Source of the DNA: an uncultured Eubacterium sp.
GTDB taxonomy: Bacteria > Bacillota > Clostridia > Peptostreptococcales > Anaerovoracaceae
DNA: 64,000 bases
Reading direction: 5' to 3'
Assembly: GCA_946555345.1 (NCBI GenBank)
Contig: CAMNSS010000002.1
Location: 124,001-188,000, forward strand
In this document: in pieces, positions 1 to 64,000 of the stretch
Layout: each line of letters opens with the position of its first letter
Position numbering within the stretch: position 1 is the first letter of the stretch
The notes under the pieces: model-generated
Told to the model about the DNA's origin: nothing
The model's database searches: none
The model's input: the letters and a program-made list of their open reading frames with translations, nothing else
Translations under genes and position numbers: made by a program

Positions 1-264
1 GGTACCCGGCATTGCAAATATCAGGCCGACAACAGAACCCAGGATCAAGCCTTCCAGCACGCGCTTCGTTGCAAAAATGTACACGACCAAGAATACGGCA
101 GGTACACACGCCCAGATTCCCAGATTCCCGTCTTCTGCTTCCAGGTTCTCCGCCGGCACTAACGTGTAGGCCAGAACATAAGCAACTGCAATCGATACAA
201 CTATCATGATCAATGTGCGAAGCGGGTTGAAGTTTTTCACTTCGTTTTGCAGTTTTTCTGTCAT
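1..264 (-). CDS. NhaC-like Na+/H+ antiporter, N-terminal fragment (partial)
   Basis: An 88-codon open reading frame runs off the left edge of the window. It starts at ATG 264 behind a good Shine-Dalgarno sequence (AAAGGAGAAGAA). A hydrophilic leader is followed by a transmembrane segment (about residues 17-33) and a second hydrophobic stretch containing TKRVLEGLILGSVVG. That segment resembles the repeated helices of the NhaC/ion-transporter superfamily, whose members exchange Na+ for H+ (or malate/lactate) across the membrane. Family assignment rests on this one segment, because most of the protein lies outside the window. A sodium exporter would fit the sodium-linked enzymes elsewhere here. 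No promoter was identified with confidence. Confidence 0.6.
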   Translation of the reverse strand, partial: MTEKLQNEVKNFNPLRTLIMIVVSIAVAYVLAYTLVPAENLEAEDGNLGIWACVPAVFLVVYIFATKRVLEGLILGSVVGLIFAMPGT

Positions 265-372
265 TTCTTCTCCTTTCTTAAATAAAACAGTTAATGATGT
301 GAATATTGCGATGTCCTCGCCGCAGCGCCTGTAAATGCGGCCGGAACATATAGCCTGAACCAGAAACGAATG

Positions 373-417
373 AACAAAGCCAGCTTCTCCGCTCCTTTTT
401 CAGTGGCGGGCTTTGTT
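373..417. other. inverted repeat in the gap between the response regulator and the NhaC-like gene
   Basis: AACAAAGCC (373-381) is complementary to GGCTTTGTT (409-417) around a 27-base loop. It lies in the 362-bp gap 265-626, which shows no credible gene. There is no adjacent T-run, so it may be a leader structure or regulator site for the downstream antiporter gene rather than a terminator. Confidence 0.3.
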
Positions 418-485
418 ACATTCCCTGAACTCCACTGGATATTCAGGACAAGCCGCCATATCGCTTACAGCGATATTTCCTACAA

Positions 486-520
486 GATAAAAAGACCATG
501 CAAATACCTGTTGCATGGTC
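486..520 (-). terminator. Rho-independent terminator of the signalling operon
   Basis: A perfect 10-bp inverted repeat (GACCATGCAA at 494-503, TTGCATGGTC at 511-520) with a 7-base loop is followed on the minus strand by TTTTTATC. It lies about 105 nt downstream of the response regulator stop. Confidence 0.85.
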
Positions 521-626
521 GGAAAAAGCTAACTTCGTGTTTTCTCTTTCGGCATCCAAAAAACCAAAACCACTAAATCGTGACGATTCCCTCCGCCTGC
601 CGTTGATTAAGGCCTTGCATCGGGCT

Positions 627-1451
627 TCATACCTCGCGTTCAATGGAGAATATCAACTTGTTTTTGTCCTTTTCCACGTTAATCAGGACTTCCTTCAGCG
701 ATACTTCCCGGCCGGATACCCGAGAGAGCATCCGACAAATTTCGTCAGCTTTCACGGAAAAGAACAGCTTTCTAACATATTTGATTATAGCAATATTTTG
801 ATAATTGTCAAGGAGATTTTTCTCCAGCACGGTAAGAACTTCCGTCGCGACGATTTCAATCCGCTCATCGTTCATAAATACATGTACATCCCGCGGGCCT
901 TTCCCCGTTATGGTTTTCAGCAGGGAGGCGAACTCTCTTTTCATCTCATCCTCTATCTTTTTCCTGTTCTCGGGCAGCACAGCAATTTTTTTCCGCCGCC
1001 GCCCATAAATGGCGGCTGCCTGCTCCGACAACACTGCAAGCAGTTCCTGCAAATTAACCGGTTTTAAAATGTATTTGACGATGCCTTCATCGATCGCATG
1101 CAATATCGTGTCCACGTCCTCCACCGCCGACGTGACGATGACCGCCGGGGCGTAGCCCTGCACCCTGATCCTATGTATCATTTCAAGCCCGTCCATTTCG
1201 GGCATATAAAGATCCGCAATGACAATATCCGGCTCAAAATCAGCGAAAAGCTCCACCCCCTGCCTGCCGTTCTCCGCAGAGATTACCCTTCCTGCACGCC
1301 TGCGCAGCACATCCACAAGCTCCACCCGCGCCTGCGCATCATCCTCGACATACAGGATCTTCATGGTCTTCAAAATTTCATCGTTTGCCTTGTTCATCAT
1401 CCTGTTCTCCTGTGTCATTTGCTTGCCCGCCTGTTGTCCTGCGCTTTTCAC
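627..1451 (-). CDS. response regulator with C-terminal DUF2294-like domain
   Basis: This 274-residue protein has a CheY-like receiver domain at about residues 30-145. The acidic pair sits in ILYVEDDAQ, the phospho-acceptor is D80 (IADLYMPEMDG) and the conserved lysine is K130 (YILKPVN). Residues about 170-274 look like DUF2294 (COG5609), recognisable by GKGPRDVHVFMNDERIEI followed by an ATEVLTVLEKNLL stretch. There is no helix-turn-helix, so it is unlikely to bind DNA in the usual way. The start is GTG at 1451. It overlaps the upstream kinase stop as GTGA, which implies translational coupling and pairs the regulator with that kinase. The receiver call is sure; the DUF2294 call is from memory of the family pattern. 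Confidence 0.85.
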   Translation of the reverse strand: MKSAGQQAGKQMTQENRMMNKANDEILKTMKILYVEDDAQARVELVDVLRRRAGRVISAENGRQGVELFADFEPDIVIADLYMPEMDGLEMIHRIRVQGYAPAVIVTSAVEDVDTILHAIDEGIVKYILKPVNLQELLAVLSEQAAAIYGRRRKKIAVLPENRKKIEDEMKREFASLLKTITGKGPRDVHVFMNDERIEIVATEVLTVLEKNLLDNYQNIAIIKYVRKLFFSVKADEICRMLSRVSGREVSLKEVLINVEKDKNKLIFSIEREV

Positions 1452-3301
1452 TCGCCTTTCATCGGGATCAGCACGCTACAGCGCACGCCCCCGGGAATAT
1501 TTTCGATAAAGATCTTGCCCTTCATCCGCTCTTCTACGATTTGCCTCGATATGTAAAGCCCCAGCCCAGTGCCTCCCGATTCCTCCTTCGTCGTAAAATA
1601 CGGCTCAAAAAGAAGCGGCATGATCTCCGCAGGAATCGGATCGCCAGGGTTTTCAATGGCAATTTTTATCATATCGCCTGCCCGCACAACGGAAATATCT
1701 ATTTTCCTGCCTAAAGGTCCCACGGGCATGGATTCGCCACTGGAACGCCCTGCGTTCCTGCTAGTGATGCCTGTAGGTGCAGATGCGCCTTTTGCACTAT
1801 CCGCCATCCTGCCGCAAGCCCTGGAGGATACGATCGCATCCCGGGCATTATTGAGGATATTGAATATGACATGTACCGTTTCGTTGTAATAGCCAAATGC
1901 CTCTTCATCGGTTTCGCATGAAATAGCCACCTCGATCTTATGAAACGTAATGCTTTCTTCCATCAGGGAAAGGGCGGATTTAATGCACTGCTTCACAGGA
2001 AAGCGTTCCTTTTCCTTCGTCGGTTTCAGGAAACCGGAAAAATCCGTTATGGTTTCCGACATTTTATCGATGATGCCGTCTACCTTATCGACGCTCTTCT
2101 GTAAACGCCGCTCATCTAAATCATCATACCGGTAACTATCCAGCAGGTTTGCCAGGATGAGCTTAATCGTATTCAGCGGCTGTTTCCATTGATGCGTAAT
2201 ATTCCCCACCATCTCGCCGATTTTCGCCTGTCTGGACTGATACGCAAGCAGAATATCCTTTTCACGGTTTTCCGCTTCAAGCGAACTCTGCCTTCTGATA
2301 AACGGCCTTGAAAAAGCGCCGAGAAAAGCAATCAGCACGACGGCGAGAATCAACGCCATCACAAAAAAAACGCTCGTCAATGATTTGACCGGCTTATAGG
2401 CCGCTTCTTGCGGCTGGACGATGACCATTGTCCAGCCATTATCCATTTTTGAATACCCTAATATTTTTTTCGTTTCCGCAAAAGTATACTTGATATTGCC
2501 CGATTTTTTTGCATGATTAGCGTTGGCTTCTTTCTGCAACTGCTTCCGTATGACCGGTTCTTCCCCGGAGGTGTCCTTCTTCGGATACACCAAAAACTCA
2601 AAATCCTCATCCAGCAATGCGGAATACCCTTCCGGGTAGAGCTTCATCGCCTCGATAATGCTGATGGTATCATCCGCATTGATATCCGCACCCGCAACAC
2701 CGATAAACAAATCGCCAGCATAGATCGCCCGCGAATACGAAAACACATCCTCTTGAATATCCTTATCGTAATATGGGCCTGTCCATACGCCAGCATACTG
2801 AATTTGCGGCTCGAAAAAATAGACCATGTCCTCTACATACGGAAGCTGGAAATCCCGCCGGTTCGCCTGAAAATCCGCTGAAATTTTCTGGACCTTCCCA
2901 TCCACGACAGCATACCACACCTCATGCTCCCTCTCCGCCAGCTCCGGATTAAATGTCACATAGAGGCTATGGGCATTGGATACCGTATTCATGTTCGTCT
3001 CGATCAGCTCAGAAAGCGATTTTTCGTACTGCCGCAAATATGCTTCCGGGTCATCTTGAAGACGCTCTGCGTCAAAAGTCGTCGCCACATGGGAAGCCAG
3101 GGAATCCGTCAGCCCTTCCATATGATTGAACTTGGCGCTGAAATCATTTGAAAACTTTTCGGCGGTAATCAATATTTTTTCTTCGATCTCAGCAGTTAAA
3201 TAAGAAGTTCCCCTCGCGATGGAGATATATCCTACGACAATGGCAACGCTGATCGAAAATACCGTAATAAGGCTGATAATCTTTGCAAACGACCGATTCA
3301 T
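1448..3301 (-). CDS. membrane sensor histidine kinase with Cache sensor
   Basis: A 617-residue kinase. TM1 spans about residues 8-28, an extracytoplasmic dCache-like sensor about 30-300, and TM2 about 309-331. The dimerisation/phosphorylation box is around H370 in GNITHQWKQPLN, the N-box is ILNNARDAI (481-489), and the G2 box is GGTGLGLY. About 42 residues of Gly/Ser/Ala/Arg-rich low complexity (492-533) are inserted just after the N-box, where related kinases have a short loop. I start at ATG 3301 (MNRSFAKI), 10 nt after the upstream stop, because this gives a normal signal-anchor. The frame stays open further upstream into the preceding gene. It probably phosphorylates the downstream receiver protein; the ligand is unknown. 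Confidence 0.88.
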   Translation of the reverse strand: MNRSFAKIISLITVFSISVAIVVGYISIARGTSYLTAEIEEKILITAEKFSNDFSAKFNHMEGLTDSLASHVATTFDAERLQDDPEAYLRQYEKSLSELIETNMNTVSNAHSLYVTFNPELAEREHEVWYAVVDGKVQKISADFQANRRDFQLPYVEDMVYFFEPQIQYAGVWTGPYYDKDIQEDVFSYSRAIYAGDLFIGVAGADINADDTISIIEAMKLYPEGYSALLDEDFEFLVYPKKDTSGEEPVIRKQLQKEANANHAKKSGNIKYTFAETKKILGYSKMDNGWTMVIVQPQEAAYKPVKSLTSVFFVMALILAVVLIAFLGAFSRPFIRRQSSLEAENREKDILLAYQSRQAKIGEMVGNITHQWKQPLNTIKLILANLLDSYRYDDLDERRLQKSVDKVDGIIDKMSETITDFSGFLKPTKEKERFPVKQCIKSALSLMEESITFHKIEVAISCETDEEAFGYYNETVHVIFNILNNARDAIVSSRACGRMADSAKGASAPTGITSRNAGRSSGESMPVGPLGRKIDISVVRAGDMIKIAIENPGDPIPAEIMPLLFEPYFTTKEESGGTGLGLYISRQIVEERMKGKIFIENIPGGVRCSVLIPMKGE

Positions 3302-3311
3302 AATATGCCTT

Positions 3312-6300
3312 TTATTGAAGGAATTTCTGCAGCATTGCAATGAATGCATCGATGTCAAGCGGTTTCGCAAGATGTGCGTCCATGCCGTTCTTCAAAGCCG
3401 TTTCCTTGTCCTCATCCATCGCATTTGCCGTCATCGCAATAATCGGAAGCTTTTTAACATCCTCCCTCGATAAATCCCTGATCGCCCTGGTTGCTTCATA
3501 GCCATTCATGATCGGCATTTGTACATCCATCAAAATCGCATCATAATAATTTTCTTCTGACTTTTCTACCATCGCTACTGCATCTGTCCCGTCAGGCGCT
3601 GATTCAACCATAAAGCCTGCCTCCGTCAATATCACTTCAGCGATCTCGCGGTTCAATTCAATATCCTCCACCAGCAAAATGCGTTTACCGCTAAAATCGA
3701 CCTGCATCCACGAAGCATTCGGCTCTTCTGCTTTCACGGACAAATTGTTCGCTGACAGAAGCGCCGATTTCAAATCCGATAAGAAAAGCGGTTTTGCACA
3801 GAACGCAGTTACGCCCGCCTCTCTCGCTTCCTCTTCGATATCCATCCAGTCATACGCCGTTAAAATGATGATCGGCGCATCGCTCTGGATTACCTGGCGG
3901 ATCTGCCTGGCTGTTTCCACGCCGCTAAGGTCCGGCATCTGCCAATCGATAAGATACGTATTATACGGATCTCCTTCTTCATTGGCAATTTTCGCGCGGT
4001 AAATCGCTTCCCGGCCGACAACAGTCCAGTCAGCGCGCAACCCGATCTGCTTGAGCATTTTGCTGACGCTATCACACGTATTGAGATCGTCGTCTACAAC
4101 CAGGGCGCGCAATCCATGCAACTCCTCCAGCCGTTCTTCATCCGCTTCGATATCCTGCAATTTCAAGCTGATCTCCACCGTAAACGTGCTGCCCTTCCCG
4201 ACTTCACTTTCCACGCTAATCGTGCCATTCATCATTTCCACGATATTCCTCGTGATGGCCATGCCAAGGCCAGTCCCCTGGATACCGCTCATAGTAGCGG
4301 TACTTTCCCGTGTAAACGGGTCAAATATATGCTCCAGGAATTCTTCCGACATTCCAATCCCATTATCTTTAATAATGAACACATAATCCCCATATCCATG
4401 GCGGTAAGTCATTTTCTGAATGATGCGGAAGGTAATCATCCCGCCAGCCGGCGTGTATTTGACGGCGTTGCTCATCAGGTTGATGAAGACCTGGTTCAAT
4501 TTCAAGGCATCTGCGATCACGTCCTCATTGTTGACTTCAAAGGTATCGATAAACAATTCGAGCTGTTTCGCCTTCACCTGCGGCTGGATGATATTGACCA
4601 GGTTATGCATCAATTCAGAAATATTGCACTCCTGTGCCTTAATCTGCACCTTGCCGCTTTCAATCCGGCTCATATCCAAAATATCGTTAATCAGGCTAAG
4701 CAGGTGGTTACTGGAAGAAAGAACCTTTTGCAGGCAATCCTTCACCTGCTCGGTGTTATCAATATGGCTTACCGCAATCGTCGTAAACCCGATAATCGCA
4801 TTCATCGGCGTCCGGATATCATGGGACATATTCGATAGGAACGTACTCTTTGCCCGGTTCGCATGCTGCGCCTGCATGAGCGCATCCTGAAGCGCCTGCG
4901 TCTGTTCCCGCTGTTGCTGCACCTGTTCGGTAATATCCTTGGAAATAACCATGACCATGATATCATCCGTATCGCTATCTTTCGCCATGATAAAGGACTG
5001 GCGGACGCACATCGGTTCGCCTTTGCTGCCCTGGCACCAGCAATCAGCGATGACTTCCGCAAGCCCTTGCTCAAAGCATTCCTGCAGATGCGCTATATTG
5101 ACGATCGCATTATATGCTTCTACGGATTCCGGCAAAATAAATTCTTTCCACTTTTCAAAACACTCGGAAGCCTTGCACGGCACGTTTAACCCTATTTTAT
5201 TGAGCAAGGATATTGCCTTGCCGTTTATCGTATGGATAATGTCGCTTTCGATCAAATCCTTCGTCAAATTAAACTCAAACGTACAGAAGGAACTGGAAAT
5301 CAGCGCAACCTGATATTGGCGTTCCTTTCGGGTCGCAAGGGAGATTTCCCTTTGGATGCGCAGATCTTTTTCTTTAATTTCCGTAATATTCTGCCGAATA
5401 AATAGAACCTTGCTGGCATCGCCATCTTCCCGTTCCAGGCAAATCACGTTCACATGCTCCCATTCCAGCTTCCCATCATGCAGAACATGGCACTCCAATC
5501 GATGGTCATTCGATTCCCTAAGCGATTCGATAAGCGCATCCCGTCTCATATCCTCGGCAAACTCTCCGCGCTTTTCTTCATCCGCTATGCTGGAGATAAA
5601 ATAACCCACCAATGCGTCATATTCACCGCTGACGGCAAACCCGTCGTCCTCCGGCCTCGTTCCAGCCAGGAACTGATACGTATTATCCGCAAAATCAACC
5701 ATGATAAAGCGGGAAAACAGGGTATTGACCCCATCGATGATATACCCCATCTCCCGGTTTTCTTTCTTGAGGACTCTCTTATCCTGCACGGTGCGGACAA
5801 TCAAGGCAATGATGTAGAGAATAAACAATCCTACCAGCATAGCGATCAAGACCAGCCCTATCTCATTCTGCTCCTGAATCATCCGCTGCGTTACGCTTTT
5901 CGGGAAGGTCTGCACCAGCATAAAATCGTATCCTTGTAAATGCGTTACGCAGATATTGTCCGTCTTGCTGTCAGAGTCACAGACAAATGCGCCGTCTACG
6001 CCCTTCGCAAAAACGCCCCGTACTTCATCGGCCGTAACGCTGTCAATTACACCATCATCCAACAGGGAATCGATCAAATCACCTTCATAATCAGTACCCT
6101 CGGAGCTTGCGATCACCGTGCCATCCGACTGGCAAAGCGCCAATCCAGCCTCTTCTTCAAAATAAGTCACGCTGAGCATATCCTGAAGATAGCGTTCCGC
6201 AAAATAGAGGCCCAGCAACACGCCATAAATCTCCCCCTCATGTATAAGCGGAGCATAAAACGTCACCATGGTTTGGTTTGTATCCGGGGAATGAAAGACG

Positions 6301-6710
6301 ACATCCACGCCTTTTTCCCCTTGCATGGCGCGGTTAAAATAATCAGAATCCGAAACATCATAAACTTGGCCGCTGGAGGTCAGGACAGCGCCATTTTTAT
6401 CGACAAACTGAATCGCATCAAATACTGCATTTTCTTCCATATCTTTTAGCAACGCCTGATCGACATCCAATTCATCCAAGCTGATGCCCATAATATAAGC
6501 ATAATTGCCCAAACGCAAAAGAGCGCCGTCCAATTCTCCTTTAATGTGGACCGAAACCTGCTGCGCGGAATCCTGGGCGTAATTCTTATTCTGTTCCAGC
6601 GTTTGTTTCTGGTTCTGGTGTGCATACCAGCCAAAGATAAGTACCATTCCAATCAAAACGATAGCAATAAACAATAATTCTTTTGATAATTTCCTGCTTC
6701 TTTTATTCAT
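3312..6710 (-). CDS. hybrid sensor histidine kinase with two receiver domains
   Basis: A protein of about 1132 residues. TM1 is near residues 12-32, an extracellular PDC/dCache-like sensor covers roughly 35-290, and TM2 is near 300-322. Two PAS-like regions follow, then HisKA with FLSNMSHDIRTPMNAI and an HATPase domain with FINLMSNAVKYT and GTGLGMAI. Two C-terminal receivers carry LIDWQMPDLSG and LMDVQMPIMNGYEA. No Hpt domain is present, so a separate phosphotransfer protein would be needed for a full relay; the receiver-Hpt protein at 42005 is one candidate. The start at ATG 6710 (MNKRSRKLSK) has TTGGAGAACG upstream. In-frame ATGs further upstream have poor spacing. It is the first gene of the three-gene operon. 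Confidence 0.9.
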   Translation of the reverse strand: MNKRSRKLSKELLFIAIVLIGMVLIFGWYAHQNQKQTLEQNKNYAQDSAQQVSVHIKGELDGALLRLGNYAYIMGISLDELDVDQALLKDMEENAVFDAIQFVDKNGAVLTSSGQVYDVSDSDYFNRAMQGEKGVDVVFHSPDTNQTMVTFYAPLIHEGEIYGVLLGLYFAERYLQDMLSVTYFEEEAGLALCQSDGTVIASSEGTDYEGDLIDSLLDDGVIDSVTADEVRGVFAKGVDGAFVCDSDSKTDNICVTHLQGYDFMLVQTFPKSVTQRMIQEQNEIGLVLIAMLVGLFILYIIALIVRTVQDKRVLKKENREMGYIIDGVNTLFSRFIMVDFADNTYQFLAGTRPEDDGFAVSGEYDALVGYFISSIADEEKRGEFAEDMRRDALIESLRESNDHRLECHVLHDGKLEWEHVNVICLEREDGDASKVLFIRQNITEIKEKDLRIQREISLATRKERQYQVALISSSFCTFEFNLTKDLIESDIIHTINGKAISLLNKIGLNVPCKASECFEKWKEFILPESVEAYNAIVNIAHLQECFEQGLAEVIADCWCQGSKGEPMCVRQSFIMAKDSDTDDIMVMVISKDITEQVQQQREQTQALQDALMQAQHANRAKSTFLSNMSHDIRTPMNAIIGFTTIAVSHIDNTEQVKDCLQKVLSSSNHLLSLINDILDMSRIESGKVQIKAQECNISELMHNLVNIIQPQVKAKQLELFIDTFEVNNEDVIADALKLNQVFINLMSNAVKYTPAGGMITFRIIQKMTYRHGYGDYVFIIKDNGIGMSEEFLEHIFDPFTRESTATMSGIQGTGLGMAITRNIVEMMNGTISVESEVGKGSTFTVEISLKLQDIEADEERLEELHGLRALVVDDDLNTCDSVSKMLKQIGLRADWTVVGREAIYRAKIANEEGDPYNTYLIDWQMPDLSGVETARQIRQVIQSDAPIIILTAYDWMDIEEEAREAGVTAFCAKPLFLSDLKSALLSANNLSVKAEEPNASWMQVDFSGKRILLVEDIELNREIAEVILTEAGFMVESAPDGTDAVAMVEKSEENYYDAILMDVQMPIMNGYEATRAIRDLSREDVKKLPIIAMTANAMDEDKETALKNGMDAHLAKPLDIDAFIAMLQKFLQ

Positions 6711-6788
6711 ATATTCGTTCTCCAAATGCGGCATTGCCTCTTGTTGATTTGTCGGTATCCCAGCGATGGGACGGCCGGCAATCACAGG

Positions 6789-6809
6789 GATGTTGCATGA
6801 ACCAACATC
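6789..6809. promoter_or_regulatory. palindrome at the start of the kinase-operon transcript
   Basis: GATGTTG (6789-6795) and CAACATC (6803-6809) form a perfect 7-bp inverted repeat with a 7-base centre. It begins just downstream of the -10 box, so it covers the initial transcribed region. It could be an operator or a 5' hairpin; the sequence does not distinguish these. Confidence 0.4.
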
Positions 6810-6821
6810 ATATTCAGTAAC

Positions 6822-6850
6822 ATTATACTATGATTGCCAGGGAACGTCAA
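6822..6850 (-). promoter_or_regulatory. sigma-A promoter of the signalling operon
   Basis: On the minus strand, TTGACG (6845-6850) and TATAAT (6822-6827) are separated by exactly 17 bp. Transcription should start near 6815, giving a leader of about 105 nt before the hybrid kinase. The rest of the 6711-7198 gap holds this promoter, the terminator at 7009-7049 and no convincing gene. Confidence 0.85.
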
Positions 6851-7008
6851 TCACGCGTCTGTTGCAACACCGCCAGCCGCCTGCCACATCCCTGCCCAGC
6901 TTTCCGCACGGCAAAACCAATTACAAAGGCAACCACTGACAGTACGCAGATTCGTTTTCCTGCCCAGCCAGCCGCCGGAACGCCAACGATTTCCATCCGC
7001 CTAAACGA

Positions 7009-7049
7009 AAAACGCCAAAGCGGCGTCCCTGCAACCGCCCTGGCGTTTT
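7009..7049 (-). terminator. probable terminator after the PyrK-like gene
   Basis: AAAACGCCA (7009-7017) pairs with TGGCGTTTT (7041-7049). A nested GCGG/CCGC stem lies inside, and a T-run follows on the minus strand. It is about 150 nt downstream of the flavoprotein stop codon. Confidence 0.6.
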
Positions 7050-7198
7050 CCGATGACTATGGAAGAAAAAAGCATCCCCAGAAATCGAAGCTTTCCACAA
7101 GCCCCAAAAACGAAAATCTTCATCAAATTTTTCTTTCCCTAAACTGATTTCTCCCTTTAATCCCCTTTGTCAAAGCTGTTTCTCCATAAATCCTTCTG

Positions 7199-8179
7199 TT
7201 AAAAAAGTTCGTTCACGTTCATCTCCCTGCACTTGCACATTTTGCTCACATTTCCCTGTGAATCCACATGGCCGCAAGCGCCGCAGATTCCTTCCCCGCA
7301 GCAAATATGGAAATTATTGCAAAAGACCAGCTTGTGCGCCGGCACTTCCAGCGTCTGTGCAATATGCCCGATATAATAGTCGGATGCTAAAAGAATCACC
7401 TTGTCGTATTCATCCGCATTGTACGTTTCCGCACCCGCCAGGGAATCCAGCCGGATGCTGACTGCGCCTGTTTTCATGCCGGGACACCCGCAGAAGGAAT
7501 CATGTACCAATTCCTCATTGATTTTTTCCGTATCGATCACCATCTGGACATCCGCCCTGGCATCTGCCCATTGTAGCAGGTTCACGGCGGGAGCAAAGCC
7601 AATGCCCTTTGTCATGATGAGCCATTTGCTTTTTCCCGCTCCAAGGCCATCCGGCCTTCCGCCATGCACATCCTCCGCAAGGCCTTTCACCCCGCCTCCC
7701 AGCAGTCCATTTCTGTATACGCCCCGGAGCATCAGCGCATCTTCGGCTTCCGCAATCACCTTGGTTTTTCCAGAAATAATTTTCAATGCCAGGTACAAAT
7801 GTCCATTTTCCGCATCCGCCCGCATGACCGACACCGGAACATTGGAAAAACTGCTCTTGCCAATGCCCCGCAAAAATACGAAAGAGCCGGGGTTTGCTGC
7901 GCTCAGGGCAAACCCTTTCGGCACGCTGAGCACCAATACCAGCAGATCCCTGCCATAGCGTATTTTTTTGACGATCTTTGCCTTGCTTTCATTCCGCTTG
8001 TTTCTGACAACGCCGTCATTTTGAATAAATTCATTGTAAATACATAAGCCGGGCCATCTGCAATCGCATTTTTCCTCGCCGGCCAGCCTGTTGCAAATCA
8101 GGCAATCCCCAGTCTCTGCCAAAGGACACGGGCAATTAGCCGTACCCGCATCAGCACAGATATTATTCATATATGTCAT
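7199..8179 (-). CDS. PyrK-like FAD/[2Fe-2S] electron-transfer protein with N-terminal Cys-rich segment
   Basis: This 326-residue protein has the ferredoxin-reductase-type FAD/NAD fold of dihydroorotate dehydrogenase electron-transfer subunits. Near the C-terminus it carries a [2Fe-2S] motif of PyrK type (CCGEGICGACG, then CKC). The first 50 residues contain eight cysteines in CPCPLAETGDCLICNR and CDCRWPGLC, suggesting another Fe-S cluster or zinc site. Between FAD and NAD lobes it has a Gly-rich stretch (GLLGGGVKGLAEDVHGG). No pyrD lies nearby, so a role in pyrimidine synthesis is not supported; the partner is unknown. Start 8179 follows GGGAGGAAAACC. It is probably cytoplasmic. Confidence 0.75.
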   Translation of the reverse strand: MTYMNNICADAGTANCPCPLAETGDCLICNRLAGEEKCDCRWPGLCIYNEFIQNDGVVRNKRNESKAKIVKKIRYGRDLLVLVLSVPKGFALSAANPGSFVFLRGIGKSSFSNVPVSVMRADAENGHLYLALKIISGKTKVIAEAEDALMLRGVYRNGLLGGGVKGLAEDVHGGRPDGLGAGKSKWLIMTKGIGFAPAVNLLQWADARADVQMVIDTEKINEELVHDSFCGCPGMKTGAVSIRLDSLAGAETYNADEYDKVILLASDYYIGHIAQTLEVPAHKLVFCNNFHICCGEGICGACGHVDSQGNVSKMCKCREMNVNELF

Positions 8180-8232
8180 GGTTTTCCTCCCAAAGGTTCA
8201 TACAATATGTTTTGAATAGAGCGTTTTTTTAA

Positions 8233-8381
8233 TTTCTGCGTATTTTGTAAAGATTTGCCTCAACCTTTCCGCATAGTTTGCAAAAACCAATCTCTCCATT
8301 TATGCGTGTTTTGCAAGAATCAGTTTTTCCATTTCTGCACAGTTTGCAAAGATTCCTCTTAAATTTTCTGCGTATGCTCTG
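8233..8381. repeat. degenerate 33-bp tandem repeat (about 4.5 copies)
   Basis: Units start at 8233, 8266, 8299, 8332 and 8365, with exact 33-bp spacing. Each begins TTTNTGCRYA or a close variant and contains a TTTGCAA core, but copies differ at many positions. It fills the gap between the carboxypeptidase stop and the flavoprotein start. Confidence 0.85.
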
Positions 8382-8426
8382 TATGTTTCTTACATATTAA
8401 GATATGCCTTTTCGGAAGAAAGGTGT

Positions 8427-9275
8427 TTATTTGCTTTGGCTGAATCCGTAATCCATCAGACGGTAGGCGTCGTCGAACCAGTCAGGCGCGCTCATCACGA
8501 CGCAGATCATGGTTTTCTTGCCTCGCTTTGCCGATGCTACCAGCGTCCGCCCGGAGCTTTGGGTATAACCGATCTTCACGCCGCAGCCTCCCTCATACTC
8601 ATAAAGGGTCTTGTTTTTATTATGGAATGTCACATAGCCATTGTCCTCCCTGTCCGCTGTCCAGTCAGCCGTTGATACGATTCGCCGGAAGGTGTCGTTT
8701 TTCATGGCTTCATGGGCAATCAGCGCCATATCCCTTACCGTCGTGTAATGGTTCTCATCGAAAAGCCCGTTAGGATTGGCAAAATGCGTATTGCTGCATC
8801 CCAGCTCTTTCGCCTTCTTGTTCATCATCCGCACGAAATTTTCCTGGCTCCCCCCTATGATCTCCGCCAAAGCGACAGCGGAGTCATTGCCTGATACCAG
8901 CATAAGCCCATACAGGAGATCCTCGATGGATATCTTCTCCCCCGCTTTCAAATAAAGGGATGAGCCTTCCACGCCCTGCGCGATTTGTGGAATCGCTACT
9001 TTCTGCTGAATCGGGCTGTCGTTCTTTTCCAGCACCTCGAGGGTGAGCAAAGCCGTCATGATTTTCGTCGTGCTGGCGGGATATGCTTTTTCATCAGCGC
9101 ATTTTTCGTAAAGGACTTTCCCGTCGCCGCCGTCGATCAGAATCGCCTGACCCGCTGAAACGCCTACGTCAGCGCCAGAGGTATCCACGACCCCATGCTT
9201 TTGCACATAGAGAAAAAAACCTGCTGCCACTGCAAGGATTACTGCCAGTATGAAAATAAATTTTCTGCCTCTCAT
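8427..9275 (-). CDS. D-alanyl-D-alanine carboxypeptidase (DacF/PBP5-like, S11 family)
   Basis: A 282-residue secreted or membrane-anchored enzyme that trims the terminal D-Ala of peptidoglycan stem peptides. An N-terminal hydrophobic helix (about residues 5-22) acts as signal or anchor. Catalytic motifs are SxxK in ASTTKIM and SxN in VSGNDSA. The third motif reads KIG (GVKIGYTQSSGRT) instead of the usual K-T/S-G. It lacks the C-terminal PBP5 domain. The start at ATG 9275 has GGAGGAAGCG upstream; the frame is open 11 codons further but without a site. It lies next to scpA-scpB, a common clostridial neighbourhood. Confidence 0.9.
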   Translation of the reverse strand: MRGRKFIFILAVILAVAAGFFLYVQKHGVVDTSGADVGVSAGQAILIDGGDGKVLYEKCADEKAYPASTTKIMTALLTLEVLEKNDSPIQQKVAIPQIAQGVEGSSLYLKAGEKISIEDLLYGLMLVSGNDSAVALAEIIGGSQENFVRMMNKKAKELGCSNTHFANPNGLFDENHYTTVRDMALIAHEAMKNDTFRRIVSTADWTADREDNGYVTFHNKNKTLYEYEGGCGVKIGYTQSSGRTLVASAKRGKKTMICVVMSAPDWFDDAYRLMDYGFSQSK

Positions 9276-9362
9276 AAAACGCTTCCTCCATGACAAGTTT
9301 GGAATCAAAATAAAATCCCCTCTGTCAACTTACGCCTGCTGGGGGAATTTATGCATGGAGCA

Positions 9363-9625
9363 AACCGCAAGGCTTGCTCGTTTTTTCAAGGAAAGCCGCA
9401 AGATCTGCGTTGTTGCAAGGAAAGCCAACAGCTTCGCTTTATTGCAAAAAGGGCCAGAAGACACGCTTTGCCGCATGAAGAACGAGAAGACCCGCTTTGC
9501 CGCACGAAGAGCCTGTAGGGGGGTCATCCTTTTCAAAAAAACCGCAAAGCATATTTTTTCCAAAGAAGGCGGCAAAATATGCTCTGCTTCCCAAAAAAGC
9601 GGCAAAAATTGCCCTTTTCCAAATG
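9363..9625. repeat. degenerate 29-bp tandem repeat (about 9 copies)
   Basis: Units of 29 bp follow each other from 9363, one of them with 2 extra bases. The shared pattern is an A-rich start with CCGCAA, a central GCTT/CGCTTT and a TTTCCAA-like end. All copies are diverged throughout and there are no unique spacers. It fills the gap between scpB and the carboxypeptidase gene, abutting the scpB stop. Confidence 0.85.
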
Positions 9626-9630
9626 CCAGA

Positions 9631-10236
9631 TTACTTTTTTTCGGAAAGATCCAGTGCGATCTGCTGCATATACACGCCGCTTTGCTCAAAAGCGCCGCTT
9701 TCGTCCTCTGCCAGCACCCCTTCGATATCCTCGATTGCAGGAAGCTCCTTGAGCGTTTCAAACCCGAACTTTTTCAGAAATTCATCGGTTGTGCCATAAA
9801 GGACAGGCCTTCCCACCGAATCGGAACGCCCCACCTCCGACACCAGGTTCTTCCTGACAAGTCCTTCTATCACCCGGTCGCATTTAATTCCTCGCACCGC
9901 CTCGATCTCGCCTTTGGTCACAGGTTGCTTATAGGCTACGATCGCCAGCACTTCCAGGGCAGACTGCGAAAGTTTTTTGTGCTTAACCGGAGTGCAGAGC
10001 CGTTCTATATAATCCAAATTTTCCTTTCGGGTAACAAATTGGAAGCTCCTGTTGACTTCCCGGATCACGATTCCCCTGCCTTCCTGCTCGTATTCAGCCT
10101 GAAGCTCCTTGCAATAATCATATATTAGCTTTTTATCGAGGTTAAAGATCTCCGCAACATCCTTGACGTCAAGGGGCTTTCCCCAGATGAACATCATGGA
10201 TTCGATTGCTGATTTAACCGTCTTTTTCCCGCACAT
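9631..10236 (-). CDS. scpB: segregation and condensation protein B
   Basis: A 201-residue ScpB with two winged-helix domains. Typical motifs are KSAIESMMFIWGKPL at the N-terminus and LSQSALEVLAIVAYKQPVTK in the middle, followed by VRGIKCDRVIEGLVRK. It binds the SMC-ScpA complex that condenses and segregates the chromosome. The start at ATG 10236 (MCGKKTVK) has GGAGGAACAGG upstream and lies inside the 3' end of scpA, giving a 23-nt overlap and probable translational coupling. Confidence 0.93.
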   Translation of the reverse strand: MCGKKTVKSAIESMMFIWGKPLDVKDVAEIFNLDKKLIYDYCKELQAEYEQEGRGIVIREVNRSFQFVTRKENLDYIERLCTPVKHKKLSQSALEVLAIVAYKQPVTKGEIEAVRGIKCDRVIEGLVRKNLVSEVGRSDSVGRPVLYGTTDEFLKKFGFETLKELPAIEDIEGVLAEDESGAFEQSGVYMQQIALDLSEKK

Positions 10237-11227
10237 TTGCCTGTTCCTCCGCTCCGTATTCTTCCGCCCCCTGCGCATCTGCCTCTGCACCGTATTCTTC
10301 CAATGCGCCGTCTATCGCCTCTTCGCCTCTTATCGCCGATTCATCATTCATTGCCGATGCGCTGCCCTGCATATCCGCCAGTGTGCCGCTTTCTTTCGGT
10401 GCGCCGCTCTTTGCAGCCGCCAACGTGCGATTTTCTCCCAGCGCATCGCCTTGCACATCCGCAAATGCACCGCCCTTTGCATCAAAAATGTGCGGTGTCG
10501 CTTTTACCGTGATATCGCCAAAGATGTATTTCTGGTCTGCGTCAAGGCGCCTTGCCTTGATCATTTCGAGAACGGAAGAAAAGGTCACGGCAACATCATA
10601 CATATCCGTCTTATCCTGCACCAGGTTTTTAAAATTCGTTTCGCCCGCATCGTGATTGCGGAAAAAATCGCTGATGCTTTCCATGCGCGCTTCCGTTGTA
10701 ATCCTTTGTTTTTCACTTCTCCTGGGATGAGCCTGTATCTCCTCCAGCTTTTTTTTCCGTTGCAGGAAAAGCTCAAAGGCTGATTTAAATTTATCGAGAT
10801 CCAAACAGAGGTGTTCGTCCGGCTCGCCCGTATATTCCGCTAAGTCTTCCTGTGGCTTTTCCAGGTGCATTGCCGCTTCCCTGCCCCTGGCTTCCAGCAT
10901 TTCCGAAATAGCCTTAAATCGCTTGTATTCCACCAGCTTCGCCACCAGCTCCGTCCGCGGGTCTTCCATGATGTCGGCTGTGCCGTCTTCCGCCACGCTT
11001 CTCGGCAACAGCATTTTTGACTTGATTTCCAAAAGCGCCGCTGCAAGCACCATAAATTCAGAGGAAACACTGATATCCGCATCCTTCATGTCCGCTACAT
11101 AACGCATATACTGATCGGTGATTTCCGAAATGCTGATATCGTATACGCTCATTTGCGCATGCTCGATCAAATACACGAGCAAATCAAACGGACCTTCAAA
11201 GGTATTCAATTTTACCCTGTATCCCAT
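10214..11227 (-). CDS. scpA: segregation and condensation protein A with low-complexity tail
   Basis: ScpA (kleisin) bridges the SMC heads with ScpB. The N-terminal signature is YRVKLNTFEGPFDLLVYLIE and the middle has FMVLAAALLEIKSKMLLPR. The start is ATG 11227 (MGYRVKL), preceded by GGAGGG. The 11 extra upstream codons would come from the repeat array and are excluded. At about 337 residues it is longer than the usual 240-260. The excess is a Gly/Ala/Glu-rich tail of about 85 residues (roughly 10214-10490), built from imperfect 14-15-residue repeats containing GGAFADVQG and GTLADMQG. The tail is probably dispensable for kleisin function. Confidence 0.93.
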   Translation of the reverse strand: MGYRVKLNTFEGPFDLLVYLIEHAQMSVYDISISEITDQYMRYVADMKDADISVSSEFMVLAAALLEIKSKMLLPRSVAEDGTADIMEDPRTELVAKLVEYKRFKAISEMLEARGREAAMHLEKPQEDLAEYTGEPDEHLCLDLDKFKSAFELFLQRKKKLEEIQAHPRRSEKQRITTEARMESISDFFRNHDAGETNFKNLVQDKTDMYDVAVTFSSVLEMIKARRLDADQKYIFGDITVKATPHIFDAKGGAFADVQGDALGENRTLAAAKSGAPKESGTLADMQGSASAMNDESAIRGEEAIDGALEEYGAEADAQGAEEYGAEEQANVREKDG

Positions 11228-11261
11228 AGAACCCTCCGCTTCCCTGCGCAGCCATGCCATT

Positions 11262-11632
11262 AGAATGCCTGGCGTTCATCATAATATGCGAGCTTGCCTG
11301 CGCATATTTCAATGAACGCTTCCTTTTTGCTGCCCTATACCAATTGATGCGTTCGTTATAACGAGCAGACCCGCCATAACAGGCAGGTTTTTTGCAAATG
11401 CGAGTTTCATTGAACGCTTCCGCCCGGCAGCGCCATACCAATCAGTGCGTTCATTATAACATGAACCTCCTCTGTCCTTTCCACTCAAGTTCATGTTTCA
11501 ATGAACGCTTCCTTTTTACTGCCCTATACCAATCGATGCGTTCGTTATAACGAGCAGACCCGCCGCTGCGAGTTTCATTGAACGCTTCCGCCCGGCAAAG
11601 CCGTACCAATCAGTGCGTTCATTATAACATAC
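11262..11632 (-). repeat. tandem promoter-hairpin array upstream of scpA
   Basis: Two A-type units (near 11570-11632 and 11405-11465) alternate with two B-type units (near 11489-11556 and 11308-11367). A fifth decayed copy abuts scpA. On the minus strand, A units begin TGTTATAATGAACGCACTGA and B units GTTATAACGAACGCATC; both end GGAAGCGTTCA. AATGAACGC-like and GCGTTCATT-like arms could pair with one mismatch, so each unit resembles an extended -10 box followed by a hairpin. Spacing of the A -10 boxes (11621, 11453) is 168 bp. A further copy precedes yjiH at 13545. Confidence 0.8.
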
Positions 11633-11837
11633 CAGCAATCCATATGGAATGAAAAAAGACTGCGGGAGATAAAACCACACCTTAACCAAAGCAAAACCGC
11701 AATGCCCCCGTGTGTTTCTAAAAAATTATAATTCTGCTATAAATTCAGCCGCCTTCTCAAAGAAACCCCATTACTCCTTCACGCTGCGCTCATTCCACAC
11801 AGCATTTACACGCAACAGAGACCACCCGTCCCGAACC

Positions 11838-11876
11838 ACGAGAATGCTGCGCCCTAACAGCGCACATCATTCTCGT
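11838..11876. other. nested hairpin of unknown role
   Basis: ACGAGAATG (11838-11846) pairs with CATTCTCGT (11868-11876), and an inner TGCGC/GCGCA stem lies between. It is next to a run of nine A residues on the plus strand. The rest of the 11633-11976 stretch shows no gene. The orientation does not fit a terminator for either neighbour. Confidence 0.4.
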
Positions 11877-11976
11877 TAAAAAAAAACTTATCGAGCATAT
11901 CCGCAAAAAAGGCCTCACCCGCTATTACCCAGCCCTGGCAAGAACAAGTTTTGCAAACGAAAGCGCAGAAAACCAA

Positions 11977-12001
11977 CAACCCTGCGCCTGACGCAGGGTT
12001 G
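11977..12001 (-). terminator. terminator of the yjiH gene
   Basis: CAACCCTGCG and CGCAGGGTTG form a perfect 10-bp stem with a 5-base loop 37 nt after the stop. GGTTTTC follows on the minus strand. Confidence 0.75.
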
Positions 12002-12037
12002 CTTTTACAAAACATTAAAATACAACTAGCCTAATGC

Positions 12038-13402
12038 TTAAAAGAGCAGGTGTGCCAACGGGCAGATGATAAGCAAGCTGATAATCGTTCTTTCCAAGAA
12101 AATAACAAACAGCTCTACGATATTCACCGGAAGCTTCGAGCCGAGAATCAGTCCTCCAACCTCCGACAAATAGATCAACTGTGTTACGGATACGGTCGCT
12201 ACGATGAATCGGGTCATCTCGCTTGCGATTCCTTCCGCTGCGATAATTGATGGCGTAAACATATCGGTAAATCCGACGATCATCGTCTTGGAAGCTGTAG
12301 CGGCTTCCGGCACTTGCAACAGTTCCAGCAATGGTAAGAACGGCTTGCCGCAGATTTCAAAGATCGGCGTGTTGTTTGCCAGCACCAGCGCCAGCGTACC
12401 GATTGCCATAACGGTCGGCAGTACGCCAAACCACATTCCGACAGCGTTCTTCATCCCGTTTTCAAAGAACTGCCCCAACCCCCTAAATTCGCCAACCTTT
12501 TTCATCGCCAAATCCATGCCATATTCATGAGATGTTTTATATGGTTCCGGCAATGTATCCGGCATTGCTTTTCCTTCCACTACATATTTATCTTTTTTCA
12601 TGGAAAGCGGCGGGATTCTCGGCACGATAATGGCGCAAACCACGCCAACCAGGCAAATCAGCAGATAGTAAACGCCAAAATACTGCATCAGGTCAACCTG
12701 TTCCAGCACAACGATGCTGAATGTAATGGATACTGCCGAAAACGTCGTCGCAATAACCGACGCCTCCCTTGCAGAATAATACCCTCCTTCGTACTGGTTG
12801 CAAGTCAGCATAACGCCCAGCGTACCATCCCCAATCCAGGACGTGATACAGTCTACGGCTGCACGGCCAGGAATCTTAAAGAGCGGGCGCATCACCTTTG
12901 TCAGCATTGCGCCGATGTACTCCAGAAGCCCGAAATCCAGCAGGAGCGGAAGCAGTAAGGCGGCAATCAAGAAAATGATAACCAGCACAGTCAGCAAATC
13001 GCCTAATACGAATCCGCCTGCACCGCCATCCGTAATCATGCTGATGATATCGCCTCCGCCTTCTGTCCCCGCGCCTATGTAAGTCATCCAGATAAATACA
13101 GCTCCAACAACCCTAACGATAACCCAAACCGGACTCGTGCAAAAAGTATCCGCTAAAATTGCGCGTTCTGTTATGAACTTAGGTTTTGCCAATCCAATCA
13201 AAGAACCAATCGCTGAAACAGTAACAATGATGACGCAAAGGATCGGCAGGACCGTCCCTAGGACGCCGCCAATCAAGTCAGCAATGATCTTTACCGTAAC
13301 TGTCCAATTCCCATCGTACTTCACCGGAATCATAAACAAGATAATGCCGATGATCGATGGAATCAGAAACCCAGCTATTTTCTTGCCATTTTTTTCTTGC
13401 AT
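12038..13402 (-). CDS. YjiH-family membrane protein with nucleoside-recognition (Gate) domain
   Basis: A 454-residue integral membrane protein with about 10-11 hydrophobic segments. It matches the YjiH/SpmA-like nucleoside-recognition family through features such as DCITSWIGDGTLGVMLTCNQ and TMIVGFTDMFTPSIIAAEGI. The substrate is unknown; these proteins are presumed transporters. The start at ATG 13402 (MQEKNGKKIAGFL) has AAGGAGAGG upstream. The frame stays open 30 codons further but without an equally good site. Being next to a putrescine aminotransferase suggests, without proof, import or export of an amine or amino acid. It has its own promoter-hairpin element and terminator. Confidence 0.8.
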   Translation of the reverse strand: MQEKNGKKIAGFLIPSIIGIILFMIPVKYDGNWTVTVKIIADLIGGVLGTVLPILCVIIVTVSAIGSLIGLAKPKFITERAILADTFCTSPVWVIVRVVGAVFIWMTYIGAGTEGGGDIISMITDGGAGGFVLGDLLTVLVIIFLIAALLLPLLLDFGLLEYIGAMLTKVMRPLFKIPGRAAVDCITSWIGDGTLGVMLTCNQYEGGYYSAREASVIATTFSAVSITFSIVVLEQVDLMQYFGVYYLLICLVGVVCAIIVPRIPPLSMKKDKYVVEGKAMPDTLPEPYKTSHEYGMDLAMKKVGEFRGLGQFFENGMKNAVGMWFGVLPTVMAIGTLALVLANNTPIFEICGKPFLPLLELLQVPEAATASKTMIVGFTDMFTPSIIAAEGIASEMTRFIVATVSVTQLIYLSEVGGLILGSKLPVNIVELFVIFLERTIISLLIICPLAHLLF

Positions 13403-13544
13403 AATAACTTCCTCTCCTTTCTTCTCAATCATACGTTTTTTCGCATGAACCCTGTTCATCACGGGAACTTGTGCCCATGAATTTTTGCCCATGCCTGGAT
13501 CGTTAAGATTGCATCATGAATTTTCCTTGTGTTTCCACCGAGGT

Positions 13545-13608
13545 TCACGATTCAATGAACGCTTCCCTGCGGCAACGCCGTGTTCAATCTGTGCATTCAT
13601 TATACCAT
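13545..13608 (-). promoter_or_regulatory. promoter-hairpin element upstream of yjiH
   Basis: A single copy of the scpA-type element. On the minus strand TATGGTATAAT (an extended -10, TATAAT at 13599-13604) is followed by GAATGCACAGATTG and ends GGAAGCGTTCATTG. The arms GCATTCATT and AATGAACGC can pair with one mismatch. It gives a leader of about 190 nt before yjiH. Confidence 0.65.
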
Positions 13609-13819
13609 AGTTTGCGGAAGGTTTATAGGCAATCGGGGCAATTTATGTATATTCACACCATTTATGCCGATAAACACATGGATTTTTTGTGTTCCAGCCC
13701 CATTTAAGGGAAATCAGGGAAAACCCTCCTGTTTTGGGACGGCTCGCTTTGCAAAAAGACGAAGTTCTTTTATGAAAGAAAATGCAAAAATCCGCCAGCT
13801 AATAAACGGGCAGGCTACC

Positions 13820-13838
13820 AAAAAAAAAAAAAAAAAAA
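13820..13838. repeat. 19-base poly-A tract in a 680-bp gene-free region
   Basis: A homopolymer of 19 A on the plus strand. Open frames in 13609-14095 have no ribosome binding site or recognisable product, so no gene is called between yjiH and patA. Confidence 0.8.
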
Positions 13839-14095
13839 CGGTTGTAGGCAATGCCCTCCGGGCATTCATCATCGGCCGGCGCAATGACAACATCACTGAC
13901 GATACATACCCCCCACCCGGAGGCGCTACTGCCAGAACTGAAAGCAGAAATGAACAAATCAAAAATCGTGGAAGCCGACTAAAGTCTGTTACCTGCGTGT
14001 TACCTATGCATTATTTTTTCCTGCTTCCCCCTCGCCTTACAGCATTTATGAAAAACCCCGCATCCCTTCAAATCCAGCCGCTTTCCCCGCAAATT

Positions 14096-14123
14096 CAAAA
14101 CCCCGCCAAATGACGGGGTTTTG
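14096..14123 (-). terminator. terminator of patA
   Basis: CAAAACCCCG (14096-14105) pairs perfectly with CGGGGTTTTG (14114-14123) around an 8-base loop, 43 nt beyond the patA stop. The stem ends in a T-run on the minus strand. Confidence 0.85.
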
Positions 14124-14166
14124 AGGTATTTAGATGAATATTACACCGATATTCTAATCTACTATT

Positions 14167-15564
14167 TTACAGCTTGTAAGCAGCCTTTACTTCTGCGATC
14201 GCTTCGTCAAGAGCCTTTAATACCTTGTCGATTGTTTCCTTGCTCTGCGTTGCAGGTGGTTCGATTCTTACTGTCTTAGCATTTACTAATGTACCAGCAG
14301 TCATAACCTTTCTAGCAAACAAGCCCTTTGTTACTTCGTGACCAACTTCTGCTTCTGGGAATTCCATGCAGATCAGGAGTCCTGCGCCTCGAACGTCGAT
14401 GAGGACTGTAGGATATTTTTCCTGCAATTTCTTCAGGCCTTCCATGTAGTAGTCGCCTTTTTCCTTCATCTGTCCAGGGATATCATGTTCAAGCATATAC
14501 TTGATCGTAGCGATGAATGCTGCGCAAGCCAGAGGGTTTCCGCCGAATGTAGGGGAACCTAAGATCCATGGATTGTCAAACATCTTGCCTTCTGCTCCAG
14601 TGCCAACGCCGGACTTTTCATAAGTCCAAGGCCTTGCGATAATACCAGTGATAGGAACTACGCCGCCGGAGGAAGCTTTACCAAATGTCATGATGTCAGG
14701 AGTTACGCCTTCGTGGTCGCATCTCCACATCGTGCCAGTTCTTCCAAGGCCAGTCTGGATTTCGTCGAAGATCAGGCAGCAGCCATACTCGTCAGCGATT
14801 GCCCTGAGTTCTTTGAGGTATCCATCCGGTGGAATGATAACGCCGCCTTCGCCCTGGATTGGCTCAACGATGATACCAGCAACCTTTTCGCCAACAGCCG
14901 TCAAGTTTGCAACTGCTGCTCTTGTAGCTGCTGCATTACCATATTCAACGTGCTGTACCTGCTGTACCATTGGGATGAAGTCTTCTCTGTAAGCGCCCTT
15001 GCCGCCCAGTGAGATAGCTCCCATGGATTTTCCGTGGAAAGCGTTAACAGTGGAGATGTACCATCTTCCGCCTGTAGCCAGTCTAGCCAGCTTCAATGCC
15101 ATTTCGATTGCTTCAGCGCCACCGTTTGTCAGGAAGGAGTACTGTAAATCTCCCGGCGTGATCAGGGCTAACAGTTTGCAGAGGTAACCTCGCAGCGGGT
15201 CAACCAGTTCCTGTGAATGCAAGCAGTATCTGTCTAACTGCGCTCTTACAGTCTTCTTGATTTCCGGGTTGTTATGTCCGCAAGCATAGATACCGAATCC
15301 GCCTAAGCAGTCGATAAATTCTGTTCCATATACGTCTACGAATAAGGAACCATCTTTACCACCGTCGCCCCATTCTACGAACGCTGAGTCAGTTGATACT
15401 GATTTTCTGTATTCCAGCCAGCCTGGATTGTAGTTTTCATTGAAGTTTGCGATCGAGTCTGAAATAACTGCAGCTTTTTGTTCTTCTGTCAGCTCATCAG
15501 CTTCGATCATATCAACAACTCTTTTTGCTTCTTCTAAAGCTAACTTCATGTTTCTTTCAGTCAT
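14167..15564 (-). CDS. patA: putrescine aminotransferase (class III, PLP)
   Basis: A 465-residue fold-type I aminotransferase very similar to E. coli YgjG/PatA. Shared blocks are NPGWLEYRKSV, EFIDCLGGFGIYACGH, LHSQELVDPLRG, VEPIQGEGGVIIPP, FDEIQTGLGRTG and FGGNPLACAA. The PLP lysine lies in FGKASSGG. It should transfer an amino group from putrescine (or cadaverine) to 2-oxoglutarate, giving 4-aminobutanal and glutamate in polyamine catabolism. Start 15564 follows GGGAGGTCAATACT. There is no low-complexity insertion, unlike many neighbours. A sigma-54-like promoter lies about 80 nt upstream. Substrate specificity within class III is inferred. Confidence 0.85.
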   Translation of the reverse strand: MTERNMKLALEEAKRVVDMIEADELTEEQKAAVISDSIANFNENYNPGWLEYRKSVSTDSAFVEWGDGGKDGSLFVDVYGTEFIDCLGGFGIYACGHNNPEIKKTVRAQLDRYCLHSQELVDPLRGYLCKLLALITPGDLQYSFLTNGGAEAIEMALKLARLATGGRWYISTVNAFHGKSMGAISLGGKGAYREDFIPMVQQVQHVEYGNAAATRAAVANLTAVGEKVAGIIVEPIQGEGGVIIPPDGYLKELRAIADEYGCCLIFDEIQTGLGRTGTMWRCDHEGVTPDIMTFGKASSGGVVPITGIIARPWTYEKSGVGTGAEGKMFDNPWILGSPTFGGNPLACAAFIATIKYMLEHDIPGQMKEKGDYYMEGLKKLQEKYPTVLIDVRGAGLLICMEFPEAEVGHEVTKGLFARKVMTAGTLVNAKTVRIEPPATQSKETIDKVLKALDEAIAEVKAAYKL

Positions 15565-15633
15565 TAGTATTGACCTCCCTCTTGTAACTATAAGTGTTAA
15601 TGTTTTCGCCGCCTGAAGTTAACGGCGTATCGG

Positions 15634-15650
15634 TATAACTTCTGGTTATA
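15634..15650. promoter_or_regulatory. palindrome near the predicted patA transcription start
   Basis: TATAAC-TTCTG-GTTATA is a perfect 6-bp inverted repeat. Overlapping it, GAAGTTA (15615-15621) and TAACTTC (15636-15642) can form a leader hairpin. Role unknown. Confidence 0.3.
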
Positions 15651-15655
15651 TTACA

Positions 15656-15672
15656 TTCAATTTTCATGCCAA
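15656..15672 (-). promoter_or_regulatory. candidate sigma-54 (-24/-12) promoter of patA
   Basis: The minus strand reads TTGGCATGAAAATTGAA. This matches 15 of 17 positions of the sigma-54 consensus YTGGCACGRNNNTTGCW, including the invariant GG at -24; the -12 GC is GA. Candidate activator half-sites AATGTTAC occur upstream near 15750 and, inverted, near 15840. E. coli patA is also sigma-54 dependent. Confidence 0.55.
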
Positions 15673-16304
15673 GTCATGGAATTAATATGACTTTCTTGTT
15701 TTTTAAATAATCAAATCTTCTGATAATCTTCTGCCTATATTGCAATTCCAATGTTACATTATCGCAAAAAAATCTTGATAATTATTCTTTTCCGATGTGT
15801 CCTTCCTCTTTTTTCCGCTGCAAGCGCCATTTTTTTGTAACATTTTTAATACACGTTCTTATTATTGAGACAAGCTAGGGTCTCTTGCCTGCTTCACATC
15901 CATGCCATTTGCGCATAGCTGATTTGTGCAAAGGGCAATTCATGCAAAGGTGCGGGCTATCGGCAGCGCACGCAGTCAATTCACTCTTGGTCCGGCTTTC
16001 AACACCAGCGAAACAATATGCCCATCGCCGGATATCTTTTTCATTTTTGTTTGGAAACAACAAGAGCCGGCAACATAGCAGGCAGGACAAATCGAAACGG
16101 AAGGGAAAAGCCTAATAGGATTTGATGGAAATATAATTACGATAACGAAGCAGCGCTAACGAATTATATAACGAAGGAATAGGCCAATTCCGATTTATCG
16201 GAACAATCAACATCCTAATCAAGACCGGATAAGCAACACAAAGCCAGCGTGCATAGAAAACAACTCCATACACTCTATTCCATATATACTGGATGCCGCG
16301 GCTG
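15673..16304. other. gene-free region between the radical SAM gene and patA
   Basis: The patA-proximal 180 bp is AT-rich and probably regulatory. The remainder contains a small GAGAC/GTCTC inverted repeat near 15868-15885 and no open frame with a credible start. The distal end passes into the 23-bp repeats. Confidence 0.5.
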
Positions 16305-16435
16305 CCGCACCGTTAAAAGCATCCTTGCCGCATCGCCAAAGACACCTTTGCCGTCCCATCGAATATGCCTTTAATGCCCGCCAGATGTACCTTGCCTGCG
16401 TCAGATGCACCTTGCCTGCCTATCAGATATACCGC
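16305..16435. repeat. degenerate 23-bp tandem repeat crossing the radical SAM stop codon
   Basis: Three 23-bp units start at 16305, 16328 and 16351 (CCGCACC..., CCGCATC..., CCGTCCC...). Three shortened units of 20-21 bp follow, the last of which (16415-16435) spans the stop codon of the neighbouring CDS. Confidence 0.75.
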
Positions 16436-17577
16436 GCAATCATATCGTTCATCTTGATTTCCCACTCATAAGGGTCTTGCACCGATTCTGCAAACCGCTT
16501 TAACTCCGCCGCCTCACGCTCCGAAAGCCTGCCCATTTCTTTCGGGCTTACCACGCGCGCCATTCTTCTCGCCGCCTGGTACATCCGCTTTTCAACCTCC
16601 GGCTTGGCAAGGTACTCGTCGATCATCGCCAGAAGCTTTTCCTTATCATCTTTGAGACTGCCCTTCAGCCCCTGCAATAAATTGATAATGTGGTCGCTGA
16701 CCAGGCGGGTATCGATGCCGCTGGCCCGCTCTATGACCGTCCTGATCTCAATCAACTTTTCATCATCGCTGCACAACGTAAATTCGCCGTTAACATAATC
16801 CTCATAAAGCCCTGTCCCCGGCTTTACCGCCGCAGTCCTGATTCTGAGAAAATCAGGGTTCACCGCATTGATCACCTCAGACGTCCCCAAGGCGTTCTCC
16901 GCCGTCAGCTCCTTTCCGCCGACGCCCGGCATGAAGTACACCGAAAGCTCGATGCCGCCCGCCTTAATATTCCTGCCCGCCGTAATTTCCTCCGCCGCAG
17001 TAACGCCCTTGTTGATCTTTTTCAAAACCGCATCCGAACCGGTCTCATAGCCAGAGTGAATCCGGTCAAGCCCCGCCGCCTTTAGCTCTGCGAACTCCTC
17101 CGCACTGACCTTTGCAAGATTTTGCGCCCGGCCGTAAGAAGTAATCCGTTTGATCGACGGGAACGCCTGCCGCAAGTAAACCAGCACATCGGCCAGCCTG
17201 CCGCTGCTCAACACCGTCGTGTTTCCATCCTGCAAAAAAACGTTCTCGCCGCCACCCACCAGCCAATTCGCCACCATGTAAAAGCACTCCCGCTCCGCTG
17301 CGCCGCTGCGTGCAAGCTCCCCGTTCAGCCCGTCGATGTCCCACGAACCGTCCGCATTCTGGTACTGCCTCGCCCGCTCGGCGTGATAAACCATGTTGTC
17401 AATATCCGCCTTGATGCTGTCGGCGCTGTACGCCTTGAATTTCGTATGCCGATATAGCTGGCAAAACTTGCACTTGTTCCACGTGCATCCATTGGTCACT
17501 TGCAAGAGCAGGCTGTCCGCTTCGCTGGGCGGCCTGATCGGCCCAATCCTAAAAACTTTGTCTTCCATAAATTCCAT
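16423..17577 (-). CDS. radical SAM protein
   Basis: A 384-residue radical S-adenosylmethionine enzyme. The [4Fe-4S]-binding cysteines are in TNGCTWNKCKFCQLY (C-x4-C-x2-C spacing, as in a clostridial subgroup), followed by a TIM-barrel-like region with ITSYGRAQNL, GLDRIHSGYETGSD and YFMPGVGGKEL. The reaction is not predictable. The start at 17577 has a weak ribosome binding site, and ATG 17568 (MEDKVF) is an alternative. It appears monocistronic. Confidence 0.85.
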   Translation of the reverse strand: MEFMEDKVFRIGPIRPPSEADSLLLQVTNGCTWNKCKFCQLYRHTKFKAYSADSIKADIDNMVYHAERARQYQNADGSWDIDGLNGELARSGAAERECFYMVANWLVGGGENVFLQDGNTTVLSSGRLADVLVYLRQAFPSIKRITSYGRAQNLAKVSAEEFAELKAAGLDRIHSGYETGSDAVLKKINKGVTAAEEITAGRNIKAGGIELSVYFMPGVGGKELTAENALGTSEVINAVNPDFLRIRTAAVKPGTGLYEDYVNGEFTLCSDDEKLIEIRTVIERASGIDTRLVSDHIINLLQGLKGSLKDDKEKLLAMIDEYLAKPEVEKRMYQAARRMARVVSPKEMGRLSEREAAELKRFAESVQDPYEWEIKMNDMIARYI

Positions 17578-17599
17578 TATATAGCGTAGTTTTCCATGC

Positions 17600-17910
17600 C
17601 ATACAAAAAGGCTTGGCAGTTTTCCAGAAAATCACAGCGCCATGTCAAGAAAGCGTTCGTGCCATGCAAAAAACCTCGGCGTCATGCGAAAATGCCCCCG
17701 ATATGCTGGAGGACTTCGCCGCCATGCCAAGAAAGCGCCATGCGAAAAGCCTCGGCGTTACGCAAAATTCCTTGGCATTATGCCCAGAAAGCGCCAGCGC
17801 CATGCGAAAAGCCTTTCCATGATACAATACAGCTTTTCCATCATGCAAAAGATGCGCGCCATGTCAAAAAAATTCCGCTGCCATGCCAGGAAAATACCAC
17901 GCTATACGTT
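17600..17910. repeat. degenerate repeat of about 21 bp between radical SAM and FeoB-like genes
   Basis: Recurrent GCCATGC-rAAAr and CTCGGCGT blocks return every 20-23 bp (for example GCCATGCAAAAAACCTCGG and GCCATGCGAAAAGCCTCGG). Copies are diverged and indels blur the period. It separates two divergent genes; 17911-18010 would hold the plus-strand promoter, but no clear -35/-10 pair is visible. Confidence 0.7.
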
Positions 17911-18010
17911 CCTCCTGTAGTTTCCTGTAATATTTTTCATCATTTCATCTTATTCTCTAAAGAACACATCTATTGTACCATAAGTATGCCCATTTAAGGA
18001 GTGTAAAATC

Positions 18011-19300
18011 ATGCTGCAAAGGATACTCACCCATAAAATCCCCGGCCTATTTATATTTTTTCTCATAATGGGGCTTGTCTTCCACCTGACTTTTAATGTA
18101 GCGGGCAAGGAATTGAGCAGCCTTCTTGCCCGCCTCATCGATGCGGCGACAGAGTGCATCAGCGGCCAGCTTCTTGCAGCCGGGATAAACCCCGTCTTTC
18201 ATGCCCTCGTGGTGGACGGGGTCTGCGCTGGCGTGGGAAGCGTCCTGTCCTTCATCCCTGTAATCGCCGTACTGTTTTTCTTGCTTTCCGTTCTCACGGA
18301 AAGCGGCTATTTGTCTTATGTCTCGATGCTTTTGGACCGGCCGTTCCGGTGCATCGGGCTTTCCGGCGAAGCTGCCGTTCCCATGATCATGGGCTTTGGC
18401 TGTTCCGTTCCCGCTATCATGGCGGCCAGCTCCCTTTCCCAAAAAAAAGAACGCTATTTGACGATGCTTCTGATTCCTTTCATGTCTTGTAGTGCAAAGC
18501 TTCCAATCTATGGGGCGCTGGCGGGTGCGTTTTTCTCCCAGCACAGAATGACCGCCATTATCGCAATCTATGTGATCGGAATCCTGACGGCCACACTATG
18601 CTGCGCCGCCTTAAACCGCATCCTGCATTCTTCCCGCCACGCCGCATCCCTCTATGCTGCGTCCCGCCATGCCGCGCCATGCCGCGCCGCGTGCCGCCGC
18701 GCTACAGCTTGCCATGCAGGAAGCCCCGCCGCCACGCAGGGGCATTGCTCCGCAAAGCCCCTGCCGCCTTTGCAGCTTCCTTCCCTGAAAAAAGTGATGC
18801 GCCCTGTTGCCAATAGTTGCCTCGGTTTCATCAAAAAAGCATTCACGATCATATTTGCAGCGTCTATCATCATATGGTTTTTCCAAAATTTCAATATGCA
18901 TATGCACATGACCACCGATATCGAAGACAGCATCCTTGCCTTTCTCGGCAAATCGGCCGCGCCTTTTTTTACGCCCCTTGGCTTTGGAGATTGGCGCGCG
19001 GCTTCTGCACTGATTGCGGGGCTGTCCGCCAAAGAAGCGGTACTGAGCACACTGGCCATCCTTTCCAGCTCTGCGGGCAGCGCATCCCTGGCGTCATTGT
19101 TAACAGAAGTTTTCACGCCCTTATCCGCATTTTCCTTTATGGTGTTTTGCCTTCTATATGTCCCCTGCATCGCCACGCTGACGGTCATCCGCAAGGAAAC
19201 GGGCAGAATCAGCATCAGCCTGATGATGCTTCTTGGGCAAACCGCCATCGCCTGGCTCGTTTCATTCTTGCTATTTCACATGGGAAGCCTTATAATTTAA
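18011..19300 (+). CDS. FeoB-like permease lacking the GTPase domain
   Basis: A 429-residue membrane protein corresponding to the C-terminal transport part of ferrous iron transporter FeoB. Gate motifs are MIMGFGCSVPAIMAASSL, PFMSCSAKLPIYG, GLSAKEAVLSTLAIL and LLYVPCIATLTVIRKETG. Normal FeoB has an N-terminal G domain of about 270 residues; here none precedes the start and upstream DNA is only repeats. The start has its own site (AAGGAG, ATG 18011), so the short form seems intentional. About 50 residues of His/Arg/Ala/Cys-rich pentapeptide-like sequence (about 18625-18777, for example RHAAP, CRAAC, CHAGS) interrupt the region between the two Gate halves. It could be an iron or nucleoside-type transporter. 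Confidence 0.75.
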   Translation: MLQRILTHKIPGLFIFFLIMGLVFHLTFNVAGKELSSLLARLIDAATECISGQLLAAGINPVFHALVVDGVCAGVGSVLSFIPVIAVLFFLLSVLTESGYLSYVSMLLDRPFRCIGLSGEAAVPMIMGFGCSVPAIMAASSLSQKKERYLTMLLIPFMSCSAKLPIYGALAGAFFSQHRMTAIIAIYVIGILTATLCCAALNRILHSSRHAASLYAASRHAAPCRAACRRATACHAGSPAATQGHCSAKPLPPLQLPSLKKVMRPVANSCLGFIKKAFTIIFAASIIIWFFQNFNMHMHMTTDIEDSILAFLGKSAAPFFTPLGFGDWRAASALIAGLSAKEAVLSTLAILSSSAGSASLASLLTEVFTPLSAFSFMVFCLLYVPCIATLTVIRKETGRISISLMMLLGQTAIAWLVSFLLFHMGSLII

Positions 19301-19361
19301 GGTAGAATCGTTTGATATTTTGCCGAATGTTTGGCGCAGCGCTTCACGAGGAGGAATTTGG

Positions 19362-20618
19362 ATGAAATTATATATTGCGGATGCTTTCACCGAAACGCTT
19401 TTCGGCGGCAATCCCGCCGGAGTCGTCCTTTTGGAAAACGGTAACGATTTCCCGCCTGATGAAATCATGAAAAAAACTGCCGCCGAGCTTCGTTATTCAG
19501 AAACGGCCTTTATCAAACAGCTTGGGAAAGATGAATTTCAGATACGCTATTTCACCCCAGCCGCCGAAGTGGACTTATGCGGCCACGCTACCATCGCCTC
19601 TTTTGCCTGCCTGATGGATGCAGGCCTTGCAAAGAGCGGGAAAAGGTACACGAACCATACGCTGGCTGGGCAGCTTCAAATTGAAATACAAGACGGACTC
19701 GTGATGATGGATATGGCGCCGCCAAAGCACATCGCTACCATTGATGATGCGCCTGCACTGCGTGAGCTTTATGAAACGATGGGGCTTCCTTACGCACCGG
19801 ATGAAGCCGCACCAGATGAAATGGCCGGGATTTCCGGCCGGGCGGATTGTCCTGGGAGATCTGGAACCGCTGCCAAAACGGGCTGTTTCGGTCAGGCTAA
19901 ATCCGCCGTCCGAGCGGGAAACCTGATCCCGATGATCATCTCCGCCGGGCTTGCCGATATTATCATGCCAGTACCAAACCGTTCTGCGCTTACCGCTATC
20001 GCGCCTGACTTTGAACGGCTAAGCGAACTTTCCAAAAAGTACGAGGTTGTCGGCGTGCATGCGTTCACGCTGGAAAGCAATATGCCTGGCATTACGGCGC
20101 ATTGCCGGAATTTCGCCCCGCTGTATGGCATCGACGAGGAGGCGGCGACAGGTACTTCCAGCGGAGCGCTCGCATACTACTTATACAAAGCTGGCCTGCT
20201 GGAAAACAGCACTGTATCTTTCATCCAGGGAGAAGCAATGGGACGGCCGTCAAAAATCCTCGCCAGCATAAAGGCTGCAGAGCGGAGCAGCAAAACCTGC
20301 GGCTGCGCCAGCGAACCCGCCAACGTTTGCGGAACAGGCAGGATGGGCTGCGGAAGTACCGGAGGCGGCTTCGATGAATGCAGCATTGTTGGCGACAGCT
20401 TCGATAGCGGTGATAGCGAGGCTTGCGGAGCGGGCAGGGATTTCGCTGATTCGGACAAGAACTGCGGCCAAACGGGCAAAAATGACGCTAGCATTTGCGG
20501 TGATAGCAGGACGGGCAACGAATGCGCTGATGCTCCTGAAATCCGCATTCAGACAGGCGGCAAGGCCGCAATTCTCGCCAAAGGGGAAATCATGCTTTCA
20601 CTGCCAAATATATCTTGA
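19362..20618 (+). CDS. PhzF-family isomerase-like protein with low-complexity insertions
   Basis: The start at ATG 19362 (MKLYIADAFTE) follows GAGGAGGAATTTGG. Family motifs are FGGNPAGVVLL, RYSETAFIKQ with the catalytic-type glutamate, FTPAAEVDLCGHATIA and EEAATGTSSGALAYYLY. PhzF proteins (diaminopimelate-epimerase fold) isomerise small metabolites; most have no known substrate. At 418 residues it is over 100 longer than usual. The excess is about 40 residues near 19800-19925 and a Gly/Asp/Ser/Cys-rich block at about 20275-20565 (with CGCASEP, GCGSTGGG, ICGDSRTG). The conserved last strand (AAILAKGEIMLS) resumes after it, so the insertion is in frame. Confidence 0.8.
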   Translation: MKLYIADAFTETLFGGNPAGVVLLENGNDFPPDEIMKKTAAELRYSETAFIKQLGKDEFQIRYFTPAAEVDLCGHATIASFACLMDAGLAKSGKRYTNHTLAGQLQIEIQDGLVMMDMAPPKHIATIDDAPALRELYETMGLPYAPDEAAPDEMAGISGRADCPGRSGTAAKTGCFGQAKSAVRAGNLIPMIISAGLADIIMPVPNRSALTAIAPDFERLSELSKKYEVVGVHAFTLESNMPGITAHCRNFAPLYGIDEEAATGTSSGALAYYLYKAGLLENSTVSFIQGEAMGRPSKILASIKAAERSSKTCGCASEPANVCGTGRMGCGSTGGGFDECSIVGDSFDSGDSEACGAGRDFADSDKNCGQTGKNDASICGDSRTGNECADAPEIRIQTGGKAAILAKGEIMLSLPNIS

Positions 20619-20638
20619 TACAAAATGATCGATTTTGA

Positions 20639-20668
20639 TTGACAAAAACATACTTGGCACAGTATTCT
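20639..20668 (+). promoter_or_regulatory. candidate promoter upstream of the hydrogenase operon
   Basis: TTGACA (20639-20644), an 18-bp spacer and TATTCT (20663-20668). If used for hydC it makes a leader of about 440 nt. A second -10-like TATAAT at 21093-21098 lacks a good -35. Confidence 0.5.
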
Positions 20669-20774
20669 ATTTTTGTTAAAGGTTTAACATTGCACAGGCT
20701 GCGGCGCATAGCAAGCGTGCCATAAGCTTCGCCCGCATCTAGGGGCGGCGCACAAGCGCCTGCGAGATTCACCT

Positions 20775-20957
20775 GTGATATCCAAGAATGTCCTGGCGGA
20801 TATCCAGCTAAAGGCGGCGGACGCCTGCGAGATTCGCCTCATCTGGGGATACGGCGGGTGGCAGCAGGAAATCCGCATGGCGTCCAAAAAACTGGCAGGC
20901 AAGAAATGCGGCAGTCCGCAGGAGGCGAAAGCTTTTGTACTGGCGGCACTGGGGTGA
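20775..20957 (+). CDS. possible small ORF or gene remnant, unknown function
   Basis: A 60-codon GTG-started frame with protein-like composition (segments IRLIWGYGGWQQEIR and KKLAGKKCGSPQEAKAF). The frame is open about 20 codons upstream without ATG, and no ribosome binding site is seen. It lies in the 500-bp gap 20619-21117. It may be a decayed gene or chance; I do not recognise it. Confidence 0.2.
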   Translation: MISKNVLADIQLKAADACEIRLIWGYGGWQQEIRMASKKLAGKKCGSPQEAKAFVLAALG

Positions 20958-21117
20958 CCAGAACGGACATGAAGCGGCGGCAGGCGCAGCGACTAAAAGT
21001 TCTTCTGCCGCAACTGGCGGCACAAACGCCGCAGCGCGTTTTGCATAAACTTACAAACCGTTACCGTTCATAATTTTGAAATCGTTTTTATTTATAATAC
21101 AAAGGAAGGAGTTTTTC

Positions 21118-21612
21118 ATGAGTGAAAATTGCACGGCATGTGCAGCGGCAAAAGAAAAAGCACAGAAACTTGACGAAATCGTAGCCAAGTACAAAGACAC
21201 GCGGGGCGCATTGATTCCCGTCCTGCATGAAGTGCAGGAGGTGTACGGATATCTGCCTTTGGAGGTGCAGAGGGACGTCGCCGAAAAGCTGGACATACCG
21301 CTTGCTGAGGTATACGGCGTCGTGAGCTTTTACACGCAGTTCTCCATTTACCCGAAAGGACAATACCAGATCGATGTATGCATGGGGACTGCATGCTATG
21401 TAAAAGGCGCCAGCGAAGTCCTGGACAAGTTCAGGACCAGGCTTTCTATCGATGTGGGCGAATGTACGGAGGATGGCAAATTCTCGCTGGAAGCGTGCCG
21501 CTGCATCGGCGCATGCGGACTGGCTCCTGTTGTTACCATCAACGATGAAGTTTACGGCAAGCTTACCGCAGATGACGTTGATGGAATACTTGATGATTAC
21601 GAAGCACGATAG
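21118..21612 (+). CDS. hydC: NAD(P)H-linked [FeFe]-hydrogenase, NuoE-like subunit
   Basis: A 164-residue thioredoxin-fold [2Fe-2S] protein of the NuoE/HydC type. Cluster ligands are C88, C93, C129 and C133 (CMGTACYVKGA, CRCIGACGLAP). It passes electrons between the FMN subunit and other centres of the cytoplasmic hydrogenase complex. The start at ATG 21118 follows GGAAGGAG. It is the first gene of hydCBA, 15 nt before hydB. Confidence 0.92.
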   Translation: MSENCTACAAAKEKAQKLDEIVAKYKDTRGALIPVLHEVQEVYGYLPLEVQRDVAEKLDIPLAEVYGVVSFYTQFSIYPKGQYQIDVCMGTACYVKGASEVLDKFRTRLSIDVGECTEDGKFSLEACRCIGACGLAPVVTINDEVYGKLTADDVDGILDDYEAR

Positions 21613-21627
21613 AAAAAGGAGTACAAT

Positions 21628-23514
21628 ATGATTAATAATGCAAAAGAACTGACTGAATTAAGGGATTTCGCGCGCAAAGCAATGGAAATCCGTTTAGATA
21701 GGCCAGCAGCGCCTTCGCCGGAGAATCATAAAATCGATATCCTCGTATGCGGCGTAGCTGGCTGCGCATCATCCGGCTCTTTAAAAATCGCAGACGCAAT
21801 CGAAGCGCAGATCCAGGAAAACAAACTGGGCGAAGAAGTGAAAGTGATCAAAACCGGCTGCTTCGGCCTGTGTGCGGAAGGCCCGATCATGATGATCTGC
21901 CCAGAACACGTCATGTATACGAAAGTGTCGGAAGAAGATGTGGCCGAAATCTTTGAAAGCCATATCAAAGGCGGCAAAATCGTAAAACGCCTCCTGGCCG
22001 GGGAAAAGGAATATGAAGAAATCAAAGACAGGCTGCCACAGATCCCGTTCTTTTCCATGCAGAAGAGAATCGCACTGAACAACTGCGGCATCATCGACCC
22101 GGAAAACATCGAAGAATACATAGCGTTGGACGGATACCAAGCATTATCCAAGGTCCTCAATGAATTTGAGCCGGACGACGTCATCGACGAAATCAAGAAA
22201 TCGGGGCTGCGCGGAAGAGGCGGCGGCGGCTTCCCGACCGGGCGAAAATGGGCGTCCTCGGCAGTAGTTGAGGATCATGAAAAATATGTCATCTGCAATG
22301 CCGACGAAGGCGACCCCGGCGCATTCATGGATAGATCCATCCTCGAAGGCGACCCGCATTCCGTCATCGAAGCGATGATCATCAATGGGTACGCCGTCGC
22401 CGCAAGCCAAGGATATATCTACGTCAGGGCTGAATATCCCGTTGCCGTGCAGCGTCTCAGTGTTGCGATTAAGCAGGCCAGGGAATACGGCTTCCTTGGA
22501 AAGAACATCCTCGGCAAAGGATTTGACTTCGACCTGGAAGTAAGGCTTGGAGCCGGCGCATTCGTATGCGGAGAAGGAAGCGCACTGATGACCTCCATCG
22601 AAGGCAAGCGCGGAGAACCGCGCCCGAAGCCGCCAAGGTCAGCAGAAAAAGGACTGTGGAAAAAACCGACCGTCCTCAACAACGTAGAAACATATGCCAA
22701 CATCCCGCAGATTATCCGCAACGGCGCGGACTGGTTCACAAAAATCGGAACAGAAGGATCGAAGGGAACGAAGGTATTCGCCCTCGGCGGCAAAATCAAC
22801 AACATCGGCCTCGTGGAAGTTCCGATGGGAACGACGCTGCGGGAGATCATTTACGATATCGGCGGCGGCATCCCGGGCGGCAAGAAATTCAAGGCTGCAC
22901 AGACCGGCGGTCCTTCCGGCGGATGCATCCCAGCGGAACACCTCGACACGCCGATCGATTACGATTCCCTGACCAAGCTCGGTTCGATGATGGGTTCAGG
23001 CGGCATGATCGTCATGGACGAAGATACCTGCATGGTCGATTTAGCGCGGTTCTTCCTCGACTTTACGGTAGATGAATCCTGCGGCAAATGCCCGCCTTGC
23101 AGAATCGGAACGAAGCGAATGCACGAAATCCTCGTGCGGATCACCGAAGGAAAAGGCGAACTGGAAGATCTCGAAAAGCTGGAAGTGCTGGCGAAAAACA
23201 TCCAGGCTTCCGCATTGTGCGGGCTGGGCCAGAGCGCACCGAACCCTGTGCTTTCCACGATGAAATACTTCAGGGACGAATATGTTGCGCACGTAGTTGA
23301 TAAAAAATGTCCTGCGGGCGTATGTAAGTCCATGGTGAAATTCATCATCGATACAGATGTCTGCAAGCGTTGCAGCATATGCAAGAAGGGCTGCCCTACC
23401 GGCGCAATTTCAGGCGACAAAAATACGCCATTCGTTATCGATCAGGATAAGTGCGTCAAGTGCGGAATTTGTATGGAGAAATGCCCATTCAAATCCATAC
23501 TCAAGAATGCATAA
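21628..23514 (+). CDS. hydB: NAD(P)H-linked [FeFe]-hydrogenase, NuoF-like flavoprotein subunit
   Basis: A 628-residue protein. The N-terminal thioredoxin-like [2Fe-2S] domain has CGVAGCASSGS and TGCFGLCAEGP. The NuoF core binds FMN and NAD(H) through GLRGRGGGGFPTGRKW and CNADEGDPGAFMD. Its [4Fe-4S] motif is CGKCPPCRIGT plus a later cysteine (ALCGLGQ). The C-terminal ferredoxin domain has two CxxCxxCxxxC motifs (CKRCSICKKGC, CVKCGICMEKC). In HydABC enzymes this subunit oxidises NADH or reduces NAD+, often in ferredoxin-coupled electron bifurcation; bifurcation here is inferred from subunit layout. It sits 15 nt after hydC and 18 nt before hydA. Confidence 0.93.
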   Translation: MINNAKELTELRDFARKAMEIRLDRPAAPSPENHKIDILVCGVAGCASSGSLKIADAIEAQIQENKLGEEVKVIKTGCFGLCAEGPIMMICPEHVMYTKVSEEDVAEIFESHIKGGKIVKRLLAGEKEYEEIKDRLPQIPFFSMQKRIALNNCGIIDPENIEEYIALDGYQALSKVLNEFEPDDVIDEIKKSGLRGRGGGGFPTGRKWASSAVVEDHEKYVICNADEGDPGAFMDRSILEGDPHSVIEAMIINGYAVAASQGYIYVRAEYPVAVQRLSVAIKQAREYGFLGKNILGKGFDFDLEVRLGAGAFVCGEGSALMTSIEGKRGEPRPKPPRSAEKGLWKKPTVLNNVETYANIPQIIRNGADWFTKIGTEGSKGTKVFALGGKINNIGLVEVPMGTTLREIIYDIGGGIPGGKKFKAAQTGGPSGGCIPAEHLDTPIDYDSLTKLGSMMGSGGMIVMDEDTCMVDLARFFLDFTVDESCGKCPPCRIGTKRMHEILVRITEGKGELEDLEKLEVLAKNIQASALCGLGQSAPNPVLSTMKYFRDEYVAHVVDKKCPAGVCKSMVKFIIDTDVCKRCSICKKGCPTGAISGDKNTPFVIDQDKCVKCGICMEKCPFKSILKNA

Positions 23515-23532
23515 GAAGGAGGCTGCTTAGAT

Positions 23533-25278
23533 ATGAACAAAGTCAACATTACCATAGACGGCATCAAATTGTATGTGCCGGAAGATTATACGATATTAGA
23601 AGCTGCGAAGGAAACCAGCATCAGCATCCCTACCCTCTGCTTCCTGAAAGATGTAAACGAAATCGGCTGCTGCCGTATGTGCCTTGTCGAAGTAAAAGGC
23701 TCGAAAGCGCTGCAAGCGGCCTGCGTGCATCCGGTCAAGGAGGGCATGGAGGTATTCACCCATACGCCAAAGGTTATGGAAGCCAGGAAAGTCAACCTGG
23801 AGCTGATCCTTTCCAACCACAATTCCAGATGCCAGACCTGCACCAGGAGCTGGATGGACTGCGAACTGCAAGCGCTTGCCAACAAGCTGGCGGTAAACGA
23901 TGTGCGTTTTGAAGGCGAACAGAAAAAACTGCCGCTCGACGTAGGCGTTTCCATCGTAAGAGACCCGAACAAGTGTATCCTTTGCAGGCGATGCGTCAGC
24001 GTATGCAAGAACATCCAGACCGTGGGCGTCATCGATTTAGTAAACCGGGGCTTCAACACCCAGATCGCTTCCCCGTTCGGGATGCCGCTCTCCGAAACGC
24101 CTTGCGTCAACTGCGGACAGTGCATCAGCTATTGCCCTGTGGGTGCGCTCCATGAAAAGGACGATATCGACAAAGTATGGGAGGCGATTTACGATCCATC
24201 CAAGCACGTGGTCGTACAGACTGCGCCTGCGGTAAGGGTCGCGCTGGGCGAAGACTTCAATATGCCAATCGGCACGCCTGTGACGGGAAAAATGGTAACT
24301 GCGCTCAAGATGCTGGGTTTTGACAAAGTCTTTGACACCGATACCGGCGCAGACCTGACCATCATGGAAGAAGGCGCAGAGTTGATCGACCGGATCAGGG
24401 GCGGCGGTAAATTACCGCTCATCACGTCTTGCTCCCCTGGCTGGATCAAATTCTGCGAACACAATTTCCCTGATATGCTGGATTACCTTTCCTCCTGCAA
24501 ATCACCGCACCAGATGTTTGGCGCAATCCTGAAAAGCTACTATGCGGAGAAGAACGACATCGATCCGAAGGATGTGTTCGTGGTTTCCATCATGCCATGC
24601 ACGGCAAAGAAGTTCGAGGCCGCAAGGCCGGAAATGCAGGCAAACGGCATACCTGATGTAGATGTGGTCCTCACGACCAGGGAACTGGGCAAAATGATCT
24701 ACGATATCGGTATCGACTTCCCTGAACTGGGCGATTCGGACTTTGACAATCCGTTTGGCAAGGCTTCCGGCGCTGGCGCAATTTTCGGCGCAACGGGCGG
24801 CGTAATGGAAGCGGCGCTGCGGACGGTGGCAGACCTGCTATCGGGAAGCTCTGCAGACAATTTTGAATATGAAGACGTACGCGGTCTTGAGGGAATCAAG
24901 GTTGCCACCATTGAAGCAGGCGACCTGACCCTTCGGGCTGCTGTTGCCCACGGCCTTGGCAATGCCAGAAAGCTGATGGAAAAAATCGAAGCGGGCGAGG
25001 AGGAATTCCACTTCGTGGAAGTGATGGCTTGCCCAGGCGGATGCGTCAACGGCGGCGGACAGCCGCTCCAGTTATCCGATGTAAGAAACTGGATCGACAT
25101 CAGGGAAGAACGCGCAAAGGGACTGTACAAGGAAGATCGAAACACCTTTATCAGAAAATCCCACAACAATCCTTCCGTGAAGAAACTCTATAAAGAGTAT
25201 CTCGGCATGGCGGGCGGAAGCAGGGCGCACCAGCTCCTGCACACGCACTACGCACCAAGGGGCAATTACGAAGGGTAA
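23533..25278 (+). CDS. hydA: [FeFe]-hydrogenase catalytic subunit
   Basis: A 581-residue enzyme. The N-terminal [2Fe-2S] ligands are C36, C47, C50 and C64. A His-Cys3 cluster site HNSRCQTCTRSWMDC follows, then two [4Fe-4S] motifs (CILCRRCVSVC, CVNCGQCISYC). All three H-cluster motifs are intact: TSCSPGWIKF (L1), MPCTAKKFEA (L2) and MACPGGCVNGGGQP (L3). It catalyses 2H+ + 2e- to H2 with electrons from NADH and reduced ferredoxin via HydBC. No HydEFG maturases are in the window, though a TM1266-type regulator lies at 28958. It is cytoplasmic. Confidence 0.95.
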   Translation: MNKVNITIDGIKLYVPEDYTILEAAKETSISIPTLCFLKDVNEIGCCRMCLVEVKGSKALQAACVHPVKEGMEVFTHTPKVMEARKVNLELILSNHNSRCQTCTRSWMDCELQALANKLAVNDVRFEGEQKKLPLDVGVSIVRDPNKCILCRRCVSVCKNIQTVGVIDLVNRGFNTQIASPFGMPLSETPCVNCGQCISYCPVGALHEKDDIDKVWEAIYDPSKHVVVQTAPAVRVALGEDFNMPIGTPVTGKMVTALKMLGFDKVFDTDTGADLTIMEEGAELIDRIRGGGKLPLITSCSPGWIKFCEHNFPDMLDYLSSCKSPHQMFGAILKSYYAEKNDIDPKDVFVVSIMPCTAKKFEAARPEMQANGIPDVDVVLTTRELGKMIYDIGIDFPELGDSDFDNPFGKASGAGAIFGATGGVMEAALRTVADLLSGSSADNFEYEDVRGLEGIKVATIEAGDLTLRAAVAHGLGNARKLMEKIEAGEEEFHFVEVMACPGGCVNGGGQPLQLSDVRNWIDIREERAKGLYKEDRNTFIRKSHNNPSVKKLYKEYLGMAGGSRAHQLLHTHYAPRGNYEG

Positions 25279-25299
25279 GGAAAGCACACTGTGCGGTTC

Positions 25300-25560
25300 A
25301 CGCAAAAGGCAAAGGGCAAAAGAGAAACTTGCGGAGGGCAAAAGAGAATTTGCAGAAAGCCAAAAGAAAACTTGTGAAGGCCAATAAGAAAATTGTGAAA
25401 GCCAAAACGAAAACTTACGAAGGCTATGCGTGAACGCCATAAAAAGCAAATGAGGTTTTATGGAAGCCAAACGGAATTTCCTTGAAAATGAAAAGGGACG
25501 TTTGCGAAAGCCGAAAAAGGCGCTTGCGAAGGCCTGAAAAAAATTTACGAAGATTAGGGA
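25300..25560. repeat. degenerate repeat of about 23 bp after hydA
   Basis: A purine-rich array in which GGCAAAAGAGAA / GCCAAAAGAAAA and ACTTGCGAAGG-like blocks alternate every 21-24 bp. It fills the gap from the hydA stop to the AEC ribosome binding site. There is no terminator, so the AEC gene may be co-transcribed. Confidence 0.75.
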
Positions 25561-25570
25561 GGTTTTTTCG

Positions 25571-26500
25571 ATGTTAGTATGGTCAATCCTGCGTTCGCTG
25601 ATTATGATCTTCATTTTAATCATACCGGGCGTTGTCTTCAAGAAAGCCAACCTATTATCAGATGATCAGGCGGCGGGGCTTAACAGCTTCGTCGTCAACC
25701 TGACTTGGCCGTGCCTCGTCATCGATGCAATGCAGATAGACTTCAATATGCAGACGCTGAAAGACAGCGGCTGCATATTGTTATTTTGTATTGCGATATT
25801 TGCCGCACTGTTTCTCATCAGCATCCCATCTACAAAATTGATTCGCCTCACCAAATCCAAACAATATCTCGTTACATTTATGCTGCTGTTCGGAAATACG
25901 GGTTTTATCGGCATTCCCGTCATCAATGCACTCTACGGCGGCGACGCTCTTTTCTTCGCCGCAATCGTGGAACTGATCAACGACATCCTGTTGTTTACCG
26001 TCGGAATCTTGCTGATCCAGCTCTCGGCGGGCGTCAATGCCAAGATGAATTTCAAGCAGTTTTTAAGTCCCGGGCTTGTCGGCGTTATCATCGGCCTGGC
26101 TTTATTCCTCCTGGATATCAAGCTTCCGTCCCTGCTGGCCGGCTCGATCGAAATGATCGGAAATGCGACCACGCCGTTGACGATGTTCGTCATCGGCTTC
26201 CAGGTTGCAGGATTGAAAATCAAGGAAGTCGTGGGAGACTGGCAGGTCTATGCGGTTTTGGTTTTGCGGCTTCTGGCAGTGCCAGCGGTGGCGCTTCTCG
26301 TCGTAAAATTATTTGCTGGGGATTTTTCCCTCATGGAAAAGGTGCTGGTCATTTCCTTTGCAATGCCAGCGGCTGCCGTCTCGGCAATTTTCAGCCAGCA
26401 ATATAATGGTGAAATCGCATTTGCCACGAAGAGCGTACTGCTCTCCACGGTGTTTTCTCTGCTGACGATACCGGTTTTCGCAATTATATTGGAGCTGTAA
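25571..26500 (+). CDS. AEC-family (auxin efflux carrier) transporter
   Basis: A 309-residue protein with ten hydrophobic segments in two five-helix halves. AEC features are FVVNLTWPCLVID, MLLFGNTGFIGIPVINALYG and the second-half TPLTMFVIGFQVAG. Bacterial members export or exchange organic acids (malate, malonate); the substrate here is unknown. The start at ATG 25571 follows GGGAGGTTTTTTCG. A fermentation-product transporter beside a hydrogenase operon would be sensible. Confidence 0.88.
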   Translation: MLVWSILRSLIMIFILIIPGVVFKKANLLSDDQAAGLNSFVVNLTWPCLVIDAMQIDFNMQTLKDSGCILLFCIAIFAALFLISIPSTKLIRLTKSKQYLVTFMLLFGNTGFIGIPVINALYGGDALFFAAIVELINDILLFTVGILLIQLSAGVNAKMNFKQFLSPGLVGVIIGLALFLLDIKLPSLLAGSIEMIGNATTPLTMFVIGFQVAGLKIKEVVGDWQVYAVLVLRLLAVPAVALLVVKLFAGDFSLMEKVLVISFAMPAAAVSAIFSQQYNGEIAFATKSVLLSTVFSLLTIPVFAIILEL

Positions 26501-26607
26501 ACAAAGGCAAACGGAGTAACAGGCGAGGATTTAAGCAGATATTCAAATGCGGCTTCAAACGAAGATCCATTTAAAGCTTAAATGGAAATGCCCAAAAACA
26601 AGAAATC

Positions 26608-26641
26608 ACCCCCAAAGAAAAAGACGCAAGAATGCCTCTTG
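26608..26641 (-). terminator. terminator-like hairpin after the broken methyltransferase gene
   Basis: CAAGA (26637-26641 on the minus strand) pairs with TCTTG (26627-26631) and is followed by CGTCTTTTTC. It lies inside the nominal open frame, which supports the view that the last part of that frame is not coding. Confidence 0.45.
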
Positions 26642-26659
26642 GGTTTCAAAATACCCCGT

Positions 26660-27501
26660 TTAAGCAACGGCCAGCATTTCACCGATGCCTGTCCCGATTT
26701 CCAGATAGTCCGTTCCCGAAGTGAACACCCGAAATTGATTGAATATGGATCATAAGCGTCCAACGGGAACGAATGCTTTAACTGATTATCATTTCTTTTG
26801 CTGGTATAATGCCCATTGATCAATCCTACGCTTGACTTAGGGAAATTATATACAAAATAATTTCCACAGTTCTTGCATTTCATCCAAAGTTTCGCCGAAG
26901 GGAATAACGGCCTATTATCTAAATCCATCACTTGCGGCGAACAATAATAAGGAATAAGCTCTTCCCCGCTGCTGCCGCACCAAGGGCATTCTTCTGTAAT
27001 GTCTTCCGCTGCTGCCTGCCCTTTGTAATGGTATCTTACCCCAAAATTCGCCAGGCCAGGATAAACCGTAAATGCTTGTTCCGCCAGTTCATATGCCCGC
27101 ATCGGATCTGTTTCGGCCATCTGCCGTGCGCATACATATATCCCCATCGCAGTGATCTCTTTCGAAAACTCACCCTGTAAATAAAAAGAAAGCACCTGAG
27201 CCAGTTCTTCATCTGAAAGATTGATCGTTTCCTGCTGGAAGCTTTCATATATTTTTACAGCGGCATAGGGAGCATATATTTCACCGGCATAGCGCAGCGA
27301 ACTTTTTTCTTCATGGTCCGATAGCGTTCCGCTTTGTAGCGCCTCCATGATTCCCGATGACTGGCGCACAAAATCATTCTTGTTATCCGCAACCTGGCAA
27401 ACGGCATCATACAATTCCATAATCCGGTGTTTATCCTTTGAAATATCAAACGGGGTTTCCTGAAGATGCTGCAATCTTTTCAACAGGTTAATCAATATCA
27501 T
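26660..27501 (-). pseudogene. frameshifted, truncated SAM-dependent methyltransferase
   Basis: The intact part has an alpha-helical N-terminus, then a zinc-ribbon-like region ECPWCGSSGEELIPYYC ... WMKCKNCGNYFVYNF. In related clostridial proteins this precedes a methyltransferase domain. In the main frame the sequence after DAYDPYSIN becomes nonsense rich in Arg, Lys and Phe. In the neighbouring frame the same DNA reads FTSGTDYLEIGTGIGEMLAV, a classic SAM-binding motif I, then stops at 26660. So a one-base shift near 26730 and an early stop remove most of the catalytic domain. The start ATG 27501 has GAAGGAGAAGG. The undisturbed frame runs on to 26578. Confidence 0.7.
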
Positions 27502-27588
27502 CCTTCTCCTTCTGCACAAGCCTTAATATATTGCTATTTCAAAAATCATTATAAAAAAAATTGAATGAAAACACAATAAGCTTGCAAA

Positions 27589-28338
27589 TTAACGATATCG
27601 CCCTGCATAAATTTTTTTCGCTTCAAGAGTCCATTTCCTGACGAAAGCTGCCTTTGCGTCCGTATACGCATCCCGATCATGTTCAAATAACTTCCACAGC
27701 TTCAATTTTAGCGTTTCATATTCCTTGGCAACCTGCGGATGCTCGTTCAAATAATCCCTGAAATACAATTCATCGCAATCCCCCGCATAGCGAAGGTGGA
27801 TATGAAAAACCTTGTCAGCAAACCCGGCTTTCGTATATCCACGAGTAAACGATATTCTGCCCGGTTTCGTTGACATCCGCATAAAGCCATTGTTTTCAAT
27901 GACTTTTGCCGTATCTTCAAGGGCGGCGGCCATAAAAGAGCGATTCGCACGAGATGGGTTCGCAGAGGAATTGGCAAGCAAGGGCTTTATGGGAGAGTGA
28001 TTCGCAAGCGGATTTCTTATGGAAGAGAGTCCCGCAAACAGAGGCTTCCCCTGGGCAGAATCCTCGGATGAAATATTCTTATGAGCGTTCCCGTCTTGAT
28101 GGACGGAATCCTGCGATATTTCGACTAGGATATCGACGATATCCTTTGCCCATATGCCAGATATCGCAGTACTCCCAATATGGCTGATTCGTTCAACGGG
28201 GCAATCAGACAATAGGTCTTTCAAAAAAATTTCCATTTCCTTATAATCCATATGCCACTTGTCATTGTGGGCAACAAGGGATATGGGAAACAGCTCCCAT
28301 AATTCTTCAAAAGACATTTCCGATAATTCTTTGCACAT
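27589..28338 (-). CDS. GrpB family protein with internal repeat insertion
   Basis: GrpB proteins are small nucleotidyltransferase-fold proteins of unclear role. Motifs here are ISHIGSTAISGIWAKDIVDILVE, KVFHIHLRYAGDCDELYFRDYL and a basic C-terminus. At 249 residues it exceeds the usual 170-180. The extra segment (about 27925-28115) follows the DIVDILVEI strand and consists of diverged 9-11-residue repeats (NPLANHSPI, KPLLANSSA, NPSRANRSF). The fold continues afterwards with VIENNGFMRM, so reading frame is kept. Start ATG 28338 (MCKELSEMSF) follows AAGGGG at long spacing; the frame is open 25 codons further upstream. Confidence 0.75.
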   Translation of the reverse strand: MCKELSEMSFEELWELFPISLVAHNDKWHMDYKEMEIFLKDLLSDCPVERISHIGSTAISGIWAKDIVDILVEISQDSVHQDGNAHKNISSEDSAQGKPLFAGLSSIRNPLANHSPIKPLLANSSANPSRANRSFMAAALEDTAKVIENNGFMRMSTKPGRISFTRGYTKAGFADKVFHIHLRYAGDCDELYFRDYLNEHPQVAKEYETLKLKLWKLFEHDRDAYTDAKAAFVRKWTLEAKKIYAGRYR

Positions 28339-28379
28339 TCTGAAATTACGCCCCTTCCCAATCCTATCAATCCGCCCCG

Positions 28380-28600
28380 CCACTTCCGCCAGCACGCCAA
28401 TCGCTGTTCCCATTGCTGCACTGCCCGTTACTTTCTCCAGTGCTTCGCCAGCGCTTCGACCGCCTTTTCCGTTACTACGCTGCCCGTTGCTTTCATCAAT
28501 GCATTATTCACTATTTTCGCCAGTACGCTGCTTGCTGCTTCCGCCAATGCTTTGTCCGCTTTTTTCACTTTTTTCGCCAGTGCGCCGATTTTACGGAATC
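28380..28600. repeat. degenerate repeat of about 21-24 bp upstream of the GrpB gene
   Basis: CGCTGCCCGTTRCTTT, CGCCAGTRCG and TTCGCCAGTGCG blocks recur with a blurred period. Open frames across it are repeat read-through only. Confidence 0.6.
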
Positions 28601-28861
28601 ACTTTGTGAACAAATGTTGCTTGTGGAATACACAATTCCGCTGATTTTGATTATATCGGACTTATGGACAAATTGCAAAGCGCACGAAACTACAAGTCAG
28701 GCAAGTACAAAGCCTAATTCCGTTTTTCCGTATTGGAATATAACAAATTCAGTTTTCCCGCCGCAAACCCGCCTACAAAGAACATTCCGGACGCAGGCTG
28801 CGGGTTTTCTTCCAGGAAATGATAAACGCCGATTGCTATTACTGGATAAATATAATACCTT
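28601..28861. other. gene-free spacer
   Basis: AT-richer than the flanking repeats. It contains an imperfect inverted repeat (AAACCCGC near 28765, GCGGGTTT near 28800) and no convincing gene. Confidence 0.4.
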
Positions 28862-28910
28862 ATAAAAAATTCCTCCTAAGCGGAAAAAATATTTTCTGTT
28901 TAGGAGGAAT
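28862..28910 (-). terminator. terminator of the ATP synthase operon
   Basis: A long stem: ATTCCTCCTAA (28869-28879) pairs with TTAGGAGGAAT (28900-28910), with further pairing inside, then TTTTTTATA on the minus strand. It lies 48 nt after the TM1266-type gene. Confidence 0.88.
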
Positions 28911-28957
28911 CATATCTTCATACAGGATCTATCAGGGCAACACCCTTTCACTTACTT

Positions 28958-29215
28958 TCAGCTCTTTGAATAGATCGTTTTCGTGCTGACGCCTTCGAGC
29001 GCGCCCAGCTTGCCAGAAAGCGCATTGATCGTATCCGGGCCTGCTTCCAGCGCAATGCTGATGATGGACATAGCCTTTCTTGGATGCGGAACGCCCATGC
29101 GGCTCATGATAAATTTTCGGTAATCGTGAAGCAGTGCGTTCAGCGCTGCAACAGAATTTTCGTTTTCTACGATAATCCCGATCAAAGCCGTCCTCGTGTT
29201 TTCCGTAGCCATCAT
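28958..29215 (-). CDS. TM1266-type iron-only hydrogenase system regulator (ACT-like)
   Basis: An 85-residue protein with an ACT-like fold (TALIGIIVENENSVAALNALLHDY and IMSRMGVPHPRKAMSIISI). It matches the family named putative iron-only hydrogenase system regulator, usually found near hydrogenase maturation genes. Here it is the last gene of the ATP synthase operon and about 3.7 kb from hydA on the other strand. Start ATG 29215 follows AGGAG; ATG 29212 is equally possible. A regulatory role is inferred from family context only. Confidence 0.8.
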   Translation of the reverse strand: MMATENTRTALIGIIVENENSVAALNALLHDYRKFIMSRMGVPHPRKAMSIISIALEAGPDTINALSGKLGALEGVSTKTIYSKS

Positions 29216-29427
29216 TGATTTCTCCTAGTCCATTCGTTCCGCACTGCGTCTTTAAATACACCTTGCCGCTTTCCATCCCGGGAAGATCCGCACTGCTCCG
29301 TTTGCAAGCCTTCCGCCGCTTGCTTCGCCATCTGTGATCCAAGCCTGCAAAACAGCCTGCCGTATCATATGACAAGCACGCATCGGCCGCACCGCTTTCA
29401 CTTGCCCGCCAGGCCTGCCCATTACGC

Positions 29428-29865
29428 TCACTTTTTATGCCTGTGTCCACCCTCGGCGACGCTGCTCCTGATCGCCGACTTGGAAATCGCAACTTTCGCC
29501 TTCATTACATCATTTGGATCTGCATGGCTTTCATGTTTAACAAGCCAGTCCTCCGCTTTCGCCTTCTCGCTGAGTACCCGCTCCATGTCAATATCAGCAG
29601 ACCATTCCACCGCATCCGTATAAATGATAATGCTGTCCTTCACATCGATAAAGCCGCCTGCAAGAGCGGCAACGCGAAAGTCATCTGGCGCAGCTCCGGC
29701 CTCCTGAATCCAAAGCTCCCCGATATCGAGGAGCTTGCAGGCCCAGGAATGCCCTGCCATAAATCCCTCGTCACCCTCCAGCGTTGTGACAATAACCAGC
29801 TCCACATCTCCCCGGTAGAACAGCTTGGAAGGAGTTATTATTTCCAATTTTACGCTATTCGCCAT
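29428..29865 (-). CDS. atpC: F-type ATP synthase epsilon subunit
   Basis: A 145-residue subunit of the F1 central stalk. A beta-sandwich domain (VKLEIITPSKLFYRGDVE, VAALAGGFIDVKD) is followed by a helical hairpin with the KAKVAISKSAIR stretch. It couples rotation and inhibits ATP hydrolysis. Start ATG 29865 follows AGGAG. It is 19 nt after atpD; a 212-bp spacer without a gene follows. Confidence 0.93.
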   Translation of the reverse strand: MANSVKLEIITPSKLFYRGDVELVIVTTLEGDEGFMAGHSWACKLLDIGELWIQEAGAAPDDFRVAALAGGFIDVKDSIIIYTDAVEWSADIDMERVLSEKAKAEDWLVKHESHADPNDVMKAKVAISKSAIRSSVAEGGHRHKK

Positions 29866-29884
29866 AATAATCTCCTATTATTAC

Positions 29885-31285
<1,401 letters not shown>

Positions 31286-32152
31286 CTAATTTTGTGCCTC
31301 TGATCCGGCAACGATTTCTATGATTTCATCCGTGATAGCCGCCTGCCTTGCCCGATTATAATTAAGGGACAGCTTATCCAGCATCTCTCGCGCATTGTCA
31401 GTAGCATTTTCCATCGCCATCCTCCTGGCGGCGTGTTCACAGGTAGCGGACTCTACCACAGCGGCATAAATCATCATTTCAACATATTTTGGAATCAGAT
31501 AATTAAACACCGCTTCAACAGATGGTTCATACTCTACCGGTTTGGCGTTTCTCATAATTTCGGGATCGCGTTCAATCTCAAATGGAAGCAAGGTTACATT
31601 TTTTACCTCCTGCTCCATCGAACTGATAAAAGATGTGTAAATCAACACCACTTCATCGATTTCGCCCCTGTTATACATCTCGATGATCGGCCTGCTCATC
31701 TCCCTGGTTTCCAAGAAGGAAATGTTTTCCGGCGGCGCCAGGTAATCATCGTATATCTTATAGTTTCTCTTTTCAAAGTACTCTTTCGCCTTTGTCCCAA
31801 TCGCAAAGATAACTGGTTCTTCCCAGTCCGCGTCGATTTCCCGCTGGGCTTCCTTCAAAATATTGCTGTTAAAACCGCCGCAAAGCCCCCGGCAACTCGT
31901 CACGACAATATAACAGGTCGTTTTGATCTCCCTGTTTCCCAGAAGGTACTCCTGTGGAATATCCTGGCTGCTGTTAAAGATTTCTGCGATTGTATGTGTG
32001 ATATAGTGTGAGTTTTCATTGGTCTTTTCAAAAATCGCTTTCGCTTTTCGCAGCTTTCCCGCCGATACCAGCTTCATTGCGTTAGTGATATGCTCCGTAC
32101 TGGTAACGCTTTTGATTCGCCGTTTGATATCCTGCATGCTTTCCGCTGCCAT
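31286..32152 (-). CDS. atpG: F-type ATP synthase gamma subunit
   Basis: The 288-residue rotor shaft. N-terminal MQDIKRRIKSVTSTEHITNA and C-terminal NATDNAREMLDKLSLNYNRA are the paired coiled-coil ends. I choose ATG 32152 (MAAESMQDI), which is 8 nt after GGAGG; ATG 32158 is only 2 nt from it. Confidence 0.95.
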   Translation of the reverse strand: MAAESMQDIKRRIKSVTSTEHITNAMKLVSAGKLRKAKAIFEKTNENSHYITHTIAEIFNSSQDIPQEYLLGNREIKTTCYIVVTSCRGLCGGFNSNILKEAQREIDADWEEPVIFAIGTKAKEYFEKRNYKIYDDYLAPPENISFLETREMSRPIIEMYNRGEIDEVVLIYTSFISSMEQEVKNVTLLPFEIERDPEIMRNAKPVEYEPSVEAVFNYLIPKYVEMMIYAAVVESATCEHAARRMAMENATDNAREMLDKLSLNYNRARQAAITDEIIEIVAGSEAQN

Positions 32153-32420
32153 TCCCACACCTCCTTTTTGCTTTTCTTGTGCGTTCTGCCCGCTATGCCT
32201 GCCTTTCGCCCTTCATGCTTACAAACAACCTGATCTGCCCTTAGCCTCAAGCCGCATCCTTTACTGTGGGCAAAAACCGTATCCGCTTTGATATGAAATC
32301 AGCTAAGAAGCTCCATCCGCCGCCTCTGCCCGCAGGCAAACGGCCGCATCCAATCCCTGCAGGACTGCATATGCCGCACCTTATTCTCGTTCATTGATAA
32401 ATAGCGTCCTTTTATTCCGC
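32153..32420. other. 268-bp spacer inside the ATP synthase operon
   Basis: It contains low-complexity CTGCC/CATCC-rich sequence without a clear period and no gene. It is longer than usual between atpA and atpG. Confidence 0.5.
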
Positions 32421-34518
<2,098 letters not shown>

Positions 34519-34531
<13 letters not shown>

Positions 34532-35025
34532 CCCTTACTCCTTGCCTGTCTGATTACTTCATCCACGATAGCCTCCTGGCCAACCCGCTGGATTTCGCGT
34601 TCTACGATCTTCTCAGCAACAAGAACCGCCAAAGCGGCGACTTCCTGGCGCATTTCTTCCATGGCTCTCTCTTTTTCGCGCTCGATGGACTGTTCCGCCT
34701 TCGCCATAATATCCGTAGCCTTCTGGTTCGCATCCTCTATGATCGTCCTGGCCTGTTCGTCCGCCTTGGCCTTTGCCTCCCGGACGATTTCCCTGCCTTC
34801 TTCCTCCACCTTGGCGATGCGCTTATTGTAATTCTGCATCTTTTCGTCGGCTCTTCTGTTCGTCAGCTCCGCATTCTCCAATGCATCCTGAATGGATTGT
34901 TTTCTCGTATCCATTAAATTCAGGAACGGCTTATACAGGAATTTCCCCAAAACGCCTACCAGGATAAGAAAATTAATCAGGTAAAATATAAACTCTGTTA
35001 AACTGATCCCCAATGCTTCAACCAT
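34519..35025 (-). CDS. atpF: F-type ATP synthase b subunit
   Basis: A 168-residue peripheral stalk. One N-terminal membrane helix (FIFYLINFLILVGVLGKFLY) is followed by a long charged coiled coil. The RBS AAGGAAGG precedes ATG 35025. Confidence 0.94.
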
Positions 35026-35067
35026 AGTATCGCCTTCCTTCCATTGAAGTTTTTCGTAAAGCCTGCG

Positions 35068-35603
<536 letters not shown>

Positions 35604-36269
35604 CTACAGATGTTCCTCTTCCGGCAAAGCCTCCTTGATATAAATCGCAGCCAAAAGGGAAAATACCAATGCCTGCACCAGCCCCATCAGTACGCCGAGC
35701 GCCTGCATGATGACAGGAAGCCCGACCGGAATCAAATCGAAAAAGGACGCCGTTACCGTGTGTTCGCCAAAAATATTGCCATACAGCCTCAAAGTGAGCG
35801 ATACCGGCCTGACAATTTCTTCGATAATCATCAGCGGCAGCAAAAAGACGAATGGCTGCGTCAGATGTTTGAAATAGCTTAATCCATGATGCTCCTTAAT
35901 TCCTATGCCCTGCGTGGCAAAGAATACGATAATTGCCATCGCCGCCGTACAGTTGATCGAACCCGTCGGCGCATCGACGCCGTTGATATGGCCAGCCCCC
36001 GGCAAAAGCCCCGAGTAATTACATAACAAAATATATATGAACAGCGTCGCAATCAGCGGAAAATACTGTTTGCACGCTTTGTTTCCCATAATTCCTTCAA
36101 AAAAGCGGAACAGGCTTTCGATCGCCCACTCGACAAAATTCTGCACGCCCGAAGGAACTGTCTGAAGCCTTTTTCCCGCATAAATGGAAAACCCGCAGAT
36201 TAACACTGTAATTACTGCACTCGTTATCATGCCGTTCGATATGCCCATCGCGTTTAAGTTTTCGATCAT
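35604..36269 (-). CDS. atpB: F-type ATP synthase a subunit
   Basis: The 221-residue membrane stator with five or six helices. The essential arginine is in SLTLRLYGNIFGEH. It forms the ion half-channels. The start at 36269 follows GGGAGGGGGAG, 1 nt after the atpI-like stop. Confidence 0.95.
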   Translation of the reverse strand: MIENLNAMGISNGMITSAVITVLICGFSIYAGKRLQTVPSGVQNFVEWAIESLFRFFEGIMGNKACKQYFPLIATLFIYILLCNYSGLLPGAGHINGVDAPTGSINCTAAMAIIVFFATQGIGIKEHHGLSYFKHLTQPFVFLLPLMIIEEIVRPVSLTLRLYGNIFGEHTVTASFFDLIPVGLPVIMQALGVLMGLVQALVFSLLAAIYIKEALPEEEHL

Positions 36270-36270
36270 A

Positions 36271-36591
36271 TTAAAGCTCCCCCTCCCGCTTGTTTTCCCG
36301 TTTTTTTCTAAAAGCAGGCCGGCGGCTCATGACGGTCAGCCCGATGGCCGTTCCAACCAAAAATGTGATTCCGTCAAAGGGTACGAGTTCCCTAGTAAAA
36401 AACACCGCCGCTAACGCTGCGACATTCACGATATTGCTGGCGAACATCCTGCCATAAAGCGATCCCGCCTCATTCGGCGCATAAGCCTCATCGTTTTTTC
36501 GTAAATAATTTTCCCATATGAAAAGGTTTTTGAAATATCCGATGATACCGCCCAAAACCAATCCCGTTATGAGTCCTGCCGCATAAGACAA
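36271..36591 (-). CDS. AtpI-like membrane protein
   Basis: A small protein of about 106 residues with several hydrophobic helices (YAAGLITGLVLGGIIGYF near the start), first in the atp operon, where AtpI assists c-ring assembly or Mg2+ uptake. I choose TTG 36591, 10 nt after AGGAG. GTG 36621 in the same frame has no site and would lie only about 10 nt from the predicted transcription start. The assignment rests mainly on position and topology. Confidence 0.65.
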   Translation of the reverse strand: MSYAAGLITGLVLGGIIGYFKNLFIWENYLRKNDEAYAPNEAGSLYGRMFASNIVNVAALAAVFFTRELVPFDGITFLVGTAIGLTVMSRRPAFRKKRENKREGEL

Positions 36592-36637
36592 TCGACTTCC
36601 GCTCCTCTCGCTCCATATCACAGACTATTTTGGTTAA

Positions 36638-36667
36638 ATTATACACCAATTTATAAAAATTGTGAAA
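36638..36667 (-). promoter_or_regulatory. promoter of the ATP synthase operon
   Basis: On the minus strand, TTTCAC (36662-36667), an 18-bp spacer and TATAAT (36638-36643). Transcription should start near 36631. Confidence 0.65.
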
Positions 36668-37049
36668 CAATTTTATAGAAATTTGATTATTTTTTGCCCA
36701 TCTTCCCTGAAAGATAAATGATAAATTGCATTCATCTTGGAAAGCGGCGCAGACTCTGCACATTTCACTTTTTTTGCTGCAATTATACAGAATCTTTTCA
36801 TTCCCGCCGCCAATAAAATAACTAATTTGCGTTTTTCTCTGTTGTTTTAGAAAAACCACTTCATTGCAAGGCATAAGGCATTTTTCGCCCCTCCAGCGTT
36901 CATTTACGGAAGCAGCAACCACAAACGCTGTATCAATGAGGTGAAAATTTTCACTTATACAGGCATTGAGAAAATATGGAATCCGTATTAAAAATCCCGG
37001 CCTTCCAAAGCAAACAAAATGAAGGCTTTATGCGATATAGGATGCCCAA
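36668..37049. other. gene-free AT-rich region
   Basis: No frame with a credible start. Short AT-rich stretches alternate with GC-rich ones. No terminator for the MATE gene is evident here. Confidence 0.45.
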
Positions 37050-37220
37050 TATCCTGCCTTGCCCAATGCAACCAACACAGCCAGCGCGCCCCATGCCAGG
37101 ACATCAGCGCCGCAAGAAAGCGATACAGCCAGCGCGGCCAGCACCATGCGCTCCCTTTCCCTGCTTGCATTAAGCGGGAACACATCCAGCGCGGCCAGCA
37201 CAGCAAAGGTTTCATCCCGT
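37050..37220. repeat. dispersed short repeats downstream of the MATE gene
   Basis: CAGCCAGCGCGGCCAGCAC and its variants (CAGCCAGCGCGCCCC, CATCCAGCGCGGCCAGCAC) occur three times within about 130 bp, ending close to the MATE stop codon. Confidence 0.6.
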
Positions 37221-37225
37221 TGCCT

Positions 37226-38605
37226 TTAGCCCTCGATATCATGGATCACGTTCCGCAGCCATTTTTTCGCCAGATACCGCTTCGTTAAAATCAGCCCTTT
37301 CACAACCTCTTCACATTTCACCGCTAAAAGTGCGAAATAAATCGGCCATCCAAGATAAAGCGATGCGATAAAGGCCATCGGCACGCCGATCAGCCACACC
37401 GTCCCGACCTCGGTGAACATGGCAAACTTCGTATCGCCGCCGCATCGCAAGTTGCCCGTAATCTGTATCCCGTTGTAAAGAGCCAGCCACAACGTAGCGC
37501 CGTATATGATCAAAATTTTAGAAGCGTACTCAGCGCCTTCCGCCGTAAAGTCGAACAAGGAGAGCAGCGGCTCGCCCGCCAGGATCACGCCCACGCCTAA
37601 AACGACGCCAGCTAAAAGGCCCATGACCGTCATTTTTTTCGACATTTCATAAGCCAGCTCCGTTTTCCCTTCGCCCAGCTTCTGCCCTACGAGAATCAGC
37701 ACCGCATCGCCGATGCTGAAAGCCGCCATCGAAAACAAGTTATTGATGGTATTGCACGCCTGGATTGCTGCGCCCGCCGTGATGCTAATCCGGGCAAAGG
37801 CGGCAACATACAGGGACGTCCCGATCCCCCACATCGTTTCGTTTATCGTTGTAGGGAGCGCATTGCGCACGATCCGCACCGCCAGCTCCCGTCCATACCT
37901 AAAATATTCCGAAAGCTTCCCCGCAATAATATTTTTACGCCCGAAAACGACAAACAGAATCAGCCCCATTTCAAGCGTCCTGGCAATGGCGGTCGCCAGG
38001 GCGGCCCCAGCGACACCCAGGGCTGGCGCGCCGAATTTACCGAAAATCAGCACGTAATTTAAAAACGTATTGGTCACAATCGCAACCACGCTGGCATAAA
38101 GCGGCAATCTCGTCTGCTGCGTCGCCCGCAATGCCACGGTAAACGGCTGCGTGACAGCAAGCAGCAGGAAAATCACCGAGCCGATCCGCACATAATCGAC
38201 GCCCAGCGCAATCACGTCCGGATATTTTGTGAAAACCCGCAATATGTACTGGGGGAAAACCATGCCCCCGAAGAAAAAGAGCAATCCGATTCCCATCGCA
38301 ACGGTCAAGGCGAATCCCGTCGTCCGCTTGATATTCTTCAAATCCTTAACTCCGTAAAACTGGGAGATAAAGGTTGCCGAACCGCTGGTAAAGCCAAACA
38401 AAAGCATCCAGTGTATGAAAAAAATCTGCACCGATACGCCGACGGCGTTAAGCTCCAGTTCCCCCAGGCTTCCGACCATCAAGTTATCGATCAAGCTCAG
38501 GCTGGATGCGATCAGGCTCTGAATGGCGATCGGCAAGGCGATCCGCCCCATCATCCGTAGCAGCTCCGTATTTTTTATCGTATTCAAATTTGCTGGCGCA
38601 CTCAT
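37226..38605 (-). CDS. MATE-family multidrug exporter
   Basis: A 459-residue protein with twelve hydrophobic segments in two six-helix halves. The N-terminal half has IASSLSLIDNLMVGSLGE and FGFTSGSATFISQFYG. MATE proteins extrude cationic compounds in exchange for Na+ or H+. Start ATG 38605 is preceded by AAGGA. The first 122 bp overlap the 3' end of tagO in another frame. Confidence 0.9.
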   Translation of the reverse strand: MSAPANLNTIKNTELLRMMGRIALPIAIQSLIASSLSLIDNLMVGSLGELELNAVGVSVQIFFIHWMLLFGFTSGSATFISQFYGVKDLKNIKRTTGFALTVAMGIGLLFFFGGMVFPQYILRVFTKYPDVIALGVDYVRIGSVIFLLLAVTQPFTVALRATQQTRLPLYASVVAIVTNTFLNYVLIFGKFGAPALGVAGAALATAIARTLEMGLILFVVFGRKNIIAGKLSEYFRYGRELAVRIVRNALPTTINETMWGIGTSLYVAAFARISITAGAAIQACNTINNLFSMAAFSIGDAVLILVGQKLGEGKTELAYEMSKKMTVMGLLAGVVLGVGVILAGEPLLSLFDFTAEGAEYASKILIIYGATLWLALYNGIQITGNLRCGGDTKFAMFTEVGTVWLIGVPMAFIASLYLGWPIYFALLAVKCEEVVKGLILTKRYLAKKWLRNVIHDIEG

Positions 38606-39677
38606 GCTTTTCAGTCCTTTTTTCTTTTTTTATCTTGCTTGCTTTAATATTGACATTCCGGTTGCTCGTATCCGAAAGCAGCACATAGATGAGCATGGCC
38701 GCAATCGCCGTAAGACCCACGTACTCGACCACAAATCCCCTGCTGTACAGCACTGCGACGACGCCCATAATGCCGCTGATGCAGTACATAAGCATCACCG
38801 TCCGCCGCTGCCCGTACCCGGCTCTCATGATCCTGTGATGCAAATGTTCCTTGTCCGCCGTGCCAATGGACTGGCGCTTAGCAAGCCGCCTTATGATCGC
38901 CATCGCCGTATCAAAAATAGGCAGCCCCAGCACCAAGGCCGGAATGATTACCACGACGATCGTCGTGCTTTTTGCCGTTCCCAAAATCGAAAACGCAGCG
39001 ATGGAAAACCCTAAAAGCTCCGATCCGCTGTCACCCATAAAAATCTTCGCCGGATGAAAATTATAAGGCAAAAATCCCAGCGCAGCCCCGGCGACGACCA
39101 TCATTGCCAGCGTCGTAAAATACTGGCCGTTGATATATGCCACATATCCGATGCAAAGCGCAGAAATCGCTGCAATCCCCGCCGCCAGCCCATCCAGCCC
39201 GTCAATCAGGTTCAACGCATTCGTAATGGCAACGATCCATAGTATCGTAATTAAAAAACAAGCGGCATCCCCGAACATCATATTGCCATCCCCAAAATAA
39301 TTGGTGATGAACTCGATCCTGATCCCCTGCACATACAAAACCAGCGCACAAACCAACTGCCCTGCAAATTTAACGATCGGACGCAGGTTTTTCAAATCAT
39401 CCACTAATCCCAAAACATATATCATCGTACAGCCGATCATGATGCTCACCAGATGCATATTCCCATGTGCAAAAATAGCCAGCGAGATCATAATCCCTGC
39501 ATATATGGCAATGCCGCCAAATCTCGGCATCGCTTTGCTGTGCATCCTTCTCTCATCCTTGGGAATGTCCATCGCCCCGATTTTAGGGGCAGCCCAAACC
39601 GCAAGGGGCGTGACGGCCAAGGAAACCACCAGGGCAACTAGAAAAGGACCCCATAATTCCATGCTTGTCGCTGTCAC
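38484..39677 (-). CDS. tagO: undecaprenyl-phosphate N-acetylglucosamine-1-phosphate transferase
   Basis: A 397-residue polytopic enzyme of the MraY/WecA/TagO family. It transfers GlcNAc-1-phosphate to undecaprenyl phosphate, starting teichoic acid or other wall polymer synthesis. Motifs are GLVDDLKNLRPIVKF, NLIDGLDGLAAGI and FMGDSGSELLGF. Start GTG 39677 follows AGGAG at 7 nt. The last 50 or so residues are hydrophilic and run into the MATE gene, which is unusual; ancestral proteins probably ended near KKEKRTEKHE. It lies directly after comEB, a common clostridial order. Confidence 0.9.
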   Translation of the reverse strand: MTATSMELWGPFLVALVVSLAVTPLAVWAAPKIGAMDIPKDERRMHSKAMPRFGGIAIYAGIMISLAIFAHGNMHLVSIMIGCTMIYVLGLVDDLKNLRPIVKFAGQLVCALVLYVQGIRIEFITNYFGDGNMMFGDAACFLITILWIVAITNALNLIDGLDGLAAGIAAISALCIGYVAYINGQYFTTLAMMVVAGAALGFLPYNFHPAKIFMGDSGSELLGFSIAAFSILGTAKSTTIVVVIIPALVLGLPIFDTAMAIIRRLAKRQSIGTADKEHLHHRIMRAGYGQRRTVMLMYCISGIMGVVAVLYSRGFVVEYVGLTAIAAMLIYVLLSDTSNRNVNIKASKIKKEKRTEKHECASKFEYDKKYGAATDDGADRLADRHSEPDRIQPELDR

Positions 39678-39679
39678 TT

Positions 39680-40135
39680 CTATTCTCCTAACATCACAAT
39701 TCTGAGCCCGGCTTCCTGCAAAATGTCCACCGATAGCTGGTCAGGATACCCATCCCGCACGACGATCCGCCTGATTCCCGCATTTATGATCATCTTCGCA
39801 CAGATTACGCAAGGCTGGTGCGTGATGTAAATCGTCGCCCCTTCAATGCTTTGCCCCAGCGTTGCCGCCTGGATGATGGCATTCTGTTCCGCATGCAAAG
39901 CCCGGCAAAGCTCGTGCTTTTCACCTGACGGGACGCCAAGCTGCTGCCGCAGGCATCCGCCTTCCCGTTCGCCGCAATGCGCAAGCCCTCTGGGCGCTCC
40001 GTTATAACCAGTGGCTACGATATGCCTGTCCTTTACGATCACAGCTCCCACCTGCCGCCTCAAGCACGTAGACCTTCTGGCAGTAAGCGCCGCCATCTCC
40101 ATAAAATATTCGTCCCATCCAGGTCTGTTGTCCAT
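39680..40135 (-). CDS. comEB: ComEB/dCMP deaminase-family protein
   Basis: A 151-residue zinc-dependent deaminase. The zinc and catalytic site is HAEQNAI with PCVICAK. It converts dCMP to dUMP for dTTP synthesis; the competence link of ComEB is indirect. The start ATG 40135 ([11 protein letters not shown]) has AAGGAGAAATGAA. It is 11 nt downstream of truA. Confidence 0.92.
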
Positions 40136-40146
40136 TTCATTTCTCC

Positions 40147-41124
40147 TTATTTGCTTTGTTCCCTGTAATAAACCTCCGCCAGGTACAGGCCGTAAGGCGG
40201 CGCCGTATGCCCTGCTGCGGATCTGTCCCCGCATGCAAGAATGCGTTTCATTCCGCCTGCGGATTTCTTTCCCAAACCGATGTCTACAAGCGTCCCTGTT
40301 ATGATTCTTACCATATTGTACAAAAAGCCGTCGCCGCTGATGTGAATCTCTACATCACCCGCAAAGCCGCCCGCAAAATCCGGCCTGCGTGCAGGCTTCT
40401 GCCTGCCTGTAGATTCTGCCCTGCCAGCGGTCTTTTTCATGCCCGCATCCGGGGATTTTCCCGCCAGCGGCAGCCCCGCCAGATTTCGTTCGTCCAAGAA
40501 CTCCGCCGTCCGTTGCCCGCACGCCGCCGCAAGAGGCCTTCCCGCACGCCGCTCCCGCACCGCCAATACCTCCGCATCAAATATCGTCCGCACCGTCGTC
40601 TTGCGCGGATTTCCGCCTGCGCTCTCAAAGGATTTGAAATCATGCGTCCCCTTCAAATAAGCGGCGGCGCTTTTCATTGCGCTGATGTCCAGCGGCCTGT
40701 CCACATGATAAACATAATTCCGCTGAAAGAGATCGACTACCCCTGTGTTGTTGATCCTGTAAATGTATTTTTTCCCTTTGGCGTCAAACCTGGCATGGAA
40801 GGAAAGCGGCATTTCCTCTGCGGCAGTAATCCGGATCGGCGCAATCGCAAACGAACTCTTTTCCCGCCCCGCTAAAACATTATTCACCACCAACGGAATC
40901 CGCTCCACCGGAATCTTGATATCCGCCCGAAAAGACGCCCTTTGCCCCAGCGCATGAACGCCTGCATCCGTCCTGCTCGTCCCGTTCAGCAAGACTGGAA
41001 CGTGAAATACCGAGGACAGCGCCGTTTCCAGATATCCTTGTACGGTTTCCTTGTCCGGCTGTCTCTGCCACCCGGAAAATCCAGAGCCATCATATGAAAT
41101 TGTCAGCAGGATATTCTTTTCCAT
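40147..41124 (-). CDS. truA: tRNA pseudouridine(38-40) synthase with large insertion
   Basis: TruA motifs are [28 protein letters not shown] with the catalytic Asp, [16 protein letters not shown] and [16 protein letters not shown]. It isomerises uridines in the tRNA anticodon arm. At 325 residues it is about 70 longer than normal. The excess (about 40370-40570) is Arg/Ala/Gly/Pro-rich and separates two strands of the fold (TIFDAEV and VEIHISGDG). Start ATG 41124 has no Shine-Dalgarno sequence; see the promoter entry. Confidence 0.92.
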
Positions 41125-41132
41125 AATATATT

Positions 41133-41161
41133 ATTGTAACATATCACGGCATCAATGGAAA
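41133..41161 (-). promoter_or_regulatory. truA promoter, possibly giving a leaderless mRNA
   Basis: On the minus strand, TTTCCA (41156-41161), a 17-bp spacer and TGTTACAAT (extended -10, TACAAT 41133-41138). The expected start of transcription is within 2-4 nt of the truA ATG. Confidence 0.5.
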
Positions 41162-41830
41162 CAAAATAAAAATGTAAAGCGCACCCCAAGCGCAGATATA
41201 CGGTCCTAACGGTTTCACATCATCTTTTTTATACCTTCCCGACGCCAAGCCGATGGCAGCGGCAAGCCCGCTGAAAATCGACGAACCAATCAGCACGATC
41301 AATACGCCCTTGATCCCAAGCGCCAACCCGATCGATGCGAAAAGCTTCACGTCCCCGAACCCCATCACTTCCCTGCCGAACGCCGCCGCACCCAGCGCCG
41401 CTACCAAGAGCATCACGCCGCCGCCAATCAATGCGCCCAGTACAGGCTGCCAGACGCTTTGGTGGTACGGCACAAAACCGAAGGCCGATATTGCCAGCAT
41501 GATGACGAACTGGTCGGGGATGATCATATATTTTAAATCCGCCAGCCCGATGATCAGTAATGCCCAGCAAGCAAACAAGCCTGCCGCAGCAAACTGAACG
41601 TCGAAAAAAGAAAGCCTGATCAAAAGGCAGGCAAAGCCTGCGGCATAAACCCACCGCCAGGGAAAGCCTTTAATCCGCTGCACATACGGATCTTGCAAAA
41701 GCTGGGATGGTTTTTCCCCATAGTCGCACAGCCATGCAGCTGGCATTTTGTTGAAAATATATATCGCGGCACAGCCTGCCAGGATTCCCAGCAAGAGGCT
41801 TATTCCAATCTTAAACAATACGGCCACCAT
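41144..41830 (-). CDS. prepilin peptidase (A24 family)
   Basis: A 228-residue membrane aspartic protease. The two catalytic Asp motifs are GLADLKYMIIPDQ and MGFGDVKLF (GxGD). It lacks the N-terminal methylase domain of long PilD enzymes. It should cleave type IV prepilin-like leaders, though no pilin genes are in the window. Start ATG 41830 follows AGGAGG. Confidence 0.88.
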   Translation of the reverse strand: MVAVLFKIGISLLLGILAGCAAIYIFNKMPAAWLCDYGEKPSQLLQDPYVQRIKGFPWRWVYAAGFACLLIRLSFFDVQFAAAGLFACWALLIIGLADLKYMIIPDQFVIMLAISAFGFVPYHQSVWQPVLGALIGGGVMLLVAALGAAAFGREVMGFGDVKLFASIGLALGIKGVLIVLIGSSIFSGLAAAIGLASGRYKKDDVKPLGPYICAWGALYIFILFPLMP

Positions 41831-42004
41831 TCCATAAAACCTCCTATATCTACTTTATTCTATCAATTTCAGTTTTGCACTACAATATAATTTTAGGGAT
41901 TTTGTCGTTTCCTGCCAGATGCCGTCGTACGGTTTATGTGGAAAACCAATTCATTTACAGATACAATCAGCTTAAAAGAAAAACTTCAAAAGAAAGGGGT
42001 TATT
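41831..42004. promoter_or_regulatory. divergent intergenic region
   Basis: A -10-like TATAAT at 41886-41891 points to the plus-strand receiver-Hpt gene, but no good -35 is seen. The region should also hold the promoter of the prepilin peptidase gene. Confidence 0.35.
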
Positions 42005-42961
42005 ATGAACATAGTTGCCAATATAACACAAGATATTGTATTAATCGTTGAAGATACTGTAGCCAATCATGAGGTAATCCGAACGTTTCTCAACGACATC
42101 AATGTAAGATGTGAAAGTGCATTTGATGGCATGGAAGCGGTAACAAGATGCAGCTTAGTTGAAAAAAATTACTACTCGCTCATCCTCATGGACATCAATT
42201 TGCCCAAAATGAATGGATTTCAAACGGCCACAAAACTGCGGAGCCTGGGAATGAAAGCCCCGATTATCGCAATCACCGCATCCAGCAAGGACGATGCCAG
42301 GCTGAACGATGCGCGCGGGCTTTTTGATGCGTTCTTGTTTAAACCGTTTAATTCATCTGAATTCCTTACCGCAATTTCCCCGTATGTCCACAATGCATTA
42401 CAATACTCCTTGGCGCCGAATGCCATGCAAAAAAAGGAAGATAGCACGCCTGCAGTCGATCCGCAAATTTGCGATGTCCAGCGGGCAGTCGATAATATGG
42501 GCGGAAGCTTCCGGCTCTTTGAAAAGCATTTTAACCATTTCAAGCGAAACAATGCGGATCTGGCATTCCGCATGGAATCTTTGGTTCAGCAAAACCATTT
42601 CCCTGAGTGTTCCGTGCTTTGCCACTCGATCAAAGGACTCTCCGGGATGCTTGGCCTTACTGCGCTTTATGAGCATATGATCGCATTGGAAGAATGCCTC
42701 AATAAAATGCCCGCACCCCCAGCGCAAGGTGAAGATGCGCAGAATGGAGCGGCACAAAGCGGAAATGTACAGAACGATATGCCACAGGGCAAGGCAATGC
42801 AGGGAAAAGCCAGGCAGAACGATACGGTACAAATCGGAATCTCGCAAGGCGAAGACGCGCAGAATGAGACAGCGCAGGGAAAAGCGCTCCAGCATAAAAT
42901 CTGTGAACTGCTCCCTGCCATAAAAAACGACATCCGCCTGGTATGCAAGGTGCAAGTTTAA
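42005..42961 (+). CDS. receiver-Hpt phosphotransfer protein with pentapeptide repeats
   Basis: A 318-residue soluble protein. The receiver domain is residues 10-130, with D63 (LMDINLPKMNG) and K113 (FLFKPF). The Hpt domain is about 160-235, with H207 in CHSIKGLSGMLG. Residues 240-299 are twelve consecutive pentapeptides in which the second residue is always Gln (AQGED, VQNDM, PQGKA and so on). The last helix of Hpt (ELLPAIKNDIRLV) follows them, so the repeat sits in the loop before it. The protein could relay phosphate for orphan hybrid kinases such as the one at 3312. Start ATG 42005 follows AAGGGG. Confidence 0.9.
   Translation: MNIVANITQDIVLIVEDTVANHEVIRTFLNDINVRCESAFDGMEAVTRCSLVEKNYYSLILMDINLPKMNGFQTATKLRSLGMKAPIIAITASSKDDARLNDARGLFDAFLFKPFNSSEFLTAISPYVHNALQYSLAPNAMQKKEDSTPAVDPQICDVQRAVDNMGGSFRLFEKHFNHFKRNNADLAFRMESLVQQNHFPECSVLCHSIKGLSGMLGLTALYEHMIALEECLNKMPAPPAQGEDAQNGAAQSGNVQNDMPQGKAMQGKARQNDTVQIGISQGEDAQNETAQGKALQHKICELLPAIKNDIRLVCKVQV
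42722..42901 (+). repeat. in-frame 15-bp tandem repeat, 12 copies
   Basis: Twelve exact-length 15-bp units with consensus close to GCGCAGAAYGAARYG. Codon 2 of every unit is CAA or CAG. No copy is identical to its neighbour. Confidence 0.95.
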
Positions 42962-42979
42962 CATTTGTTCCACGATCAC

Positions 42980-43006
42980 AAATAGCCGCGCAAAGCGGCT
43001 ATTTTT
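42980..43006 (+). terminator. terminator of the receiver-Hpt gene
   Basis: AAATAGCCGC (42980-42989) pairs with GCGGCTATTT (42995-43004), followed by TTTAGC, 19 nt after the stop. Confidence 0.85.
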
Positions 43007-43136
43007 AGCAGTTCTCCTTTTTTATAAACGGTAAGCACGCAAGGACAAGCCTCAAAAAAATGGGATATACTGCCTGTATCCGTTTCGATTCAAAGGCATA
43101 TAGCGAATGCAAAGCGCAGCGGATGGACGATGCATA

Positions 43137-44129
43137 TTACATTTCGCCGCCAGCCGCCTGCCTGACCGCCTGGCGCAGCCGTTCTGCATCGCTGATTGTG
43201 TTGATCTGCCTTCGCAGAGCCGCCGCACCACGAATCCCTTTTGCATACCAGCCTACGTGCTTGCGGATCTGCCGCACTGCTATGTTTTCACCTTTATCAG
43301 AAACAACCAGGTCAAAATGCTTTAGCAGCATATGCATCTTTTCCGCACAAGACGGCGGAGGCGGAAGCGGTTTGCCTTGCCACAGGCAAATAGCGTCCCG
43401 AAAGATCCATGGATTGCCCAATGCGCCCCGGGCGATCATCACACCATCACATCCGGTCTGCTCCAGCATGGCCACAGCATCCTTGCCCGAAGCCACATCC
43501 CCATTGCCGATCACGGGAATACCCACGGCGTTTTTTACATCGGCGATCACCTGCCAGTCAGCTTTTCCTTCATAAAACTGCTCCCGTGTCCTGCCATGGA
43601 CAGTAACTGCCGAAGCCCCAGCAGCCGCAAGCGCCTTCGCCGTTTCCACCGCAGTATTGCTTCCCCGCTCAAAGCCCATCCTAATCTTAGCGGTAACGGG
43701 TTTTCCCGCATTTTTTACCATGGCGTTCACCACATCGTAGAGGAGGTCCAACTGTTTCAGCAGCGCCGAGCCTTCCCCGTTCCGCACGATCTTAGGAACG
43801 GGACAGCCGGCGTTAAGATCCAGGAGCGGATTTGCCTCATCCGCCAGCTCCTTTGCCGCAAAAGCCATGATCTCCGGATCGCTGCCGAAGAGCTGAAAAG
43901 CGACAGGACCTTCTCCTTCTCCGATTTCCAGCAAGTCCCGGCTCTTCCGATCGCCATACCACAGCCCTTTCCCGCTCACCATTTCCGTATACGTCAAAGA
44001 AGCCCCTTGCTGTGCGCAGAGACTCCTCATCGCTTTATCCGTTATTCCCGCCAAAGGGGCAAGCACAAAAGGCGTTTCAAGCTGAAGCGAGCCAATTTCA
44101 ATAGGCCTGTTCTTCATAACTGCACTCAT
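43137..44129 (-). CDS. dus: tRNA-dihydrouridine synthase
   Basis: A 330-residue FMN-dependent DusB-type enzyme that reduces uridines in the tRNA D-arm. Motifs are APLAGITDKAMRSLC, LDLNAGCPVPKIVRNGEGSA with the active-site Cys, HGRTREQFYEGKADW and NGDVASGKD. The start at 44129 overlaps the coaX end by 32 nt; ATG 44117 is an alternative. Confidence 0.93.
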   Translation of the reverse strand: MSAVMKNRPIEIGSLQLETPFVLAPLAGITDKAMRSLCAQQGASLTYTEMVSGKGLWYGDRKSRDLLEIGEGEGPVAFQLFGSDPEIMAFAAKELADEANPLLDLNAGCPVPKIVRNGEGSALLKQLDLLYDVVNAMVKNAGKPVTAKIRMGFERGSNTAVETAKALAAAGASAVTVHGRTREQFYEGKADWQVIADVKNAVGIPVIGNGDVASGKDAVAMLEQTGCDGVMIARGALGNPWIFRDAICLWQGKPLPPPPSCAEKMHMLLKHFDLVVSDKGENIAVRQIRKHVGWYAKGIRGAAALRRQINTISDAERLRQAVRQAAGGEM

Positions 44130-44952
44130 GCCTCTCTTTATCGCCTTTTATCTCCGTTCTCCTGTTTTTTCTGTTCTTCTCATATATCATCTCAAGCCCT
44201 TCAAGCGTCAGCATCTTATCCACATGGTCAATGCAATCGATCCCTGAATCGATCATGGAAGCAAGGCCGCCTGTGGCGATCACCTTGACCTCCTGCGATT
44301 CATCACAGCTATACGCCTGAAGCTCTTTTTTCATTTTCTTGACGATATAATCCACCATGCCCATATGCCCGTATACCAAACCCGACTGCATACTATTGAT
44401 GGTGTTCCTGCAAATCACGTGTCCCGGTTCCTCCAATTCTACTTTTGGAAGCTTCGAGGTCTTCTCGAACAACGCCTCCGAGGCGATTTTCAGCCCGGGC
44501 GCAATCGACCCGCCGATGTATTCTGCCTTGGCAGTAACCGCACAGAATGTCGTAGCAGTACCAAAATCGATGATGATCAAAGGACCGCCGTACTTGGTAT
44601 GCGCTGCAACGGCATTGACAATCCTGTCCGAGCCGACCTGCTTCGGGTTATCGTATTTTACGACAAGCCCTGTTTTAATGCCCGGGCCTATGACGATCGC
44701 CTTGCGGTTAAAGTATTTCATGGAAAGATGCTGTAGCGTATACAAGACCGATGGGACTACCGTGGAAATGATAACATCTTTCACGCTTTCCGGTTTCAGC
44801 CCTTCATGCTGAAATAACTGCCCTACAATCATGCCGTATTCATCGGCGCTTTTATTGTTGTCTGTCTCCAGCCGCCAGTTGGTAATCATCTTGCCATCTT
44901 TAAATACGCCCAATACGATATTGGTATTTCCTACATCAAATGCCAGTAGCAT
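44098..44952 (-). CDS. coaX: type III pantothenate kinase
   Basis: A 284-residue ASKHA-fold kinase for the first step of CoA synthesis. Motifs are LLAFDVGNTNIVLGVF, GSDRIVNAVAAHTKYGG and IIIDFGTATTFCAV. A basic C-terminal tail of about 20 residues extends past the fold and overlaps dus. Start ATG 44952 follows AAAGGAG. Confidence 0.94.
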   Translation of the reverse strand: MLLAFDVGNTNIVLGVFKDGKMITNWRLETDNNKSADEYGMIVGQLFQHEGLKPESVKDVIISTVVPSVLYTLQHLSMKYFNRKAIVIGPGIKTGLVVKYDNPKQVGSDRIVNAVAAHTKYGGPLIIIDFGTATTFCAVTAKAEYIGGSIAPGLKIASEALFEKTSKLPKVELEEPGHVICRNTINSMQSGLVYGHMGMVDYIVKKMKKELQAYSCDESQEVKVIATGGLASMIDSGIDCIDHVDKMLTLEGLEMIYEKNRKNRRTEIKGDKERHECSYEEQAY

Positions 44953-44971
44953 GACTTTCTCCTTTTCGTGA

Positions 44972-45313
44972 TTATTTCAAGGTGACGAGAACAGCGCCCG
45001 CATTTACGGACGCGCCTTTTGATGCAGGAATCGTATCCACCGTTCCCGCCGCTGGCGCCATGATCTCGTTTTCCATCTTCATGGCTTCCAGGATTACCAG
45101 CACGTCGCCTTTGTTTACAGCTTGTCCCGGGCTGACTTTGATGTCCAGGACAGTTCCCGGCATCGGCGCTGGATCAGAGGCTGGCGCCGGGGAAGAAGCT
45201 GGCGCTGCTGCCGGAAAAGACCCAGGGGCAGATGCGGCTGTAGCGCCTGCGCCAACCTCCTCCACTTCCACTTCATAAACCGTTCCATTCACCGTGATAT
45301 TATATTTTTTCAT
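44972..45313 (-). CDS. biotin carrier protein of a decarboxylase (gamma-type)
   Basis: A 113-residue protein. The N-terminus MKKYNITVNGTVYEVEVEE is followed by an Ala/Pro-rich linker and a biotinyl domain with EAMKMENEI, whose Lys is biotinylated. It carries the carboxyl group removed by the transferase subunit to the membrane subunit. Start ATG 45313 is better spaced from AAAGGA than ATG 45325. It is part of the decarboxylase operon. Confidence 0.92.
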   Translation of the reverse strand: MKKYNITVNGTVYEVEVEEVGAGATAASAPGSFPAAAPASSPAPASDPAPMPGTVLDIKVSPGQAVNKGDVLVILEAMKMENEIMAPAAGTVDTIPASKGASVNAGAVLVTLK

Positions 45314-45444
45314 CGTTATATCCATTCCTTTCGACCTGATCTCCGCTATTATATGCGAGCAAAGCCCATACCCGATTCATGCGCTTATCCCTGATGAAAG
45401 CTTTTATCTTCGGTTGAAATTCTGCTCTCTGATGAAGGGACCTT

Positions 45445-45598
45445 ATCCCCTGCGCAACGCTTTATGCCCAAATAAAGCTTCCATCCCCGGGCAACATTTT
45501 TATGTTCAGTTAAAGCATTGATTCCCGGGCAACGCTTTTGCGCTCAATTTAAAGGTTTCTGGCTCTGGGCAAAATCCTTGTGTTTGATGAAAGCTCCT
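45445..45598. repeat. degenerate 38-bp tandem repeat
   Basis: Units start at 45445, 45483, 45521 and (after 2 extra bases) 45561. Each opens with a CCCCGGGCAAC-like block and has TTAAAG about 28 bp later. More decayed copies flank both sides (45360-45444, 45599-45690). It fills the gap between the carrier and the delta-type subunit. Confidence 0.85.
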
Positions 45599-45694
45599 AT
45601 CTCCGGCCAAAGCTTTTAGCCCTGCGGGAATCGTTTCGAGCCAATTAAAACTTTCGTCCCTGCGCAATGCATTTTCACCCTGATTGAAATATAG

Positions 45695-46165
45695 TCAAAT
45701 CTTTCTGCTCCGAATGCATTCCGCCCTGGCCGCATTGACCCAAGGATTCGTGCCGCCTGAAACCCTGCTGATCTTTTTAACGACCAGATTGCCCGTGCCG
45801 CCGCTTTCCTGATATGCACAGATGGCTGCCGCAATCACCGCTGCGATCACCTCATCGCTTCCCTGCTCCTGCGCATTTGCCGCAATGCCCGCAACACCAA
45901 GCGATGAATCTTCTTGCGATACACCAGCGGCAGGCGGCGCATCCGCTTGTGATCCGGCTGCTTCCGCCGGGGAAACTGCCTTATCTTTCTTCTGCACAGC
46001 ATCCATCATTCTTCCCATGACTGCGACAAAGCCCCACAGGATGCAGAGAATAACGAAAGTAATCCCCATGCCCATGAGCATAGTAACAGCCGACCCGGCC
46101 ATCTTTTCACCAAAGCTTAAAGAGCCAAACAGTGCGGGATCTGAAAACTTTTCCATTAAACCCAT
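45695..46165 (-). CDS. OadG/MmdD-type decarboxylase delta subunit
   Basis: A 156-residue protein. One N-terminal membrane helix (MLMGMGITFVILCILWGFVAVM) is followed by a Lys-rich and Ala/Ser-rich linker and a C-terminal segment EVIAAVIAAAICAYQ ending in NPWVNAAR. This is the assembly/anchor subunit of sodium-translocating decarboxylases. Start ATG 46165 follows AGGAGGTG, 11 nt after mmdA. Confidence 0.82.
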   Translation of the reverse strand: MGLMEKFSDPALFGSLSFGEKMAGSAVTMLMGMGITFVILCILWGFVAVMGRMMDAVQKKDKAVSPAEAAGSQADAPPAAGVSQEDSSLGVAGIAANAQEQGSDEVIAAVIAAAICAYQESGGTGNLVVKKISRVSGGTNPWVNAARAECIRSRKI

Positions 46166-46176
46166 CCGATCACCTC

Positions 46177-47724
46177 CTAAAGCGGAATATTGCCATGCTT
46201 CTTAGCAGGAAGCGACTCCCGCTTCGTACGCAGCATATCCAAGGCGCTGATCACGCGCTGCCTTGTGTGCGCAGGCTCGACAATGTCATCGACATACCCG
46301 AGTTCTGCCGCCCGGTATGGATTATTGAATTTCTCTTCATATTCTGCTATTTTCTCTTCCCGGACCTTCTGCGGATCATCCGCTTCCTTGATTTCCTTTT
46401 TGATCGGGGAAATGATATTGACCGCGCCGGATGCGCCCATGACTGCAATCTGCGCGCTCGGCCACGCCATAACCACATCAGCGCCCAGCTCTTTATTGCA
46501 CATTCCTATGTATGCACCGCCATAGGCTTTCCGCAGGATAACCGTCACCTTCGGAACGGTCGCCTCACAGTAGGCATAGAGCATCTTCGCCCCATGCCTG
46601 ATGATGCCGCCGTGTTCCTGCCCTGTTCCAGGGAGAAATCCAGGCACGTCCTCTATCGTCAAAAGCGGAATATTGAACGCATCGCATCGCCTGATAAACC
46701 GTGCGGCTTTGTCGGACGCATCGATATCGAGGCATCCTGCACCGAACATCGGCTGGTTGGCAACGACGCCCACCGTAGCGCCGTCCAACCGAATATAACA
46801 AGTAACGATATTTTTCGCATAATGCGGCATAATGTCAAAAATCTTGCCGTCATCTGCAATGCTGCGGATTACAGCGTACATATCATATGCTTTATTTGGA
46901 TTATCGGGAATGATCTCGTTAAGCTGCGGGATGATTCTGTTCGCATCATCGCCAGAAGACTTGACGGGAGGCGTTTCCATATTGTTGGATGGCATATAGC
47001 CGAGAAGCTCCCGCACCAGAAACAGCGTCTTTTCATCGTCTTCGCCGATGAAGTGCGCCACGCCGCTGATGCTGTTATGAGTCATTGCCCCGCCAAGCTG
47101 CTCCGCCGTCACTTCCTCGCCTGTAACGGTCTTGATGACGTTCGGTCCGGTGATGAACATCTGGCTGGTCTTGTCCACCATGAAGACGAAATCGGTAATC
47201 GCAGGCGAATAAACCGCGCCGCCTGCACACGGTCCCATAATCACGGAAATCTGCGGGATCACGCCCGAAGAAACCGTGTTATTGCGAAAAATCTTCCCAA
47301 AACCCGAAAGAGCCGCCACGCCTTCCTCCACCCTGGCTCCGCCGGAATCCTGCAAGCCTACGATGGGCGCGCCCATTTTAAGCGCCATGTTCTGCACCTT
47401 AACGATTTTTTCCGCATGATACTCGCCCAGGGAACCGCCGCTTACCGTAAAATCCTGTGCGAAAGCAAACACGAGCCTGCCTTCCACCTGCCCATACCCG
47501 GTAACGACGCCGTCGCCCGGCAATTCTTTTTCATCCATGCCAAAATTATTGCATCTATGCTTGACAAAGACATCCATTTCAACAAAGCTATCCTTGTCAA
47601 AGAGAATTTCCAGCCGTTCCCTTGCAGTAAGCTTGCCTTTCGCATGCTGCGCATCGATTCTTTTTTCGCCGCCGCCCCGTATGATTTTCGCTTTCATTTC
47701 ATGGAGCTGCTCAAGCTTATTCAT
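46177..47724 (-). CDS. mmdA: methylmalonyl-CoA decarboxylase alpha (carboxyltransferase) subunit
   Basis: A 515-residue carboxyltransferase with two crotonase folds. Motifs are GGGEKRIDAQHAKGKLTARE, GLQDSGGARVEEG, IMGPCAGGAVYSPA, NQPMFGAGCLDIDASDKAAR and GFLPGTGQEHGGIIRHGAK. It moves the carboxyl group from methylmalonyl-CoA (or propionyl/glutaconyl-type substrates) to biotin. Start ATG 47724 follows AGGAGG. The carrier and delta subunits follow, but the beta membrane pump does not. Confidence 0.92.
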   Translation of the reverse strand: MNKLEQLHEMKAKIIRGGGEKRIDAQHAKGKLTARERLEILFDKDSFVEMDVFVKHRCNNFGMDEKELPGDGVVTGYGQVEGRLVFAFAQDFTVSGGSLGEYHAEKIVKVQNMALKMGAPIVGLQDSGGARVEEGVAALSGFGKIFRNNTVSSGVIPQISVIMGPCAGGAVYSPAITDFVFMVDKTSQMFITGPNVIKTVTGEEVTAEQLGGAMTHNSISGVAHFIGEDDEKTLFLVRELLGYMPSNNMETPPVKSSGDDANRIIPQLNEIIPDNPNKAYDMYAVIRSIADDGKIFDIMPHYAKNIVTCYIRLDGATVGVVANQPMFGAGCLDIDASDKAARFIRRCDAFNIPLLTIEDVPGFLPGTGQEHGGIIRHGAKMLYAYCEATVPKVTVILRKAYGGAYIGMCNKELGADVVMAWPSAQIAVMGASGAVNIISPIKKEIKEADDPQKVREEKIAEYEEKFNNPYRAAELGYVDDIVEPAHTRQRVISALDMLRTKRESLPAKKHGNIPL

Positions 47725-47843
47725 TTATGCATCCTCCTGCCTGATAACATTTTCCTGCAAACGCTAAAATGCTGCGCCAGCCAGATTTGCAAGAAATACC
47801 CGGCATATGCGCCGGAATTTCTTTCCGCTGGTCAGCCGTCTGC

Positions 47844-48008
47844 CTATCGGCCGCACGCCGCTTATTTTGCTATTGCCTATCGGCCGCCAGCCATTTATTT
47901 TCCCATTACGCAACGGCCGCCAGCCATTTATTTTCTTATTGTCCATCGGCCGCTAGCTACTTATTTTCTTATCGCTTATCGGCTGCACGCCTCTTGCTGC
48001 TCCGGATT
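47844..48008. repeat. degenerate 33-bp tandem repeat entering the glyA 3' end
   Basis: Units start at 47844, 47877, 47910, 47943 and 47976. Each begins CTATCGGCCGC or a variant and contains TTATTTTCTTAT. The fifth unit starts exactly at the glyA stop codon and includes its last codons. A minus-strand frame across the array encodes 11-residue repeats like KINGWRPLRNG, which I regard as non-coding. Confidence 0.9.
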
Positions 48009-49247
48009 CTTATGAAGCGGGTACTTGTCCGTCAGTTCCTTCACGATCGCCCGCGCCTCATCCATCGCTTTCGCCTCTCCATGGCTATCGATCACAAGCG
48101 CAATCGCTTCCACCGTCTTTACGACGTCCGCCTCCTGAAATCCCCTGCTGGTCATCGCAGGCGTTCCCAGGCGCAGGCCGCTCGTAACGAACGGGCTTTG
48201 CGGATCATTTGGAATCGTATTCTTATTCGTGGTGATATTCGCCTCGTCAAGAAGGTTTTCCGCCTGTTTTCCCGTCACGCCCTTATTGACCAGCTTGACC
48301 AAAACCAAATGGTTATCCGTGCCGCCAGAAACCAGCTCAAAATCCTTTTCCCGCAGCGCTTTCGCCAGCGCAGCCGCATTCTTGATAACTTGTTTTTGAT
48401 ATTCCGCAAACCCCTGTTCCATCGCTTCCTTAAAGCACACTGCCTTCGCCGCAATGATGTGCATCAGCGGACCGCCCTGCGTTCCTGGGAATATCGCTTT
48501 ATCGATCGCTTTCGCATACTTTTCTTTGCAAAGGATCAGGCCGCCCCTCGGTCCCCTGAGCGTCTTGTGCGTCGTGCTGGTGACGATATCCGCATATTCC
48601 ATCGGATTTGGATGAAGCCCAGCCGCTACAAGGCCTGCGATGTGCGCCATGTCCACCATCAAAATCGCTCCTGCCTCATCTGCGATTTCCCGGAACTTGT
48701 CGGTATGGATCGTACGCGGATATGCCGATGCACCGGCTACGATGAGCTTCGGTTTATGTTTGCGCGCCAGCTCGCGCACATTGTCAAAATTGATCGTCTC
48801 CGTTTCGGGATCAAGCCCATAGGATACGAAATGATACGATTTGCCGGAAATATTAACCGGAGAACCATGGGAAAGATGCCCGCCATTGGATAAATCCATG
48901 CCTAACACAGTATCGCCATATTCCAATACAGCCTGATAAACCGCAGTATTGGCGTTCGCACCCGAATGCGGCTGTACATTCGCATGGTCTGCGCCGAAAA
49001 TCGCCTTCACCCGCTCGATCGCCAGCGTTTCCACCTCGTCCACAAATTCGCAGCCGCCATAATACCGCTTACCAGGGTAGCCTTCCGCATATTTGTTGGT
49101 CAATGCGCTGCCCGCCGCCTCCATGATCTCATAATTGACGAAATTCTCGGAAGCGATCATTTCGATTTTCGTTTCCTGTCTGTTTATCTCCCGTTTGATT
49201 GCCGCCGTTATTTCCGGATCTGCCTGCTTGAGATAATTAAAATACAT
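47976..49247 (-). CDS. glyA: serine hydroxymethyltransferase
   Basis: A 423-residue PLP enzyme converting serine and tetrahydrofolate to glycine and methylene-tetrahydrofolate. The PLP lysine motif is [15 protein letters not shown]; others are [31 protein letters not shown]. Start ATG 49247 (MYFNYLKQ) follows AAAGGAG. The final codons (EQQEACSR) are contributed by the adjacent 33-bp repeat. Confidence 0.95.
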
Positions 49248-49273
49248 ATTGCTGTAAAGCTCCTTTCCTGTTT

Positions 49274-49289
49274 GCATGAAATTTCATGC
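49274..49289. promoter_or_regulatory. perfect 16-bp palindrome upstream of glyA
   Basis: GCATGAAATTTCATGC lies 27 bp before the glyA start, in the 108-bp gap between the PucR regulator stop and glyA. It could be an operator. Confidence 0.45.
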
Positions 49290-49355
49290 GAATAACTGCC
49301 TGCCTATCGAAACCGCCCCAGCCGTTTGAACGACCCATATGGCCAGCCTGCGGCT

Positions 49356-50924
49356 CTAGCTTACGACCCGCTCCAGCCGCTTTAACGCCAGTGCCATCGT
49401 CAGCCCTGGAATAACGCGGTTTCCCGTGATTTCCACGCCTAACATCTCATTAATTTTTTTCAGCCTGTACTGAACCGTGTTCGTATGGATTCCCATAAAT
49501 TCCGCCGTCTTGCCGCTGTTCATGCCAGCATCCAGCACAAAGGTCTCCAGCGTGTCCAAAAGCTGCTTGCCCTTATTTTCACCAGCCTCCTTGAACGGCT
49601 CTAAAAGCTCAATGTAATTCTTCTTCACAAAACCGCCCTGGATCTGGATATTGATGCAGTTGCTGACAAGCGTAAGCTCATATTTGGTGAAAACACGTTT
49701 ATACGGAAATACATTCTGCACGAAAGACCAGCTTTCGCTGATCAGCCTGTAAGCATCCCCCGCGCCTTCGATGCCATTCAGCCCCGTCACGTGGAAAATG
49801 CGGGCTTTTTTATTTCCTTTCATCTTATTGAATAGCTGTACGCAGCTATTCTTGACGCTCGGATTGATGCCTTCGTCTTCATAGGTCAATATCATGCCGT
49901 AGGTCTCATCCCCCTCGGTGATTTTCATGATATTCAAGTCCGCTTCCTTCTCAAATTCTGCGAAAATCTGGCTCTCCGCCTCGTGTCCGATTCCCTTGGA
50001 AAAGAACACGCTGAGGATTTCGTCACCGCTGATTCTCGCTTCATCTTTAAGCGTATAAGCAAGGCTCTTGTTGCCCCGGATCAGGGACTTGATGAACTCT
50101 GCCTTGGCATCCCGCTCCGGCGTATATTTCCACATTCCCATCGCCAGCTCGATGATTTCAGCCAGCTTCGTGATTTCCCCTGCGGTATAGGAATCTTCAT
50201 TATCCACGATAAACATATAATACTTATCGTTGTTAATGGCGACCGGACCCCAGTAAGTCAATACGCCATTGACATCGATCATGGTATAGACCTTGGAATT
50301 GCTCTCCACGTTTCTTTCCTTGCCCAGCTTGATCGCATCCGCAATCGTCGCCTTGTGCCTGGTTTCCACCGTCAGGATAGGGTTGAAATCTTCACTCAAA
50401 ATGATCAGTTGAAAATCGTTGTTGATCGCAGCTTCCCGCACCGCCGATTGAAAATTGCTATGTTTCTCGAAATTCAACAAATGAAAAACCGTATTGCTGA
50501 TGAGGCTATTGCTAAAATTGTCTCCGTACAACACCTTGTCCATTACATCGGAAATAGCCTGCGAATATTCCGCCGCCTGCGGCATCAGAAGGAGCGGCAG
50601 CATCGCCCGCTCCGCCGCATTGATAACCCGCTGGTCCAGTTTTTTAACGGCTTTTCCAACATAATAAACAGCAAGCGCCGCACAGCCTTCCGCCGCCACG
50701 GCGCTGACGATATCGCACTGTTTTTCCACATCATCCCTAACGCCCAAAAAACCCGTGAGCAAAATTTCCGTTTTCACGTTTCCGCAAAATTTGATATCTT
50801 CCGCCCGGCAGATGTCTAACACGGATACAGCCTTAACATCGTTTGCAAGATTCAGTTTTCCAGCCACTACCTCCGCACCGCAAAACGCATCGAGGGTAAG
50901 GCAGTCCGCTACTGTAACCTTCAT
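49356..50924 (-). CDS. PucR-family transcriptional regulator
   Basis: A 522-residue regulator. The N-terminal PucR domain has [20 protein letters not shown] and [14 protein letters not shown]-like/GAF-like middle is followed by the C-terminal HTH_30 helix-turn-helix ([20 protein letters not shown]). Relatives control purine or amino-acid catabolism. ATGA overlap with ftsH upstream; glyA is the next gene downstream. Confidence 0.88.
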
Positions 50925-53353
50925 GATCGTTTCCCCTCATCTTCATCCGGCGCTGAATCGGTGTCTTCCGCATCGATTTTGTCCCCATCCGTTAAATCGC
51001 TTTCATCATCGTCTGCCAAACCACTGCCGCCGCCCTCGCTGTCTGCCAGATCGCTTTCATCGTCTGCCGTTAAGCCAGCTTCATCATCATAGTCATCATC
51101 ATCGTTGAGATAATCCGTATCGTATACAGCCAGCTCTTCTTCGCTCGGCATATCGTCATCGTCCATCTCCGGTTCGTCTATTTCCGCTTCATCCGAATCC
51201 GGCGCATCGTAAGGAGGAATATCTACCGGATCTTTGCCTGTTCCGTCAAATTTCGGCGTTTTCTTGCCAGCGCCTTCCGTTTCCTCCGGCTCGTCCTTTG
51301 CTAAATGCATCGGATCAAACGGCTTGGCCGTCTTCGTCACATCGTTATAAGTCATGAGCTTCGGCTTGGATTTTCCGCCTTTGCCCGATGATTCCAACGC
51401 TTTTGCGGCTTCCTCCAGTTGCCGCTTTTTCGCCAGCTCTGCTTCCCGCTTGCGCATCTTTGCAGATTCGGCTGCCTCCTGCTGGTCAAGCTCCTTCTTT
51501 TTCTCCATGTGCAGGCGAAGCGCCTCTGCCAGCTCCTGCGGCGACTTTTCGCCATCGTAAAGCTGCACGAACTGATCGTGATCCAGCGTTTCCACTTCCA
51601 AAAGCCCCTCCGCAACAGCCGTGAGCTGCTCCATATGCTCTGAAAGGATCTTTTTCGCCGCCTCAAATGCCTCCTCTACAATCGCTTTCACTTCCGCATC
51701 GATTTCTGCGGCAGTACCTTCCGAATAATTTTGCCTTGTCGAGAAGTCCTTCCCCAGGAAGACCTCATCCGAAGAGCTGTAATTCACAGGACCTAGCTTG
51801 TCGCTGAATCCATATTTCGTCACCATCTCCTTGGCGATATCGGTCGCCCGCTGGATGTCATTGCTTGCGCCCGTGCTGATATCATCCAGCGTCAACAGTT
51901 CGGCCACGCGCCCGCCCAAAAGGTGGATAATCTGCTCCCGCATCGTCTCCTTCGTGCCATAATACTTGTCCTCTTTCGGCAAAATCATGGTAAAGCCGCC
52001 GGCGCGCCCGCGCGGAATGATGGTAATCTGATGGACTGGGTCGGTCTTTGGCAGGACGTGGGCAACCACGGCATGTCCCGCTTCATGGTATGCCGTCAGT
52101 TTGCGTTCTTCTTCGCTGATTACCCTGCTCTTCTTTTCCGGTCCTGCGATTACCTTGGTGATCGCTTCTTCAATTTCATCCATCCTGATTTTCATGCCGT
52201 TTCTTCTGGCCGCCAAAAGCGCAGCCTCGTTTAGCATATTTTCGATATCGGCAGGGGAAAATCCCGGCGTCCGCCTCGCAAGCACCTTCGCATCGACGCC
52301 GTCATCCAGCGGTTTATTCCTGGAATGTACCCGGAATATCTCTTCCCGTCCTACGATATCCGGGATTCCGATCACGATCTGCCTGTCAAACCTTCCCGGC
52401 CGCAACAACGCCGGATCAAGCACATCAGGTCTGTTGGTCGCCGCCAGTATGATGATTCCCGCATTCTCGGCAAAGCCATCCATCTCGACCAGAAGCTGGT
52501 TGAGCGTCTGCTCCCGTTCGTCATGGCCGCCGCCCAGGCCTGCGCCCCGCTTGCGCCCTACAGCGTCGATTTCGTCGATAAATACGATACAAGGCGCATT
52601 CTTCTTCGCCTGCTCAAATAAGTCCCGCACCCTCGATGCGCCGACGCCGACGAACATTTCCACAAAATCCGAACCGCTTATGGTAAAAAACGGCACGCCT
52701 GCTTCGCCTGCGGTCGCTCTTGAAATATAGGTTTTTCCTGTTCCCGGAGGACCTACCAGCAGGATTCCCTTGGGAATCCTTGCGCCCAGGCTGTTATATT
52801 TGGCAGGATGGCGCAGGAAATCGACGATTTCCTCCAGTTCTTCCTTTTCCTCCTTGAGTCCTGCCACGTCTTTAAATGTAATCTTTTTCAGCTCGCTGTC
52901 CTTTTGCAGTTTCGCCCTGCTCTTACCGAAGGACATCGCTTTGCCCCCGCCGCCGCTTTGGTTCATGATCATCACAAAAAAGAAGATCATGATGCCGATC
53001 ATGATCAGGGTCGGCAAAAGGTTCAGGAAAATGGATTCCTTTTTCGGTTCATCGCTTTCCAGCTTCAGCGTCCCATCGTCCACCTTGGGCATGATATACA
53101 TATCGTAGATATAACTCAGATCCACAACGCTGTTCACGTATGCGTATACCGTATCGCCCGTTTCCAGCTTCGCCGTCAGCTTCGTATCCGTCACGTTGAT
53201 GCTTTCCACCTCATCATCCTTGAGGTGCTTAACCATTGTGGAGGTTTTAACTTCCTGCTGTTCTTCCGGCGCATCGCTGTTGTAAAACCAGACCATGGCA
53301 AACACGAGACCGAATATGACTAAGTAAATTACAATATTTCTCGTTTTCTTCAA
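50921..53353 (-). CDS. ftsH: ATP-dependent zinc metalloprotease FtsH with acidic tail
   Basis: A membrane AAA+ protease of about 810 residues. Two N-terminal helices ([37 protein letters not shown]) flank a small external domain. The AAA core has [13 protein letters not shown] and the protease motif is HEAGH. I choose TTG 53353 because GGGAGG precedes it at 9 nt and [11 protein letters not shown] is a typical FtsH start. The last 150-170 residues are an extension of very acidic Asp/Glu/Ser sequence with DDESDL repeats, well beyond the family length of about 640. Confidence 0.95.
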
Positions 53354-53420
53354 AATTACTTTCCTCCCAGCAATATCCTTTATCTGAACCTTTGTTATTA
53401 TCAAACAAAATTAATTCAAT

Positions 53421-53449
53421 ATTTTATCATGAAAACCAATTTTTTTCAA
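53421..53449 (-). promoter_or_regulatory. promoter of ftsH
   Basis: On the minus strand, TTGAAA (53444-53449), exactly 17 bp, and TAAAAT (53421-53426). The leader to TTG 53353 is about 60 nt. Confidence 0.75.
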
Positions 53450-53454
53450 TAGCA

Positions 53455-53722
53455 ACAACGGCTGCTCGGTTATATTTTCACAAAATTTTCATCTTTTATT
53501 GCACTTTTCTTTGCGGCAATCCCATGCGCACGCCAGCTTGCACCCGCCTGCACGTTTGCACGGCCGGTAATGCTACGCATCACTGCCAGGCATATCATCT
53601 TATGCTTGCCGGTACGCTTGTAATGTCCCTAAGCACAGGCCGCACTATCCCTGCGTATGCCACCGGCTTGCGCCTGCTTCGTACTTGCACCTTTTCCTTT
53701 GCTTGCGCCCGCCGCCCCGCAC
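53455..53722. other. repeat-like gap between ftsH and tilS
   Basis: CGCCTGC, TTGCAC and CCGGCTTGCG blocks recur without a fixed period. No gene. The hpt gene that often lies between tilS and ftsH is absent. Confidence 0.5.
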
Positions 53723-54886
53723 TTACCGCATTTTTGCAAAGGTTACGCTGCCTTTTGCCACCGTAACGCTGTATCCATGCGGAAACTGGACGGTCTTCGG
53801 CGCTTGCTTTTTTTCGATAATCACATCTGCCGACCTGATCCGCTCTTGCGAAATATCCCGCATAAGGCCTACCTTGCGGAAGGCCTTGAGCATGACCCTG
53901 TGCCGCAACGCTTTCGGAAGCGCAGCCAGTTCCTCCCGCTTCATCGTAACGGCAGAACATGAACCGCCGCAAGCCCCGGCCGTCCGGGCGGGTCCAATGC
54001 CTGCTCCGACGGAGCTATCTGCAATTCCACCCGCTTCAAACCCGCCTGCTTCGGGGGTAATAAGCCTTTGATACGCATCATCCGCCTGCTGCCACAAATA
54101 CGCTTTATCGTCCGCGGCGATCTGGGAAAGGCGCACGAGGGCTTCCTCTATGTTTTCATTATATCCCGTTTGCAGATAAGGAATCAGCTTTAGCCGGATT
54201 TTATTTCTGGCATAAACAGCTTCCTGGTTGGTATGGTCTGTTACCGGATGCAACTGGTTATGGCTGCAATACGCTTCGATTTCGCTCCTGTAAAGATCGA
54301 GCAAAGGGCGGATTACTTCAAAGCCCCGCTCGTCCCGTTTGTATGCGATTCCGGAAAGCCCGTCGATGCCCGTTCCCCGCAGCAAGCGGAACAATACGGT
54401 TTCCGCCTGGTCGTTGGCATTCTGCGCCACTGCGATTTTTATGCGGCTGCGGATTTTCGCCATGCCATCCGCCGTCTTCGTGCGTTCCTCGTCTGCGAGC
54501 TGCAACGAGACTTGCTCTGCAATCTCGTAAAAAGCATCATAACGGGCTTTGCGCCCGGCTTCTTCGCTCGTCATGTGCAGCTCTTCCGCCAGCTTGTTGC
54601 AATCCACCACAAAAGAATGGCAGGAAAGGCCATTCCGGCGGCAAAGCTCTTCCACATACCACTGGTCATGTTCCGCTGCATAGAGCCTGAATTTATGGTT
54701 GACGTGAACCGGATGGATCGCCAAGTTCATATCTTTTTGAAGAGCCAGCAGCACATGAAAAAGGCACACTGAATCAGGACCTCCCGAAAGACCGATTACA
54801 ATGTGCTGGTTTTCTGTCAGCAAGCCTTGTTCTTCTATGGTTTTTCTGACTTTATCTTCTGTTTTTTTCGTGATATCCGGTAACAT
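53723..54886 (-). CDS. tilS: tRNA(Ile)-lysidine synthetase
   Basis: A 387-residue N-type ATP pyrophosphatase. The PP-loop is VIGLSGGPDSVCLFHVL; others are HVNHKFR, AQNANDQAETVLFRLLRGTG and YARNKIRLKLIPYL. It converts C34 of tRNA-Ile(CAU) to lysidine, making it read AUA. The C-terminal region is shorter than in Bacillus and is interrupted by a Gly/Ala-rich stretch (about 53955-54060, EAGGFEAGGIADSSVGAG). Start ATG 54886 follows AAAGGA. Confidence 0.93.
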   Translation of the reverse strand: MLPDITKKTEDKVRKTIEEQGLLTENQHIVIGLSGGPDSVCLFHVLLALQKDMNLAIHPVHVNHKFRLYAAEHDQWYVEELCRRNGLSCHSFVVDCNKLAEELHMTSEEAGRKARYDAFYEIAEQVSLQLADEERTKTADGMAKIRSRIKIAVAQNANDQAETVLFRLLRGTGIDGLSGIAYKRDERGFEVIRPLLDLYRSEIEAYCSHNQLHPVTDHTNQEAVYARNKIRLKLIPYLQTGYNENIEEALVRLSQIAADDKAYLWQQADDAYQRLITPEAGGFEAGGIADSSVGAGIGPARTAGACGGSCSAVTMKREELAALPKALRHRVMLKAFRKVGLMRDISQERIRSADVIIEKKQAPKTVQFPHGYSVTVAKGSVTFAKMR

Positions 54887-54958
54887 CTGGATTCCTTTTC
54901 GCGGTCATGGATTTACCAGCCCTGGCCGGCATCGCCAAACAAAGACATTGTACCACAT

Positions 54959-56953
54959 TCAGAGAATATGCGCTACCATAACCGTAAGATCATCCCGTTC
55001 CTTTCCGATATAACTGTCCGCCGCTTGGTTGAGGATCAGGTCGCTCATGGCCTGCGGGTCTTCAGACCTGACGCTGGCGGCAGTCTCTTTGATCCTGCCC
55101 AGAAAGCTTCCGGCATCCCGCCGCCGTCCATCCGCTCCCGTCACTGCGCCGAGCAAACCATCGCCGCCGTCACTGACGCCATCGGACATCATGATGATCC
55201 AGTCATCTTTCTTCAATGTTGTTTCCACATAACGGATTTTAAGCCCATTTACGATACCCAGCGGCAGCGCCGAAAGCTTTACTTCCTCCACATTGCTCTT
55301 TCTCCGTATCAGCGTGGGAGCCGCTCCAATTTTATAAAACCTGGCGTTCCCTGTCTTCCGGTCTATCGTAATTAAATCTACCGTTGCGTAAAAATCCTCA
55401 TCCTCCTTCATCAGCATGATCGTATTTATCATCTTGAGCGTAAGATCCGTACTCACGCCTGCCCGGAGAAGGGAAATAATTGTTTTCGTAACCATGAGGC
55501 TCTCCGCCGCCGCCTTTTTCCCCTTTCCCATGCCGTCGCTGACCACCATCGCAGTCTTTCCATCGCCAATATCCTGCCAGCCGCAGCAATCCCCATTGAT
55601 CGCTCCGCTGGCTGCACACTGCGAAATCGCTAAATCGACCTGAAACCTCTCATGTGCTTGCAACGCCGCCCGTCTCTCACCCTGCCCGAGCTGCCGCCTG
55701 ATATCGTCGATGATCTGCCTGGTGATGCTGAACTGATTGGCAAGGACCGACCTGCTATCGAAATAGGTCGCATAAAGCTCGGCCAAATCATCCATCTCAG
55801 CAATTTTGCCGCACAAAACCGCCTCCATGCGGTTGTCGCCCACATCTGCCGCCGTGGCATAACCGAAAAAGAGCCTTTGCATGATCCGGCGCATCTTGCT
55901 GCCAAACCGCCAGTTGAGCGCCAGAAACGCCGCAGAAGCCAAGAACAAACTATAGCTGTCAATGCCTAATATGACGCCGCTTTCCGCACTGCCGAGCACT
56001 TGGCAGACTGCCGCAAAGATAACTACCGAAAAGAACACGCCATATTTCTTCACAAACGACGCCGCAACAAGCCCTGTCATGACGGTAGCCATCAATCCCC
56101 ACTGTGCCTGTTCTAAAAGTGCGGCCATGATGCCGCCTGATGCCGTAACGAAAAGCGCCATTCCCGTATCGGCATAAGCCTGCACCCATAACGCAAAAAA
56201 TAGTATAGCAATCCAAGCCAGAAAGGATAACCCCAATCCATTCATTAACATAATGCATACAAATGTAAAAGCCGCTAATCTCAACTCCTGTGCGTACGGC
56301 CGCAATGAGAAACGGCGCCCAGGATTGCCGGAAACAGAACGTCCAGCGGACTCCGCCGCAAAGCCATTGCCACCCCGTCCGGCAGACTCCGCCGCAAAAC
56401 GGCTATCGCTATGCCCAGCGCCTTGCTCTGCTCGGTCGCTGGCGTCCCGTTCAAAATCTTCCGGCCGCCCACCTGCGTCCCGCTCGAAAATCCCGAAGAA
56501 AGCATCGAACAAGAATACCATAAAAAAAATCAGAAGGCCTTCTATCAGCAAAAGCTCGATGCTGGTTTTATACACAGTCGCCGTCGCCAGCCTGTATATG
56601 CTGATGCAAACGATCCCGATCGAAGCTGCGATAGCCGCCCGCTGCCACAGCGATAGCCTTATGTGCCTGGCCGCCGTAAAGATAATCGCGCAGACAGCCA
56701 TGGCGGCAAGCTCTCCCCACGGATCATATCCCCTCACAAGGCAAGAAAGCATCCCCGCTGCTGCCGGAGCGAGCAAATACAAATGATATGCTCCTTTTGA
56801 CAGCATATAGGCGATAAGCGATATCCCTGCTGGGAAGCAACTTCCCAAAAGCGGGCTGCGGCATAAGGCAAAAGCGAGCAGCATAAATGCAATGCCTTTA
56901 ATCAATTTCGTTTTCGGCAAATGAAAAGCGCCTGATTTGGTGGTATTTTCCAT
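54959..56953 (-). CDS. spoIIE: stage II sporulation protein E-like serine phosphatase
   Basis: A 664-residue protein. The N-terminal half has about ten membrane helices; the C-terminal half is a PP2C/SpoIIE phosphatase with GDCCGWQDIGDGKTAMVVSDGMGKGKKAAAES and the metal-binding DWIIMMSDGVSDGGD. In Bacillus it dephosphorylates SpoIIAA to activate sigma-F. About 65 low-complexity residues (about 56300-56495; FERDAGGRPED, FAAESAGR repeats) are inserted in a loop between helices. Start ATG 56953 follows GGAG. The spoIIE-tilS-ftsH order is typical for sporulating Clostridia. Confidence 0.88.
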   Translation of the reverse strand: MENTTKSGAFHLPKTKLIKGIAFMLLAFALCRSPLLGSCFPAGISLIAYMLSKGAYHLYLLAPAAAGMLSCLVRGYDPWGELAAMAVCAIIFTAARHIRLSLWQRAAIAASIGIVCISIYRLATATVYKTSIELLLIEGLLIFFMVFLFDAFFGIFERDAGGRPEDFERDASDRAEQGAGHSDSRFAAESAGRGGNGFAAESAGRSVSGNPGRRFSLRPYAQELRLAAFTFVCIMLMNGLGLSFLAWIAILFFALWVQAYADTGMALFVTASGGIMAALLEQAQWGLMATVMTGLVAASFVKKYGVFFSVVIFAAVCQVLGSAESGVILGIDSYSLFLASAAFLALNWRFGSKMRRIMQRLFFGYATAADVGDNRMEAVLCGKIAEMDDLAELYATYFDSRSVLANQFSITRQIIDDIRRQLGQGERRAALQAHERFQVDLAISQCAASGAINGDCCGWQDIGDGKTAMVVSDGMGKGKKAAAESLMVTKTIISLLRAGVSTDLTLKMINTIMLMKEDEDFYATVDLITIDRKTGNARFYKIGAAPTLIRRKSNVEEVKLSALPLGIVNGLKIRYVETTLKKDDWIIMMSDGVSDGGDGLLGAVTGADGRRRDAGSFLGRIKETAASVRSEDPQAMSDLILNQAADSYIGKERDDLTVMVAHIL

Positions 56954-56983
56954 GTTAAAAATCTCCAATCCTAATACAGGCAC

Positions 56984-57016
56984 ATTATACAGCTTGTCCG
57001 TGTCACAATTTGCCAA
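56984..57016 (-). promoter_or_regulatory. spoIIE promoter with 21-bp spacer
   Basis: On the minus strand, TTGGCA (57011-57016), 21 bp, and TATAAT (56984-56989). The unusual spacing is that of the Bacillus Spo0A-activated spoIIE promoter. TGGCAAA overlapping the -35 is one mismatch from the 0A box TGNCGAA. Confidence 0.55.
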
Positions 57017-57033
57017 AATTGCTGTCACGGCAA

Positions 57034-57900
57034 TTATTTTTTGATCCCATAAAAGCGCATGGCGTTTTCCTTAGTCGCCGCCGCCACTTCCTCAAAGGAA
57101 ATCCCTTTCAGCTCCGCCACCTTGCGGGCGGTATGCTCCACGAAAGGCGGCATATTTTTCTTCCTGCGGAAAGGCTCAGGCGTAAGATACGGCGAATCCG
57201 TCTCCACCAGCAGGAATGCGAGCGGAATCGCTTCTGCCACCGCACAGGTCTTGCGGTTGTTTTTATACGTCACCGGGCCTGCGATAGAAAGGGTTGCCCC
57301 CAGCTTGACATACTGCTTGCCCAGCTCTGCGCTGCCGGAAAAGCAATGAAGCAGCACCCGTGCATCATCGCAAAGCCCGCCCACAGCGCCGCCTGCGCTT
57401 TTCGTTTCCCACCCTTCCGGGGCAGGACGCTTCGGAAACCAGCTTTTTCGTTCATCGGAAAAAGCGCCTTCTTCTTTCAGGATATCCATAACCTCCTGAT
57501 CCGCTTCACGGGAATGGATCACGATCGGCATTTTCAATTCGTTGGCAAGGCGGATCTGCTTGCGGAAAGCCTCCCGCTGCACATCGCGGGGCGAGTGGTC
57601 GTAGTGAAAATCAAGCCCAATCTCACCGATCGCCATCACCTTCTGTTTTCTCGCCAGCCCCTTGATCATCGCCAGGCTCATCTCATCCAGATCCTTCGCA
57701 TCATGCGGGTGATAACCCACGGCGGCGTAGCACCATGGATACTTTGCCGCATGATCCGCCGCCAGCTTCGAGCTGGCAAGGTCAAAGCCGATGTCCATCA
57801 CATAGTCAAGCGTCGAAGCCTCGATCGCCGCTACCATCGCATTTCTATCCGCATCCGACATCCCGTCGTTATTCAAATGCGCATGAGAATCAAATAACAC
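57034..57900 (-). CDS. tatD: TatD-family metal-dependent hydrolase
   Basis: A 288-residue TIM-barrel DNase/hydrolase. Metal ligands are in FDSHAHLN, AIGEIGLDFHY, PIVIHSREAD, HCFSGSAELG and ETDSPYLTP. I choose GTG 57900 (LFDSHAHL), preceded by GGGGAGG. A Gly/Pro-rich insertion (about 57370-57450, SWFPKRPAPEG to SAGGAVGGL) lies before the HCFSG strand. It is downstream of metG, a common pairing. Confidence 0.92.
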   Translation of the reverse strand: MLFDSHAHLNNDGMSDADRNAMVAAIEASTLDYVMDIGFDLASSKLAADHAAKYPWCYAAVGYHPHDAKDLDEMSLAMIKGLARKQKVMAIGEIGLDFHYDHSPRDVQREAFRKQIRLANELKMPIVIHSREADQEVMDILKEEGAFSDERKSWFPKRPAPEGWETKSAGGAVGGLCDDARVLLHCFSGSAELGKQYVKLGATLSIAGPVTYKNNRKTCAVAEAIPLAFLLVETDSPYLTPEPFRRKKNMPPFVEHTARKVAELKGISFEEVAAATKENAMRFYGIKK

Positions 57901-57949
57901 TTGTTCCTGCCTCCCCGTTCGTTTCAAAATTATCGCCAAATTCCCGCAC

Positions 57950-57995
57950 GGCCGCCTCGGCGGCCGCAACGCACTACAATGGTACGCTACCATTG
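57950..57995. other. two strong inverted repeats
   Basis: CGGCCGCC-TC-GGCGGCCG near 57951-57968, then CAATGGTA-CGC-TACCATTG at 57977-57995. They stand at the edge of the 8-bp repeat array. Neither is followed by a T-run. Confidence 0.5.
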
Positions 57996-58024
57996 CACTG
58001 CGATGGCGGTGTCGAGCAACACAA

Positions 58025-58160
58025 CGCTACATCACAGTACCGCGACAGCGCAATACCATTATGATACTACAATGTGGTAATGCGATAACGCACTACTGCG
58101 GTGCTACAACGCCACGATGCCACAACACGTTAATGTCACGCTATGCCGCTACCGCATTAT
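58025..58160. repeat. degenerate 8-bp tandem repeat, about 17 copies
   Basis: Octamers of the form CGCNAYAC (CGCTACAT, CACAGTAC, CGCGACAG, CGCAATAC, TGCGATAA, CGCACTAC and so on) follow one another between metG and tatD. Almost every copy differs. Confidence 0.75.
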
Positions 58161-58183
58161 ACCGCCGTCCCATATCCTCGGCC

Positions 58184-60130
58184 TTACGTTACCGAATTTC
58201 CATCCTCCGCCAAGGTCGTCATAAATGCGAGGCTTTCCTTGCCGTCAACCACATTGTCGGCAAACATGATCATGCCCTTCGACTCCAGCCCGCGCAGCTT
58301 CCTCGGCTTCAAATTTGCCACCACGAGTACCTTCTGCCCGACGCACTCCCCCGGCTTGAAATGTTCCGCCACACCGGAGATGATCTGGCGTTTTTCCGTT
58401 CCCATCTTCACCTGGAATACCAGCAGCTTATCGGCCTTCGGGTGCTTCTCCGCCGAGAGGATCGTCCCAACCCTGAAATCGATCTTGTCAAAGTCATCGA
58501 ACTCGATTTCCGGCTTCAGCTCCAGCGGAATGTTCGCATCCTCATCGCCGCCCTTCATCGCTTCCAGCTCGGAAAGCTCCTTCTCGATATCCAGCCTTGG
58601 GAAAATAGCCGCGCCCTTCTTGACCTGCTCGCCCTGCATCATCTCGAAGGTAAACGCATCCTCCCAGACAACATCGGCATACCAAAGACCCAGCTGCTTG
58701 CGGATGGCATCGGAAGTCGTGTGCATGAACGGGTAGATCAGCACCGAAATGATGCGCAGCGCCTCCGCCAAATGATGCAGGACATTGTCCAGCCTCGGCT
58801 TTTGCGCCTCATCCTTCGCCAGCACCCAAGGCATCGTCTCATCGATGTATTTATTCGCCCGCCTTACGACGATCCAGATTTCCTCCAGCGCCATATTGAA
58901 CTTAAATTCGTCCATATTGGCTTCCACCTTCTTAGCCGCGCCAAGCGCAACCGCCGCAAGATCTTCATCGACAGCTTCCTTTGCATCGGTAAGGTCAGGC
59001 ACGAACCCGCCATTGTACTTCTCGATCATCGAAACCGTCCTCGAAACCAGGTTGCCGAGGTCGTTCGCCAAGTCGTAGTTCATCCGCTTCAGCATCACTT
59101 CATTGGTAAAAATGCCGTCCTGCCCGAAGGTATATTCCCGCAGCAGGAAATATTTGAGGGCGTCGATGCCGTAGCGTTCGATCAGCTTCACGGGATCGAC
59201 CACGTTGCCCTTGGACTTTGACATCTTGCCGCCTTCCAGCAAGAGCCAGCCATGACCCAGCACCTGCTTCGGCAAAGGCAATTCCGCACTCATCAGCATT
59301 GCCGGCCAGATTACCGTATGAAACCTGACGATTTCCTTGCCCACCAGATGCACGTTTACCGGCCAGTATTTTTCGTAAAGCTCCGGTTCATCCGGCCAGC
59401 CGAGCGCAGTGATGTAGTTGGAAAGCGCATCCAGCCAGACATACATCACGTGTTTTTCGTTGATCGGCACAGGAATTCCCCAGTCAAAGGTCGATCTCGA
59501 TATGCAAAGATCCTCCAGTCCCTGTTTCACGAAGGCGATCATTTCATTCCTGCGCGTGTCGGGCTGCAAAAATTCCGGATTGTTTTCAAAGAGGTCTAAA
59601 AGCTTGTCCGCATACTTAGAGAGGCGGAAAAAGTACGCAGGCTCTTTCGCCTTCTGGACAGGCCTGCCGCAGTCAGGGCATTTCCCGTCAACGAGCTGGC
59701 TCTCGGTCCAAAAAGACTCGCAAGGCGTACAATACATTCCCTCGTACTCGCCCTCATAGATATCGCCCTTTTCGTACATCTTCATGAAAAGCGCCTGCAC
59801 CCGTTTGATGTGCCTTGGTTCTGTCGTCCTGATAAAATCGTCGTAGGAGATTTCCATGGTCTTCCACAGATCCTTAATGCCTGCGACCACTTCATCCACA
59901 TAGGCCTGCGGCGAAACGCCCTTTTCCTCTGCGATGGTCTGGATCTTCTGCCCGTGTTCATCAGTTCCCGTCAGAAAGCGCACGTCGTATCCGCACAACC
60001 GTTTAAACCTGGCCATGGCGTCCGCCATGACCGTGCAATAAGTATGCCCGATATGAAGGTTTGAGCTCGGATAGTAGATCGGTGTGGTGATATAATACGT
60101 TCCCTTGTTTTCTGCCATTTCGTTCATCAT
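58184..60130 (-). CDS. metG: methionyl-tRNA synthetase
   Basis: A 648-residue class I synthetase. HIGH-type motif [18 protein letters not shown], a zinc knuckle CTPCESFW ... CPDCGRPVQ, and [10 protein letters not shown]. The C-terminal EMAP-II-like tRNA-binding domain has [20 protein letters not shown]. Start ATG 60130 follows AGAGGA; ATGs at 60127 and 60118 are alternatives. The frame is open upstream into sequence rich in Arg, which is not part of the enzyme. Confidence 0.95.
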
Positions 60131-60236
60131 TCCTTTCCTCTTGCGCTGCAAATGGGCAGCGGCTTTATTGAAACTTCCCCGAAAGCCCATAAGGCATCCG
60201 GGACAGCGCCGATCACGCAAACGGCATCGGCTCTTC

Positions 60237-61172
60237 TTAAAGAAACAGCGACGGCTCTTTTCGCGCCGCATATTCGATTTCCAGTTCTTCCTTATGGTAT
60301 AAGTATCCCGCATCGTCAAAATACAATGCGCCCTGCGGGCATTTCTTGACGCACCCACAGCACTTGATGCAGATTCCGCTCACTGCGCCTGGCGTATCCG
60401 CCTGAATCGAACCCATCGGGCAGGCTGTAACGCATATGCCGCATCCATTGCATTTTTCCCGGTCGAGCTTCGGCTTCACCTTCAAAATATTGATGAAATT
60501 CCCCTTCCGGTCGCGCGGCTTATAGTACGGGCGCAGCGGTTCTTCCCCCGCCACCGCCACAGGACCTGCCGCCGAAAGCGCAACGGCAATCCGTGCATTG
60601 TCACCGCCGTTTTCCACAATCAAACGCCCCACCTTGGCTGCGGCTTTTGCTGCAAATGCATCGGCAAGCTTCATGTCCTGCGCATCCGGCCTTCCTGCTG
60701 CCAGCGCTTTAGAGAAGGAATGCTCTCCGATAAAGGCCGCAGCCGCCACCGTATGAAAGCCCCTTGCTTCCAAGATATTGCGAAGCTCAATCAGCGCATC
60801 GTCAAAGTTGCGGTTTCCATAAAGCACGACGGGGACTGCCATCGCATTGCCGCCTTGCAGCGTGTCCAAAAATTTCAAAAGCACGTTCGGAACCCGCCCG
60901 GCAATAACAGGCGTGCCGAATACCACGATATCGTTTTCATCAAAGGCATATGCTTTATCCCTCGCCTCTCTCGGCGAAAAATCGATGTTTTCAGCCTTGG
61001 TGTAACGAATGCTTTCCGCTTTTCCGCAGCTTGCTTTCCCGCCGGGGCTGCCTGCATCGGCCTGATTCCCGCCGCCAGCAAGCTGCTGCCACATTTTGTA
61101 TGCGATGCTTGCCGTCACCTTTGCCGTCGTGTTCGTGCCGGTGAAGTACATCGCCCTGATTCTCTTTTCCAT
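60237..61172 (-). CDS. EFR1-type flavodoxin-ferredoxin protein
   Basis: A 311-residue protein. The N-terminal flavodoxin-like domain has [15 protein letters not shown] and [15 protein letters not shown]. The C-terminal 2[4Fe-4S] ferredoxin has [15 protein letters not shown] and [16 protein letters not shown]. It is a cytoplasmic electron carrier common in anaerobes, with no defined partner. A Gly/Ala-rich stretch (about 61025-61080) interrupts the flavodoxin part. The start ATG 61172 has GAGAGG. Confidence 0.87.
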
Positions 61173-61324
61173 TGCAATCCTCTCATGTATAAAAAAGCAA
61201 AACCGCCCCGCATTCCCATAATGACGGGCTTTGTTACGGGATAAAACGTGCCGCCCCTTCCGCCTCCAGCAGGCTGCGTTTCCAGATACAGCCGTGCCGC
61301 CATTCATTATGGGACAATATGAAA

Positions 61325-61960
61325 TCAATACGATTCCAAACGGTAGAGCTTCATTTCCGTGTATCTTATGATCAGATCAACGATATCTTCGATCTCAAGA
61401 TATCCGCTGTCCATGGAAAGGTGGTAATTGACTGGTTTCCCCCATTTCCTCCCGGTATGGTAATTATAATAATTGGCTCTCGCCTTATCGGTATCCTTCA
61501 TCATTTTCTTGACGGAATTTTCCGGCACACCGTATTCCTGCACTGCCCGCTTAATTTTATCCGCCTCCTCCGCATAAACGAACACATTCGTCGCTTCCGG
61601 CATTCCGCGCAGGATATAATCAGCGCATCTGCCGACTATAACGCACGAACCTTCCTCCGCAATCTTCTTAATGGTATCGAACTGTGCGAGGAAAAACCGT
61701 TCATTCAGGGAAAGGCTTTCCGGTCCCGATTCGCCAGTTCCCATCGCCGATGCCAGGCTGTACAAAAAGCTGTTCTTCGCTTTCCGCTCCGCATCCTCCA
61801 TCATTTCCCTGCAAAAGCCGGATTCCTCTGCGATTCTATCCAACAGCTCCTTATCATAGTAAGGGACATCGAGTTTTTCGGCAAGCCGCCTCCCGATGAG
61901 CCTTCCGCCGCTTCCAAACTCACGGCTGATCGTTATGATTCTCTTATTCTTGTTATCCAT
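61325..61960 (-). CDS. cytidylate kinase-like family protein
   Basis: A 211-residue P-loop kinase of the AAA_26/Cmk-like family. It has ITISREFGSGGRLIGRRLAEKL, YYDKELL and CVIVGRCADYIL. These proteins are widespread in Clostridia and their substrate is not established. Start ATG 61960 follows AAGGAGG. Confidence 0.87.
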   Translation of the reverse strand: MDNKNKRIITISREFGSGGRLIGRRLAEKLDVPYYDKELLDRIAEESGFCREMMEDAERKAKNSFLYSLASAMGTGESGPESLSLNERFFLAQFDTIKKIAEEGSCVIVGRCADYILRGMPEATNVFVYAEEADKIKRAVQEYGVPENSVKKMMKDTDKARANYYNYHTGRKWGKPVNYHLSMDSGYLEIEDIVDLIIRYTEMKLYRLESY

Positions 61961-62148
61961 TCTTGTGCCTCCTTGGATTTCTATGAATCAGTATACCACA
62001 AATCCCGGGGAAATTATAGGAAGAATCCGAAGGGCATCGAGATTTTAAGGCTTGCGGCAAAAGACTGCGCCGCCCTGCCTCTGCGTGAATTTTTCCGTGC
62101 AGTATGCGGGTTGAGTGTATTCTATTTTTTTACATATAAGAAAATTTC

Positions 62149-62177
62149 TTGAAATTCAACATGGAAGCCGTTATAAT
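62149..62177 (+). promoter_or_regulatory. promoter of the small toxin gene
   Basis: TTGAAA (62149-62154), exactly 17 bp, and TATAAT (62172-62177). In the leader, CCCTC (62215-62219) can pair with GAGGG (62225-62229), partly hiding the ribosome binding site. Confidence 0.75.
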
Positions 62178-62241
62178 TAGTTTTAGGGAAACCATTATAA
62201 CGGTGGACGGTTCGCCCTCATTCCGAGGGGAGGTGATGCAG

Positions 62242-62322
62242 ATGTACATAACACTTTCAGAGCTTCTGGCTTTTGGGATGTTCGTTATTGCTCTGACCGC
62301 CTTGCTGACAAGCAAGCGTTAA
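62242..62322 (+). CDS. holin-like type I toxin, 26 residues
   Basis: A 26-residue hydrophobic peptide with one membrane helix (LSELLAFGMFVIALTALL) and a basic end (TSKR). It fits the putative holin-like toxin family of Firmicutes. The start ATG 62242 is 8 nt after GGAGG; ATG 62236 is too close. It has its own promoter, a sequestered Shine-Dalgarno sequence, tandem terminator hairpins and a convergent antisense promoter. The arrangement is that of type I toxin-antitoxin loci such as txpA/ratA. Toxicity is inferred. Confidence 0.7.
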   Translation: MYITLSELLAFGMFVIALTALLTSKR

Positions 62323-62331
62323 TATTTCCGC

Positions 62332-62419
62332 ATAAAGAAATAACCGCCCAAGCACCTAACTTAGCGGTTATTCTTTTTAACTACTAAACTTTGGGGCAAC
62401 CGTTCATCGGTTTCCCTTT
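62332..62419 (-). ncRNA. probable antisense RNA antitoxin
   Basis: Predicted transcript of about 90 nt from the promoter at 62426-62454. It crosses both hairpins downstream of the toxin gene and could end after the AATAACCGC/GCGGTTATT stem, which is followed by TTTCTTTAT on the minus strand. It would pair with the 3' untranslated part of the toxin mRNA. Confidence 0.45.
62339..62379 (+). terminator. terminator of the toxin mRNA
   Basis: AATAACCGC (62339-62347) pairs with GCGGTTATT (62364-62372), then CTTTTTAA. Confidence 0.8.
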
Positions 62420-62421
62420 TT
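62394..62421 (+). terminator. second terminator-like hairpin
   Basis: GGGCAACCG (62394-62402) pairs with CGGTTTCCC (62408-62416) with one mismatch, followed by TTTTTC. Confidence 0.65.
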
Positions 62422-62425
62422 CTAT

Positions 62426-62454
62426 ATTATACCGAAAGTTGCCAGAGGTTACAA
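62426..62454 (-). promoter_or_regulatory. promoter of the antisense RNA
   Basis: On the minus strand, TTGTAA (62449-62454), exactly 17 bp, and TATAAT (62426-62431), between the purD stop and the toxin terminators. Confidence 0.6.
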
Positions 62455-62458
62455 TAGC

Positions 62459-63790
62459 TTATTGAAGATTATTTGAGTTTCTTCTATCAACAACGCCGAT
62501 ATCCGTGCGGTACTGTATCCCTTCAAAGCTGATCCGCTTCACGTTCTCATACGCTTTCGCCCTGGCTTCCTCGTGTGTCGCTCCAAGTGCGGTCACGCCG
62601 AGAACCCTGCCGCCTGCGGTGACAATCCCGCGTTTTAAGCCGCAGTCATCATCACATACAGCACATTTGCTTCCTTCCGGCATTTCAGCGAATTTCGTCC
62701 CTGCGTGGAACACGATCACGTCTTCCTCCACATCGCCGAGACCTTTAATCAACTTGCCCTTTGCATAGCTTCCCGGATATCCGCCCGACGCTAGCACGAC
62801 GCAGACAGCCCGTTCTTCCTTCCATTTGATTTCCACATCCGCAAGCCTGTTCTCCGTTACCGCGAGAAAAATGTCCAGTAAATCGCTGTCCATCCGCGCC
62901 AGCACTGACTGCGTTTCCGGGTCGCCAAAACGGTTATTAAATTCGATTACCGCAGGGCCGTCCTCCGTAATCATCAATCCGATGAACAAAACGCCCTTGA
63001 AATCGAGGCCGTCCTCTTGGAATCCCCGCAAGGTCGGTTCTAAAATCCGTTCCCGGATCTGCTGTTCAAGCTCCGGCGTAAATACAAGGCTCGGCGAATA
63101 CGTCCCCATCCCGCCCGTGTTCGGGCCTTTATCCTGATCGAATATCCGCTTATAATCCTGTGCGGACTGCATCGGGACGATGGTGTTTTCGTCCACAAAG
63201 CACAGCATGGAAGCTTCAACGCCCGTCAAAAACTCTTCCACAACGACTTTATCAGCCGCCGCGCCGAATACCTTCTGCCCCATCATCTCCTCGATGGACT
63301 TCTTTGCATCCGCCTCATTTTCAGCGATGACGACGCCTTTTCCCGCCGCAAGCCCGTCCGCTTTCAGCACCATGGGATAGCCGTATATGCCGACGGCATT
63401 CATCAGCTCATCTTTATCCGTAAACTCCCGATACCCCGCCGTAGGGATATCGTGCCGGGCAAGAAAATCCTTCGTAAAAGACTTGCTCGCCTCTAGCTGT
63501 GAGCATTTTTTGTTCGGCCCGAAAACCTTCACGCCGCCCGCTTCCAGCGCATCGGTGATTCCCATCGCCAGCGGCACTTCCGGGCCGATGACTGCCAGGT
63601 CAATTTTTTGATCCGCCGCAAAGCCACAGATCCCTTCTATGTCCTCTGCGCCGATATCAACGCATTCCGCTACCGCCGCGATTCCTGCGTTTCCCGGCGC
63701 ACAGTACAGTTCATCTATTTTCGGGCTTTGCGCCAGCTTCCAGCAAATCGCATGCTCCCTGCCGCCGCCGCCAACTACCAGAACTTTCAT
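62459..63790 (-). CDS. purD: phosphoribosylamine-glycine ligase
   Basis: A 443-residue ATP-grasp enzyme for the second step of purine synthesis. Motifs are VLVVGGGGREHAICWKLAQS, GPEVPLAMGITDALE, LKADGLAAGKGVVIAE, GPNTGGMGTYSPS and FNNRFGDPETQSVL. There is no insertion. Start ATG 63790 follows AGGAGG. Confidence 0.96.
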   Translation of the reverse strand: MKVLVVGGGGREHAICWKLAQSPKIDELYCAPGNAGIAAVAECVDIGAEDIEGICGFAADQKIDLAVIGPEVPLAMGITDALEAGGVKVFGPNKKCSQLEASKSFTKDFLARHDIPTAGYREFTDKDELMNAVGIYGYPMVLKADGLAAGKGVVIAENEADAKKSIEEMMGQKVFGAAADKVVVEEFLTGVEASMLCFVDENTIVPMQSAQDYKRIFDQDKGPNTGGMGTYSPSLVFTPELEQQIRERILEPTLRGFQEDGLDFKGVLFIGLMITEDGPAVIEFNNRFGDPETQSVLARMDSDLLDIFLAVTENRLADVEIKWKEERAVCVVLASGGYPGSYAKGKLIKGLGDVEEDVIVFHAGTKFAEMPEGSKCAVCDDDCGLKRGIVTAGGRVLGVTALGATHEEARAKAYENVKRISFEGIQYRTDIGVVDRRNSNNLQ

Positions 63791-63843
63791 CCTAACCTCC
63801 TAAATATGTCTTTTCCTTCCCGCATAACTGCTTTTACGAAAAC

Positions 63844-63913
63844 ACTTCCGTGAACCCGCTTGCAAAAACACGTTTGCAAAATTACGTTTACGAAACCTCT
63901 TTCATCAAATTTG
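63844..63913. repeat. degenerate 14-bp tandem repeat upstream of purD
   Basis: Five 14-bp units (ACTTCCGTGAACCC, GCTTGCAAAAACAC, GTTTGCAAAATTAC, GTTTACGAAACCTC, TTTCATCAAATTTG). The remaining sequence to the window end is similarly repetitive (CTCATGCCGGA twice) and holds no gene. Confidence 0.75.
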
Positions 63914-64000
63914 AATGAAACCCGGTCTCATGCCGGATTGATGATGAAATCATCCCCGCACGAAATCAATGATGGAACAATCTCATGCCGGAAAAATACA

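Follow-up and report, generated by a model that had tools for sequence, protein, structure and literature searches.

Lineage-specific, locally repetitive in-frame blocks in conserved enzymes of an uncultured Eubacterium sp., with repeats of the same kind between its genes

The window analysed here is a 64-kb stretch (positions 124,001-188,000 of its contig) of the draft genome of an uncultured Eubacterium sp. (G000; 2.85 Mb in 36 contigs), in which conserved genes including those for a histidine kinase, ScpA, PhzF, TruA, FtsH, TilS and SpoIIE carry low-complexity blocks within the reading frame. A Pfam scan of ten proteins found the domains of the named families in 10 of 10. The nearly collinear sister genome G022 was used as the main comparator and G023 and G055 as further sisters, within a searchable set of 49 genus genomes that includes G000, with one genome per species; the analysis covered ∼16% of the G000 genome. 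The blocks of the window and its repeat-bearing spacers are given below in order of position, where p values refer to self-repetition of the block DNA relative to codon shuffles.

1703..1828, minus strand: histidine kinase block of 42 aa in the HATPase domain region (HATPase_c match, residues 499-637); p = 0.19.
10217..10462, minus strand: C-terminal tail of ScpA, 82 aa, missing in G022; p = 0.085 for total repetition and 0.010 for the best segment.
17638..17814, no strand: repeats in the spacer upstream of the FeoB-like gene, from the repeat search.
18626..18775, plus strand: FeoB-like protein block of 50 aa, rich in Arg, His, Ala, and Cys; p = 0.005.
19794..19925, plus strand: PhzF block 1, exceeding each of the 14 aligned genus orthologues by at least 23 residues; p = 0.005.
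20283..20546, plus strand: PhzF block 2, C-terminal, 88 aa, missing in 14 of 14 aligned genus orthologues; p = 0.12.
25312..25541, no strand: two spacer arrays (25312-25424 and 25489-25541) of degenerate 22-23 bp units, downstream of the third hydrogenase-type gene.
27913..28110, minus strand: GrpB block of ∼60 extra aa, missing in 9 of 9 aligned class-level homologues; p = 0.020.
40354/40375..40566, minus strand: TruA block, an excess of 64 aa over G022, from alignment with G022 and relatives.
42707..42898, plus strand: Gln-rich repeat of 64 aa near the C-terminus of a response regulator/Hpt-like protein; p = 0.005.
45875..45919, minus strand: 15-aa insertion in an OadG-like small subunit; both of the other sequences in which the two flanks are present are shorter at this site.
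47841..47995, no strand: array of 33-bp units (4.7 copies) between the genes for MmdA and an SHMT-like protein; it overlaps the 3' end of the SHMT-like gene.
50924..51049, minus strand: acidic C-terminal extension of FtsH, 42 aa, from comparison with G022.
51206..51274, minus strand: a further 23 aa of FtsH, from comparison with G022.
53954..54043, minus strand: TilS block 2, 30 aa, missing in G022 and at most 35% of its length in 23 of 34 others.
54443..54484, minus strand: TilS block 1, 14 aa, missing in G022 and variable in the genus (12 of 25 others without the block).
56303..56494, minus strand: SpoIIE block of 64 aa, missing in the 45% identical G022 orthologue; p = 0.005 for the best segment and 0.12 in total.
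61038..61079, minus strand: 14-aa insertion relative to G022 in an EFR1-type protein, within a 34-aa low-complexity stretch (60987-61088); p = 0.005.

A first-pass annotation, made from the letters of the window alone, had described in-frame Gly/Ala/Ser-rich and locally repetitive blocks in conserved enzymes that would prove specific to the lineage, a description borne out here for most of the proteins it listed, and had placed them correctly in the kinase, ScpA, the FeoB-like protein, PhzF, GrpB, TruA, TilS, SpoIIE, and the EFR1 protein. Excess over family length, which it had also proposed, is seen in ScpA, TruA, TilS, SpoIIE, and EFR1 relative to G022, and in PhzF, GrpB, and the FeoB-like protein, but is not confirmed for its further example TatD, whose segment is common to G022 at nearly equal length. 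In the proteins that it had named as free of inserts (HydABC, AtpD, AtpG, AtpA, MmdA, PatA, and PurD), no internal gap relative to G022 reaches 6 aa, although AtpA carries a 13-aa C-terminal tail. Several assignments have limits of their own. The FeoB-like block region is shorter in a G022 relative that is 40% identical and may be a paralogue, the FtsH tail is also variable in the one other species compared, the OadG-like label derives from position beside MmdA and not from a family search, and a family-level search with SpoIIE gave matches in 35 of 60 genomes, mostly at low identity. The PhzF comparison uses 14 of 15 relative loci, L199 being left out.

Alignment with homologues, which the same annotation had proposed as the check, finds the inserts missing in sister species. 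Comparison of 464 kb of G000 with 423 kb of G022 yielded 185 unselected reciprocal-best orthologue pairs with identity of at least 50%. Internal insertions of 12 aa or more number 22, in 14 genes, on the G000 side and two on the G022 side, one of these two (181 aa, an ABC-ATPase domain) lying opposite a reading frame truncated at the end of a sequence piece. Inserts of 12-82 aa in window genes (ScpA, TruA, TilS, SpoIIE, FtsH, and OadG-like) are all on the G000 side, in a comparison that leaves out the mis-framed G022 partners 39680, 60237, and 61319. Outside the window, insertions occur in TrmB, PanC, and a PdxR-like regulator, all above NCBIfam cut-offs, and also in an acyl-CoA ligase, a LysR-type regulator, a GPH symporter, and glycosyltransferases, which fall below them. 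For 17 of the 22 insertions the polarity came at first from G022 only; TrmB was settled with a wider alignment. Draft status of the genome, the variability of loops in many bacterial families, and the ordinary nature of TatD would all be compatible with an assembly artefact or with ordinary loop-length variation noticed through a selective listing of enzymes. The number and direction of insertions in the unselected pairs, a repeat density several-fold above that of relatives, and blocks that are open-framed throughout argue against this explanation, which we regard as most improbable.

Wider sampling gives the same polarity for individual genes. The TruA block is missing in relatives belonging to other families and genera (13 of 13 other rows in one alignment). 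Among named records, TruA is matched in Aminicella lysinilytica, Clostridium aminobutyricum, and Eubacterium pyruvativorans, among others, which would place G000 in the Clostridia close to these genera. The GrpB gene (window 27589-28413) is found in 1 of 49 genus genomes, and in 1 of the 18 whose completeness is 90% or more and whose contamination does not exceed 5%; at class level it occurs in 60 of 291 genomes, the closest in that sample being G354 at 68%. Since GrpB turns up in none of the other 48 genomes of the set and its aligned homologues (9 of 11 loci, L207 and L209 being left out by a motif filter) are without the block, a gene that came from outside, or that survives only in G000, has also gained one.

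The loops of TruA, TilS, and TrmB carry segments elsewhere in the genus as well. In alignments of TruA (29 rows, with L022 left out and the G016 row truncated), TilS (30 rows), and TrmB (30 rows), segments of variable length and unrelated sequence occupy the same sites in several species, and some of them are plainly tandem, as in TruA of G012 and TilS of G001. The TruA site holds from 0 to ∼55 residues in other genus species. The TrmB loop comprises 100 aa in G000 and 8-14 aa in the sisters G022, G023, and G055, and reaches 66 aa in G064, 48 aa in G005, and 31 aa in G001, again without sequence relationship. Across species, which are not independent, the length of the TruA loop is correlated with that of the TilS loop (rho 0.80, n = 11), and the correlations of TrmB with TruA (rho 0.49, n = 16) and with TilS (rho 0.33, n = 20) are not significant. 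On the TilS core tree the long-loop label (7 of 30 rows) requires five changes, at least four of them forced by well-supported branches, and 55 of 500 shuffles are as low. Alignment of TruA and TilS to solved chains places the blocks between conserved stretches and shows nothing further; the loops that carry them would be exposed and disordered.

About a dozen species share a similar 22-aa TrmB loop with a WPENVPGEE-like core (L227, L235, L236, L239-L245), possibly a fixed loop segment. Such conservation within a clade indicates that some loop segments can become fixed, and single blocks may thus have been co-opted.

These alignments bear on the proposal that the blocks are fast-evolving functional disordered segments maintained by selection for binding, regulation, or phase behaviour. 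Their hydrophilic composition would suit such a role, as would the fact that TruA, TilS, and TrmB, three of the best cases, all act on tRNA; in Plasmodium, according to PMC11260460, a low-complexity insertion in an exonuclease alters DNA binding. However, the blocks are missing in the close sister, are not conserved between species, and have the same repeats as counterparts outside genes, and we consider this explanation unlikely. Conservation of the same segments in homologues, as ordinary domains would display, is not found for TruA, TilS, TrmB, PhzF, or GrpB.

At the DNA level the blocks are internally repetitive. Self-repetition summed over blocks is 1356, compared with 569 ± 67 in codon shuffles, and 0 of 200 shuffles are as high. 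Taken singly, 13 of 27 blocks reach p ≤ 0.05, namely 6 of 15 in the window, which were chosen partly by eye, and 7 of 12 elsewhere, which were taken purely as alignment gaps of at least 20 aa. The other 14 of 27 show no significant self-repetition in the codon-shuffle test, so that some may be old and eroded or of other origin. Copies lie head to tail on the same strand and close together, as a minisatellite process would have them, and the main offset of the stronger repeats is mostly 25-130 bp. Same-strand repeats number 19.6 per 100 kb in the G000 sample as against 2.4 for inverted repeats. Comparison of blocks with their own 2-kb flanks gives direct matches at p ≤ 0.05 for 6 of 27 (combined p 7e-4), a modest signal in which two of the six are neighbouring blocks of one gene, and inverted matches for 0 of 27.

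A mobile element, or a small number of them, inserted in frame in many copies after the manner of Rickettsia palindromic elements would account for additions to unrelated genes as well as for repeats outside genes, and a separate palindromic interspersed repeat of ∼75 bp does exist (window 11307-11628). Against this, none of the 25 most enriched 8-mers listed is present in more than 10 of the 150 repeat islands, inverted repeats are few, and what fills the TruA, TilS, and TrmB loops in one species is unrelated to what fills them in another. The low sharing of 8-mers and the unrelated loop sequences agree with the earlier view that the blocks do not form one family, and an origin from mobile elements appears highly improbable.

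The ∼75-bp repeat, which has the palindromic ends TGAACGC...GCGTTCA, forms tandem clusters in the window and at L056 17876-18094 and L058 1-178. It is REP- or MITE-like and separate from the blocks.

Within genes, frame and composition are filtered. The actual frame of the blocks contains 0 stops in 1378 codons and 13% VILMFWY, whereas the other five frames contain 1.2-4.1 stops per 100 codons and 15-33% VILMFWY; the corresponding proportion is 32% for spacers translated in six frames and 35% for the proteins of the window. The blocks have 61% GC in a window of 50% GC, and their commonest residues are Ala, Gly, Ser, Glu, Asp, and Arg. Of the repeat offsets, 27 of 31 in trusted genes are divisible by three, as are 39 of 89 in spacers. 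Offsets in multiples of three, an open frame, and low VILMFWY content together fit undirected duplication followed by selection on frame and solubility. The blocks are presumably translated.

Repeats of the same kind lie outside genes. In the window, the 15 blocks contain 103 repeat bases per kb, the DNA outside listed genes 80, and the remaining parts of genes 0.9, a comparison in which the blocks, unlike the spacers, were picked partly for their repetitive look. Spacer lengths were compared with G022 over 33 neighbour gaps, measured between matched gene parts, less one that involved a spurious antisense ORF and seven of the wider gaps in which gene content differed or the TruA block was included. 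Among the 11 gaps of at most 25 bp in G022, eight are equal within 1 bp and three are longer by 107-120 bp in G000; of the 14 wider spacers kept, 11 are longer and three shorter in G000. The first-pass annotation had likened the blocks to elements invading proteins, and here it has to be revised: with such repeats outside genes and spacers often longer than in G022, the proteins are better described as bystanders of a process at the DNA level.

Direct-repeat islands per 100 kb, counted at a stricter threshold and excluding N (of which G022 holds 5039), number 28 in the window and 18 in a 400-kb sample of G000. Elsewhere the counts are 0-12 in eight genus relatives, with few islands in the G022 and G023 samples, 4 in other genera, and 5 and 23 in two order-level genomes. 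The value of 23 belongs to the low-GC outgroup G034 and comes largely from a CRISPR-like arrangement of regular, identical ∼28-bp repeats (L181 ∼2000-2500), probably a CRISPR array.

Taken together, the likely explanation is local tandem duplication on the same strand, acting genome-wide and most strongly in this species, with genes subject to a filter on frame and solubility. A DNA-level process would repeatedly copy short stretches in place, head to tail, on the same strand, after which the copies would diverge, and it would be weaker or patchy elsewhere in the genus. Spacers and genes would be struck alike; in spacers the result would be added length only, and in genes selection would retain insertions with an intact frame, no stops, and a hydrophilic peptide. 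Such selection would explain why blocks persist in loops and tails and not in conserved parts. The underlying event may have been replication slippage or unequal exchange.

Template switching to the other strand is rejected on the small number of inverted repeats and the 0 of 27 inverted flank matches noted above. It is very unlikely that slippage was raised because mismatch repair, or some other known step of repair, had been lost: MutS_I, MutL_C, and the PolA 5'-nuclease domain are all found in G000. SbcD (TIGR00619) is unmatched in G000, which would favour such a loss, but it is unmatched also in G022, G023, and G055, and in 12 of 49 genus genomes altogether. Since G022 and G023 are poor in islands, loss of SbcD is not a sufficient cause.

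Beyond the favoured duplication process, it is conceivable, though we hold it only tentatively, that standing genome-wide mutational activity keeps making new disordered segments in housekeeping enzymes, some of them fixed and useful; the bacterium would then parallel malaria parasites with their low-complexity proteome and be a natural source from which new protein sequence arises. If local duplication is the right explanation, a single bacterium would show new protein segments arising again and again, and sister species would provide clean pairs of the states before and after for one and the same enzyme loop. The amount of extra disordered sequence that an enzyme tolerates could then be tested, as could the driving mutational change, with mismatch-repair genes present. 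Enzyme lengths and low-complexity segments in such genomes should in that case not be taken as domains.

A search of open-licence papers listed no description of such blocks in Clostridia. Intragenic tandem repeats and VNTRs, as in Legionella, reportedly consist of minisatellite-like units inside genes. The blocks resemble them in having such units within genes, and differ in that the G000 units are degenerate, lie in housekeeping enzymes, and have a similar density outside genes. Rickettsia palindromic elements, described in PMC10969869 as ∼150 bp long and forming families with conserved peptides, are the nearest bacterial precedent for in-frame additions. Both systems add peptides in frame to unrelated conserved genes, but the present blocks, set beside that account (PMC10969869), show no obvious shared family, and no palindrome was found in them. 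Low-complexity regions are known from prokaryotic proteins, including the products of core genes, and the surveys stress either that such regions are conserved in presence and in function or that they are negatively associated with metabolism (PMC6821194, PMC12695832, PMC1524752), conservation being stressed in PMC6821194 and PMC12695832. The blocks are like these regions in being low-complexity segments of bacterial proteins and unlike them in being lineage-specific and lying in metabolic and tRNA-modifying enzymes.

Low-complexity insertions of Plasmodium, which are homopolymeric and Asn-rich, are the nearest analogue. PMC5762703 and PMC11260460 describe species-specific low-complexity segments in conserved proteins that are missing in relatives, and PMC11260460 describes the genome as extremely A+T rich. 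The likeness lies in segments that sit inside conserved proteins and are missing in close relatives (PMC5762703, PMC11260460), whereas the blocks described here are 61% GC, consist of degenerate units in place of homopolymers, belong to a bacterium, and have matching repeats outside genes.
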